Of a stretch of 64,000 nucleotides of DNA, positions 1 through 64,000 are shown in pieces. The stretch is from Eucommia ulmoides (taxonomy: Eukaryota; Streptophyta; Magnoliopsida; Garryales; Eucommiaceae): contig CM028327.1 of the NCBI GenBank assembly GCA_016647705.1, forward strand, positions 41,069,017 to 41,133,016, given 5' to 3'. The notes below the pieces were generated by a model. The model was not told the origin of the DNA. It saw nothing but the letters and a program-made list of their open reading frames with translations, and ran no database searches. Both the position numbers and the translations under genes were made by a program. Position 1 is the stretch's first letter; each line of letters starts with the position of its first letter.

Positions 1-452
1 GCTCAACAATGAACTGGGCACCTTAGCCCAACAGCAACTGAGTTCCTTAACTCAGGCGCTAACTAAGCACGTCAGCTCAGTAATGAACTGGGCACCTCAA
101 CCCAGCAGCAACTAAGTTCCTTAACTCAGACGTTAACTGAGCACGTCAGCTCAGCAATGAACTGGGCACCTCAGTTCAGCAATGACTGAGTTTTTTAACT
201 CATACGCTAACTGAGCACGTTAGCTCAGAATGCAACTGGCCACTTCAGCCCAGTAATAATTAAGTTCCTTAACTCAGATGTTAACTGAGCATGTTAACTC
301 ATAATGCAACTAGGCACTTTAGCCCAGCAATGACTGAGTTCCTTAACTCAGATGTTAACTAAGCACGTCAGCTTAGAATGCAACTGGGCACCTCAGCCCA
401 ACAACGATTGAGTTCTTTAACTTAGATTTTAACTGAGCACGTTAGCTCAGAA
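1..452. repeat. 74-bp minisatellite, about six units, each with three hairpins
   Basis: Units restart near 1, 75, 149, 223, 297, 371 and 445. The array is cut by the left window edge and stops at about 452. Each unit holds three short inverted repeats in a row: CTGGGC/GCCCAG with a 6-nt loop, CTGAGTT/AACTCAG with a 4-nt loop, and CTGAGC/GCTCAG with a 6-nt loop. One unit (about 357-376) has CTAAGC paired with GCTTAG, a compensated change; others have single mismatches. No coding potential. Confidence 0.9.
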
Positions 453-643
453 TTATCATCATAATTAGTAAGGAGGGCAACACAACCTGACAAATTTTAG
501 CAACACAAGTCAACAAAACTTTGGATGACACTGTTCAAATCATCTCACTCACATGACAGATTGAGTGAAGTTTTGATCTCCATTGTTTTCTTGTCGTCAC
601 CAATGTTCAACTCCTTCAACAAGGAAAATTTAGAAAACGTATA
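453..643. other. unassigned AT-rich spacer
   Basis: No gene, repeat unit or motif recognised between the minisatellite and the probable start of LTR C1. Confidence 0.5.
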
Positions 644-1032
644 TGTAAAGTCTAGTTCCTGCACATGCATATTTCTAGTTGTATTTTAGAACATTTAGAA
701 AAATAATGGGGTTCAGTATGTTATTTAAATTTTATTTTAAAAATTTTAGGGGCTAATATGTTAATTTTAATTTTTGACTTTTAAAAAGTTTAGGAATTAT
801 TAAGCTATCTAAAATATGATTTAAAAAGTTTTGAGATATAATTAATATTTTCTTTATTTCAAGAGGGCAATTAGTATAAATAAGTAAATAAAATAAATAA
901 AAAATAAAAACTTGTGGTCAAAGAACGTTGCCTTCCTAATTAAGGAAGGCAACAATCCAAAACAACTGTCATACAAGTGACACGTGTCCAAGCTTTAAAA
1001 AAAAAAAAAAAAAAGGAAAAGTGAGGCGGTGG
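644..1032 (+). mobile_element. LTR C1, first part (U3-like, + sense)
   Basis: Starts with TGTAAAGTC, like the TGTAAGACC start of related LTRs in the window. The AT-rich stretch 700-900 resembles the U3 block at 22,779-23,037. The LTR resumes at 3,932 after LTR A, and at 19,045 after LTR X, ending at 20,103 (GTGTGACA). The left boundary is tentative because no TSD was found for C1 itself (gtata against ttatc). Confidence 0.5.
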
Positions 1033-3499
1033 TGTCATACTCTACCCCGGACACTCTTCGCTGTGGGGCCGGCGTGACGTCGACAGGACATCACTTGAAC
1101 GCCAAACCAACTTATAGAACGATAATATATATACAATAATATACAATCGTCTAAATATGCATATACAAATTTTCTACTATGAGGACTCGCTCGTCCCCAA
1201 ATATATGAACAGCAAAATAAATACCATGAACCTCTCACAGGTTCACCCCAGACAGCTCATCTCAAAACCTATACCCGACACCATCGTAGGACTCTATTTA
1301 GTGCCAATAGAGGACTGACTCCTATCTACTTCACCTGCGAGTGTACTGTCTTCTTAGTAAAAATATTTTATAATAATAATTCATATCTAGAATATCTAAA
1401 TGGATCAAGCGTAAGTATATAAACAACACGTAGCTCGTAAAATTCTCCATAATATAAGTAGTAAAAATAAACCAATAAGTATAAGTTTCATTCAAACCCA
1501 TCTAGTATAAAATGATATCAATCATCATAATAAATAATAAATCACTCAATATAAGTAAAACACCACATCTCAAAATACCACTCCACCACAACACACACTG
1601 GCTAGCCATAGTGATCGTTTAACCTCACGATCGGGAGTTGCAACGGTACCGTAACATCCGTAGGAATGCCTTTATATGAAATATCCACACCCCTTTGGGG
1701 GAGAAATATATGATCCACATCCCTTACGGGGAGAAATATCCACATCCCATGGGAAGAAATCCACACCCCTTTCGGGGAGAAATAATCCACACCCTTTACG
1801 GGGGAAAAACTATGGCATCGTCCAAATCAACAATATCGTCAAAATCCACACCCCTTATAGGGAGAATATAAACCATACCCCTTTCGGGGAGAATTTCCAA
1901 AATCATATTTATTCAAACCACACCCCTGACGAGGAGAATTTTCAAACCACACCCTTTTCGGGGAGAATTTCCAAATCATGTTTTTCTTCCTCTTTTTAAA
2001 AGTACCACCCATTTAGTAAAAACCATTTTTCCACCTTTGGTTTTAGAAAACCAAGCATTATTAGAAAATCAGATATTTTTCCACTCTCTTTTAAACCACC
2101 AAAGCCAACGAATCATTTTTCAACTTTCTTTTAAAACCAACATAATTTACCGAAAATTCATTTTTCCCAACTCACCCAAAACATGCTTGATCAATATCAT
2201 TTATAAAATCATACCGTCCAAGTAAAATTATTTTACACACACATTTATATATATAAAAATAGTTTGGTAAGAAGACAATACACTCACCTCGATATCCGTT
2301 TTGCAAAACTGACACTAACCACACTCTATCTGGACGTTGGTGCCTGCGAACCTAATAGTGACAGAGCCTAAATTAATATATTATTTAGAATATCCTAATC
2401 ATGCAATGCAGACCCTATATTCCAAATCGTTACTATTTTATGTACCACGTTATTAAAATTAATTAATCGTTACGAAATTGTTACGATTTCAGGAATTGTA
2501 ATGCTAAATAAAATTTAATTTAACGAAAATTAATAATCGATTGAAATTTCACATTTTTCTGAATTATTTGGCGGCCACGAGATGGGTTTCGGATTTTCCT
2601 AGGGTGGTTTCTGCAAATTCCCCAATTTTTTTTCTTTTTCTTTCTTATTTTCTTCCTCTGTTTGCGCTTACTATTTCTGTTTTGGTTCAAACACTACCGG
2701 CCACCTCCTCTCTCTCTCTACTATTACCGTCCACTAGAGGCCTCCCACGCCTCGCTGCTCTCACCGTCAGCCCTACTCCATCCCCCAGCACGGATCACCA
2801 ACCACCACCGGCCATTCCACCACTAATCGCATCTACCTACTTGACACATACACACCCAACCGTGACGACCCACACACATACCATCGGGCCAAACTCATGC
2901 CGCCACCGCCTCCGTCGTTTACCCCAGCTGATCACACTCCCACACACAGCTGCCCAATCAGAAACAGAACACACACATACACATATCACCGCCACCACCG
3001 CTGACGGAGGAACACCCACACATACGACAATCGCCGCCACTACCGTCGGGTCAACTCACACCACCGCCACCGCCGGAACACCTACACACACAGAGCATAC
3101 CAAACGGAAACAACAAACACACACAACCACAACTCACTCTCTAACTTCCACTTACCGCTGGCTAATCTAACCGACGGCGACACACTCACCGGAACACAGT
3201 TGAACACACATACACACACACTCATGTAGAACACACAGAGAAAAACACACATACATACATGCAGCACATACACACAAACGTAACCCACAACTCACCGCCG
3301 ACAAACCCCTCACGATCATCAACAAAACCCACCGGCGGATTTCTCTCTCTCTCCTCTTCTTGATTCTTCTTCGGTCTTCTTCGCGATTCTTCTCTCATTT
3401 TTCTCTCTATTTAACTATCTATCTATCTATATATATATATAATCAAATAGCCGGATGGACAAGTGGTCGGCCCTCCACCTCTCATTCATTCATCATTTT

Positions 3500-3562
<63 letters not shown>

Positions 3563-3925
3563 TGCTCTTAAGCCCCCTAATTTTTTTAAGTTTCATGTTT
3601 TTATTTTTATATTTTGAAGATTTACACTTTAGTCCCCTAAACTTTTAAATCACATATTTAATTTCAAAATCCGCTTTGCTATTTTAGTTAGGATAATAAT
3701 TTAATCCCATTCTAAATTTTAATGTTTTAAAAAATTGCAATTTATCCTCGTCATGATTTGTTAAGAGTTTAATTAAAATCAACTTCAATTTTAATGTTTT
3801 GAAAATTTACGAATTAACCCCTCACATTCACAATTAAATCATAATTAATACCATCAACCCTGTTATTTTCGAAATATTTTAAATGCAACTTAAATTATAT
3901 GTATATCCAAGGTCGGGGTCTTACA
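1033..3925 (-). mobile_element. LTR A, long gypsy-type solo LTR
   Basis: On the minus strand it runs from TGTAAGACCCC to TATGACA (2,893 bp). A 6-bp repeat cggtgg flanks it exactly (1,027-1,032 and 3,926-3,931). It has the block order shared by long LTRs here: U5 terminal hairpin (1,033-1,080), intron-like segment (1,335-2,287), conserved hairpin block (1,610-1,655), CA/CT-rich leader (2,690-3,350) and TA/CT microsatellites (3,420-3,560). No internal region adjoins it, hence a solo LTR. Tekay/Del chromovirus affiliation is inferred from its length and its similarity to the pol-linked LTRs at 9,746-12,829. Confidence 0.85.
1684..1975. repeat. CCACACCCC...GGGGAGAA tandem module in LTR A
   Basis: About a dozen diverged units of roughly 25 bp with core CCACACCCCTTTCGGGGAGA. 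CCCC and GGGG within the unit form a small hairpin. It sits just inside the conserved block at 1,610-1,655. The same module has three copies at 10,370-10,446 and five at 14,530-14,667. Confidence 0.85.
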
Positions 3926-4438
3926 CGGTGGTCTCTCTCTCAATCATATATATATATGTGTATGTGTGTTACACACACACACACACACATATAAATCAAC
4001 AGGACCTATATATATGTACATTTACGCCAAAAATATATATACATAGGTTTGATTAATATATTAGGTTCGAAAAATGTAGCAGGTATACTTGTATATACAG
4101 ATATATTTAATATGCGAAGAATATAATTTAAGATAAAAATTGTAAATTTTACTAAAACGACAATTTTTAGCATTTCGTTGATTAATAAAAGTTTTAACAA
4201 TCGATCAATGTTTTTCTGTAGAGTACATTATTAACGGAATTTTTTTTTTTGTAGTCGTTGTTATAATAATTTCTGTACAGTTAATATTAACTTAAGAAAT
4301 TAGACGTTAAATAATTTCGTATAATAAAAAAAAAAAAATTGAGAATGGGAAATAGTACATTTTAGGGTCACGCATTATATATTAGATTTATTTTAAATAA
4401 ATTCTTAGTTTAATCTCTTTGGTTATTAGGTTCATAGG
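3926..4438 (+). mobile_element. LTR C1, middle part
   Basis: Continuation of C1 after LTR A. It ends with attaggttcATAGG, matching the place where related LTRs read ATTAGGTTCGCAGGC, and the sequence resumes at 19,045 beyond LTR X. Contains CA/TA microsatellites (3,945-3,995). The last five bases are the TSD of LTR X. Confidence 0.65.
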
Positions 4439-5770
4439 TGGTAGCGCGTAAATACGCCGCTACTTTCACTCGCAAATGTATGAGGTTAAGTTTTGGTATA
4501 AATCGGAAGAGTTACGGTTATCATGTCCACAGGAATTGGTTTTGACTATTATTGAGTATTGCGTTTGTCATGACCTAACTTTATCTAGGCGAAAATAAAT
4601 GTGTTTAAAAATAAAAATACTAATATTAAGTTAATTAATCTAATTAAATTAACTATACTAATACTATTATGAGATGTTTAGGGAAAGTATTACCTAGGGA
4701 TTAACTTTTATTTACAAAAACGTGTTTGGTCTCGTTTTAGTTTACGTTAATGGCGTTCGACTTATTCGACAATCTCAATTCGTAAACTCTCCCGCCACCT
4801 CTCCTGAGTGCAAGACGGGAGAATACGCAACTTCGTGTTAATGAAGAAGTCTCCCTTAACATCTTAACGACCCTAGGTCGTGTGAGTCTCGCCCCAACGT
4901 CATTGATTGCGTACAATCCAACTCCCGATCAGGTTATTGGATCTTCGCGTTGTGTTTACCCTATCGACAATCTCAATTCTAAAACTCCCCCGCTACCTCT
5001 CCCAAGTGTAAGACGGGGGAATACATGACTTCGAGTCAACGAAGAAGTCCCCCTCAATGTCTTAACGACCCTAGGTCACGTGAGTCTTACCCCAACGTCA
5101 TCGATTGTACACAATCCAACTCCCTCACGGGTTATTGGATCGTGGCATTTGTTTATTCTAGTCCAAATCTAGGATTTGTCAAAGCCCGTATTCTCATAAC
5201 ATCTTCTGAGCATGATAAACAAACAATACGACATACACAATCAAAATAACGAAGAACATCTGCAAACGAAACACAAACTTAACAAAATAATATTTTCATA
5301 AATTACATTAATCCCTAAACAAAAACTCGTTTAGCTCATGGCCATAGCTGGTTATACAATGAAAACTAAGCTAAACATACTCAAACAACAATCCTAAGTT
5401 AAGAAATAAAATAAGGAACAAGATAAACTTAGCCTAGTCCGAAAATTTATCGCTAAAAACGTTTCGAGATTGCTCTCCCTTCTTGGCAACGTGATCTTCT
5501 CCTTAGGATTTGAATGAGCACTCTCAAAACCTCTCTCTAAAATATACTATCCCTAATGGAGCTCTCTTGGCTGGAGGTGAGGAGATGAAGGGGTATTTAT
5601 AGGAAAAATATCTAACGAAATATCTAAATCTATGCAGAAGTGACCGCTTAGGCGATGAGTAAGTCAGTTCATTGATCGCCTAGGCGGTGGAGTCGGCGGT
5701 GGCCTTGGTTGACATTCTGCAGTTTCATCGCCGTGGCGGTGGACGTTCAGCAAGATAATGTCACTCTTTG
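4439..5770 (-). mobile_element. LTR X copy 1, promoter-distal part
   Basis: Homologous to the complete copy at 61,154-62,766. Shared features are a minus-strand TATA box CTATAAATACCCC (5,591-5,603), CGCCTAGGCGG motifs at 5,645-5,700 and the ACGACCCTAGGTCGTG block. It is interrupted at 5,771 by a 12.9-kb insertion; its missing first 331 bp lie at 18,709-19,039. Joining the parts gives about 1.66 kb, close to the 1,613 bp of the intact copy. The TSD ATAGG lies at 4,434-4,438 and 19,040-19,044. Confidence 0.85.
4768..5160. repeat. 201-bp tandem duplication inside LTR X
   Basis: Two units starting at 4,768 and 4,969, each beginning CGACAATCTCAATTC and containing CGACCCTAGGTC. The copy at 61,154-62,766 has a single equivalent in the opposite orientation (about 62,215-62,440), so the duplication is specific to this copy. 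Confidence 0.85.
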
Positions 5771-7670
5771 TGTCATATCTCTCCCAGGACATCCATCACC
5801 TAGAGGCTCGGTGGGACGTCGACATGACTTCATCTGAACGTCAAACCATCTAAAAACAAACAAACAAAGGCCATACATAAATATACAACCACAAAATGTC
5901 ACCAGATACATCATCTCTAATTAGGGACACACCATCCCTGAATTATAATAACAACACATAAAAATATAACAACCAAGAATCTCACACAGATTCGCCCTTG
6001 ACAGCTCATCTCAGAAACTCCCGTACGACTCCATCATACGACTCTATCTAGTGTCAGTAGGGGGACCGACTCCTAAATTTGTTCCACCTGCGAGTGTACT
6101 GCCTTCTTAGTAAAAACTATTTTTAACATAATAATAATAATAATACATTCTAAATAATATACATTTAAATGGATCAAGCGTAAATATATAAACACCACAC
6201 AGTTGGTAAAATCTCCAGTATATAAGCAGTGAAAGTAAAACAGTATAAATAAGTTCCATTCAAATCCATCCCTTATCAAATAAGACCAATCACCCTAATC
6301 AATAATAAATCACCCAATATATATAAAACACCACAACTCAAACACACATCTCAATCCCATACCCACAGGCTAAGCCATAGTGATCGTTTTAATCTCACGA
6401 TCGGGAGTTGTAACGGTATCGTAACCATCCGTAGGATATGCCTTCCTAGTGGACCTAATTGCGTAGATGGTACCGGACGTCTCCGAAGGCCATAATATAA
6501 ATCACCACATAATATCTATTACCACTTGCCGGACCACCCTCCGGACAGGACATAATATAAAACACCACCTGCCGGACCACCCTCCAGACAGGACATAAAC
6601 TATGGCATAGTCAACTCAATAATATCATCATCAAATCACAAAACAATATTCTTCTGCTGGACCACCCTCCGGACATACCATAATATAAATCACCACCTTA
6701 TCAATACCGTCAAAAACACCAACGTCCACCTCTTTTTCTCAAAACCAATTTCTAAATCCGAAAATCATATTTTTCACCTTTGTTCGAAAACCGTCTAATT
6801 TCAACGAAACCATTTTTCCCCTTTATTTTTATTTCGAAAAACCAAATATTATTCACTCTCTTTTAAAGCCACCAAAACTAACGAAAATCATTTTTCAACT
6901 TCTTTTTAACACCACCATAGTTTAACGAAAATCCATTTCCCCAACTCACCCAAAACTTGCTTGATCCATATCATTTATAAAGTCATACAGTCCAAGTAAA
7001 ATCATTTACACACACATTTATATATATAAAAATAGTTTGGCAAGAAGACAGTACACTCACTTCGATATCCGTTTTGCAAAACTGCCACTGATTACACTCT
7101 ATCTGGACGTCGGTGCCTGCGCATCTAATAGCGACAGAGCCTAAATTAATATCTTATTTAAAATACCCTAATCATACAATGCAGGCCCTAATTTCCGTAA
7201 TTTTCCTATTCCCTGCATTCTCTATTACTATTCAACAAATATTACTCCGTTACAGTTTACGATATCGAATTTATTCATATAAACAGTCTCAATGTTTATT
7301 ATCGTCATTTCAATATTTTTGACGCTAGAATTTAATTTAATAAATTACACTAAACTTAACGAAAAATGTTATTAAAATTAACTATTACGAAATTATTACG
7401 GTTACAAGAATTGCAACGCTAAATAAAATTTAATTTAATGAGAATTAATAATCAGTTGAAATTTCACCTGTTTCCGGATCGTTTGGTGGCCACGAGATGG
7501 ATTTTGGATTTCCTGGGGTGGTTTCTGTAAATCCCCATTTTCTTTTTCTTTTTTTCTATTTTTTTTTTTTCGGCTGCTCTTTTCTGTTTCGGTTCAGTTG
7601 CCGCCGGCCACCCCCCTTTTACTCTACTATTTCCGTCCACCGAAGGCCTCTCACTCCTCGCCGCTCTTAT
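5771..7670 (-). mobile_element. LTR B1, U5-proximal part
   Basis: Minus-sense end of a long LTR, starting on the + strand with TGTCATATC. Contains the intron-like segment 6,088-7,060, the conserved block 6,379-6,425 and a CCGGACCACCCTCCGGACA tandem module (6,530-6,690). Homology to other LTRs stops near 7,670, where pol-type sequence begins. The U3 start of this LTR is inferred to be 12,216-12,829, displaced by the insertion between. Confidence 0.8.
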
Positions 7671-9745
7671 TTTATGCACCTCTTTTAAGGTCTCGCCTAT
7701 AAATTGACATTATCAACCTTACACATTCTATTTCAAAATCCCCAAACTTCCTCATTCCTTCGGACACGCTAATCAGCTCTACTGTCAAATTCCCACTACA
7801 TTGTCAAACCTTCTTAGCTGGACATTCGACTTTTACATGTCTACACCACGGTAAAAAAAATCAATACCGAACAGCATTACCATCTGATCAACCGCCTACT
7901 AAACTTTCAAGGGCCTTAACTTAACCCACAAGTTATCATGAACCATCAACTTACCCAATTTTTTACCCGAAATATTTGTTATAGTCAGCACCGTGACCAT
8001 CATCATTCTCTTCCACTCTAATCGTTTCCAATTGGACATCTACTTCTGCGCTTCTACCCTACAATCAACAAATATTATCTTCATATTTATAAACTCGATT
8101 AGAGTGGTCATCCGACCCATTGCCTAATAGGCTTACAAAGATCTCAACTTGACACATATATTTGCAAACATTAGGACGAATACGATCTCTACTAGTTCCA
8201 AAAAGTTCCGAATTCCAGTCACATGTTCTCGGCCTTCTCCATATTCCGCCAATCCACCACATCGACTTCCTTTAGATTCACTTGAATGCTATGCCTTAAG
8301 AGCACTAGTCATATTTACTGCACTAGTCACCGTCTTAGTAACACATTCTGGAGATGTTCTACATGCTCTTCTCTACTTTCGACCGGATCACCGTTTTACC
8401 CCGTCACAGCTTCTAATCTTCAATTACAGATACCCTACTCAAAAATCTGATACCCTATTTGTTACAATCGCTTTAACAACCTATCCACCCTCACTTTTTC
8501 GTTACCAACACCGGATCTTTATGGGAACGCACACCAGGTCTACCTAAATCATTAGTTGATATTCTAACTTATTGTGACGACTTCTTCTTCTATTAAAACT
8601 TCCTAAATAGCAAGCAAACTTACTCCGATTCCCAATATTCAACAATAAATTTTATTTATTTATTTATTATATATATATATATTTTTTTTTTTTATTATTA
8701 TTATTATTTTATTCATCACCCCCCAAGCTATTCGAATTCCACTAAATGCAATCAATCATCGACTCAAATTATTCCACTCAATTCTTCCTATCCCATAGCA
8801 ATCACTTTTAAAGTCTCAAGATTATAATTTCAAATCTCAGTTTCCCACATTCATTAACACCAGTATACTTAACCAACTTAGGTGCCGATCGTTCACCTCC
8901 TTATCATTATAGAACCTTTTTAACCGCAATCACAATTACTAATTACGCTTACAAGCACCCTGTCCTACATAGGGAAAATCCCTAGCTATTACCATATCCA
9001 CTGCCGAAATTGTATGAACAACATCTGCGTACTAACCTGTGATATCCTTCCTTTAATACTTTGCTAACCTCCTAAACCCATTATCCAACTAATTGGGGTA
9101 CTAGATATGCCTTTCCAACATTACATACCTTTAGTTATCCCAAATTGACTTCACCTGCAACTCTACATTACTCATTCCAATGGATTATATCTACACGCAC
9201 CTACTATCCTCCTAGATCCACAATCCCCGGCTACTTCTTATATATCATTTCCTATTACCTTACTACATGCCACAACTGTTATTTCGTCTATTAATCAATC
9301 TAAAATAAAAGTGCTACCAAATTAAATTCTTGTCCAGTGACGTCACAGTTCCCTTCCAGATTACCTAGAAAGGGATTTACTCCTTTTGAATATTATTTCC
9401 TATTCCAACTTAAGTGTGTTATGCCATATCATCTAGTATATTGATAACGACGTCATTTGTTGTTTGTTCAACTTAGCCCTCTTATCTTAGGGAAGACATC
9501 CCTCTTAGCAATAACATCGCGTGGTTATATCGTTGCTTGCCCAAAAAGACAACCCTCTACGCACCATGCTAATGCACCACTTAAAAAAAAAACCTAACAC
9601 CCGTATACCAAGCTCACCTATTAACATCCTATCTCATGCCCCCTACTGACCTGACGACTGGCACGTCCTCCTACCTCATGATCTTCTACCGACATATCTC
9701 CTGACAAATCTACAGAACCTATAACCTAGGCTCTGATACCAAAAT
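7671..9745 (-). pseudogene. decayed gypsy gag-pol fragment with PBS
   Basis: On the minus strand, immediately inside LTR D1, the primer-binding site TGGTATCAGAGC (9,730-9,741) matches the initiator-Met tRNA type. A gag-like start follows (about 9,600-9,700, many stops). Around 8,340-8,390 the minus strand reads ESREEHVEHLQNVL, the reverse-transcriptase stretch after the YxDD region. Near 8,190-8,240 it reads VTGIRNFLELVEIVF, matching the VTEIRSFLGLAGYYRRF segment usual in gypsy pol. Only about 2 kb remain of an expected 4-5 kb, with frameshifts and stops, so it is dead. No 3' LTR follows it on the left. Confidence 0.7.
9730..9741 (-). promoter_or_regulatory. tRNA-iMet-type primer-binding site
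   Basis: The minus strand reads TGGTATCAGAGC four bases past the end of LTR D1. This is the usual minus-strand priming site of plant Ty3/gypsy and Ty1/copia elements. It fixes the orientation of the long LTRs in this window. Confidence 0.9.
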
Positions 9746-11229
9746 TGTCACAACCCGTCCCGGACACCCGTCATCCCGAGGCGGGCGTGATTACAACATG
9801 ACATCACCAATACCCAAATTGACAAATGAATGACAATATACACCTACTGTATAATACAAACACCTACTACGGGGGACACACCCGTCCCAAATTGTTTTAT
9901 TAACTAAAAGTATTTATCCATGAACTTTTTGTAGGTTCGCCTTTGACAGTTTCTCTCAATCGCCTATACGACTTCATCACGTAGCTCTACTTAGTGCCAG
10001 TAGGGGACCAACTCCTAGCTGTTGTACCTGCGAGTGTATTGCTTTCTTAGTAAAACATTTTTTAAAATATTAATACGTTCTAAATATTTCCACAATTTAG
10101 TATGAATCAAGCATAAGTATCTAAGCAATGAAAATAAAGCGATATAGATAAGTTTCATACAAATCCATCTAGTACAAAATCCTACCAAACATCATAATGA
10201 ATAATATCACATCAACCAATATACGTAAAACGCCATATCTCAAGCACCAATCTCAAACATACACCACCAACACACACACACTGGCCAGCCTTAGTGATCG
10301 TTTTAACCTCACGATTGAGAGTTACAACGGTACCGTAACATTCACAGGAATGCCTTCCTACGAAATATCCACACCCCTTTTTGGGGAGAAATATAATCCA
10401 CACCCCTTACGGGGAGAAATATAATCCACACCCCTTTCGGGGAGAACAGCCATGGCATCGTCAAAATCAAATACAGTATCCTCGAATCTCAACTCAATAA
10501 ATATCACCTACTCAAAATTGTCAAATCACCACGTCTACCACTTTTCTCAAAACCAGCTTTTAAATTCAAAAATCATATTTCATATCTTCTTTTAAAGAAA
10601 GCGTCCAATTTTATCAAAACCACTTTTTCACCATTTATTTTTATTTAGAAAACCAAACATTTTTAGAAAAATAGATGTTTCCTATTCTCTTTTTTAAAAA
10701 CACCGTCTAATTTCACCGAATCCAGCGGAAATTCATTTTCAGCTTTCTTTTGAAAACTATCGAAATTCAGTTTACCAACTCATTCAAATCCTGCTTAATC
10801 CTTATCATTTATAAATTCATACAGTTTAAATAATCACATATTTCATCATATATATACATAGAAAAATAGTTTGGCAAGAAGACAATACACTCACCTCGAT
10901 ATCCGTTTTGCAAAACTGACACCGATCGCACCTTATCTGGATGTCAGTGTCTATGAACCTAATAGTGACAGATTATAAATTAATATCTTATCTAAAACAT
11001 CCTAATCATGCAATGCGGATCCTATATTCCGAATCGTTACTAATTCTATGTACCACGTACTTAAAATTAATTAATCGTTACGAAATTATTATGATTTTAG
11101 GATTTGTAACACTAACTGAAATTTAATTTAACGAGAATTAATAATCGATTGAAGTTTCACCTACTTCCGAAACGTTTGGCGATCACGTGATCGATTTTTG
11201 ATTTCCCTGGGGTGGTTTCTGCAAATTCC

Positions 11230-11263
<34 letters not shown>

Positions 11264-12215
11264 CCTTCTTCTTCCCCGTTTCCTGTTTCTGCCTCCCGTC
11301 CTCATTTTCTGTTCTGGGTGTCCACCGTCCAGCCACACACCACACGTCGGCAAGGCCGTATCCACCTACGTACGCCGTCACAGGTAGCCGACGGCCGACG
11401 GCCGAACCGAACAGAGTACCCACGACGGATGAACGACGCACTGCCGGTGAACAGAACGCACCTGCATACTCCGGCTGAACGATGGGCTAAACGACAGACA
11501 AAACACGTGCATTCCCGACGATCGGACAGCCCACGCACACACGCGATCGTCGACGATCGGAACGGCACACCCACGTGAAACACACACACACACACACACA
11601 CCCGTTCGATCATATACATACTGAAGAATTCACATATATCCACTACTGCAGCAACCCACACCACCGACCCGAACGGCGATAGCCCCTCCGGAGACGATCG
11701 GAGCACCGGCCGGACCCTCTCTCTCTCTCTTTAGATTTTTCTCTCACTTTCCGAATGGATTCCCGACCCTCGATCACGAGTTTCCTAATCCTCTCACATG
11801 CATGATTCTAGTGGGTTAGTTTACTCCCAACGTGCCACGTCGTTTTTTCTCTCCAACTCTCTGCCAGCCAGCTACTCATCCGACCGCCGGTTGACGTGTG
11901 GGTATAGGATAGTTTTTTTATTTTTTTTTATTTTGTTAAATGCTCTTTCCTCACCCCAGCTTCCCTGCAACCTTGATTTAATCTTTTTCAATTTTTTAAA
12001 AGTTTGTAAGATTTTCAATTTTACCCCCTGAAAGTTTCATTTACAAGCTGAATGTCAATTTCCTCTCTAAATTGGGATTTATTGTTTCTTACATTTTCAA
12101 TTTGACCCCTAGACTTCCTATTTGAATTTTTAATTATCCTAATTTCACCCCAAATTTTCACAATTACTCTAAAATACCACTGAAATAACTTACATGGTAC
12201 AATTGAGGTCTTACA
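9746..12215 (-). mobile_element. LTR D1 (5' LTR of a truncated gypsy element)
   Basis: Minus strand runs from TGTAAGACCTC to GGTTGTGACA (2,470 bp), with a PBS directly beyond. Contains the intron-like segment 10,028-10,894, the conserved block 10,293-10,340, CACACCCC units 10,370-10,446, a long poly-T tract at 11,233-11,263 and a (CA)n at 11,581-11,600. Closely similar to the solo LTR at 13,920-16,495. It lies inside LTR B: 12,216-12,829 continues B. Confidence 0.88.
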
Positions 12216-12475
12216 CACAATCACCGAATGATGGAGACGAACGACGACGATTACCAACAACGAACCACCACCAACCGAAACCCATTTCTCTCTCTCTCTC
12301 CTAATCTATTTCGGTTTGTTTCTGATTTTTTTTTCCTTCTTTTGAGATCACGATTTCTATGAATTATGGGCATGAAATTTAATGCTTCTCTTCGATTACC
12401 TCCGGTTGCCACGTCGCTCCTCCCCCATTTTCCCCTGTCTCCGGCTGAGCTCACGGCACACGCACGCACAACACG

Positions 12476-12524
<49 letters not shown>

Positions 12525-12829
12525 ATATATCTATATATATAAGAATATCTTTTGTTTTAGTTACACTTTTCTCCCTTAATTTCTTTAAGTCTCTTGATTT
12601 AATCCAAAATCAACATTTTAGATTTCATTAATTGTAATTTCACCCCTAATTAAATATTTGGTATTTATTTTAGTCCAAAAGTTTACAATTCACATTTTGA
12701 AAATCACTAATTGGTTCCAAAGATTTTTAAATCAAATAATTAATAGCGCTAACCACCCTGCTGTTTTTTATTATTATTATGCTCGAATGCGACTCAATTT
12801 GTACGTACAAGAAATATCGAGGTCTTACA
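12216..12829 (-). mobile_element. LTR B1, U3 start, next to polypurine tract
   Basis: Minus strand starts TGTAAGACCTCG at 12,829, just after a polypurine tract AGGGGGAAAAAGT (12,830-12,843), the usual 3' LTR junction of Tekay/Del-type elements. Contains a long (TA)n at 12,479-12,541. Interrupted at 12,215 by the D1 element. Confidence 0.78.
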
Positions 12830-13919
12830 ACTTTTTCCCCCTAAAATAAATTTCGTCCCGAAATTTTTGTCAAGCTACTAATACGACAAAGTCGCATCAC
12901 CAGGTTATGTTCGTCTCACGCGATTCTAGAACAACTGTTTCCTATATAGGATCCCATAATGACAAGTCGTCCAAAATTTATAACCAACAGTTTTCATCAA
13001 ATCATATCTACCCATTGCAACATTTTCATTTGCAGTGGTCAAATTATATTCAACACCCAATAAACATGGTGCACTTGGTCAATTACACCTAACCGGACAA
13101 AGAATCTCATGTTTCTAACTGCTCCCACTGCGCTACTAAAAAAAAATGATCAACAACAATATATATACTTAAAATATCGCGGTAATCTCAGTTGATTGGG
13201 CCTATATTATTTTCAACAATAATTTTTCATAACCAATACTTATCCATTCAACATTTAAACCCACAATACTTGCCACCAATCTCATAAGCACGGATAGCCT
13301 AAAATCATCAATCTCAATGTCGACATCCGATCTCCAATACTCTTATAAAAGTTCTATAAATATTACTATAATCCAATGTTAAATAAAAAAAAAATTTCAT
13401 AATACACCAAAACCATGTAGATACATATCAAAATATAGCAAACGGGTCATCTATAAGAATTCATTTCATGCCTCCACATTTAATCAAGTTCCTGGCAAGA
13501 CCACGTACTTTAATTACGTTTAAACTCTACCTAAGGATAATTCAAATGATCCTTTCCGAATGAAATTTTAATGAATCATTCATGCTAACTCCGCATAATA
13601 TTAGTAGTAAATCAAAACTTCTAGTTGAGTTCTTTTCATCAATTTCATGTCTCAAATAAAAATATAGCCACACCGGTTATCTTCAAAACTCGATAATTTT
13701 ATGTTCTCCTATCACGGTTTAGTCTATTTGACTGAAGTCATGCATCCTTTTTCATAAAACGCTTTATACGATGCCACTTCGATAGCAAAAAAAAATATCT
13801 ATTATTTTAAACAAATTTCATCAGCGCCACATAGTCAGCTTCACTATCAGAAAATTCTAAAACGCAACTCTTCAACATATCTTCCAACATCTGATTCGCA
13901 CTTCTCGACTGGCCATTAA
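12830..13919 (-). pseudogene. integrase C-terminal part of a gypsy pol, decayed
   Basis: Reading leftwards from 13,919, the minus strand encodes NGQSRSANQMLEDMLKSCVL, clearly the integrase DGQSERTIQTLEDMLRAC-type segment. A degraded YNNRY / KWHRIKRFMKKDA stretch follows, with many stops. The region ends at the polypurine tract by 12,830. The upstream part of the same integrase continues at 16,496 beyond the solo LTR D2, in the matching frame. Confidence 0.85.
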
Positions 13920-15471
13920 TGTCACAACCCGTCCCGGACTCCCATCATCCCGAGGCGGGCGTGACTACAGCATGACATCACCAAAAACCAAACAACCTAA
14001 TAAATATGACAATATACACCCACTGTATAATACAAACACTTATTATGGGGGCGCACCCGGCCCGAAGTTTTTTCTAACTAAAAGTATTTATTCCTAAACC
14101 CTCTTAGATTCGCCTCTGACAGCTTCTCTTAATCATCCACAAGACCCCATCACATAGCTCTACCTAGTGCTAGTAGGGGACCAACTCCTAGCCGTTGTAC
14201 CTGCGAGTGTACTGCCTTCTTAGTAAAACATTTCGAAAATGTTAATACTTTCTAAATATTTTCACAATCTAGTATGGATCAAGCATAAGTATATAAGTAA
14301 TGACAATAAAGCAATATAGATAAGTTCCATCTAGTATAAAATCCTACCAATCATCATAATAAATAATATCAAATCAACCAATATATGTGAAACACCACAT
14401 CCTAAGCACCAATCTCAAACACACACCTCCAACACACACACACACTGGCCAGTCCTAGTGATCATTTTAACCTCACGATCGGGAGTTGCAACGGTACCGT
14501 AACATTCATAGGAATGCCTTCCTACGAAATATCCACACCCCTTTTTGGGGAGAAATACAATCCACACCCCTTACGAGGAGAAATATAATCCACACCCCTT
14601 TCGGGGAGAAATATAATCCACACCCTTTTCGGGGAGAAATATAATCCACACCCCTTTCGGGGAGAACAGCCATGACATCGTCAAAATCAAATACAATATC
14701 ATCGAATCGCAACTCAATAAATATCACTTACTCAAAATCGTCAAATCACCACGTCTGCCACTTTTCTCAAACCAGCTTTTAAATTCAAAAATCATATTTT
14801 ATATCTTCTTTTAAAGAAAACGTCCGATTTTATCAATACCACTTTTCCACTATTTATTTTTTATTTTTAGAAAACCAGGCATTTTTAGAAAAATAGATGT
14901 TTCCTATTCTCTTTTTAAAAACGCCGTCTAATTTTACCGAATCCAGCGGAAATTCATTTTCAGCTCCTTTTCGAAAACTATCGAAATTCAGTTTACCACC
15001 TTATTCAAATCGTGCTTGATCCATATCATTTATAAATTCATACAGTTTAAATATTCACATATTTCATCATATATATTAGTAGAAAAATATTTTGGCAAGA
15101 AGACAGTACACTCACCTCAATATCCGTTTGCAAAACTGACACTGACCGCACTTTATCTGGACGCTAGTGCCTCCGAACCTAATAGTGGCAGATTCTAAAT
15201 TAATATCTTATCGAAAATATCCTAATCATGCAATGCGGACCCTATATTCCGAATCGTTACTAATTTTATGTACTACACACTTACAATTAATTAATCGTCA
15301 TGAAATTATTATGATTTTAGGATTTGTAACACTAAATAAAATTTAATTTAACGAGAATTAATAATCGATTGGAGTTTCACCTATTTTCGAAACGTTTGGC
15401 GACCATGAGATGAGTTTTGGATTCTACTGGGGTGGTTTCTGCAATTCTCCCCCCCCCTTTTTTTTTCCTTT

Positions 15472-15506
<35 letters not shown>

Positions 15507-16495
15507 CTTCCTCATTTCCTATTTTTGCTTCCCGGTTTTGTTCACCGTTTGCTGCTTTGGGGTGCCCACCGGCCTGCCACGCACCATCCGTCGGCAAGGC
15601 GGTACCCACCGACGCATATCGTCACAGGCAGCTGACGGCCCACGGCCGTCCACCCGTACATCCACCGACTAACCGAACCGACGAACGCCCTCCGCCGATC
15701 TCTCTCTCTCACCAACTCCGGCCACCCTACTAAATATACACATCCACATACACACAAACACGTTTAAAAATACTCACGCACACCGACAATAACTCAAAAC
15801 AGAGCACGCACGCACGGCCGAACATATTACCGAACACTTACTGGACGACCGGCGACGATCACCCACCACCTGAGCCGAACCACCCTCTCTGTCCCTCCTG
15901 AAAATTGACAACGGCACACCACGAAGCTCCCCGTCGACCACCGAATACCCACGCACACCCACAACCCTGAAACCGGAACACCCTGCCTTTGCCGGAGAAC
16001 CCTCCGATCTTCTCTCTCTCTCTAGATTTCCTCTCTTCTCCTCCTCCGGTTTGCGGTTCCTGTTCCGAGAATTGTTTCTTCGTGATCATTACATCCATAG
16101 GTCGGTATTTATATGCATGTAGCTAGTGGATTAAGCGGTCACCTCCTCCTGCCACGTCGTCGTCCATGCTCTGCTCCGGTCGGTGGCTCTGATCACGTAA
16201 ATATATATTTTGTGTGAAATTACCCTTTCCTCACCTTAACTTCTTAAAAACTTCATTTTAGTTTAGGTCCACTTTTAAGATTTTTTCCTTAAATTGCAGT
16301 TGCACCCCTAAAAGTTTTAAGTTTAAGTTAAATGTCAATTTACCTTTCTAAATTGGGATTTACTGCTTCCATATCTTCAATTTGACCCCTAGACTTTTTA
16401 TTTGAATTTTTAATTGTCCCAATTCCACCCCGAATTTTCACAATTACTCTAAAATACCACTGAGATGACGCACATGCTATAATTGAGGTCTTACA
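13920..16495 (-). mobile_element. LTR D2, solo LTR inside an integrase pseudogene
   Basis: Complete 2,576-bp LTR (minus strand TGTAAGACCTC to GGTTGTGACA) with a perfect 5-bp TSD ATTAA at 13,915-13,919 and 16,496-16,500. Contains the intron-like segment 14,201-15,115, the conserved block 14,455-14,503 and five CACACCCC units. The integrase reading frame continues across it, so this is a precise insertion followed by LTR-LTR recombination. Confidence 0.95.
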
Positions 16496-16885
16496 ATTAA
16501 TCTACAAATAAAACCAGATGCCAACTTCAACTTGACACCCGGAACAGTGAGGAAACCCAACCAGAACGTCAAAATAAATATCATATCCCTGTACTACAGT
16601 TTATCCTATACAACTTTTTCGATAAAGAATTATTACCTGGAATTTACTACCCGACTTCCAATGTTTATACATATCAATTTTTTGACAACGGTAATTATGA
16701 TAGTATCACTAATAATCCAATACTGTATTTCGAGTTCCTCTGCGGACCGTTCATACAACAGCGACTTAATTTGTTTTAATAAAATTATCTTTCAATTACA
16801 ATACGGCGGCAACACTTACAACCAACAATTCAGTTTAAAAAAATGGTCAAACAATTCATTCAAGAACAACTATTAATTAACGAAC
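16496..16885 (-). pseudogene. integrase core remnant, upstream part
   Basis: The minus strand just right of the solo LTR reads FWLGFLTVPGVKLKLASGF, aligning with the FWxSLQKALGTKLxxSTAF part of gypsy integrases that precedes HPQTDGQS. Stops and frameshifts elsewhere. Ends near a poly-A run (16,887-16,902) at the junction with LTR B2. Confidence 0.75.
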
Positions 16886-16902
16886 AAAAAAAAAAAAAAA
16901 AC

Positions 16903-18292
16903 GGGGGATTTACAAAAACCACCCCAGGAAATCCAAAATCTATCTCATGGCCACCAAACGATTCGGAAACAGGTGAAATTTCAACTGATTATTAATTCTC
17001 GTTAAATTAAATTTTATTTAGCGTTGCAATTCTTGTAACCGTAATAATTTCGTAATGGTTAATTTTAATAACGTTTTTCGTTAAGTTTAGTGTAATTTAT
17101 TAAATTAAATTCTAGCGTAAAAAATATTGAAATGGCGATAATAAACATAGAGACCGTTCACATGAATAAATTCGATATCGTAAACTGTAACGGAGTAATA
17201 TTTATTGAATAGTAATATAGAATGCAGGGAATAGGAAAATTATGAAAATTAGGGCTTGCATTGTATGATTAGAGTATTTTAAATAAGATATTAATTTAGG
17301 CTCTGTCGCTATTAGATGTGCAGGCACCGGCGTCCAGATAGAGTGTAATCAGTGGCAGTTTTGCAAAACGGATATCGAGGTGAGTGTATTTTCTTCTTGC
17401 CAAACTATTTATATATATATAAATATGTGTGTAAATGGTTTTACTTGGACTGTATAATTTTATAAATGATATGGATCACGCAGGTTTTGGGTGAGTTGAG
17501 GAAATAGATTTTCGTTAAACTATGGTGGTGTTAAAAAGAAGTTGAAAAATGATTTTCGTTGGTTTTGGTGGCTTTAAAAGAAAGTGGATAATATTTGGTT
17601 TTTCGAAATAAAAATAAAGGGGAAAAATGGTTTCGTTGAAATTAGATGGTTTCAAACAAAGGTGAAAAATATAATTTTCGGATTTAAAAATTAGTTTTGA
17701 GAAAAAGAGGTGGACGTTGGTGTTTTTGACGGTATTGATGAGGTAGTGATTTATATTATGGTCTGTCCGAAGAGTGGTCCGGCAGATGGATATTGTTTTG
17801 TGATTTGATGATGATATTATTGAGTTGACTATACCATAATTTATGTCATGTCCGGAGGGTGGTCCGGCAGATGGTGTTTTATATTATGTCCTGTCCGGAG
17901 GGTGGTCCGGCAGGTGGTGATAGATATTATGTGGTGATTTATATTATGGCCTCCGGAGACGTCCGGTACCATCTACGCAGTTAGGTCCACTAGGAAGACA
18001 TATCCAACGGATGGTTATGATACCGTTACAACTCCCGATCGTGAGGTTAAAACGATCACTATGGCTTAGCCGGTGGGTATGGGATTGAGATGTGTGTTTG
18101 AGTTGTGGTGTTTTATATATATTGGGTGATTTATTATTAATTAAGGTGATTGGTCTTATTTGATATTGGATGGATTTGAATGGAACTTATTTATACTATT
18201 TTACTTTCATTGCTTATATACTGGAGATTTTACCAACTATGTGGTGTTTATATATTTACGCTTGATCCATTTAAATGTGTGTTATTTAGAAT

Positions 18293-18350
<58 letters not shown>

Positions 18351-18708
18351 GTAAAAAATGGTTTTTACTAAGAAGGCAGTACACTCGCAGGTGGAACAAA
18401 TTTAGGAGTCGGTCCCCCTACTGGCACTAGATAGAGTCGTATGATGGAGTCGTATGGGAGTTTCTGAGATGAGCTGTCAGGGGCGAATCTGTGTGAGATT
18501 CTTGGTTGTTATATTTTTATGTGTTGTTATTATAATTCAGGGATGGATGTGTCCCTAATTAGAGAGGATGTATCTGGTGACATTTCGTGATTGTATATTT
18601 ATATATGGCCTTTGTTTTTTTTTTTTTAGATGGTTTGACGTTCGGATGAAGTCATGTCAACGTCCCACTGAGCCTCTAGGTGATGGGTGTCCTGGGTGGG
18701 GTGTGACA
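16903..18708 (+). mobile_element. LTR B2, truncated, inverted relative to B1
   Basis: Near reverse complement of 5,771-7,540, ending on the + strand with GGGGTGTGACA at 18,708. Contains the intron-like segment 17,380-18,390, the conserved block 18,021-18,060, CCGGAGGGTGGTCCGGCAG units and a (TTA)n at 18,295-18,352. Its U3 half is missing. The following bases CTCTG match CTTTG before B1 at four of five positions. Confidence 0.88.
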
Positions 18709-19039
18709 CTCTGCATTCTGACGGCCTAAGCGGTGGTTTCACCGCCTAGGCAGTGAAACTGCAGTGAGTTTAGGCTTGGCTCTGTACTTTGACCGCCGCG
18801 ACGGTGGTTTGGTCGTCGCAGCGGTGGCTACAGGTTCTGAATTTCAGCTTCTTTGCCCTTTTCCACCGTTCTTCCACCGTCTTTGATTTGATGTGATTAT
18901 TTTTTATCCGTTTTCATCCCGTTTCACCTCAAACACCTGATTTATACAAAAACACATAAAAATATATTAAAACGTACTAAACATATTCAAAAACTAACAA
19001 TGTTTGGATTGAAAATAAATATGTAATTTACACCTATCA
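18709..19039 (-). mobile_element. LTR X copy 1, first 331 bp
   Basis: Minus strand starts TGATAGGTGTAAA at 19,039, the same start as the complete copy at 61,154. Carries CGCCTAGGC-type motifs (18,720-18,850) that join in register with those at 5,645-5,765 once the 12.9-kb block is removed. Followed by the TSD ATAGG. Confidence 0.88.
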
Positions 19040-20103
19040 ATAGGCAACGCTGACCACATAACATTTGGACGATAGTAATTTTTTTAATAGTGCAAAAATC
19101 GAGGTGAGTGTACTGTCTTATATGTAAATTTTTAAATTATATTTTCGTACTAAAATGTGAAGAAAAAAGGGGTTTATTAAAATTGATTATTTTATAACGT
19201 TATATGGATCAAGTAAATTTTTGAATATGAAAAGTATTTTTTTTTTAATTATCCGACTATGTCATAGTGTGATCCCGACAGGAGGCATGTCCTGCGGGAT
19301 GTTGTTGGTCCTAACAGGAGAACATGTCCTGTAGGACGATATGTTGTGAACTGACAGAAGGGTAATTCCTGCAGGTGGTTGATATCTTATGTTGTTGTTG
19401 TTGTTGTTGACGATGATGATTATCATCATGATATGATAGTTTTTATCACGTGTTGGCTCCTACCATTGAAGATATTAAATGGCCCTGTTACTGATAACCA
19501 CTTTAGATGACACAGTTGTACAGGTTATGGTACCGTCGTAACTCCCGATCGTGTGGTGAAACGATTATATGGCCTAGTAGAGAAATATGTGTGCAGTATT
19601 TTATTATATATCAGAATTATTTGATTAATTGATTTAAATGCATTATCTTATTGCAATGATAGTTGATGAATGTTATTTCGGCTTAGTGTGTGGTTATATT
19701 TATATTATGTTTGAAAAATGGTATTGGATAATTATGTTTAATCCATAAATTATTTTTATATTATGAAGACAGTACACTGATAAAATATTTTATCTTAGGT
19801 GCCGTAGTTAGAGACAGGTCCACTACTAGCACTAGGTAGAGTCAGAAGGTAGTGTCATTTTTGAAAAATTGTCGAAATAGGTGTGAACTGTGAAAGGTTC
19901 ACTTTTTTTTTTTATGGTTTTGTTATAGATATTTTGGGATATGTGTATTTCAGGGTTTTGAGATTTGTAAATATAATTTTGGAAAGAAAAAAAATCGACA
20001 GTAGTACATGTTTATAGAAATATATTTTTGTTAGATAGTGGGTAATATCAAGTCAACGTCATACCCGACCTTGGGCGTCGAGGCCCCGAGGTAGGGTGTG
20101 ACA
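19040..20103 (+). mobile_element. LTR C1, last part
   Basis: Plus-sense continuation of C1 after the LTR X TSD. Contains the intron-like segment 19,104-19,798, the conserved block 19,527-19,566 and a GGACATGCC/CAGGAG module (19,275-19,375) that replaces the CACACCCC or CCGGAC units of other LTRs. Ends GGTAGGGTGTGACA. Closest relative is 58,364-59,414, in the opposite orientation. Confidence 0.8.
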
Positions 20104-20566
20104 TTATCTTAGTGATGAGTTTGAAACTGGTTAACTTATGAAGATTTATTTGATTATGTTGCCTATGATAGCGATGGTTTTTTAGACTAAGAAGATAATC
20201 CAATTCGACTTGTTGTTATGAGCCTAATGTGTAATTCTTATCTAGTTCAATTTCCAAACCTAGTTATGAATGAGGACAAGCAGGGGTAAGCGCAAGGCAA
20301 TTCAAATAGTTAAATAACCAACAACACGAGATCAAGAACATAAAGAATCCCAATATTTTTCATTGATAAGGAAAAAAAGGGGGTACATGGCTTTTACAAA
20401 AAAAAAAAATACAAAAAAAAAAAAGGACTTTCTTGTTTTCTTGTTCTTCTTGAACCGGGGCTGAAGGGGCTTCATTCTAAAACCAGAGAATCAGGCAAAC
20501 CTAAATCTTCTAAATCTGAGTTGGAAAAGTATAAGGCATGCTCCTCGTACTTGTTCCGTTTGGAGA
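20104..20566. other. unassigned spacer
   Basis: No gene or repeat identified; A-runs at 20,398-20,424. May belong to the Tat-like element to the right. Confidence 0.4.
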
Positions 20567-20932
20567 TCAGATCACAGATTTTGGCCTTCTTTGCTTCATT
20601 CTTTTCCAGAAGTTTGTTTTGTTTGGCTTGACCGTGTCGGAGAAAAGTTTCTGGTAGTTCAAATAGGCAGCCACGTCATGCTTGCTCTGGTCAATTTTCT
20701 TCACCTTCTCTCTAAGCTCGTACAGGCAGGAAACCGCTTGAAAATACGTTGCCTCCATGGCGGAGAAGATGGTAGAAGCCTCCTCTAGGGCACGCAAACG
20801 TGGATGATCCTCCATTGCTGTTTTCGCTATGAACATCAAGGAGCGGAAACGGTCCCCTAACTCCACTTTGTTGCACGTCTCAGATTGAATGACTGCAAAG
20901 GCCAAAGGTCTAGTCCATGAGGTGGATACCAT
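20567..20932 (-). pseudogene. coiled-coil ORF of a Tat-like element (probable remnant)
   Basis: A 121-codon open frame starting MVSTSWTRPLAFAVIQ. It is rich in charged and helical residues (FSAMEATYFQAVSCLYELRE, KVKKIDQSKHDVAAYL) and probably a coiled coil. No catalytic motif. It lies on the same strand as the ORF remnants at 21,434-22,778 and 30,191-31,243. It resembles the extra antisense ORFs between pol and the 3' LTR in Tat-lineage gypsy elements, but this is inferred from context. Confidence 0.45.
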
Positions 20933-21087
20933 GGCAGTTGAAGGTGCAAAACGAAAAAAAAAATGCTCAAGAAATCAAGAATGAAATAAAAAAAAAAATG
21001 TCTAGAGATTGTGAAGAATTGTTAACGCCTAGTTTGGCTTTTAATAGCCAAACAAGTGAAGAGAGAGAATGAGCTGAAGCGTCGAAA

Positions 21088-21425
21088 ATAAAAGCATTAA
21101 ATATGCGAATGACGTGTGCTGACAAAATATGTACGGCAATTATCACAAATTCTCGAAACTTAAAACGGCGGTTACTATTTCAATACAGATTATGATGATA
21201 AAGTATTATCATTACTAAAAATTAATTATAGACGTGGAAAAGAAAAGTTGAAAAAGAAAGCATTAAATGTGCGAGTGACGTGTTCTGCAAAATACGTATG
21301 ACAATTATCACAAATTCTCGAAACTTAAATTGACGGTTACTGTTTCAATACAGATCATGATGATAAAGTATTATCATTACTAAAAATTAATTACAGACGT
21401 GCAAAAGAAAAGTTGAAAAGACGGA
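21088..21425. repeat. 167-bp tandem duplication
   Basis: Two units, with GCATTAAATRTGCGARTGACG starting at 21,093 and 21,260 (R marks positions that differ). Both carry the same AATTATCACAAATTCTCGAAAC and TGATGATAAAGTATTATC stretches. Non-coding. Confidence 0.85.
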
Positions 21426-21433
21426 ATAATAGA

Positions 21434-22778
21434 TCAGGAAATGGCGCTCTGATCGGTGACGTTCGGTTGATTTGACATCAGCACGGCAGCAACATCAGCT
21501 GGTGAGGTCTGGTTCAAGGCAGGTTCTGAGCTCTCCATTGGAATCTCGGCTGCTGATGTGGGTGACGTTTCTTCATCTTCAACGAGCTCTTCCTCGCCAC
21601 CCTCTACATCGCCTCCTTCTGGCTCGTCTTCAAGATCATCCGCTAAGAAAGAAAGGTCTAAGTTAGGGAATTTCTCTGACACTTACCTTTGACAGTAAGA
21701 GAAGCCTACCTTTTGGAGTTTTTTTTACTCACCCTTGAAGTGAATCCAGAGGTTTTCAATATCCTGTTGAGACTTTCTGGTTGTAGCTGCTAGCTCGGCC
21801 ATAAGGCTATCTTTCTCGAATTGCAGTTGCTGGAGAGCGATCTCTTTCTCTTGAAGTACGTTATCTTTTTATTTAGAGGGTGATATCCTTATTCTTTAGA
21901 TCAACATCTTTTTTATTGTTTACCAGGCGAGCTGAGTTGAGTTTTTCGGATAAAATACAGACATCATCCCCCAAAGATAATCATTCTCCTTTCACGGCGC
22001 TGATTTCTGTCCTGAGCTCTCTATTTTTTGAGTAGAAGAGTGTGTTGCCTTTTTGCAAGATTTCCCTTTGCTCGATAACATAACGCAATTCCAGTTCAAA
22101 TCACTCCTGAGAGGATCTGGCCAGTGCGAGGTTCGTAGCTAGACTGAGCTTCTCATTTTCCAAGACCCAGTTATTTTTCTCCAACTTGCTGAATTCGGTC
22201 ATCTGGTGCATCAACTGGGCATCTAGCTCATTTTCATCCTCAGCACAGTTGACCAATGCAGAGGACATGTACATACACTACAACAGTAAAACCAGTGACA
22301 AAAGAATTAACCAAGCAGTCTGAAGAAACTGAAAAACATAATAGAGTTGTGAAAACTACTTGGAAAAGTGCACAGATCACCATTCGGAATATTTCAGGTC
22401 CGTTTCGACCTTCAGTTCTCATTTTGCCTTTATCCCAGGATTGCTCGTACAAAAATTTGATGGCATCATCGAAGATGGCATGACGACTTGGGACAGAGGG
22501 CCTAACCTCATCAATGAGTTGGCGCATTTATTGTTTCGTCATACCCCGCCCATTGGAAGTTCTCTGGCTGGGTGCAGGGGCTGGGGAAGATTGACGATTG
22601 ATAGAAAAAGGCTCAGCAACAGGAATTATTGCTGACCTCAAAGCAGATTCTGGTTCTCTATGCTTTTGCGAGCTGGAAGCTGGAGGGGGTAGAAAAGCGA
22701 CTGAAATTATCCTATGCCTACGCACACTCAGAAGTTGAGAATCATATTCAGATTCAACATTTTATGGGTCAGCGTATT
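21434..22778 (-). pseudogene. 3' half of a split Tat-type antisense ORF
   Basis: Minus-strand segments read, in order: RRHRIISVAFLPPPAS; RQLIDEVRPSVPSRHAIFDD with FLYEQSWDKGKMRTEGRN; a stop-interrupted coiled coil (about 21,720-22,250, QMTEFSKLEKNNWVLENEKL); and an acidic tail FPNLDLSFLADDLEDEPEGG (21,434-21,682). It is continuous with 30,191-31,243 when 22,779-30,190 and one TSD copy are removed: the frame runs PVQH|ADP. Several stops make it non-functional. Such proteins are known as the putative gypsy-type transposon family of plants. The role is unknown. Confidence 0.6.
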
Positions 22779-23037
22779 TGTAAGACCCCAAAAATCTATA
22801 TTTTTGAAAAATATTATTTTATATAAGTTTGATATTTTTGAATTGTTTTGTAAATTTACGGTATAAATAATATTTGATAATTTTTTGGAGTTAAATGTTT
22901 ATTTTAAATTGATTTTAGAAGTTTTGGGACTAATGTGTTATTTTAAATATAATTTTAAGAATTTTGGGATATAATTAATATTTTTATTATCTTAAGGAGA
23001 TATTTGTGGAAATAAATATATAAATATCACTTGTAAT
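22779..23037 (+). mobile_element. left arm of an insertion with inverted LTR-type ends
   Basis: Starts TGTAAGACCCC and is the near reverse complement of 29,930-30,190 over about 255 bp. Flanked on the left by GTATT (22,774-22,778), matching GTGTT after 30,190 with one transition. It reads as the U3 start of an LTR, as does the right arm on the other strand. Confidence 0.85.
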
Positions 23038-24699
23038 AAATCAGCTCATTTACATTCACAGCCGTCCGATGTCTCTGGATATTCGTGACCGTCGGATGTC
23101 TCTAGATATATACAATATATATATACAATATCTTATCCAAGGGCCATCAAATATTTGTAGCCTTAGGATCAATCATCATCAACAGTTGTGATTACATCTT
23201 CCCACTAGCCCTAATCATTTTCAAACCCATTTCAAATTTCAAATCCGTCTCTCTCTCTCCTCTCCCCATGTATTCTCTCACGACCTCCAAACCCATCTCC
23301 CTTTCAACGATCTCCCTAAATTTATGGCAATCGCCGTCGTCGTCGTCGCCATCTCCATCGCCACCGACATATCCTCCATCGCCAGCCTCTGTCTCCATCT
23401 CGCTCGCCATCGACAACCGCTACCACCATCGCAGTAGCCGTCGCCGTCGATTTGGTGAGGTCAACTTGGCCGGATCACGATGGCGATAGCCGGCGGTGGT
23501 CGGATCTGGATGTGATGGCTGGCGCCGGTCGGATCTGGATGGCATTGGTAGGAACTGGACGGCGTATGACGGTGTGCGGCCGGATCTGGACGGCGTACGA
23601 CGGTGGTCGAATCTGGACGATCTCGATTTCTCACCTCCACCACCTCAGTTTCAACTCCACCAACAATCGACCTCTGCTTATTGCCGGACCTGCCGATATA
23701 CAGGTACTCACTTTATCTCCATTGTCACAGCTTCGATTTTGGCTTCCATTTCGGCGACACGTTGAGTTAGCCTCCGAGCCATTGTCCTGAACCGGTTTAG
23801 GCAAACCCCGCTTATTGTTTCTAACCCTAGCTATGGTTTCTTCGTTTGAATCTTCGGTCCCGTGAGCCAAAGTTGCCCTGAACCGGTTAAGGCTCCGTTT
23901 GTAGCCAAAGTTTTTTGTTTTGGGTTTTTTGGAACAAAAACACTAAACAAAGAGCACTTTAAATTCAAAATCATTTCTTTGAATCCTGATACTTTTTTTT
24001 TTTTTTCAACCTCGAAATCTGATAATTGTTTTTATTTTTTCCTTTTGCCAGATCAAGGCAAAAAACACTTTGATGCAAATGGTTGCTGCAGATTGGGTAA
24101 GATCGGTCCCTGTTTCTGTCCTGTTCCTGTTACTGTTTCTGTTATGTTACTGTTGCTATTCCTGTTTCCATTTGTTGATTGTTTCTGTTCCATGTTTATG
24201 TTTCTGTTTATGTTCCCTGTTTCTGTTTCTGTTTTTTGTTAGTAAATGTGAATAATTAAAATGGTGAAATAGCACCGTTCCACCATTGTATTGGGTTTCT
24301 GTTTCCATTTGTTGATTGTTTATGTTCCCTGTTTGTGTTTCTGTTTCTATTCCCTATTTCTGTTTCTGTTTTTTGTTAGTATGTAGATTTTGTTTAGTTT
24401 AAAACCGGAAATGGAAATGAACAGATATTTGAAACTAAGCAAGCTCTTCAATCACAGGGATGGAAATATGAAATGCAGGTGAGAAAGTCGAGTTTTAATC
24501 CTATGGATATGCTTAAGCCCTGTTTGGTTGGTGTTTCTGTTCCCAGATTTTTGTTTCTGTCCTCAACTTTCTGTTATGTTCCCAGATTTTGTTTCTGTTC
24601 TGCTTCTAGCTTTTTATAACAAATTTCTGTTATGTTCCCAGATTTTGGTTCATGTTCCAAATTTTTAGGGAGCAGAGACAGTGCTTGCATCGAGACTTG

Positions 24700-24990
24700 C
24701 CCACTCCACGGATTCGTCTTCTTCTCCGCCTAATTCATACCCTCCCCTCCATAATTGCAGAGCTCTTTCGCCTCCACGGATTCGTCTTCTTCTCCGCCGA
24801 ATTCATACCCTCCCCTCCATAATTGCAGAGCTCCTTCGCCATCACCATCGCCATCGTCGCCCCGATCTGTTGTAGTAGCGTTGCCATCGACTTGGCTGGC
24901 TGTCTTCGCAGAGCTCCTTCGCCATCACCATCGCCATCGTCGCCCCGATCTGTCGCAGTAGCGTTGCCGTTGACTTGGCCGGATCTAGAT
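24700..24990. repeat. overlapping tandem duplications in Helitron-like DNA
   Basis: TTCATACCCTCCCCTCCATA occurs twice (starting near 24,733 and 24,801). GAGCTCCTTCGCCATCACCA with the following CGATCTGT block occurs twice (near 24,827 and 24,908). Encoded frames are Ser/Pro/His-rich and probably meaningless. Confidence 0.8.
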
Positions 24991-26114
24991 GGCGATGGCC
25001 GTCGGTGGTCTGATCCGGTTGCTCTCTCTCTACCGTTGTGCCCTCTCCAAATTAGGGTTGCTCTCTCATCGCCAGAATAACAGTTGCCGTACCGCCAACC
25101 ATCGCCATCACCACGCCATCCCTGCTCCATCGTCTCTTGATTGAACAATCACCATCGAAGCACTGCCCCTTCATCGAACCAAACTCAGTCCCTTCGGCCT
25201 TCATGGTAAGTATTTGTTCCAGAATTTTTATTTTTTTGATTTTTTGATTTTTTGATTTACGATTTCTAATTTTTATTCCTTTCAATTTTAATTTGGGGTT
25301 CCTTGACTCAGGGACTTGATCGATCCCATCGTCTTTCCATCGCCATCATCACCGAAGCACAGCTTCTTCGCAACAATCAGCATCGAAGCACAATCCCTTC
25401 GTTGAACCAAACTCAGGTCAGTCTCCATTCTATTTCCATTCCCTAATTTGTTCACTCTAAAATTCATGCTCAATTTGTGAGTTTTCTGTTTCTGTTTTTG
25501 GTGCAAAATTGTATGGTGTTTCCCTAATCATGTGAAATTTCTCCAGGTATTAGTTACTAATTGGTTTACATTTGAACAATGAACACAATTACCTTTACTG
25601 TTATTCATCCTTCCCCTTGAATACCTTTACTGTTTTGTATCCTATTAAATATCTTTACTGTTGTTTACCAAAAAATAGTTTAAAGAGGTGAGTAGACGTA
25701 ATGATATTGTTTTGTTGAAATTCCAATGAAAAATATATGAATGAACATTCAAGAGACAGAAAATAGAATCGCTTGATCTTATTTCAGGCCAATATATATA
25801 TATATATATATAAAGAAAAAAGAAAAAAAAGAAAAGAAAAGAAGAGTTTAATCATTGAAATTCCAAATATAATATATATTAAGCATTATTATTGCGACAT
25901 TTTTACGGATGCCCTAAATGTACGCTCTCTTTTTAATCTAAATCAACATTTCTTGATTTTTATTCTGAAAAATATGATTTAATTTTAGTGTTCCCACTGT
26001 TTGTTTGATTAATATGCGCAGATTTATACAGTTTGTTTGATTAATATGCGCAGTTAATTTGAGTGTTCCCACTGTCTATTTTGAATTTTTGTTTTTGTTT
26101 TTGTTTCTGAGTTT

Positions 26115-26296
26115 TCAATTGCTATTTCTGTAGAAATCTGGGAACTAAAACACCACCTAATTTGCTACATGTAAGGTTTTCAATATTTTTGGTGTATATT
26201 CCAAGTAAAGAAGAAAAAGAAGCGTATCCCATGCTATAAAGGTATGTATGCACTTCTCCATTTTTCATCCTAGAAAATATACATATTTAAATTGAA

Positions 26297-26327
<31 letters not shown>

Positions 26328-27235
26328 ATTTTTACTTTTTATACATGTTGATTTTTAATTTCAATTCTAAATCCGTGCAACCAAACACGCGACACCACCT
26401 AAAATCAATGCGGAACCATTTTTGACAAAAAAACATACTCGAATGTTGTGATAGATTTGCTTGAATGTTTTTATCGAATTAAAGTGATTTGCAGCTTAAA
26501 AATTTAGAACAAAAATCGGCTCAAAATAGATCTTTGCCTCAACCAAAGACATAGCCAGTGGGGTTAAGGTATTGGTGCTAACGCTTGCCAAATTGTCTCT
26601 TCGTTGATGCCTTAAACAACGGTAATTAGGTACTGTTTGGTTAAATTTTGATCTTTTTTTTTTTCCTTCCCCCCCCCCCCCCTTATTTTAGTTGAATTTG
26701 ATCGATTTTGGGTGTTGAATTTGACTCATTATGGTTTTTATTGATTTTTCTCTCAAATAAGTTAGTCACCTTTTGGACGTAGCGAGATTATCGGCCATTC
26801 CTCTACCATTGAAATGTTTTTGTATTCATCAAGAATTTTATGAGAACACAAAAATCTATATCTATTCAGTTTATAGTTTTTCAGAATAATATTCTGGGAA
26901 CATAATTGTTCCTCAATTGCTATTTTTGTAGAAATCTGGGAACTGAAACACCACCTAATTTGCTGCATGTAAGGTTTTCAATCTTTTTGGTGTATATTCC
27001 AAGTAAAGAAGAAAAAGAAGCGCATCAAATAGAAGCTAATCATTTCAACATTGAATCCTTGCAGAATATCTCTAATGGGCATGATATTCATCCCATGCTA
27101 TAAAGGTATGTATACACTTCTCCAATTCTAAATCCGTGCAACCAAGCACCGCAACACCACCTAAAATCAATGCGAAACCATTTTTGACAAAAAAACATAC
27201 TCGAATGTTGTGATAGATTTGCTTGAATGTTTTTC
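26115..27235 (+). repeat. duplicated exon-like block
   Basis: Two copies, 26,115-26,475 and 26,905-27,235. Each has a frame reading RNLGT(K/E)TPPNLLHVRFSI then FLVYIPSKEEKEA and a shared tail TTTTTGACAAAAAAACATAC. The second copy has an extra in-frame piece HQIEANHFNIESLQNISNGH. Flanking AG and GTATGT suggest former exon borders. The source gene was not recognised. Confidence 0.75.
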
Positions 27236-28616
27236 TTTTTGCCCTTTTGGTTCTATTTTTAATTCTGTTTCTTTGTGTGTTTTTTCAATTATGTTTTTTC
27301 CTACATAAAACAGGGGTACAAAACGAAGTTGTCTCATATTTATGCTTCCGTTCTTTTTCAAAACCCAAACAAATGCGATCTAAATATGGAGAAGCTCGCG
27401 GTGGAGGCTTTGAGGTTGCTATGGTGAGTGAGTTTTGATCAATCAAAACAAAATTGTAATTGATACCTTGGATTGGCCTAGCTAAATTTTTTCTATGAGC
27501 CTTAGCTTCATTTTATTTCTTTATAGCTGAACTGCAAATTGCTCAATTGTATTTTCTGAATTCTTTGCTTCTTATTGGTTTGATGCTATTTGCTTCTAAA
27601 TTTGATAAGTTATCTCGCACAATACCCACTATGCACATGTTAGCATGAATCAGAGGTGGCATTTTTTTCTTCATATGTAGTTCATTTGTCCAACAAGTCC
27701 ACCATTTGTTTTTCTCACTGCGTGTAGTCTTAAGTAGTTCATTAACTATTAACCGCAATATTAAGTTTATATCTGATGTAAATGTTCTTCTTTGAATACC
27801 CCAGCTTAATGATTTTTCTTATCTATATAAACATGATTTTTGGGATTATCTGCAAGTGGTTTGATTTTTGAGTTGTTCTGAATTATCTGTGAAACACAGT
27901 CTGTTGAGTTGTTCTTTTATTCACATATTTCTCTGTTTACCTTGCCTAATCTGTTTATGAGAATTCTAATTAGCCTGATCTGTTCCCGATTTTCGGTACC
28001 CGTGTTTTGTTACTGTTTCCTATTTACTATGTTTGGTGTTCTTAAAAATCATAGATAAAAAAAATTAGACTTAGAGCCACTGCTCTAAATCTAATTCTTG
28101 AAACTTGAATGTTAATAAACGGTTTAACATGGCCACGTATATTTTTGCGTCAATTTCTATGTATATTGATTGTTTTCTCCTTACAAGTTTTTTGTTCTCA
28201 ATTTTTTTTCCCCGCAATGGAAACAGGAAATAAATGGGTTTCTGTTTTTGTTTTTTATTTTTTGTTTCTGTTTCTATTTTTGTTTCCGTTTCTGTTTCTG
28301 TTTTTTGTTTCTGTTTCTGTTTTTTGTTTCTGTTTTTGTTTTTTGTTTCATGTTTTTTGGGGAACAAAAGCTTAAATCCGAGAAGAGAAACACTAAACAA
28401 ATGCCACTAAACAGCTGTGAATTTCATTTGGGAACATAAAAGGTTATACGAAAACCAAAAAAAAATTGGGTTTCCGTTTTGGAACGAAAATATATGGGTT
28501 TTGGAAAGTAATCGTTTATAGATTTCTAACCATGAGTTGATTTATTTATTTGTTTGTCTTAAATATGATTATAATTTATTTGTCCAGTTGATAATTATTA
28601 TGTTTGATTTTCACTA

Positions 28617-28693
28617 GACGGTATTCAAATATGTGCCACTTCAAATATTGAAGACAAATGGAGAAATCTATGGCTTGACATAGTATAATTAAG
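28617..28693 (+). pseudogene. short Myb/telobox-like exon fragment (possible capture)
   Basis: The + strand after an AG reads GIQICATSNIEDKWRNLWLD then a stop. TSxxxDKWRNL resembles the third-helix VDLKDKWRNLL motif of telomere-repeat-binding Myb proteins, followed by a donor-like AAGGTAAG. It is very short; coincidence is possible. Confidence 0.3.
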
Positions 28694-29249
28694 GTAAGTT
28701 CCAGTAGCCCTGGGTGGTGGGCTCCAGTGTCCTGGGTGGTGGACTTATATTACTAAATTTATAATGTATATACATAGTTATTATTCGTCGTATTGTTAAA
28801 TTTCATATTGTAGATTATGGTCTTATTGTTGTCTGATATGATTGTGTTCGTTGTTTTCGTACTTGATTGATATTGGTTGTTTGTCAGTGTTGTGTTATAA
28901 AACAGGAGTTGATAATTTCGAATGTCATATAAATAGAGGGAGTTATGTCCAATTTTTTTTTTTTTTTTTTTACATTAATTATTGATCGTCTTCAATATTT
29001 GAATAACTTTCAAATATTGGAATGTGTCGTATAAACAAAGTAAATTATGTCAATATTTTTAATTTTTTTAATGGTGCTTATTCGATAGAGAACATGGTTG
29101 ATTCATTACCCAAACTAGAAGTGTTTATTATTGTTGATTTTTAATAAAATATGTGTAGAATGTTGTATAAATAGATGAGTTTATATTGGTTTCTTTTAAT
29201 TTCAATTTTTTTTTTTCGTTCGTGCCTTCAGGCACGGGTTATGCCCTAG

Positions 29250-29895
29250 TATATAAATATCACTTGTAATGGCTCGGTTTTCCAGGACTGTCACGCGGTT
29301 TCTCTCCATTGGAGAATTAACATTAAAACCGAATAACCAATATTTCATTCTATAAAAATCCCATAAATGTTACAAGTATGGCGGTAATTTTAATTATTGA
29401 GTTATCGCATCGATTTTACAATCGTACATAATAAATGCAACTATTACAAATTTAATAGGAATCCAAATAAAATTTTCGACGCAGTTTCGTTCTCACCGGT
29501 CTTGCAATCAAACTATTGGGTTGTGAGTTAACGCTCAGTAGAATTTCAACCCCTCTAATATGTGTATTTAATTAATACAATGAATAAAGCACATTAGCAT
29601 GATTTTCACATAATTTTTACATAATCATAGTTATTTCATACAAACTAACAATTATAATTCACTGATAATAATAACGTAAATCACCTAATAGACGGATTAA
29701 ATACAAATATAAGAAGAGTTAGAAATTCTACCTGAAATCCGAAGTTGAAATCCAAACCGGAAGAATCCTAACCGTAACCTTTTTTTTTCTCGCTCAAAAA
29801 CCAGTCATCCTGTAACTTATATTACCTCATCTATATGTATAAATAGCCGCAACAGTGATCTCCTTAATATAAACTAATGATCACTCCTTACAAAC

Positions 29896-29932
<37 letters not shown>

Positions 29933-30190
29933 TTATTTTTTAATTAATTTATTTATTTACACAAATATCCCCTTAAGAAAATAAAAATATTAATTATATT
30001 CCAAAATTCTTAAAATTATATTTTAAATAATACATTAGTCCCAAAACTTCTAAAATCAATTTAAAATAAACATTTAACTCCCAAAAAAATATCAAATTTT
30101 ATTTATACCATAAATTTACAAAACAATTCAAAAATATCAAACTTATATAAAATAATATTTTTCAAAAATATAGATTTTCGGGGTATTACA
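29250..30190 (-). mobile_element. right arm: 926-bp LTR on the minus strand
   Basis: Minus strand runs from TGTAATACCCC (30,190) to GAGCCATTACA (29,265). Its first 255 bp are the inverted partner of 22,779-23,037. Its U5 end (29,265-29,300) resembles that of the LTR at 58,364. Contains a 198-bp intron-like segment (29,534-29,731) whose ends GTAGAATTTC and GAAATTCTAC are perfect inverted repeats. An (ATT)n lies at 29,886-29,924. Confidence 0.75.
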
Positions 30191-31243
30191 GTGTTGAACT
30201 GGTTGACTGACTTCTAGGATAGCAGGGATTTCAACAGAACGGTAGGTCGTTGGACTAGCAGCAATTGTGGAAGCAGGTTGGGATGATGATTGCCCAGTCT
30301 TTTTGGCGAGCTTCTTGGCGGGTCTTTTTCTTTTCTTTGTGCCAAGTTGCAGCTTGACCAATTTGTTAAAGCGAGATAGATCCATTTCAGGCTTGATAAA
30401 TAGACGGCGAGTTAGCTCCTTATAAGAACGCTCTGCTAGGACCAGTAACCTCCCTAGCTCTTCTTCAATTCTGGTTGTGAGGCTAAGACTTTGGCAAGCA
30501 CTATCACCTGCGTCAGAAACCCTAGAAAAGAAGTTCATGTCACTTGAACATAATTTTAAACATAAAACAAACTGTTAAGTGAATGGTGGGGAAAATTACT
30601 TGGGGTACTAAAGCACCTCGGCACAATTGAGGGCTACCTCACTTCTTCAGGAAAGAACTCCCAGCCACCAGAAAAAAAAAAAAAAAAAAAAAAAAAAAAG
30701 GTACCATTGTTACTAGTCTCTTGCTTTAACTGGAAGGTCGATGAGAAACGATTTTTTTTTGGGGAACGTAAGGTAATACCTTCCGATATTAGTGAGGAAT
30801 TTGAGGTGTCTTATACTTCTATGTGTATCTACAGAGAGAGATGTCTCATTTGTTCTAGTTAGGGCAATGGACCCCATGATTTGGTGAAAACGATTTGAAG
30901 TTAACTAGGCAGGAGTAATTTTCAGTTGACGAAAAAAGTTATGAAAGAGTGGAGAAAAAAGAAGAGTAAGTTTGTACTCGAACATCCATAAAAAGAGGCA
31001 TATTTTATCATCTCTAGCATCATAGGGGCGTTTATTTTCAAATGGACCAATCGACACTGACAGAGGAATGTTGTATTGTCTAAATCATGGAAGTCATTCA
31101 TGTGGAAATTTGCTTGCACCATGATCTCCCATGTTTTCTGAAGGATTGGAGGGTTGAGCAGCCTGAGCCGTCGTCGTCCGCTCCGCTATGGGATTTGACG
31201 ACGAACTAGCCTCAGCAGGATTATTCGATTGATTCAACGACAT
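30191..31243 (-). pseudogene. 5' half of a split Tat-type antisense ORF
   Basis: Minus strand opens MSLNQSNNPAEASSSSNPIA at 31,243, then a Ser/Thr/Ala-rich leader and FENKRPYDARDDKICLFMDV, SSFFHSFITFFVN and a stop-ridden stretch. This resembles the core of the plant putative gypsy-type transposon proteins. It ends with MNFFSRVSDAGDSACQSLSL, EMDLSRFNKLVKLQLG and a KKRKRPAKKLAKK basic patch. A frameshift and stops are seen. Its 3' continuation is 21,434-22,778. On the opposite strand to the LTR at 31,689-32,040, it fits the antisense ORF position of Tat-lineage elements. A (A)n lies at 30,671-30,699. Confidence 0.6.
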
Positions 31244-31688
31244 TTTACGATAGAGCAAATAACAATAAAAAAATAAAAAAAAGAATTATGAAGAAGAGAA
31301 ACACAACTGAAGGATCAAGGGAAGATAAGAACTTACGCGAAATAAAAGTGATCTTTCACCTCTCTTTTCTTGAATCGTCGCGAAAGTCAAGAGGACAAAT
31401 GATATGGGAAAACTCCCGCTCATAATTGACATAGGCGTGTAGCCTTAAATGGGTCGGGTCGGGTTTGAAATTTGATTTGGAGTAGACAAACCCAATGGGT
31501 TATCTGGGTCGAAGAATGACAAGCCCAATTGGGTGCTAGCTTCAGCGGTCTTTTGAGTGAGACTAATAGCCTCATAAAGAGGCCCATAATTGGTTATACT
31601 CAAATCCATGGTGTTCAAGGTCAAGGAACGAACAGGTCAATCCATAGTAAACGTCTCCCCTGCACTTAAAGAGATGAGCCAGATTGAT

Positions 31689-32040
31689 TGTAACGGCCCA
31701 TATATTATGGGGACCGTTACAGAGATCTCTCCTAAAATCATGAGGATTGTGGTTATCTTCCAAGCTGTTGGAGCATATCATGTAACGGACGATCTCTCCA
31801 AAGCAACGACAATATATTTCTGAGCCTATAAGAGGGTAGGGATCACTGGTAACATTTTACGGTTCAATCTGCGTACTATAATCCATTACCAGATTAACTT
31901 ATTCTTATGTTGGAGGTTCTTTGGCTAACACCACACCGGTGTTCCCCATTAGAATTCACAGTTTTGCTGGTCATGAAGGAAGACGAAGAGGTTTCTGACA
32001 CGTATGGAGCTATCACACGTGTTGGAAATTTCTGGTAACA
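31689..32040 (+). mobile_element. Tat-like LTR segment (probable 3' LTR)
   Basis: Shares AGATTAACTTATTCT, ACACCACACCGGT, TTAGAATT and AGAAATTT/GGTAACAT text with the 59,410-59,687 LTR that precedes a gag. It begins with an inverted repeat TGTAACGG...CCGTTACA (31,689-31,721) and has a TATAAG at 31,827. The true left boundary is uncertain. No primer-binding site follows it, so it is a 3' or solo LTR. Confidence 0.55.
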
Positions 32041-32089
32041 TAAAAAACTTTCAATGATATTTTACTTTATGTTTTACTCTCATAGTCAA

Positions 32090-32470
32090 TACATTCTTAT
32101 ATCTCTAATCAAATATTTCTAATTAAAATTTGCATCGCCGGGCATTGGCACTAACTTTTGTCACTACCTGTCGTCCGCCGTTGGATCTTAAATCTCCGGT
32201 CATCGAAGTCCAGTCATCGGGCATTTCTAGTTACATGTAACTTTTTTTAGTATATTTTTCAATTACATGTAATTGTTTTTTGTAATTGTGATTTTGAGTT
32301 ATATTCATTTAATTTTTCAACAACCGACAATTGAAAAAATTGTTGAATGTAATTAAAAAAATATTATTAAAAAATAATTGAATGTAAGTTAAAAAAAAAA
32401 AAAAAAAAAAAAATCGACAATCAGTAATCAAAATTTCGGCGATGAGCGATCAATGGTGACCAAAATCTAG
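32090..32470. repeat. dispersed repeat shared with 41,625-41,790
   Basis: CAATCAAATRTTTCYAATTA, CCGTCGTCCG and GTTACATTCA-like text occur here and at 41,625-41,790 in the same order. Here it also has two ATTACATGTAAT-like palindromes and an A-run (32,393-32,413). Class unknown. Confidence 0.6.
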
Positions 32471-32486
32471 CAAGTGGCAGAGATAG

Positions 32487-34699
32487 TGTCGCATCCCACC
32501 CCGGTTACCCGACCCATAGGGGCCGGTGTGACAACGGCACATCTCATCCGAAAATTACTAACACTATGGAAAATAACTTACACATAAAAATATTATTTAC
32601 TAAGGCCAACAAAAATACATATACCCCTTCTATCGGGAACTCTCTTGATCTTACAATAAAAATATTAGTTCATTTTAAACAACCAACATATACAACCCAA
32701 AACAGAAATCACTGTCAATATACTCCCTCGCTACGGCCCTTCCGAATTCGATCTACTGCCAGTAGGGGACAAAAGTTTCTCTACAGCACCTGCGAATGTA
32801 CTGACTTCTTAGTAATTTAAAACACATTTTTAAAATAATAATACATTCTCAACACCTTTAAAGGGATCAAGCGTAAATATACGAATACCATAGTATAAAC
32901 ATCTCTTCTTAAAATAAGCAGTGAAATAAATAATGAATATATAAATATCTTTCCAATCATTCAGTGTAAAACCATACCAATCACCATACGCAATAAATCG
33001 CCAATCTTAGTAAAACACCACATTTCAAAATTTACATATCGTCCACATACACACCGGCTAAACCATAGTGATCGTTTTAACCTCACGATCGGGAGTTGCA
33101 ACGGTACCGTAATCATTCGTAGGATATGCATTTCTAGCTGACCTAACTGCGTAGATCACCGCCTACCGGACGTCTCCGAAGGCCATAATATAAATCACCA
33201 CATATTATCAATCACCACCTACCGGACCACTCTCCGGACAAGACACAATATGAATCACCACCTACCGGACTACCCTCCGGACAAGACGTAAACTATGGCA
33301 TAGTCCAACCAACAACACTAATAAAAAATAATAACACCATTTGCCGAAGCAGATACTCACCATTGTCAAATCAATTACCGTCAATTTCCAACAAATTATT
33401 TATAAAATCTTTCTTTTTAAAACCCAAACAATTCAACGGAATTTCATTTTACCCACTCACCCAAAACCTGCTCGATCCACAACATTTATAAAATCATGCA
33501 GTTTAAGTAAACACTAGGTCATCATATATGTACATAGAAAAATATTTTAGTAAGAAGACAGTACACTTACCTGAAAATTCGCACTTGCAAGCTCCCTGCT
33601 ATTAAATCTCCGAAAATTGTGAACCTATTTGTGACAGGATCTAAATTAATAGAGTAGCGAAAATCAACCTAATCGTGTGATGCAAGCTCTACGTTCATTA
33701 ATTTCCCATTCCCCACATTTTGTCATATGAAGATATGATTTCTTCATTTGATATATTAAGGCTATAAAACTAATTTAGTAAATTATAAAAATTAATAAGA
33801 GACATTACCCACTTCGGAACGGTTGTCAATTCTCTTAGAAATTCCTTAGGATATGATTCTGCTCCCCATCGCCTAAGTGAAAATACACCGCCTAGGCGAA
33901 CAGGCGATTTCTTGCTCTCTATTCTTTTACCGCCTAAGCGAAACTTGCGATTTCTTGCTCTCTGTTCCTTTACCGCCTAAGCGAACTTCCACTGCCTACT
34001 CGAAACTTGCTTCGTCCCTAACAGAACAGAATAGAACAAACCAGTCTTTATCCTTTCGCGTCACCAGCTCCGGCCGCTAAATTCATCACTCTACCTCCAC
34101 GATCAACCATCCCAAATTTACAACTGACACTACCAACCTCATTCCCTTTAACCCAACTAAAACACACACTAAAACAGCACCCCAACCCTACCGGTTGCAG
34201 CCCAAAACAGCAAAACAGAGCACACACACTTCACACACACATACTAGCTACCATATGACCCAAAAATGTCACACTTACATACTCCAACCACCAAGATGAC
34301 CATCAACCCTGAGAAAACACCCTGAACCGTCACCGGTGATCTCTGGCAGCTTCTCCGATGGCTTCTTCTCCTTTGTTCTTCTCTCTCTCTCTCTTGGTTT
34401 TTCTTCTAGAATGATGGTGATCCTGATTACCACGTTTATATATATATATATATAGATGGATTTGTGGAGTAAACCAAGCCACGTTGCCATTTCCTCTCTC
34501 TCTCTCCCATTCCTCTCATCGTGGTCGCCAGCACAAACACACATGCATGATTATATATATATATATAGTTTAAAATACTCTTTCCTCCCCCCCCAAACTT
34601 CTAATTTTCTTACCTTTGTCTCTTTAAATTTTATTTATCTATTTTTTTTTTTATTAAATGCACTTAAATGACGCACAAGCATGGAATCGGGGTTTTACA
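32487..34699 (-). mobile_element. LTR E, long gypsy-type LTR
   Basis: Minus strand runs from TGTAAAACCCCGATTCC to TGCGACA (2,213 bp). Contains the intron-like segment 32,790-33,570 with a consensus CAG|GTAAGT donor, the conserved block 33,067-33,112, CCGGACCACTCTCCGGACA units (33,170-33,290) and CCGCCTAGGCGA-type repeats in U3 (33,868-33,995). Flanks are GATAG and GACAA, sharing three of five bases, so the TSD is doubtful. No internal region; treated as a solo LTR. Confidence 0.8.
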
Positions 34700-35471
34700 G
34701 ACAATATGCAGTTGATCCAAATTGGAATAGGAGGCCTCGTTTGGTTATTGTCCCTGCAATCTGATTCCTATTCCCGCTCCCCAAAAAAGTAATTTGTGAT
34801 TATTTTCTAAATTTTAAGACTTTGAGAAGCAAAAAAAATATTGATTCCTATTCACTTGCATAAAACTATTTTCACTACTATCCCGTCGGCCACAACTATT
34901 CTATCTGTCACCACTGCCTTGCCGACAATCACCCCGCCAACCTCTATACATTTAAAGAAGAGAAAAACCAAATGTTACAACCAAACGCGTTTGTTGTTTT
35001 TGTTCTCATAAATTAAAAAAAAAAAATTAGGATCATGAACGTTACTAAATATATTTCTATTTTCAAAATATTTTGAAACGAAAATAGAATTATGATCTTA
35101 TCTGGTTAGCCAATTTCTTGAAATTTATTAGAATAAAGAACAAAAAAACAGAAACACTATCCAAAAGCGTTTTGAGGACCCCAATCATCTGGAACATGGT
35201 ACATGGCAAATACGGTAGTCCATCTCTATCCATCAGGTTTGTACTCCTTTTCTTCGTTCTCGATTATTCCTTCTCCTTCTTCTTCAAGAATCAAAACCCA
35301 CCTCTCTCACGCATAAAGAATCGAAGCTTTGATTTCACATAAACCCTTCTCTCTCTCTCTCTCTCTCTCTAGACCTCCATTTCTACGCTAATCCAACACA
35401 ATATATACGCGCAATAGTCGGGGGGGACTTGCCCATCGTGTATGATCTGCGAGATTTGAATAGTTTTGTCA
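34700..35471 (+). promoter_or_regulatory. upstream region and 5' leader of the DUF789 gene
   Basis: Starts with MITE-like text GGCCTCGTTTGGTTATTGT (34,730) with an ACAACCAAACGCG partner near 34,977. A CT microsatellite (35,348-35,372) and a CG-richer leader lie directly before the ATG at 35,472. No clear TATA box was assigned; the CT tract is a common plant core-promoter/5'UTR element. Confidence 0.45.
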
Positions 35472-36033
35472 ATGTCGGTTTCGGGGGGTTATCGTAGCCG
35501 GGGAGGTGAAAGCCGGTTCTATTGTCCGCCGGCGTTGCGGAGGCATAACAACAACCAGCAGCAGCAGCAGCAATCGCATCCGCAGCGACCGTCGAAGTTG
35601 TGGAAGGCGAAATCGAAGTCGTCGGTCGATTCGGAGAAGAATATTGAGTCTTCTGATGATTGTGCGTCGACGTCAACGGCGACCACCGCCATTTCATCGC
35701 ATTTATCGTCGCCGAGGTTGAGTAATTTCACTAATTTGGATCGATTCTTGGAGCACACTACTCCGATCGTTCCAGCTCAGTATTTTTCCAAGGTACCGGG
35801 TTGAATTTGACGATTAGGGTTTCATTCTTGATAAAACTTGTTTGTTCTTTGGATGATAAATTTTGTTTGGTGAAAGAAAATGAATTCAACTTTTGCCCTT
35901 CTTGTTATGTTTTTGGTTCATTTTCTATCAGGATTTTTTTTTTCGGTGATCTTTCTTCTTTGTCAGCCATTGTTGTGTTTCTCCAAGAACCCCTTAGCCA
36001 TGAAAAAAGCAATTGAACTTTGTGCATGATAGA

Positions 36034-36066
<33 letters not shown>

Positions 36067-37589
36067 TAATAGATTCCTTTATTTTTCATGAATGAAAAGG
36101 GAAAGATCTTGAGGAATTACTATGGGTTTCTTTCTCTCCATTATTTGTTTATTCATTTTCCCTTCATAGTCGTGCGTTTGGCTGCTAACTATTAGGGAAG
36201 AGAGATTGCATTTCTTAGGGTTTTCGGCCATCACCAAACCACTCTTTATAATAAATTTTTGAGAAATCCAATAATTATGTCTGAAGTCTAAAGTCATTGC
36301 ACTATATAAAACCGTTGTATGTTACATGAAAACTTTGCAGTGATTTTCATGCAATGTAGTGAATGTGATCTCATGGAAAAATTATTGGAAAGGCATGGAC
36401 TGTATGGACAAAATTTCTAAATTTTTGACTGTTTACCAAGAAACCCTTGATTTAACTTGAAGAATCGAGATACTAATTTACGTTTTGCACTTATTCTTTT
36501 AGGCGATCAAGAAACCCTAGATTTACATGAAAATCACTGTAATATTTTGCATGAAACAATTGTAGTGACTTTGATCTTCTGAAAAACTACTGGAAAGCCT
36601 GGATTGCATGAACAAAAATTTCAAACTTTTTTACTGTTAACCCAGAGACCCTAGATTTAACCAGAAGAATCGCGATACTAATTTACATTATGCACCACTT
36701 CTTGTATGCAATCAAAATACCCTCGATTTACATGAAAATCACTGTAATATTTTGCATAAAACATTTACAGTGACTTTGATCTTCTGAAAAACTACTGGAA
36801 AGCCTAGATTGCATGAACAAAAATTTCAAGTTTTTTGGTTGTCCACCAAGAAACCCTAGATTTAACTAGAAGAATCGCGATACTAATTTACGTTATGCAC
36901 TTCTTCTTTTAGGCGTTCAAGATACCCTAGATTTACATGAAAGTCATTGTAATATTTTGCATGAAACATTTGCAATGACTTTGATCTTCTGGAAGACTAC
37001 TGGAAAGCCTAGATTGCATGAACAAAAATTTCAAGTTTTTTGACTGTTCATCAAGAAACCTTAGATTTAACCAGAAGTATCGAGATATTAACATACGTTA
37101 TGCGCTTCTCCTTTTAAGCGATCAAAATGTCAAGCAAAATAATTTACCCTACATTATTGGAATTTGAATAAAAAACGAACCCTTGTAGTTTCAATTCCTA
37201 GATTTCAATTTTGTGATACCAAACACTCCCTTAATGATCATTACATTGTTTACGCTTTTAAAATTTGTAGATGAGCATGAGGAAATGGAGAAATCAAGAA
37301 GACAGTATTCATCCATTCTTTATCCTCGGCGATCTATGGGAATCGTTCAAAGAATGGAGTGCTTATGGAGCCGGCGTACCTTTGGTCTTGAATGCTTGCG
37401 ATTCCGTTGTTCAATACTATGTGCCCTATTTGTCTGGAATTCAACTATATGTTGATCCATCAAAGCCTCCCGTGAGGCTGAGGTGAGTTCTTTAAATGTT
37501 CTATATATGAATTGGTTTTATGGGGTTGTTTGGTTTAGAATTTGAAAATAATTTTCAAAATTTTGTGAAGGGGTGTTTGGTTTGGGTTC

Positions 37590-37623
<34 letters not shown>

Positions 37624-37821
37624 GTAGAATTACTAGAATCTTTAACCAAACAGCCCCTATATGTTCATAAAAGAGGGATATTGATCTCTAACTATGTTGT
37701 AATTGCATACCCTTTTTCTATTAATTTTTAATAAAAATAAAAATTCTTCTCTTCTTCTTATTATTAATTCATGCTCGAGTTGTTAACCCAATTTTTTTTT
37801 TAAAGTGATTTGATTGCATAC

Positions 37822-37854
<33 letters not shown>

Positions 37855-39401
37855 AGGCGTCCTGGTGAAGAGACTGATTCCGATTCATCGAGGGAGAGCA
37901 GTAGTGATGGGAGCGGTGAATGTAGATTCAATAGACTTGTAGTGGGTGATGAAAGTGAGATTAGCAACCCTCCCGGGCAGCTTATATTTGAATATTTGGA
38001 GCAGGCTCCGCCTTACAGTCGCGAACCTTTGGCTGACAAGGCAAGTAAATTTATTCGTTAAGGCCAGGTCTGGTTGTTTAAAAAATCATCAATATCTACA
38101 ACGAAACGGGACAACCAAACAGGACTTAATAAATTTTTTTTCCCAGATTTCAGCGCTTGTTTCTCGATTTCCAGAACTGAGAACGTATAGGAGCTGTGAT
38201 TTAGCACCGGCGAGTTGGGTTTCTGTGGCTTGGTAAGCTCTCTTTCATCTCATTATAACTTATTTTATAATCCTTATATATATATATTATTATAAGATTG
38301 AAGCTGAAAACAAAATTGTGGTCTTTTGATGAAGGTATCCCATCTATAGAATACCCACCGGTCCAACTCTCCAGAATCTTGATGCCTGCTTCTTAACATT
38401 TCATTCTCTCTCGACACCCTTCAAAGGTACTCTCTCTCTCTCTCTCTATACATATACATATATGTATGTGTGTGTGTGTATACATACACATACATACCTG
38501 AACATGCCATGAACACTAGTGTGTGTCTGCATATATATAGTCCTTGAAATAACTCACTTGTAATTTTTTACGCCTGTTTGTTTTCTCTTTATATTTTAGT
38601 CATTCATATAATTTTTTTTAGTATTTTGGTTAATATCAACTAGATTGAATCCATATGGTAAACATCAACTAGATGTTGAATTTGTATTTGATATCATAGT
38701 TAAATTCAACTACAATTTCATGAGTTGCTCAGAAAGGCCAAAAAAATTAAATTAAATGTATATATAGGATGATTTTGGATTCAACACAGACGGAAGCAGT
38801 GTTTGGACACAACTTTATTTTTAGTATTTCAGTTAATATCAACTATATTGAATTCATCTAGTTGATATCAACTGGTTTTGAATTTGTATTTGGTATCATA
38901 GCTGAATTAAACTTAAAATGTTCATAATTTGGTTTAAAAGCCAAAAAAATAAAAATAAAATAAAATGCATATATTGGATGATTATGGATTCAATGATTGA
39001 CACAAGCGGGCACAACTTTATTTTTAGTATTTCGGTTATAATGGCAACTACATTGAATTCATCTAACTGGTATGAACTAGACGTTGAATTTGTATTTGAT
39101 ATCATAGTTAAATTCAATTAAAATGTTCATAAGTTGCTCTAATGTTGAGACAGACGGGGGCAGTGTTTCGACACAACTTAATGGTTCAGCGGCTGCCGGT
39201 GAGATGTCGTTGAAGCTTTCATTACCTATTTTCGGGCTTGCTTCATACAAATTCAAAGCGTCGGTTTGGAATCCAAACGGAGCCTTGGAGTCTCAAAAGG
39301 TCAATTCTCTACTGCGAGCCGCCGACAATTGGATCCAGCTCTTGCGAGTCAATCATCCCGACTACAGGTTCTTTTCTTCTCACACCACCCATTGGCGATG
39401 A
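35472..39401 (+). CDS. DUF789 family protein, six exons
   Basis: Exons 35,472-35,792, 37,271-37,482, 37,857-38,040, 38,147-38,232, 38,335-38,426 and 39,154-39,401 sum to 1,143 nt, giving 380 residues plus stop. The N-terminal 80 residues are low complexity (basic, poly-Gln, Ser-rich). The conserved domain starts near [19 protein letters not shown] and continues with [35 protein letters not shown], an acidic Ser-rich loop, [37 protein letters not shown] and [19 protein letters not shown]. These are the hallmark blocks of plant DUF789, whose function is unknown; no catalytic motif or transmembrane segment is evident. The start is the first ATG in frame (a TTG two codons upstream is not needed). 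Intron 3 has a GC donor (AAG|GCAAGT). Introns 1 and 5 hold tandem repeats and intron 2 a MITE. No frame damage, so probably functional. Confidence 0.93.
36320..37130 (+). repeat. 205-bp tandem repeat, four units, in DUF789 intron 1
   Basis: The motif TACATGAAAATCACTGTAAT recurs at about 205-bp spacing (36,325, 36,527, 36,732, 36,937 with substitutions). Each unit includes CTTTGATCTTCTG and CAAGAAACCCTAGATTTAAC. An AATAAT microsatellite precedes the array (36,039-36,066). Confidence 0.88.
37519..37661. mobile_element. MITE in DUF789 intron 2
   Basis: Imperfect terminal inverted repeats TGGGGTTGTTTGGTTTA and TTAACCAAACAGCCCCTA enclose about 140 bp with a long T-tract. This GGGGCTGTTTGGTT-type terminus is typical of plant hAT or Harbinger-derived MITEs; the superfamily was not resolved. 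Confidence 0.7.
38600..39153 (+). repeat. tandem copies of an acceptor region in DUF789 intron 5
   Basis: Three units with GTATTTYGGTTA-like starts at 38,621, 38,824 and 39,028, each with TTTGTATTTGATATCATAG. The units end in exon-6-like text: ACAG|ACGGAAGCAGTGTTTG at 38,790 (decoy), a shortened CAAGCGGGCACAACTT near 39,003, and the true exon at 39,154. Splicing to the first decoy would reach an in-frame stop after 11 codons. Confidence 0.85.
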
Positions 39402-39652
39402 ATCTCTCTCTACCCCCCCTCTCTCTATACTCTCTCTCTAGATGATGATGATGAAGAAGAATTGTTGGTACTTGTTTGTATATGTCTCTCTCTTGCCTCT
39501 AGGATGCTAATTCTAGTGTAATACAACTTTTGAATAGTTTTGGGGGTGGGTAATATTGTCTTTTCACTCCCTTCGTAAATAGTTTGCTTTGATGGAGTAA
39601 AAAGAAACATAGGATTTCTATGGTTGTGTAATTGTTTGACAATTTGTGATTA
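39402..39652 (+). other. 3' UTR of the DUF789 gene (probable)
   Basis: T/A-rich sequence with TCTCTCTAGATGATGATGATG and several TGTATATG/TTGTAATT-like elements. No perfect AATAAA was seen. The end is not defined. Confidence 0.4.
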
Positions 39653-42600
39653 AAAAACTTTTGAGAAAATTCAAACCCAATGGGGAAGTTTTCTTGTCAA
39701 GGAGTTGTTTGGCATGTTAGGACATGGATAAAACGGGGGTAAAAAAGTAGAAAATTTAGATTGTTTTGCACTTTGCAAGCTTTTGTCCTTTCAATTTGAA
39801 CATATTATATCCTGAAGTATCTACATCGTATCAAGTCAGTCCAAATCGATTGTAAAGATGATGTTAGACATTATAAAGGAAAAATGACTTAATCATAGAT
39901 GGATTGTATGTACAACTAACCAAGTTTAGGGTGAAATGGTAAGATGAACATATGCGAAGTAAGGTTAATGGCGATAGGGTGTTACAACTTAAAGAAATTG
40001 ATAATGTATGGAACCTTGCCGCCAATAATCATGCTAATTCGAGATTTTATTAACCATTGTTGTACAATTTGGATTAATAAATCAAGCGGATTTATGTATT
40101 AATTTGAATGCCAACATTGTAAATGATATTTACATAGATCAACTAGAGGGGCCTAAACATGCTCCTGCTTATTGGGGTTCAACGTAGTTTGTGAGGTGGG
40201 TATGGAAAACAACTTTCTATTGATGCATTTTAGTTAGCTCAAGAAGGAGAAAACAACAATGCTCGGAGAAGCGCCACCGTGGAAACCCCTACCACTTTGC
40301 TTAATGAGTCTCACGTGTATCACTCACACTTTCCAAACGCATCATACGACTATCTGTTGTACTACGGTTTCCTCTTTTCTTTCTTACCCTGAGTTTTGTA
40401 ATGGTTGACGAAAGTTAAGAAGTTTGCAAATTGCAAATGTTCATTTATGGACGATGGAACAGGACAGTCAAAGCAATTATTAACCATGTTAAAAACGGTG
40501 AATGATCTAAATTAAGAGGATGATAAGTAGAGACTTCAAATTTATATACAACAATGTAACATTGGAACATTATCTTTTGCTATGGTATAATTTTCAACAA
40601 AGATTCTCCATTAGAATTTAGGAAGGGACTTTCTTAATATCAGATATAAAGATCTTTAGATATAGATCGAGAATGATGCTTTGATCTCCAAATCTCACTC
40701 CGTATATATGTGTGTGTGTGCACGCGCGCGTATGTATATATGCGTATGTATGTATGTGCGTGTATTTTTTTTTTTTTTTGTTTATTTATTCTTCTCCTCC
40801 TCCTCTTTTTCTTTTTTTGTTTATTTTTTTTTTACTTTTTTTGATCTCATCTGGCCGCCGCCTAAAAAACGCGCTTGATGTGGTGGGGCCATGAAAAGAT
40901 GGGCGCACGTACGTACAAGATTGGGGCCCATTTATAAGTGGTGGGAGGGTGGCGCGTGGGGCGGCCCAGGCCCATTACGCGTCGCTCCACTTTCTCCTTA
41001 ATACATTGGACCCTCCATCCCCACCAACACGTATTTGCTGGGGCCCACAAAAATGAAAAAGACATGCACACGTGTCAGTCTCGTAGGAACTCTCTAAGGC
41101 TCTAACTACGTAGTTGTCCAACACGTTTATTTATTCATTTATTTATTTCAGCCTCTTGTGCTGCCGTTGGAAGATGCTGACGTGTGTCGTTTTTGGAAAG
41201 TGGGTCCCACGTCCATACCTTTTCTCAATTATTTATTCACTTTATTTAGAGATATAGTATAAAAACAGACATTATTTGATGGAATTGGCCCAAACGGAAG
41301 GGACTTAGATTTCTTAAGCAACATTTCGAGGGATCAAACCTTAGGGGATTGTGAATGAAAAGTGCTGGAAGAGGTGTCCCACTTTTGACACTTAACAGTA
41401 CCTCAAGGGATTAGTATCTGCTAACTGTGATATAGGGATACCTTGGAAAACCAAATTTTCTTTTTTTTAGCATTATATGATTTTATTTTATTTTTTAAAA
41501 ATAATGGATAATCGGTGAATAGTATAATTATCAATTTATTATTTATCTTATTTTAATTTAAAGTTGATTATAAATTCTTTAATGATGTCTTGAATTGTGT
41601 GTTTAGTTCCATAGTTACTGCTCCTTTTTTTATCGTCAATCAAATGTTTCCAATTAAAGTATGTATCATTAATTGTTACCCGTCGTCCGTTGTCAGACCT
41701 CAGGTCTCCCAATCGTTCGAGTCCAGCCATTGACTTACATATAACTATTTTTTAATATATTTTTTTAGTTACATTCATCTAATAATTACATTTATGTAAT
41801 AATTATACAAGTAATGAGTTTTTTGGTATATTGATTGGAGAATTTTAAATATAGTAAATCGATGTGTGGAAATAGCTGATTATAAGAGTGTTGATAGCAT
41901 TACCCTATGTAAGTTCAACGATTAATTTTAAAGTTTTGTTTTTTGTTATGGGCTCCAAAATTTGGTGCCTAATGTGAGTCCAGTCTAACGAATTATCAAG
42001 TTAGTCTGATAATCTATGCCTATATATATATTCTGTATAAATGACACAAATTCTTGTATTGTTTTTAATAATAGCCAATCGCGAGATTTGAACAATGTGA
42101 GAAAACATTTAACAATTTTATATTATCGATTGATTTCGTTTATAAATTTTGATCAACTTTTTGTGATTTTTTTGTGAGTTGCGGATGATTTTTTTTTTTT
42201 TATATATATGTATATAATTAGATTAAAAAATAAGGATATTTTTGTCCAAAATAAATTTGAACCTTATAAAAGGATAAAAAAAATTGAAACCTTATAGACT
42301 AAATTTTCTAAATGATTGACTATTGAGCGAAAATCCCATAATTTAAAAATTAAGTTTCAATTAATTTTATAATATCAAAATTATATTACTAAAATAGAAT
42401 ATTTAATCATAATTAACTAATAACTTAAATTTTTATCTTAATTTCTATTTAAAAGTCAAGTGTAAAATAAATAAGAAGATGCAAAATTGATTCACATTAT
42501 CTTGTCTAGTTGTTTATTTAATTAAAAAAAAAAAATACTAATATATGGATATTTTAATTTAAGGAATTTTGTTAAAAAATTCATGAAATTAAAATTTTAG

Positions 42601-44049
42601 CACATTTATTTTACGCAGTCAAATTTTTAAAAGTTTAAAGTTATTGTAATATATAAAAATTATTTCCATGTAAAAAATAATACTAATTTTAAGGGGTATA
42701 GTGACTTTAAAATTTTTAACAATAATTTTTTACTTCTGAAAAAATTATCGTAACATATTAACTATACGGGGTGAAATTTTAATTTCGTAAGTTGTTTGGT
42801 GAACAAAATTGTTTTATTTATCTAAAATACATAAATAATAAAGAAATTATATAATAATATATAAAAATATATTAATTGATTTAATGTATTTCATAGGTGT
42901 ACCAAATCAACTCAACTGACATTTGATGGAAAATATATAATTTTTTTAATAATTAATGTTTGTAAAAGCAAAGAAAAAAGATATATTTTTAACTCCCATT
43001 TGATGCCACGCGTCATTACCTAGGATTCATAAATCTAATCCAAAAGTATCTGCATAGGCTATTGTACCTAAGGATATAATGGTCAAAAGATTTACAAGAG
43101 AAGGATAATATGGTCCAAAAGGTACTTAAAGTGATTAAAAAAACCCAGATATTAAAATATTATACGCGCGTGAAAACATGCGCGCGGTTAGAGATATTCG
43201 TTTTTCCTTAAAAGCATCTCCGGATAAAGCTAACCCCATTCAACAAAAAGTATATATTTAAATAATTAATGTAATTAATTAATATTTTTGTTAAAAGATG
43301 GAAATAAATATATATATTTTTTAAAAAGGTGGTGATGTCAAATTGAGAAAAATAAAATAAATGTTTTGCACTAAGTTTATCACAATCAGTTCGAATTTGA
43401 TAATAAAATTATATTTAATTGTACAAATTAACTCAATTTTTTTAACTGAATTGTTATGTCTTTATATATATCAATTTTTAGATTAATACCGTTGAATTAT
43501 CAATAAAATAAATAAAAACCGATCGTGAAAATTATGATTATTTTTTTTTTTTTTTTAATGTCCACAATTTTTCTTCTTCAGTTAATATCAACTAGAATGA
43601 ATATATACCGTTCATGTTAATTAGTATTTAGTATATATTTGATATCATAGTTAATGTTAAGTAAAATATCTGTAAAAAATAAAATTGATAAAAATTATAT
43701 TATTATTTATAAAAAGAATAGTAAAAAAAGTTAATAAAAAAAAAATAGAGAAATATATAATTAGAACCCCTAAAATAATTAAAAATCTAATTAATTAATT
43801 TATCTGAAGTACAACATAAATTTCAGTTTAACTATTATTTCACTTTGGTACATGTAGTTTTAATTTGAACATATAACATCCTAAAGTTTTGTAATCATCC
43901 TATTTCAATCCAAATCAATAGCTCCACTACAAAATGACATAAAAAATCGTCATTTGTTGTGCAACGAACTATTTTTTAGAGGATTTTATGGCATTTATGT
44001 CCTCTTCCTTTGCCCTTCATAAATTTTTCATTAAAAATTATATATATAT
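39653..44049. other. intergenic AT-rich region, no gene recognised
   Basis: Contains MITE-like remnants related to 46,555-46,828 (39,775-39,905 and 43,850-43,960), a TG/CG-alternating microsatellite (40,709-40,768) and a locally GC-rich stretch 40,890-41,230 with GGGCCCA, ACACGTGTC and GTGGGTCCCAC sites that looks like a promoter without a gene. Also a dispersed repeat (41,625-41,790) and (T)n/(TA)n tracts. No frame resembles a protein. Confidence 0.6.
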
Positions 44050-46021
44050 TGATAAGGGTATTTTCGGGCACCATTGAGTCAGCACTTGGGGTAAGACCAC
44101 GTGTACGTCCTCGCAGTGACATGGGCACATTCCAGAATTCACAGCGTCATGCTAGAGCATACGTTGATCACGACTCCTTCCAGGAATTTCTTTTGCACCC
44201 AGGGAGGAGTGGAGTGCCCTGCAAGGACGTGCCACCTTGAGCTCTGCGTCGTGTCCTGGATAGTCAACTTCCGGGACTCAGCCATTCACCTTGATCAGCT
44301 CTTCATTCAAGCTCACTTCTTCTCCAAGACTCTATGGATCTCCACTCTCCTCCACCAACTCACCATTACAAGTTTGACAAAAGTCTGTGGGCTTCGCCAG
44401 ATGGGCCCAAAAGCCCAAACCCAACGATTAACTCCTAAACACTTCGAATTATCGGCTAAGCACATAGTTTTACCTAATTAACCGTATTTAGGCCCGACTA
44501 ATCGTCTTCAACACCTATATATACCAGGGGTTATGCAAGTCCGATGTACACTTTATTATACGCATGCATTGAGTTCACTTGCTTACTTAATGCATTCTTA
44601 TACCTTTTCTCTTTGTGTTCTTATTCTCGCATCGGAGAGGCTTCACTAGAACAAATCCCGATCTGAACCTTCTGTAGGTACACTCTCTGAGGAACAGAAC
44701 TCTGAACACAACACGTCAGTTCTCCCAAGACCCAATACGACTCACTTAAAGAATTTTCAATCGTCGACTTCATTTCAGCGAGAAGACCCACCTGTCATCC
44801 GACTGGACCATACTCGAGGTGTGAACCATTTTTATACACCAACAATTAGGCGTCATCTGTGGGAAGTCTCAGGCCAACAAAGTTAGCCCTTAGGTCAGGA
44901 GCGGGGCTAGCCCTAATCGGGCCAACGCATCAGGCTTGGCGATAGGCGATTCACCTCTTAGTCGGTTGGCAGAGTTGTCGGGCGCCCTCAGAGGTTGGCT
45001 CGACTCGACCCCTTGTGTTCTCGTCACGCACTCCCCTCCAGGATATGATTTTATTTTCTCCACGGTGAAGGTCAGTCTGCGCTCAAGGTTGCTCACGATA
45101 AACGAGTGCTGCCCTAAAAATCGAATAAATTCGGGTTGCCCTGCCGTGCTACCTGACCTTGGACCCCGGCCATATGGGAGCCTATTTCAAATTAGCTCAT
45201 CAGAAAAGGTTAACCGTGGGAAAAGTGCCATCCTGAAAATCAAAGAAATTTGAGGTTGCCTTACCGTGCTACATGACCCCGGACCTCGGCCGTATGGAAG
45301 ACTATTTCAAATTAGCTCCTAAAAAAAAGCTAACTCTTGGAAAAATGTTGACCAGGGGTATTTCTCGTGTTGCAAGGTCTCTAGGACGCCTGTTCCAGCC
45401 GAAAATTGATACGCTGACCGTTTCTCTTTACTTAACTCACAGGGCTGGGGGGCCCAATTGATGAAGGTATTTTTTAGCACCACTGAGTCAGCATCTGGAG
45501 TACAATTACGTGTCCGTCCATGTAGTGACATGGACACATTTCGAAATTCGCAATGCTACACTATAGTAAACGCCGACCACTTCTCTTCCCTATAATCTCC
45601 TTTGTACCCAAGGTGGAGCGCAATGCCCTACAGAGACGTGCCACCTTGAGTTCTGCACTGTGCCCTGGATAGTCAACTTCAGAGACTCAGTCGTTTACCT
45701 CTATCACCTGTATATACTAAGGGCTATGCAAGCCTGATGTATGCTTTATTACGTGCATGCTTTGAATTCACTTGCTTACTTAACGCATTTTTATACATTT
45801 TCTCTCTGAGTTCTTATTTTCGCACCGAAGGGGTTTCACCAGGACAAACCCCGGTTTGAGCCTTCTGTAGATACACTCCTTGAGGAGCAGGTCTCTAGAC
45901 ACAATAGATCAATACAGCTCACCTGAAGAATTTTCAACCGCTAAGTCAATTTTAGTAAGAGAATTTACCTGTTATCCGACTACACCATACTCAAGGTGCG
46001 TACCATTTTTATACACCAACA
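44050..46021 (+). mobile_element. small non-autonomous LTR retrotransposon (LARD/TRIM-like)
   Basis: LTR 1 is 44,050-44,844 and LTR 2 is 45,459-46,021. Both start TGATRARGGTATTTT, share GAGTCAGCA, GACGTGCCACCTTGAG and CTTGCTTACTTAA, and end TTTTTATACACCAACA. The internal 614 bp begin ATTAGGCGTCATCTGTGGG, a GGCGCCATCTGTGGGAA-type PBS region, and end with a polypurine tract AGGGCTGGGGGGCCCA (45,441-45,456). The interior is two 117-bp repeats and no gag or pol. LTR 2 is shorter by internal deletion. Flanks TATAT and TAGAC do not give a clean TSD. Confidence 0.82.
45130..45360 (+). repeat. 117-bp direct repeat in the internal region of the small LTR element
   Basis: Two units share GGTTGCC, CCGTGCTAC, TGACC, CTCGGCC/CCCGGCC, TATGG and CTATTTCAAATTAGCTC. 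Spacing is about 117-120 bp. No protein motif. Confidence 0.75.
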
Positions 46022-46030
46022 TAGACATAC

Positions 46031-46065
<35 letters not shown>

Positions 46066-46072
46066 GGCAGGT
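46022..46072. repeat. (ACAT)n/(TA)n microsatellite
   Basis: Several ACAT units followed by about ten TA units directly at the right end of LTR 2; it may have blurred the TSD. Confidence 0.9.
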
Positions 46073-46554
46073 AAACTAAAAGGGGAAAAAGGAATAGACT
46101 AAAAATGCCTATAAAACCTTTTAAAAATAGTCACGTGTGATATGTGACTATTTTTTGTCCAAACTTGTAATGGGAATAATGATTTGGACTATAATGAGAT
46201 GATTAGAAAATTTTAAGGTGTTATATGTTCTAATTGAAACTATGAGGACCAAATTGATTTTTTGGTCAAATTTAAGGGGTACAAAGTGTCAAAAAACCTT
46301 GGAATCCATACCAATCCAACCATAGCCTCACTTCTAGAAGGGAAAAAAATAACAAAAATACGAATTATATCATGTGATTAACACCTATTTTTTGAAGATT
46401 AATTGAGTTTAAGAAAGATATTGACAGTTGGGAAAATAATAATCCTATTTAAATATATTAATATAGGATTATTTATAATAATTTCATGTGTTCCTCAATA
46501 ATTTATAAAATCAAGAAGATATGATTTAGAGCTTTTTCTCACTATGCGCCCATG

Positions 46555-46828
46555 AAATTTTTGAGAAATCCCACTTTAGTCTTTATCCTTTCAATTTGTA
46601 CACATCAAATCCTGAATTATCCAAATCTTATTAAGTCAGTTCTTCCATTATTTTTTATGACGAAATTCACCTATATGGATGATTCCGTGTTTGACATATG
46701 ACTGATTTTCATTATAAAAAATGACGGAATTATTGATTTGAATTGATTTGGTACAATTTAGATACTTTAAGATTTTATGTTTTCAATTTAAAAATACAGA
46801 GACTATAGTGAAATTTCTCAGAAACTTT
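46555..46828. mobile_element. MITE with about 33-bp terminal inverted repeats
   Basis: The left end AAATTTTTGAGAAATCCCAC pairs with the reverse complement of the right end, AAAGTTTCTGAGAAATTTCAC, and both continue with TWTAGTCTYTRT. The centre carries a second inverted pair around ATTTTTTATGACGAAATTC and ATAAAAAATGACGGAATTA. Diverged relatives lie at 39,775 and 43,850. Confidence 0.75.
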
Positions 46829-48240
46829 AGTGGTGTAACGTACAAAAACCTCTCTGATTTAATTATTGGAGAATATAGGGTGAAAAAAAAAGTTAATTTC
46901 TCGAATGAAAATTAATTCTAATAAACATTTTAAAAGAATAATTACAACCAAACAAACCTCTCTATTTTTAATTGTATTTATTTTTCACCTCTTATTAATT
47001 TATTTTTAGTTATTATTGTCATTTTAATTAATATTAATTATGATATTAAAATTTAATACAATATTATACTAGCGATTCTATCTCTGTTAAATCTGCAATA
47101 TCGATTTTTAAATTTATAAAATATAATAAAAAGATTACATTAAATCAAAGGATATGAAATATAATTTAAATTGGAGTGTGGGTAGACATTTTAGGAGTGT
47201 TTATAGGATTTTTTTTATTTTTATTTTTTAAAATGCTTAAAAAAAAGAAAAAGAAAAAGAAAAAACTCTATTATGTGCTGGCTGTCGTGGGGTTAGTTAA
47301 GGCCTAAGCACATAAATGAGCTGGATCCACACACCACGGAGACTCCCACTTCCGGACAAATTCAAACAACTACCGAAGTGGCCCCTCAACTTCTACTCTT
47401 CGTTCAAATCAGTCTTCTAACTTCTATCCATGTCCATTAAACCCTTTTATTTTTTTCAATATGCATCAATCTATGAATTTTTTATTATTAATTTTAGTTT
47501 CTAAATGATTCCAAATTCCTAGAAAACATATTAGTTTTATGTTAAATTTGAATATGTTGTACTTGCATTCATCTCAAATAAAATAGTTTGATTATATAAG
47601 GGTACCTCAGTATACGACGATTTCTGCCAGTGCAGGGTCTGAGAAAGGTCAAATGTACACAACTTTCATCTTGTATACAGATGAGTTTGTTTTCAAAATT
47701 TGAATCCAAGACCTCCAAGTTATAATGGAACAATCTTACCAAAATAATTTGATAAATCTTCTTTTTTTTTTCCTCTCTAAAATTTAAGTTTATTTAAAAG
47801 AAATTGAACATCGAAAAAAAGAAAGAATTCATAAGTAGTACATTTTTTTTTATTTCACAGTAAGATATGTTTAAGCTAGCTTACGCGACCTAGACTAATT
47901 ACTTCATCGGACGATCTTAAAGGTACACTCCTCTATATCTGCTTGATACATTTAGGATTGAATTCAAGATTTAATTGTTAAAGTGTTCTCTTAGAGAGTC
48001 AAACTCTGGTTGACAAGAAAAGCGTACACCTTACTTTGCCAATCAGAATAACACCTATTGGGTATATAACTAGTATAATTTGATAAATTAAAGGATTTAA
48101 TTATAAAATATTGAAATAAAAGTATTTGTTTCAGACAATGACAAAATTCAAGGGCTTATAAAGCAATAATAAAAAAATATTTAAAATTCAACCCCAGAAA
48201 ATGAACTTCATTGAAGCCTCAATATCTGTCTTCAATCTCA
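46829..48240. other. intergenic region upstream of the response regulator
   Basis: AT-rich, no gene. An A-rich imperfect repeat lies at 47,242-47,266 and a T-tract at 47,761-47,772. A mixed-GC stretch at 47,275-47,345 (TGTCGTGGGG, GGATCCACACACC) has no identified role. Confidence 0.5.
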
Positions 48241-48451
48241 CAGCAGCTTCCCTTTTTCCACTCCTTTGTTCTCTCTCTCTCCTCTGTCTCTCTCTCACTT
48301 AATTCTGTGATATGGGTATTTATCCTTTGATTTTCTCTTGAATTGGGTCTTCGCTTTTCGTTCTTGAGCTTGTAATCTTCAGAGGTTAATCTTTTACATG
48401 TTCATCTCTCTGGGTTTCTTTGCATATACATACATAATTGTATATGATTAG
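48241..48451 (+). promoter_or_regulatory. 5' leader of the response regulator with two uORFs
   Basis: CT-rich tracts (48,270-48,300) suggest the transcribed leader. uORF 1 is 48,312-48,341 (MGIYPLIFS, stop). uORF 2 is 48,398-48,451 (17 codons, MFISLGFFAYTYIIVYD), and its TAG stop directly abuts the main ATG. The transcription start and any leader intron are not determined. Confidence 0.5.
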
Positions 48452-51400
48452 ATGAATCTGGGAGCTCCAACAGTGAAATCCATGGCGATGGCAAGCTCAA
48501 GTGCTTCTTGGAAGTCCGGCGACGGCGTTTCCGACCAGTTCCCGGTGGGTCTCCGTGTACTGGTTGTGGATGATGACCCTACTTGTCTCATGATCTTAGA
48601 AAAGATGCTTCAGAACTGCCGATATGAAGGTAAGAAATCATCTCAATATAAACTCCTCCGTTCATCTTGCTTCAATTGACGAAAATCGAAGTCAAAATTA
48701 CTCGAATTCGTCTGTTTGATTGGGATATAAGGAGAAACCCTACTTAGATTTACGTAAATTTTCAAATTCTGTGAACTTCAATCTTCGATTTCTGTTCAGA
48801 TCCGAACTTGGATTGTGATCAGAATCGTGGAATTGTTCGATTAGAGCCTTAAAATTACGCAAAATTGTTGATCTGATTTAGTAATTGGAGTCGTGAATCG
48901 GTTCTCCTTTTCAAGTAGAATCATAGATTTGATTTTGTTATTACAGTGATGTGATTTTTGGGTATTGATTTGAATCCTTTTTTTTTTTTTTTTTTTTTTT
49001 TTTGAAGTTACGAAATGCAATCGAGCCGAAATGGCGTTATCGCTGTTAAGAGGGAACAAAAATGGGTTTGATATTGTTATTAGCGATGTTCATATGCCGG
49101 ACATGGATGGTTTCAAGCTCCTTGAACACGTAGGGATTGAGATGGATCTTCCAGTTATCAGTAAGAAGAAGAACCCCTCTCTCTCTCTCTCTCTCTCTCT
49201 CTAAATCAGTTGGTTTTGATTCATTGAATGGCTTCTGTTTTGTGTTTCTGTTCCCAGAAAACTTGGAACATAAATAGAGATTTGGCCACAATCCTGTTGA
49301 AATTTTGCTGAATTGATTTGTTTTTTGTTACTATTTAGGCCCTGTTTGTTTAGTGTTCCTGGGTTTCTGTTTTTGGTTCCAAGTTTTTTCGAAAACACAA
49401 AGCTAAATTTTCGGATCAGAAACACTAAACAAACGCCACCTAAGGCCCCTTTTTTCGATTTCGATATTGGGTTTTACTCTGTTCCCAGATTTTCAGAACA
49501 AATTTCTGAAAGTAGAAGAAAATTGTTCCCAGATGGCTTTTTATGTTCCACGTTTTCTTTGAACAAAAGAGACTAAACAAACGCCACCTAAGGCCCCGGT
49601 TGTTTTGTGTTTCTATTCTCAAATTTCCGTATCTGTTTTGGTTCTATTCCCAGTTTTCCCAAAAAAAATTCTGAGAACCAAAAAAAAAAAAAAAAAAAGT
49701 TCCCAAATTTCTGTCTGTTCCGGGAAAAAATTATACTAGAGAAGCAACACCTAAATACCCATTTTCCCCCATATTTGTATTATGGGTTGATTGCCTTTTA
49801 CCCCCTTATACTTTGATCTCGTTTCATTTTGCCCCCCTCTACTTTAAAAACTTACACTTTACCCCGAAAACTATCTTTTTTTTGGCTTATATGTTAAAAA
49901 TGGGTGAAATTAAACTTTCTATCTAAATTTTACATGAAATGAATAAAATTATTATTTCTTTTAATTTATTTTGTCTTTATTTAAAAAAAAAAGAAAGAAT
50001 AGAGAGAGAGAAAATGTTAGTTTATTCTTTTATTACCTTTAAATATTAAATTTAAATTTAAAAATACCGAGAAATTAAGTCATTTTACATTGTTTTTGAA
50101 TAAATTGTGAGTTTCTTCCTTTAGTCAAAAGTACTAAAGTAGAAGAGGGTGCGTGTTGCATAGGTTTTCAATGTGGGAGGGTTAAAATGAAACAAGACCA
50201 AAGCACGAGGGGCTAGTAGGCAATTTTGTTCTAGGAACAGAACTAATCTGTTCCAAGATTTCAATTATTTTTGTTATGATTTCACATTTTGATCTTGATA
50301 ATTTTATTTTTTTTTAACCTTTTATTTTAGTGATGTCGGCGGACGATAGTAAGAACGTGGTGATGAAGGGAGTAATTCACGGCGCTTATGATTACCTAAT
50401 AAAACCGGTCCGTATTGAGGCGTTGAAGAACATATGGCAACACGTGGTGAGAAAGCGTAAAAATGAGTTTGAGCAAACGGGGAGCGTGGAGGATGTGGAA
50501 AGACAAAAATACCCTCCCGAGGAAGCCGATTATTCGTCTTCGGCAAACGAGGGGAATTGGAAGAACTCAAAGAGGAGGAAAGAAGAGGAAGACGAAACCG
50601 AGGATAGGGATGATTCCTCTAGCTTGAAGAAACCGAGGGTAGTTTGGTCAGTTGAGCTTCATCAGCAGTTCGTGGCGGCTGTTAATCAGCTCGGAATTGA
50701 CAGTACGTACATCTATGACCCCCGCCCCAGCCCCCCTCTTTCATTTCTGCACCAAACGAGGACTTAAACAATGTTGTTTTCTTTGTATGCTTGTTTGATT
50801 CAGAGGCTGTCCCTAAGAAAATTCTTGAGCTGATGAGTGTACCCGGGCTCACCAGAGAAAATGTCGCCAGCCATCTTCAGGTGTGGCCCAGCCCGAACAT
50901 ATTTTTCATGATGCCATTTTTTGGACCAGGAAAGAATTGTTGCCAGATTTCGGTTTCTGTTCCAAATTTTCAGGGAACAGAAACTGAAGTTTGGGAACGG
51001 AAAAACTAAATAAATTATATGGTTAATCACACTTTGTCCCCTGTGGTTTGAGCGAATTTGGTTTTATACCCCATGATATTTTCTTCATCACTTATCCCCT
51101 GTGATTCAGATAAGTGCAATTGTTAAATAATTACATAATTGTGTAAAATGATAAATTTACTCTTATATCTGACCCGGGAAGAAAAGGTTGACAATTGGAT
51201 ATTATTTCACCCTTGGACTGGGAGATATAAATGTCAATTAATATTAAATAATTTATTTATTTTAACATTGCGAAGTTTAACCGTTAATTTGATGGAAAAT
51301 GTAATCATTACGATTCAGTTTAAACCACATGAGCAAGTGATACCGGAGTAAGGAATAAGTGATGATGAAAATACTTCGGGGTGTAACGTGCAATTCGGTC

Positions 51401-53048
51401 AAACCAAAAGGGCGGAAAAGTGTAATTAATACTGAATTATAAACAAAATTGTTAGGATTTATTTTTTTATTTCACACACACACAAATATATATGCTGCAG
51501 AAATATCGGCTATATCTAAGAAGGCTAAGCGGAGTTCCTCAGCATCAGAACGGGCTCAACAACTCTTTCATGGGCCCGCAAGATTCGACCTTTGGATCAA
51601 TGCCTTCCTTAAACGGGCTCGACCTTCAAGCCCTAGCCGCCACGGGCCAGATCCCGGCCCAAAGCCTTGCTTCGCTCCAAGCCTCGGCCCTTGCTAGGCC
51701 CGGACAGAAATCTTCCATTTCCATGCCCATCGTTGATCAAAGAAACCTCTTTAGCTTCGAAACTCCGAAGCTAAGGTTTGGAGAAGGACAACAAGAAGTC
51801 CATAACAACAACAACAACGTTAAGCCAATGAATTTACTCCAGGGAATACCGACGAATTTGGGCCCGAATTTAAGCTCATCGGGCCAATCTTTCGGGCCCA
51901 TGAATATACAAGTTAATAATCCGCAGGCTACCCATAATAGCTCGGTGCTTGTTCAAATGGGCAGTCAAGTTTCGAGACAACCCATTTTGGCTAGCTCGAT
52001 CGGGAGTGGAATTTTGGGCCGAAACGGGCTTGTCGAGAATACAAGAGGCCCGGTTTACAATACGGCCCCTCAACCCTCTTCAATGGTAGATTTCAGCATT
52101 AACCCGAATGTGGATTTGCCCGGAAATAGTTTTCCTCTCGGGGGCAATTTGGGAATATCAAGTCTCGTGTCCAAAGGGCCAGTTATTCAGGAGGAATTCA
52201 ACTCTGAATTGAAAGGATTAACGGGATTTGCACCAAGTTACGATATTTTTAACGATTTAAATCATCATAAACCGTCGGATTGGGCTTTACCGAACATTGG
52301 GTTGTCGCAATCAGGCCTACTTCAAATGGGCTCTTCCTCCGGCCCAAATATTAGTTCACAGCTTAACGGGCTTTCCGGTGAAAAATTGGCTAGGGTTAAG
52401 CCTGAAATAGTCTCCGACATGGGCTTTCAGAATAACCTATATGTGGAGCAGTATGGTCAGGATGATCTCATGAGTGCTCTTCTTAAGCAGGTTAGTAGTG
52501 CCTTTTTTTTTTAAGGGGCTGTTTAGTTGCAATCTGAAAACAGTTTTATCTCGATGATGTTTGGAGTGGAAAACATTGTTTGAAAACTGTAAAGCGGTTT
52601 TCGTAGTTGTAAACCAAACAAGCCCTAGGATCCAAACAAGCCCTAGGATTTCGATTACGTGTTTGCATGATTTCCTTTAGGTAGCTTTTGGAAATGGGGA
52701 ATTGGAGGGTTGAAATTGGAATTAGAAATGAACGCGTGCAAAGATTTAGAAATTTAAATACGTTTATTTTTAATCCCAATTCCGTGCAACCAAACACTAC
52801 CGGAAGTAAAACTGGAGCCAATCTCTCCTCTTGATGCTTATAGTTGGGGTTGCAATCTCAGAACAGTTCTCTTTTATACAGGGTTTAGGGTTGAGGGTTT
52901 TAAGACTGTGGGCTTGTAAACCAAACAAGCCCTTAACTAACTCGATTCAATCGTCTTTTGTTTTTTTTTGCATCAGCAAGAAGGCGGGCCCCCCGTTGAA
53001 AACGAGTTTGGATTCGATGGCTATCCGTTGGATAATCTCCCGGTTTAG
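48452..53048 (+). CDS. ARR2-like: type-B cytokinin response regulator (ARR1/ARR2 clade)
   Basis: Exons 48,452-48,629, 49,008-49,160, 50,331-50,702, 50,804-50,880, 51,501-52,490 and 52,977-53,048 sum to 1,842 nt, 613 residues. The receiver domain (about residues 30-150) has the acidic pair in [10 protein letters not shown], the phospho-acceptor Asp in [11 protein letters not shown] and the Lys in DYLIKPVR. It is followed by an acidic/basic linker with KRRKEEE and a GARP (Myb-like) DNA-binding domain from [20 protein letters not shown] to [20 protein letters not shown] Gln/Asn/Ser-rich activation region and the conserved C-terminal end [15 protein letters not shown] plus [13 protein letters not shown] complete it. 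Type-B regulators are nuclear transcription factors phosphorylated on the Asp through His-Asp relay from cytokinin receptors. The 77-bp exon 4 inside the GARP domain is typical. All junctions are GT-AG and keep frame. Length is slightly shorter than ARR1/ARR2. Confidence 0.96.
49335..49760. mobile_element. cluster of head-to-tail MITEs in response-regulator intron 2
   Basis: Three consecutive units start GGCCCTGTTTGTTTAGTG, GGCCCCTTTTTTCG and GGCCCCGGTTGTTTTGTG, and end in AACACTAAACAAACGCCACC, GACTAAACAAACGCCACC or GAAGCAACACC, with CTAA at the joints. Interiors carry the TTTCTGTTCC text also seen at 24,500-24,680 and 28,230-28,420. Confidence 0.7.
49789..50225. mobile_element. MITE with about 45-bp TIRs in response-regulator intron 2
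   Basis: The left end ATTGCCTTTTACCCCC then CTTTGATCTCGTTTCATTTT is the inverted match of the right end AAAATGAAACAAGACCAAAG then TAGTAGGCAAT. The interior is AT-rich. TSD not resolved. Confidence 0.75.
51023..51429. mobile_element. MITE in response-regulator intron 4
   Basis: Terminal inverted repeats TAATCACACTTTGTCCCC/CTGTGGTTTGAGCGAATT on the left and GTGCAATTCGGTCAAACCA/AAAGTGTAATTA on the right. CACTTT(G)CCCCCTGTGGTTT ends are common to plant Mutator-type MITEs; class inferred. Confidence 0.7.
52512..52628. mobile_element. MITE in response-regulator intron 5
   Basis: AAGGGGCTGTTTAGTTGCAA on the left and TTGTAAACCAAACAAGCCCT on the right are imperfect inverted repeats. Further AAACCAAACAAGCCCT text recurs at 52,632 and 52,916, suggesting neighbouring remnants. 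Confidence 0.65.
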
Positions 53049-53099
53049 GGAAGAAACTATGCTCAAGTTTGTGTACATAGTTGAATTTAACGATTTTTA

Positions 53100-53612
53100 G
53101 ATCCAACGGTTGAGATTCATTCCCATCGACGCCTTTTCTTTTCTTTTTTGACCGGATTGAGGTAGGAAAAATTCTGGATCCGCCCCTTTGATTATTAGTG
53201 TACAGATTTTTTTTTTCTTTTTTCTTTTTTAAATTTGCTCAAGGCAAAGTCTTGGTATTCTTTTCTCTTAGTGTAGATTGAGGATTGGGATTTTAATCTT
53301 AATTTTAATGTAATAATGTGTTTAGAAATTTATTCTTTTTGTTTATTTGGTTCTTCATAATGTGATTTTCATTTTAAATGACAATGATTCGTAATTGTGG
53401 TATTATTTTAATAACTGAATATTTATGTTATTTTATACTAATTATGTTAGTTGGTATGACATTAAAATATTAATTATTGTCGATTTCTTAATAAAACAGG
53501 TGAGAATGTTGTATAAATACTGAATGTTATGTCATTTTTTTTGTTCAATTGTTTATTTGTATTTTTTATTTTATTTTTGTAGTAGTGCTTTCAGACTCAG
53601 GTTATTCACTAG
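53100..53612 (+). mobile_element. Helitron-like 3' terminal fragment
   Basis: Ends with GTGCTTTCAGACTCAGGTTATTCACTAG followed by T (described as a degenerate hairpin, then CTAG). The upstream text AAAACAGGTGAGAATGTTGTATAAAT and TTATGTCATTTTTT matches the ends at 29,249 and 57,236. The left limit is unknown; the 3' UTR of the response regulator lies in 53,049-53,300. Confidence 0.5.
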
Positions 53613-56600
53613 TCTATTCTATAAATCATAACATATTTACATTTTGAGACATTTTTGACCTTTGGATCGGATATCGAACAGTTGTGATTAAATCAAAACA
53701 TATTTTACATTTGAGATATTTTGGATCGTTGGATTGAATATCTAATGATTGAGATTAAATAATACTAAGAAATATTTTTAACAATTGGATTAAATCTAGG
53801 GAATGAAATAGTTGGATCGATTTTTAGATCCAGCAAATAAGATTGAATATTAAATTATATTTTTATAATTAATTATATATATATATATCCTCCCAACAAT
53901 CTCACACAATCTTGCTCTCTCAACAAAACTCGAACTCTCCCTTTTTCTGATTACTATTGTTTCTTAATTACTGTTTCAAAAACTAAAAGTACAAAAACAG
54001 TTTAATTTATCTGTTTTTTATATTAATTATTTTATGTCCTCAAAAATTTGTTTCGGTTCTCTGTTTGTTGTTTTCGTTCTTGGGAACATAAACTAATTTG
54101 TTTTTTTATTAGTAGATGCATAATTAAGAGTTCTTGCAATTTAGAATGAAACTCATCTGTTTTCAATTCGAAAACAAAAACAAATCTACATGATCAAGAT
54201 ATGTCAAAATTCACCGAGGAGTTTGGGGGAAAGAACTTGTTGAAATCAAAGAAATTGAGTCCAAGTATTTATTTATTTATTTATTTTTCATTATTGTTTC
54301 ATTCCCTGATAATTGTTACGTTCCCTGATAAGTGTTCGAACAACTTGGGATCGACATTTTTTTCCATACTTCTATTTTAATTCTCAGATTTCTTGGAGAA
54401 AAAAAAAAACATAACTCTTGTAACAAAAACACTAAAAAATAGGGCATTCGTTAGTGTTTTTGTAATTTTGATTTAAATCCGTGCTAAAATTAGGTTTTTT
54501 TTTTTTTTTAAAGCAAGATCGGATAAATGTTTGTTTAGCATTTTTGTTCTCATATTTTTGTTCGTCTAACATATTTCTTCCCATATTCCAAATTTTTAAA
54601 AGACACTAATTAAAAGGTACTGGTGAAAGATGAGGAGATTATGGAATGATGAAAAAATTATTTTTATAATTTATTTAGTGAGAATGACGTCAGAGAATCT
54701 AAACTAAAGTTGTCTAATTTATCTTCAGATAAGATTTATAGGTTTCATAGAAGAATTAGAGTTTCAGAAGTTAGAATAACACTAAGGAAGATGTGAATTG
54801 GAAAAATAGTAGGGTCAAATGAAATTCCTATAGAGGTGTAAAAAAGTTTGGGAGATATTGAGATAAAGTGGTTGACTAGACTTTTCAATGACATTTTGAA
54901 GACTAGAATGCCTGACGACTGAAGGAGGAGTATCTTAGTGCCCATCTACAAAAATAAAAGGGATGTTCAAAATTGCACGAACTATCGGGATATAAAACTT
55001 ATGAGTCATACTATGAAACTTTGGGAGAGAGTGATAGAATATAGAATAAGATATGTAACGAGCATAGAAGAGAACCAATTTGGATTTATGCTCAACCGAT
55101 CAACCACTGAAGTTATCTATTTACTCAGGAGATTAATGAAAAAATATAGAGAAAAGAAAAGAGATTTACATATGGTATTTGTGAATCTAGAAAAGACTTA
55201 TAATAGAGTACCAAGAGAAGTTTTGTGGTGGGTGCTAGAAAAGAAATAGGTATCCAATGTGTACATCGAGATAATTAAAGATATGTATGAAGATATAGTC
55301 ACTAGTGTTCGAACAAGAGGAGAAGATACTTGTGCATTTTCTATGAATATAGGCTTACATTAATGATAATCTTTAAGTCCTTACCTCATCGTTCTAGTGA
55401 TGGACGAGCTCACAAAACATATTCAAGATGGAGTACCTTGGAATATATTGTTTGTGGATGACATCATATTAGCGGACAAAAGTAGAATAGATCTTAATAT
55501 TAAGTTAGAAAGATGGAGAGAAGCGTTAGAGTCTAAAGGTTAGCAGAAACAAGACAGAATACATGCATTGCAATTTTAGTAATGTCCGGAGAGACGGCGG
55601 TGTGGTCAAAATTGGAGACAAGGAGGTGCTGAAGGTTGATCGTTTTAGATATTTAGGTTCAATAATTCAGAGTAATGGTGAAATTGAGGAGAATATTATG
55701 CATAGAATCAAGACAGGTTGGTTAAAGTGGAAAAATGCAATTGGGATGATTTGTGATCATAGAATTCCATTGAAACTTAAAGAAAAATTCTACAAAACTG
55801 TTATAAGATCAACGCTTTTTGATGGTTTAGAATGTTGGACAGTAAAAACGAATCATGTCCAGAAAATTAGGGTGACAGAAAAGAAGATGCTGCGGTGGAT
55901 GAGTGGGAAGACGAGAATAGATAAAATTAAGAATGAAACAATTAGAGAGAATTTAGGAATAGTACCCATCGAAGAGAAAATTAGAGAAAATCATTTACGA
56001 TGGTTTGGACATGTGCACAAAAAACCTATTGAAGCACCAGTGAAAAAATGCGATTTAATTCAAGTTCAGGGGATTACTAGAGAAAGAGGTAGATCTAAGA
56101 AGACGCTGGACGAGACTATTAAAAATGATTTGGTAACATTAAACCTGACGGATGGGATGACCCTTGATCGATCTCTATGATGTAAATGGATTCATGTAGC
56201 CGACCCTATATAAGTGGAATAAAGGCTTAATTATTATTGTTGTATTCCAGATTTTTAAAGCAAATTGTAAACATAAAATTTTAAATAATGTCCCTATATT
56301 TTTGTTTCTATTTCAGTTTATTTCGTCTCTGTTTCATTCTTCTAATTTCTGAGGTAAGAACCATCAGAAACACTAATTTTATTGTCTGGTTGACTGAGTG
56401 TATGTGTTATTCTTAGTTGGAAGAATACAGTTTTTTTTTAGTCCACCTATATATGATGGTTTAGAAGCTATTAAGTGGCATTTGGTGATTTTCGTTTTTT
56501 GTTTGTTTCTATTTTTCTAGGAAGAGAAAAAAACGTGTTAATATTCTGATTCCCAAATTTTGTTCTAAAAGATTGGAAAACAGAAATAATTGGATTTTTG

Positions 56601-57236
56601 TGTTTTTTATGTTTGTTAATTCTTTCTGGGATTTTGGATATCCCAAATTTTTTAATGGAGATATCCCAGTGTATAGTTTTTGGATATCTACGCTTGGAGA
56701 ATTTCTTTTAGGTCTTATGGTTTTGAAGTAGTAGATGAATTATTTTTCTAAGGATATAATGTATATTATTAATTATTTTTTTCATTTGTCCTAGCGTTAA
56801 ACTCGTATTGTACACTATGATATTATTGCTTATTTGAAAATAATTATTTATAATATAATTGTGTTAATTATTATCGTGCTTGATTGTTATTGGTCGTGTT
56901 GTGTTATTATTAAACAGGAGTTGAGAATTAGAATGTCATATAAATAAAGACAATTATGTCCAATTTTTTTTTTACATTAATTATTAGTTATATTCATTTG
57001 AAAATAAGTTTTGAAAATTGGAGTGTCCCCTGAACAAAGTGATTATGTCAAAATGAATATTTTAATTTTTTTATTGGTTGTACTTGTTTATGTTGTGTTC
57101 GTTACAAAACAATAGTTGATAATTTGAAAATGTTATAGAAATAAAGGCGACTATGTCAATTTTTCTTTACTAAATTATGTCATTTTTTATATTAAAAACG
57201 TTAAAAATCATGCTTTAAGCACGAGTTATACCTCAG
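53613..57236 (+). mobile_element. Helitron-like element, probably directly abutting the previous end
   Basis: Starts TCTATTCTATAAATCATAAC directly after the CTAG at 53,609-53,612 and ends with a GTGCTTTAAGCAC hairpin (57,209-57,222), then GAGTTATACCTCAG and T. Its first 200 bp hold GATCGTTGGATTGAATATC-type repeats. No Rep/helicase. The interior carries an RTE-type LINE fragment (54,603-56,243) and OTHER AT-rich text like 28,800-29,200. Confidence 0.55.
54603..56243 (+). pseudogene. 5'-truncated RTE-type LINE, reverse transcriptase dead
   Basis: Frames read LVKDEEIME, then IVGSNEIPIEV, LTRLFNDILKTRMPDD, KNKRDVQNCTNYRDIKLMSH, EENQFGFMLNRSTTEVIYLL, HMVFVNLEKTYNRVPREVLW, VPWNILFVDDIILADKSRID, and a 205-codon C-terminal part (55,563-56,180) with FRYLGSIIQSNGEIEENIMH and RENHLRWFGHVHKKPIEAPV. 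These are the RT palm and the typical C-terminal region of plant RTE-like elements. In the first catalytic motif FxDLxKxYD, both Asp are Asn (FVNLEKTYN), while FVDD is retained. In-frame stops and shifts abound. Ends GGAATAAAGGCTTAATTATTATTGTTGT, the RTE-style tail. No endonuclease domain remains. Confidence 0.85.
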
Positions 57237-57820
57237 TGTGTGTGTATATATTAACAAACACATTTGAACCGCTCGTAAATCAAGTTTCTGTCGGAATTTT
57301 TTTTGTGGGATAACATTAATTGAATAAATTGATTTACAAAAACGGGTTAATTAATAGTCTATTATATAACCAGCCCAAATAATCAGTAATTATATTTTGA
57401 TTTGAGTTGTAAGATCTTTTATGTAGAAGCTCAGTTAAGTGACAAGTGTAGGTTTTGGATTTTGTTGAAACTCGTTATGGAAGGACTCAACGAGAAACCC
57501 TAATATAAATAATTAAGTCCTCTCCTTAGTCTAGATTAAAGGTTTCTTCCCATTGAGAGTCGCCACCACAAAAATCTAAATTATAGGGAGGAAGACCTAT
57601 TTAGTAATCCGCTGCGACAAATTCAATCTTCTGCGATGGTCCAAACAGGTACGTGTTCGATTACCGTTCTTTATTGTTGTGTCTTAATAATCATGCATGC
57701 TTTAGATTATTAATGTTCAATTCCGTTTTGTCGTGGTTATGAGATATAATCCACAGTTTTAACTTTAAAATAAACGCGATATTATTTATTTAGTGTACAA
57801 TCTTGAAGATTTTTTTTTTA
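57237..57820. other. intergenic, no gene recognised
   Basis: Contains a promoter-like stretch (CTAATATAAATAATTA at 57,501) followed by leader-like CT-rich sequence and AACAG|GTACGTG (57,644-57,654), a consensus donor without a recognisable gene. Possibly an old LTR leader. Confidence 0.4.
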
Positions 57821-57822
57821 AA

Positions 57823-58085
57823 AAAAACCAACGTTTAATTTGGATTTTATATATCTCCCTCTACAAACCAATCAAAATTCTATAAACCAAATGTATTAAA
57901 ATAAAAAATACAACAATTTCCATTATGATAATGACTTGTATATTCAACAAAAAAAAAAAAAAAAAACCAACGTTTAATTTGGATTTTATATATCTCCCTC
58001 CAATCAAAATTCTATAAACCAAATGTATTAAAATAAAAAATACAACAATTTCCATTATGTTAATGACTTGTATATTCAACAACAA
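57823..58085. repeat. 131-bp tandem duplication
   Basis: Two nearly identical units (57,823-57,949 and 57,958-58,085), each starting in an A-run then ACCAACGTTTAATTTGGATT and ending TTGTATATTCAACAA. The first unit has seven extra bases (TACAAAC). Recent event judging from identity. Confidence 0.9.
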
Positions 58086-58363
58086 ATAGGTCAAGAAGCC
58101 TCATTCATCATTAGACATGCTTATGATTGCAACGTCTTCTCTATTTTTATCTTTATTTTTCATTTTTATAAATTTATTTACTTTATTTGGTTGACATAAG
58201 CATACATAAAAAATTAAAAATTAAAGTCATGAAAAAACATTGCAAAAAATGAATGAGGTTTAATTTTTTGAATAAGTTAATTGAAGGTTCAATTTTACAC
58301 TATACTTTCAAAATATGTCCAATTAATTTTTAGATTCAATTCGTAATTCTTTATTATTATTTT
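58086..58363. other. unassigned AT-rich spacer
   Basis: No gene or repeat unit recognised. Confidence 0.4.
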
Positions 58364-59414
58364 TGTGACGATCTAGTTTCTCAAGATCGTCACACGATTT
58401 TTTCCTTTTTATTTTTACTGAGAAGTACAGGTAAAAGACAAACCACTCAACCACCAAGCTTTCGCCGCGCTACTATGATAAAAATAATAACATATGTGAC
58501 ATTAACTTGATATTATCCAACCAGAATAATACTTACAAAACTGATTAAAATTTTAATATTATAAATTTAAAATTCCGAGATTACACATATACCAAGATAT
58601 TCCCTAGCAAAACTACAAATTCCTAACCATTCCTAATTAACACCTGTCCTGACAGCTCAATAAATAAAATGACACCACCCTTTGACTCTATCTAACGCCA
58701 GTAGTGGATTTGTCTCTACTTGAAGTATCTAAGATAAAATATTTTATCAGTGTACTATCTTCATAATATAAAAATAATTTATGGATCAAGTACATTTATC
58801 AAAACCATTTTTCAAAACAGAATATAATATTCGTGATATTTTCCAAAACAAAATATAACCACATTGACCAGTATCAAAATTCATAGATATCATCAAAATA
58901 TAACAATTGAATATAAAGCAACCAATCAAATCATTTTTGTATAATAAAATATTAAAAACATACTTTCCTACTAATCATAGGATCATTTCACCTCACGAAC
59001 AAGAGTTATAACAGTATCGTAACTTGTACAACTTTGTAATATAAGCCATTCAATATCTCCAATGGTAGGAGCCAACACATGGTATAAACCACCATACCAT
59101 GATGATAATCATCATCGTCACAACAACAACAACAACTACCTGCAAGACTTGCCCTCCTGTCAGGTTACAATACGACGTCCTACAAGATATACCCTCCTAT
59201 TATGACCAGCAACATCCCGCAAGACATGCCCTCTTGTCGAGATCACACTATAGTATATAGGTATAATAATAAAAACTACTTTCCATATTTAAAAGTTTAC
59301 TTGATTTGCATAACGTTATAAAATCGTCCATTTTAATAATTTTTTTCATAATTTAGTACGAAAATATAATTTGACAATTTACTCAGAAGACAGTATACTC
59401 ACCTTGATAAGAGA
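58364..59414 (-). mobile_element. LTR C2, truncated
   Basis: Reverse complement of most of 19,080-20,080, with the conserved block (58,978-59,024), the CTGCAAGAC/CCTCCTGT module (59,140-59,240) and intron-like segment 58,729-59,402. It begins with a perfect inverted repeat TGTGACGATCT...AGATCGTCACA (11-bp arms, 9-nt loop; 58,364-58,394). Cut off at about 59,414, where a Tat-like LTR starts. Confidence 0.8.
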
Positions 59415-59687
59415 GGATCGTGGAGAGGGCGACCTCCCCAACAAAACAGCACAAAAGTGAGGAGTCTATATAAAGTGAAGGTATCTACATGATATTTTAC
59501 GATTGATTCAAGTGCTTGAGCTTTCACCATAAACAGATTAACTTATTCTCACGCCGAATATTCTTTTAGCAGACACCACACCGGTATCCCCCTTAGAATT
59601 AATCAGTTTTGCAGGTTGAAAGAGGAAGTTGTGAAGGTTTTTAGCACGTGTTCGATCCTTTGCACGTGCTAGAAATTTTTGGCAACA
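59415..59687 (+). mobile_element. Tat-like 5' LTR, 3' part
   Basis: Contains a TATA box TATATAAAG (59,467-59,475) and shares its R-U5 text with 31,860-32,040. It ends GGCAACA four to six bases before a primer-binding site. The upstream U3 is missing or overwritten by LTR C2. Confidence 0.7.
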
Positions 59688-59692
59688 TAATT

Positions 59693-59710
59693 TGGCGCCA
59701 TCTGTGGGAA
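59693..59710 (+). promoter_or_regulatory. primer-binding site of the Tat-like element
   Basis: TGGCGCCATCTGTGGGAA lies just beyond the LTR end. This TGGCGCCNTCTGTGGGAA type is usual for Tat-related gypsy elements. The related site in the 44,050 element reads AGGCGTCATCTGTGGGAA. Confidence 0.8.
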
Positions 59711-59738
59711 AGAAATAGAAAATCTTATTGTCTTAACG

Positions 59739-60393
59739 ATGAGGCAACCACGAGCAAGAGAAGTAGGACCGAGCCAAAGTAACGACGTTCCACCACCAGC
59801 CAATAATGAAGTCTTTGTAGAAGAGTCGAAAAAGGTTCATGCTAACCCTCTGCTGGTGGTGCAAACCACCGATTCTAGAATCGACGATTTGACAGGGAAA
59901 ATATCAGAAATTGTGGATGTGATCAAGCGGATGGCGTAACAGATCACCAATAATACACCACAACCCCCTCCCGTAAATAACAGTTTGGGAAAAGAGGCAG
60001 AGTCTCCAGGATTTTCAAAACCACCGTTGTAGGAAGAAAGGGATGTTCAACGAGATACTAGCGATCAACCACTATAGAGAAGAATACTCAGCAGAACTGA
60101 GACCGTTTATTCACATCAGTAGCCCAAAAGTGGAGAGGAGAGAGATTTTTTTTCTAGATGAACTGAAAACACTGTTGAAAAGAATTGAGATGCCTTTAAC
60201 CTATGACATATTGGAGGTACCGCTCTCGGAGAAGTTCAAACCCACGAAGTTCAAAAAATATGATGGAAAAATAGATCTTGTAGACCATATCCGCCACTTC
60301 AGACACGTTATGGCTTTGTATAGAGTAATCGATTTTGCTCTGTGCAGAGCTTTCGCCACAACCCTAAAGAGGTCTGCTTTAGAGTGGTTACAC
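59739..60393 (+). pseudogene. gag pseudogene, N-terminal part (Tat-like gypsy)
   Basis: Starts MRQPRAREVGPSQSNDVPPP with a helical segment SRIDDLTGKISEIVDVIKRM, then a stop at 59,937 and a frameshift near 60,040. The following frame reads LTYDILEVPLSEKFKPTKFK, KYDGKIDLVDHIRHFRHVMA, CRAFATTLKRSALEWLH: the typical gypsy gag core (F.KYDG..DP..H...F). It is interrupted at 60,394 by a hAT element, and the frame resumes exactly at 62,959 (KFLPNSIS). Confidence 0.88.
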
Positions 60394-61153
60394 TAGGGCT
60401 GTAAATGAACCAAGCTGTTCATGAACAACTCGAGTTCGGCTCGAAAAAAGTTCGTTCGAGCTCGTTTATTAAAATAAAGGAGCCGAGCTGGAGCTAAAAA
60501 ATGTTTGTTTAATAAATGAGCCGAGCCGAGCTTGTTCGCGAGCTGCTCGTTTAATGTTCGCAAACAAGTAATATATTTAATTAAATATATAAATCTTACT
60601 TATTTTTTAGGGTTCTCATGATTCGTGACATCATCCCACTAAGTCACTTAGGGCTATCCAATCAAACATTTGTCCTATCTCTCATTCTCTCCAACCAAAC
60701 CCTACTATCTCTTTCTCACTAAGTCTCTCAGTCGCCCAAGACCTAAGTCTTAACCCAACGTAAGATCTCCAACTAAACCCTCTCTCAAATTTCATTTCTC
60801 CTCAATCCTCCATTATCCATGTCGTCGCCGTCGTCGTGCTCCTTGGATCTTGATGCTTCTCATCAGCTATCGCAAGCCCCTGCAATGACGACGCTGATGT
60901 CGATCCTTGTTCCCTTTCATATGGTCGACAAGCAACACCGGCATTGCGAACCTCCACTAGCCCCGACGCGGGATGCCACCACTAAATTCGGTACTCTCTC
61001 TTTCTCTCCATGTGACAACATGTTTGAATTTTTGAGCACCAACTCTAGATCTGTTAATCTAGATCTGGTAATTTCTCTTTCGAATTGAGATCTGTTGAAT
61101 TTTCGAGCTTGAGCTCATTTGGATTAATTGAGCCAAATTGAGCTCAAGCTCGA

Positions 61154-62766
61154 TGATAGGTGTAAAATACCTATCTAATTCTAAACCGAATTTGCCAGTT
61201 TTCGAGTACTTTATTGAAGTTTGAATATTGTTTTAGCTGTTTTTATTAGTCAAGAGCAGGGAAGTAAACAATCGACAAACCGAGCGAAATGATGCGAAAA
61301 GGGTAGCCAAAAATATGAAAAAAAAAAAGAGGTTTCGAATAACAAAACAATTCCGCCTAGGCGAAGTTTCCACCGCCTAAGCGAAAATTCAGCAAAAAGA
61401 TGAAAAAACTGAAGATTTGAAATCCGCCTAGGCGAAGTTTCCACCGCCTAGGCAAAAATCCGTCAGAAGGTTGCAAGGGCTGAAGTATTGAATCTGCCTA
61501 GGCGAAGTTTTCACCGCCTAGGCAGAAATCCATCAGAATGCTGGATGAACTGAACAGCTGGATAGAGCTGCACTGCTCTAAATCCGCCTAGGCAAAGTAG
61601 CTACCGCCTAGGCGGAATTCCGTTAGAAAAATAAAGAGCCAAGAAGTTAGTCCTCCGCCTAAGCGAAGATTCTACCGCTTAGGAGGAATTCTAACCGACT
61701 TAAGCTCTGCCTAAGAGAAGTTTCTACCACTTAGGCGAAAATCGCAGAACAGGTCAAAATATCTGTTTAGATATTTTTGAACCCCTAGGCCTATAAATAC
61801 CCCTTGGCCACGTCTAAAACTGTTGTTGAAGAACCTTAACCCTAGAAAAGAGCTCTTAAGCTATATTTTGAAGATCAAGAAGGAGGTTCATCATTCGGAT
61901 AAAGAAGGATAACTTGCAGATCGATCATTAGTGACAGTGAGCCGTTTTACTTCCAGATTTGATCGTTTCTCTCGTTTTATTCTTTGTAATCACTTTTTCA
62001 TATCTAAGAATGTTGAATCCCTCTTATTTTGCATGGTATATGGCTAAGACTTGTAGTAGTAGTTAAATGTTACTTAGGAGTAGTCGAAATCATGTAACCG
62101 TTTAGGTGAGTAAATTTATGTTACTTTAACGTGTTGTTTGTCTAAATCCGATTGTGTTTATTGTTATTCTTGATATTATGCTTGTATTGATAAACTGAGA
62201 ATACGGGGTTTGACACTCGGGAGAGGTAACCCCGGATTCAGACTAGGGTAAATACAACGTGACATTCTAACGACCCAGGAGGGCGTTAAAACGTATGCAA
62301 CCCATGACGTTGGCTCAAAACTCACGCGACCTAGGGTCGTTAAGGCGTTGAAGGAGACTTCTTTGTTGACACGAAGTCGTGTAATCCCTCGTTTTACACT
62401 CGGAAGAGGTAGCGGAAGAGTTATTGATACAGAGGTTGTCGGATTAGATAAAAACCGTTATAGCTAACTAAATGAAATCGATTATGCATTATATGAAAGA
62501 GATTTATATCGAAGTAATTAGTGTAATTAAAACTAACTTTATAGTTGTCATTTATCTTAGTATAGTAATTAGAAAACAAACAAAATTTGATTAGTCGAGA
62601 TAATATGAAACTATTGAAATCGCAATACTCAACCGAATTACCTGCCCTTCCCAGTAGAATGATATCCGATCCTAAAAGATCCATTATATTAAAATTAGAT
62701 CTCGTACACTTGCGAGTAGTCCAATTACCGCGAGGTGGAAACATGGTGTGAATTTAAGCGCTTACA
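61154..62766 (+). mobile_element. LTR X copy 2, solo LTR in the hAT element
   Basis: Complete 1,613-bp LTR, TGATAGGTGTAAA to GCGCTTACA, with a perfect 5-bp TSD CTCGA (61,149-61,153 and 62,767-62,771). Has a U3 minisatellite (61,351-61,740), a TATA box CTATAAATACC (61,791-61,801) and a CGACCCTAGGTCGTT block (about 62,328-62,340). It defines the X family, otherwise seen split at 4,439-5,770 plus 18,709-19,039. Confidence 0.93.
61351..61740. repeat. CCGCCTAGGCG minisatellite in LTR X U3
   Basis: About six units of 50-90 bp, each with two half-palindromes such as CCGCCTAGGCGAAGTTTC and CACCGCCTAGGCGAAAATC. The 8-bp core GCCTAGGC is self-complementary. The array ends 50 bp before the TATA box. 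Confidence 0.9.
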
Positions 62767-62950
62767 CTCGACTTGGGCTCGTTTGGGTTAATCGAGCCAA
62801 GTTGAGCTCGAGCTCATATATTACCTAGCAAGCCGAGCTCGAACAATGGCTTAGGAGCTCAGCTTGAGTTCGACCTTGGTTTTTTTATTTTTAAAAATAA
62901 ATAAACAAGCCTGAACATTCAAAACTCAGGTCGGCTCATTTATAGCCCTA

Positions 62951-64000
62951 GGTTACACAAGTTTCTGCCTAATTCCATCTCATTGTTCACAGACTTTGGG
63001 AAATAGTTCATCAATCACTTCATAACCTGCCAAAGGTTAATGAAGGGTCCCAATTATCTACTAGCTCTAGAATAAGAAAATAGGAAGTCTCTACGCCAAT
63101 ATATGAACCAATTCAACGGAGAGCTAACGTGTATTGAGGGTTATGACACTAACCTCATTATCAACGCGTTTACTTCGGGGTTGCGTCATGGCAGATTCCA
63201 AGACTCCCTCACCAAGCATAACCCAAAGAGCATGACTAAGCTGATAAAGAAAGCTAAACCTTACATAATGTTGGAGGATGTCAAATTTGCAAAAGATTGA
63301 AAGGTAGCAGTTCAAACAGGCAGAGAGATCGTCCCAGAAGCACAGGTTCAAGACCAGATACACATCAAGAACCAAACCTCTCAAGACTACAGATGCCAAT
63401 CTCAAGGATTTTGCATGAAATCCATTCGTCTGAGATAGTTCAATGGCCTCCCAAGATCCGCACAAGGTCCAAAAAAAAAAAGAAGTCGAAGTATTGTGAT
63501 TTCCATAAGAACCGTGGTTGTGACACAGATGACTACTGGGAGCTCAAAGAAGAGATCAAACGACTGATTGACATGGGTCAGTTGTGTGGCTATTTGTTGA
63601 AGCGTTCAAGGGATAAGAAAAGATCCCGAAGTGAAAGCCATATGAAAATCATGGCAAGGAGCGCAAAGATGACATTCCAAGTAGCAATCGTGAAGTTATT
63701 TACATGAAAAATACTGTTGGACCTGATATTGGAGAAACCAACCACGAATAGAAGAGAAAAATCTGTGAGACAGCGTTGGAGCGCAGTTATGGAGAAGTAA
63801 TGTCAGTAACCAGGAAGCCAGGACCGATTATCACATTCTCCAATGAGAATTGCAAGGGAATAGTACATCCACATGAAGATGCCCTGGTCATAACCCTTTG
63901 GATCTCCAGTTTTGAAGTGAGAAGAATCCTGATTGATACTGTTTCCAACTCTACCAACATCATCTTCGTGAAAACATTGAAACAGATGGAAGTGCCCAAC
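62951..64000 (+). pseudogene. gag C-terminal and protease pseudogene (Tat-like gypsy), runs off the window
   Basis: Continues the gag as KFLPNSIS then FTDFGK and a stop, FINHFITCQRLMKGPNYLLA, then QYMNQFNGELTCIEGYDTNL, IINAFTSGLRHGRFQDSLTK. A Tat-type knuckle-like segment KYCDFHKNRGCDTDDYWELK-EEIKRLIDMGQL follows (63,490-63,590). The protease region reads ITFSNENCKGIVHPHEDALV and VRRILIDTVSNSTNIIFVK: the catalytic D-T-G is D-T-V. Stops and frameshifts occur throughout. RT and integrase would lie beyond the window. Confidence 0.85.

Follow-up and report, generated by a model that had tools for sequence, protein, structure and literature searches.

Two introns inside the long terminal repeats of a Eucommia ulmoides Ty3/gypsy element, one with complementary ends that may slow its splicing

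Long terminal repeats (LTRs) of a Ty3/gypsy family in Eucommia ulmoides (family 1) contain two introns, of which the downstream one, intron 2, begins and ends with complementary sequences. Judged from genomic DNA, intron 2 is almost certainly a real intron, and copies elsewhere in the genome show that both introns have been spliced out, at exact junctions, of RNAs later reverse-transcribed, in family 1 and its close kin only. The DNA studied was a 64,000-nt stretch (the window) of assembly GCA_016647705.1, contig CM028327.1, positions 41,069,017 to 41,133,016 of the forward strand; pattern searches covered the 947-Mb genome of the same plant.

The original prediction had proposed a single intron-like segment with pairing ends in nine LTR copies of the window. 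GT starts and AG ends in sense orientation were present at all nine pairs of coordinates, and in minimum-energy folds (ViennaRNA) of the whole segments, 198 to 1,011 nt long, the end regions paired with each other in 9 of 9. A shared segment held for the six members of one Ty3/gypsy LTR family, but two of the nine belong to a related subfamily (family 2) and one to an unrelated LTR (family 3). The arm sequences originally quoted fit the six (1335, 6088, 10028, 14201, 17380, and 32790) but not 58729, 19104, or 29534. Family 1 intron 2 lies on the minus strand at 1335..2287 (19/19 positions paired; duplex −32.4 kcal/mol), 6088..7060 (19/19; LTR about 5770-7554), 10028..10894 (18/19; LTR about 9746-11404), 14201..15115 (19/19; LTR about 13920-15648), and, as a diverged or decayed copy, 32790..33570 (17/19; duplex −23.8 kcal/mol), and on the plus strand at 17380..18390 (18/19; LTR about 16886-18709).

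Intron 1, upstream in the same LTRs, had been overlooked. It is about 202 nt long, its ends are not paired, and on the minus strand of the window it occupies 7125..7467 (GT..AG; 343 nt in this copy, in the LTR at about 5770-7554), 10959..11160 (202 nt; donor AG/GTGAAACTTC, acceptor TATTAG/G), and 15179..15380 (202 nt, called from sequence). A length of 343 nt occurs among measured copies of intron 1, whose exact loss is known from other LTRs. The LTR at about 9746-11404 illustrates the arrangement, all on the minus strand: a 64-nt exon 1 separates the introns (10895..10958), exon 2 runs to the LTR end (9746..10027; terminus ..TTGTGACA), and a primer-binding site (PBS), TGGTATCAGAGCC, recognized by its sequence, follows at 9729..9741, which we take to be of the initiator tRNA-Met type.

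The ends of intron 2 are nearly invariant among the six window segments, reading AG/GTGAGTGTACTGTCTTCTT at the 5′ border and AAGAAGGCAGTACACTCGCAG/GT at the 3′ border, and they match donor and acceptor consensus in sense orientation (AG/GTGAGT and CAG/GT). Across family 1 the intron is about 0.3 to 1.0 kb long. Its first 19 nt pair with the 19 nt before the terminal AG at 17 to 19 positions, with 2 or 3 wobbles; the predicted 19 pairs with two G-U wobbles were exact in three segments (1335, 6088, and 14201). The stem covers donor positions +1 to +19 and stops 2 nt from the intron end, with TACTAAG at its inner end. A branch-like motif had been predicted before the acceptor, and in each of the six TTACTAAG indeed begins 26 nt short of the intron end, but TACTAAG was absent from the family 2 segments.

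These ends recur throughout the genome. The donor arm matched 20,504 sites with at most two mismatches, versus 16 for the same pattern read backwards. Over 57 copies, among them the family 2 copy 19104, terminal duplexes averaged −30.7 kcal/mol, versus −6.6 kcal/mol (standard deviation, 2.9) for windows taken from the interior of these introns; intron 1 of the same LTRs gave −4.0 kcal/mol for its ends (n = 13). GT was present in 17 of 19 copies not selected by the donor, and AG in 56 of 59. Identity was mostly at least 0.8 in both arms versus about 0.5 in the interior, in a comparison that includes 28 loci selected by a perfect donor arm and in which the acceptor arm alone is therefore unbiased. 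When the window was scanned blindly for 16-nt stems, five of the nine segments were recovered plus five others, and GT..AG fell outside the 20 commonest boundary classes; the strength of the paired-end finding is in ends repeated across the family rather than in the window by itself. No Rfam family matched anywhere in the window at gathering scores, group I and II introns and other curated RNA families included. Upstream ATGs in intron 2 were not markedly enriched (mean of 25.6 versus 21.5 expected from composition).

Covariation between the arms, a check proposed with the original prediction, did not emerge among single copies. One-sided changes kept the pair 32 times and broke it 27 times, about the chance level (35 and 31 when the family 2 copy is included), while two of three two-sided changes restored pairing; the stem at 10028..10894 has a two-sided, pair-keeping change from C10-G to T-A. 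The lack of correlated changes among single copies decides nothing, because dead copies are expected to look this way. Between families, paired ends recur with different arm letters.

Exact splice junctions in genomic DNA provide the evidence for splicing. A junction pattern limited to a single type of exon 1 matched no genome site; a looser pattern gave 98 sites, of which 4 were taken by eye as junction candidates and most others were unspliced acceptors. With a better pattern, intron 2 was exactly absent at the predicted junction in seven genomic LTRs, all of which were read, and the reversed-pattern control gave none. Intron 1 was also absent in all seven, exactly so in L066 and L069. One element (L069), with a PBS after the 5′ LTR, accounts for two of the seven through its two LTRs; L067 and L068 are two related intron-free copies, and the junction in L065 uses the following AG, 8 nt downstream, as expected of an alternative acceptor. 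On a tree of exon 2 with 62 rows, the seven rows without either intron needed four changes, at least three of them forced, which means at least three separate losses. Spliced RNA has therefore been reverse-transcribed.

A second search found intron 1 exactly removed at 57 genome sites (control, 0). By eye, the donor of intron 2 is the stronger (GTGAGT versus GTGAAA), yet intron 2 was lost at 7 sites versus 57 for intron 1; the 57 include expanded lineages and LTR pairs, and the two search patterns differ in reach. Twenty of the 57 sites were fetched, leaving out the C1 pair already known to lack both introns; intron 2 was kept with both arms in 19, and the remaining copy was broken off. Exon 1 measured 63 to 64 nt in the 19 intron-1-less copies where it could be measured. 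Of 39 sampled copies, 31 had the intron 1 acceptor in place before exon 1, one further copy showed only the intron body, and seven gave no clear call. Most ordinary family 1 copies sampled kept both introns.

The host is, by its sequence features, a Ty3/gypsy chromovirus-like, perhaps Tekay-like, element. Family 1 elements have LTR pairs and an iMet-type PBS, with matches to zf-CCHC, RVP_2, RVT_1, and RT_RNaseH in L010 and to SH3_Tf2-1 in L011, the domain matches coming from separate open pieces. No chromodomain was matched in the pieces searched, and five other window frames gave no Pfam match. Both introns sit inside the LTR, in both LTRs, and upstream of the PBS, which was found in 7 of 30 copies at 284 to 320 nt after the intron 2 acceptor; this is not the Ogre-type position between gag-pro and RT. 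The leader position originally proposed, between promoter and PBS, was borne out on its PBS side, but no promoter could be placed. In 26 of 30 copies the 700 nt preceding the intron 1 donor (whose place was estimated in 17 of the 30) showed no TATA-like motif, and no transcription start was located in these 30.

Families 2 and 3 share paired ends but yielded no spliced copies; the intron reading holds for the main family. Family 2, the related subfamily, is represented at 19104..19798 (plus strand; arm stopping about 16 nt before the AG) and 58729..59402 (minus strand; 5′ flank differing from the exon 1 of its relatives). Its ends pair in 16 copies, with the 3′ arm ending about 16 to 21 nt before the AG, leaving the acceptor and the first donor bases mostly outside the stem. 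Family 3 occupies another LTR (about 29267-30190), where the segment originally placed at 29534-29731 has arms of unrelated letters (GTAGAATTTCTAACTCTT and AGAGGGGTTGAAATTCTAC) and where ends pair in 20 copies. Position 29534 is probably not the acceptor; the likely one, ..TTGCAG/GGCCG in relatives and GCAAG in the window copy, lies 33 nt further on and makes the segment 29501..29731 (minus strand). In both families the stem leaves the likely acceptor free. No spliced junction was found in the genome at up to three mismatches for family 2, or for family 3 at TGAG/CG, an absence that is weak for such old copies. At GCAG/GG, family 3 gave six matches, every one read as an unspliced acceptor. Behind the PBS of one family 3 copy (L023), three frames of at least 60 amino acids contained nothing recognizable by eye.

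The RNA stem probably forms and matters in these elements. In the model we tentatively favor, whose chance of being right as a whole we put just short of even, the two-intron LTR leader carries a stem that slows removal of intron 2. Transposition would draw mainly on unspliced RNA. The terminal stem would mask the 5′ splice site, as well as the acceptor region in family 1, so that intron 2 would be removed slowly and RNA bearing it would persist as template, while spliced RNA would serve mainly as mRNA. Consistent with this, intron 2 stayed in 19 of the 20 fetched copies without intron 1, despite its stronger donor. Retention in itself needs no stem, because intron 1, which is stemless, is also kept by most sampled copies, and confidence in the whole model is slightly lowered for the same reason.

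Whether the stem hinders splicing or helps it is close to evenly balanced. A stem that joined the donor and acceptor of a long intron, promoting splicing, is possible though hardly probable: a clear pyrimidine tract is missing before the AG of family 1, the stem reaches to 2 nt from the intron end with TACTAAG at its inner end, and the likely acceptors of families 2 and 3 lie outside the stem. Against such help stand a donor buried from +1 by about −30 kcal/mol and the retention of intron 2 after loss of intron 1. We give a similarly modest chance to the idea that intron 2 is kept as a packaging or replication signal, with the stem as part of that signal or as a mere marker of the intron ends. 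Retroviruses follow the same logic of a signal within an intron, and copies with intron 2 vastly outnumber those without. Transposition nonetheless occurred without intron 2, as shown by both LTRs of L069 and the related copies L067 and L068.

Other readings place the introns or their ends differently. Location in U3, with splicing from the 3′ end of the RNA rather than from a leader, appears rather unlikely; loss from both LTRs of one element cannot separate U3 from R/U5, and the missing TATA-like motif would fit, but 284 to 320 nt from acceptor to PBS leave scant room for a promoter and R, and splicing would remove much of the promoter. Less probable again is that a DNA transposon or introner landed in the LTR and left its terminal inverted repeats as the arms, their pairing a functionless relic. 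Complementarity does begin at the first base of the segment, as in terminal inverted repeats, and the AG..AG flanks are equally compatible with a 2-bp duplication and with an intron end. Against this, no copies were found outside the LTR (LTR exon 2 lay behind the acceptor in 28 of 28 loci sampled by donor arm among some 20,500 sites), an unrelated LTR family also has paired ends in other letters, and both arms are conserved while the interior diverges. Deletions are common in LTRs, but ordinary genomic deletion is a very improbable source of the gaps given seven exact junctions, each also without intron 1, with several origins on the tree, and 57 exact junctions for intron 1 with none in the control.

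Several known systems resemble parts of the slowed-splicing model. Ogre, of the Tat lineage, is likewise a plant Ty3/gypsy element with a partially spliced intron, described as lying between gag-pro and RT and spliced from a subset of transcripts (PMC6317226); that intron is internal and affects the polyprotein, whereas the Eucommia elements have two LTR introns, one with paired ends. Barley BARE1 is reported to keep separate RNA pools for translation and replication, with spliced RNA having to stay out of replication (PMC3735527), and EVADE is described as using subgenomic splicing likewise (review, PMC12786077). In these accounts the BARE1 and EVADE introns are in the coding region, and attempts to amplify DNA copies of spliced BARE RNA failed (PMC3735527), whereas the Eucommia genome holds spliced copies. 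An HIV-1 leader stem is described as repressing splicing and as denying U1 access to the major 5′ splice site, which it masks (PMC4974535), but as a local hairpin over the donor only; in Eucommia the partner strand is the acceptor region 0.3 to 1 kb away, inside the LTR. Intermediate introns of euglenids also combine canonical borders with stable structure, but in protist nuclear genes rather than retroelements, and their authors doubt a distinct type (PMC4770533). Symmetrical stwintrons of Hypoxylon and fungal introner-like elements are spliceosomal introns with terminal inverted repeats (PMC8469720); they spread to new gene positions, whereas the Eucommia intron stays in its LTR and multiplies with the element.

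Phrase searches of one literature library returned no paper on introns in LTRs, and a 2025 review presents plant LTR elements as generally intronless, with exceptions that include Ogre and EVADE (PMC12786077). Introns within the LTRs of a family whose donor arm occurs at some 20,000 sites would alter the annotation of such LTRs, and the elements preserve past splicing as a genomic fossil record, with 7 and 57 junction sites read from DNA alone. It is conceivable, though doubtful at present, that the stem delays removal of intron 2 such that a single transcript gives rise to a short-leader mRNA as well as to a genome that retains the intron, and that this device arose, in unrelated letters, in at least one more LTR family of the same genome. 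The dual use of one retroelement RNA, as mRNA and as genome, has still to be explained in the field. BARE is reported to manage it with two promoters (PMC3735527); in Eucommia an LTR intron may supply the solution, and its stem lends itself to mutation and scoring.

An intron of a retroelement transcript should leave some spliced RNAs that have been reverse-transcribed. A pattern across the predicted intron 2 junction matched 7 genome sites and its control none, counts that rest on short patterns and one genome. These sites lie on contigs C15 (fetched locus L065), C1 (a pair, both in L069 and one also in L066), C14 (L067 and L068), C4 (L070), and C8 (L071). The original prediction had read the segment as an intron, and for family 1 this was borne out in 7/7 sites read, where exon 1 and exon 2, the LTR pieces on either side, were joined at the predicted bases. 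The C1 pair represents both LTRs of a single element; they are 89.6% alike, and the 5' LTR is followed by a primer-binding site that is off by one letter. In a comparison of the C1 element, L065, L067, and L068 with the other loci in the set, the best intron-bearing match was not the same throughout: the C1 element matched L008 and L002 best, L065 matched L023, and L067 and L068 matched the window (its 1335 copy being one of several). The intron-free LTR copies L067 (C14:58166151) and L068 (C14:58210517) are 44 kb apart, have exon 0 in common, and differ by ~10% in exon 2 in the exon-2 tree; this intron-free lineage may have transposed again.

All seven LTRs without intron 2 also lacked an upstream stretch, intron 1, which in intron-bearing relatives runs from GT to AG, measures 201-203 nt in most copies measured, and has the borders ..TTCGGAAACAG/GTGAAACTTCAATCG ... 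CACTATTAG/GTTCGCAGG (slashes marking the splice sites). The intron-1 donor side of the C1 pair and L071 resembles intron-bearing LTRs, L065 is joined at the following AG, 8 nt downstream, and in L067, L068, and L070 exon 0 has an end of another type, with a putative donor base. An intron-1 junction pattern matched 57 sites (control, 0), including 8 same-strand pairs ~5.5-8 kb apart. Twenty of the 57 were fetched, leaving out the C1 pair that lacks both introns, and intron 2 with both arms was still present in 19; the remaining site, L079, is broken off after the start of exon 1. The ends of intron 1 were not paired (−4.0 versus −6.8 inside; n = 13), making it an internal control, since it lies in the same LTR and is also spliced but has no stem.

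In an exon-2 tree of 62 rows, the seven fully spliced rows required 4 changes, at least 3 of them forced by well-supported branches, and a single intron-free ancestor of these copies is incompatible with this tree. The 16 intron-1-less rows (16 of 19 such copies entered the tree) required 10 changes, at least 7 forced, a looser figure because some rows labelled as intron-bearing may themselves lack intron 1. Neither figure is a strict event count, because LTR recombination could move the intron state around.

The donor arm (19 nt, ≤2 mismatches) occurred at 10,211 + 10,293 sites in the 947-Mb genome, whereas the reversed pattern gave 8 + 8. Of the matches without a mismatch, 28 among the first listed, which all fall on contig C1, were read with their surroundings, and every one has an acceptor arm and LTR exon 2. 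L009, L010, and L011 each carry the segment in both LTRs of one element, with LTRs ending in GTGACA(A), followed in the 5' copy by TTGGTATCAGAGCC. Internal open pieces matched zf-CCHC, RVP_2, RVT_1, and RT_RNaseH in L010 and SH3_Tf2-1 in L011, and therefore the elements are Ty3/gypsy and chromovirus-like; the search covered 9 pieces, 4 of them without a domain match. By resemblance, family 1 elements would be labelled Tekay.

The intron-like segment had been described as conserved in nine long LTR copies of the window. The six that start at 1335, 6088, 10028, 14201, 17380, and 32790 have common ends and represent one LTR family (family 1); those at 19104 and 58729 belong to a related family (family 2), and that at 29534 lies inside an unrelated LTR (family 3). 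Segments of families 2 and 3 are intron-like candidates. The likeness of 58729-59402 (−) to 19104 sets in ~6 nt upstream of the donor, whereas the 5' flank of this copy (59403-60000) differs from exon 1 of 19104 and fetched relatives, which puts a break very near the splice donor. A similar block (..GRTACCGTYRYAACTCCCGATCGTG..ACGAT..) was seen by eye in family 1 and family 2 introns, at ~6375-6430 (−) and 19525-19570 (+); it could form a small hairpin and is a candidate signal within the intron. Short repeats with units like ATTTCTCCCCGAAAGGGGTGTGG or GGAGGGTGGTCCGGCAG occur inside intron 2 (10375-10445, 14540-14660, and 6500-6680 [−]), and their copy number varies between copies, which may explain part of the intron 2 length variation. 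L023 (5642-7705) holds an LTR of family 3 that is followed by a decayed primer-binding site of the iMet type; the 3' arm and acceptor region are present twice. Elsewhere in the window, frame 50318-50764 (+) matches Arabidopsis-type ARR1 response regulator chains in PDB (E 1.8e-42), which points to a flowering plant as the source of the window; frame 51456-52511 (+), without a match in Pfam, resembles a later exon of the ARR1-matching gene by position and composition only.

The predicted pairing of the segment ends was reproduced in 9/9 minimum-energy folds of whole segments. In family 1, donor positions +1 to +19 pair with the 19 nt before the AG, with TACTAAG at the inner end. In copies chosen without the donor arm (n = 17), the arms pair at a mean of 18.35/19 positions, and at only 5.2-10/19 when slid by 1-4. 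Terminal duplex energy averaged −30.7 (range, −36.6 to −20.4) in 57 copies, including one family 2 copy (19104) through a loose match, versus −6.6 inside the same introns. Across 38 copies, identity was mostly 0.8-0.99 at donor 0 to ~+32, where sampling biases conservation, and at acceptor −27 to −1, where it does not, compared to ~0.46-0.56 in the interior and, over the 50 nt of exon next to each splice site, 0.68 in exon 1 and 0.75 in exon 2. Family 2 ends (16 fetched copies) pair through a ~13-bp core together with another helix of different sequence (mean, −16.9 versus −9.5 in the interior), with the AG ~16-21 nt outside. Family 3 ends (20 fetched copies), unrelated in sequence, form as many as 28 pairs (mean, −24.2 versus −7.3). 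Common to all three is a predicted pairing of the donor region with sequence that precedes the 3' splice site. Covariation of the arms, suggested originally as a check, was absent among family 1 single copies: 32 one-sided changes keep a pair and 27 break it, where ~55% would be expected to keep one from the possible transitions, and pairing was kept in 2 of 3 two-sided changes (L072, C14-G to T-A; window copy 10894, C10-G to T-A). Because single copies are dead, this null speaks neither for nor against a stem. Pairing across families, arm conservation, and whole-segment folds support the predicted stem.

In some retroviruses, HTLV and the foamy viruses among them, R contains a splice donor. 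A literature search that covered few subscription journals found no description of an LTR holding both splice sites of an intron, still less one holding two introns. The introns of Ogre, BARE1, and EVADE lie in the coding region (PMC6317226, PMC3735527, PMC12786077), and Cer1 of Caenorhabditis elegans produces its full-length RNA by skipping consensus splice sites (PMC3315495). Some introns of Hypoxylon have inverted terminal repeats (PMC8469720), some euglenid introns are structured (PMC4770533), and the HIV-1 splice-donor hairpin is a precedent for a stem hiding a donor (PMC4974535).

Genomic copies of family 1 and close kin demonstrate that both introns can be removed at exact sites. Loss of intron 2 is rare among transposed copies, with 7 sites versus 7,465 unspliced donor sites for a similar pattern, the two patterns being unequal in reach. 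Among 39 family 1 copies (33 from donor-selected loci and 6 from the window), 31 retain the intron-1 acceptor upstream of exon 1, 1 has the intron-1 body alone, and 7 are unclassed; most transposed RNA thus kept both introns, as far as genomic copies record it. Retention by itself is thus a weaker argument for the stem, since an intron can be kept without one. A bridging role of the stem and a replication signal in intron 2 are rivals that genomic copies alone do not separate from the favoured reading of a donor-hiding stem. By eye, the intron 2 donor (GTGAGT) is stronger than that of intron 1 (GTGAAA), yet intron 2 is less often lost, and by the same genomic record RNA without intron 1 mostly kept intron 2. 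In the favoured reading, the stem would hide the donor and slow removal of intron 2.
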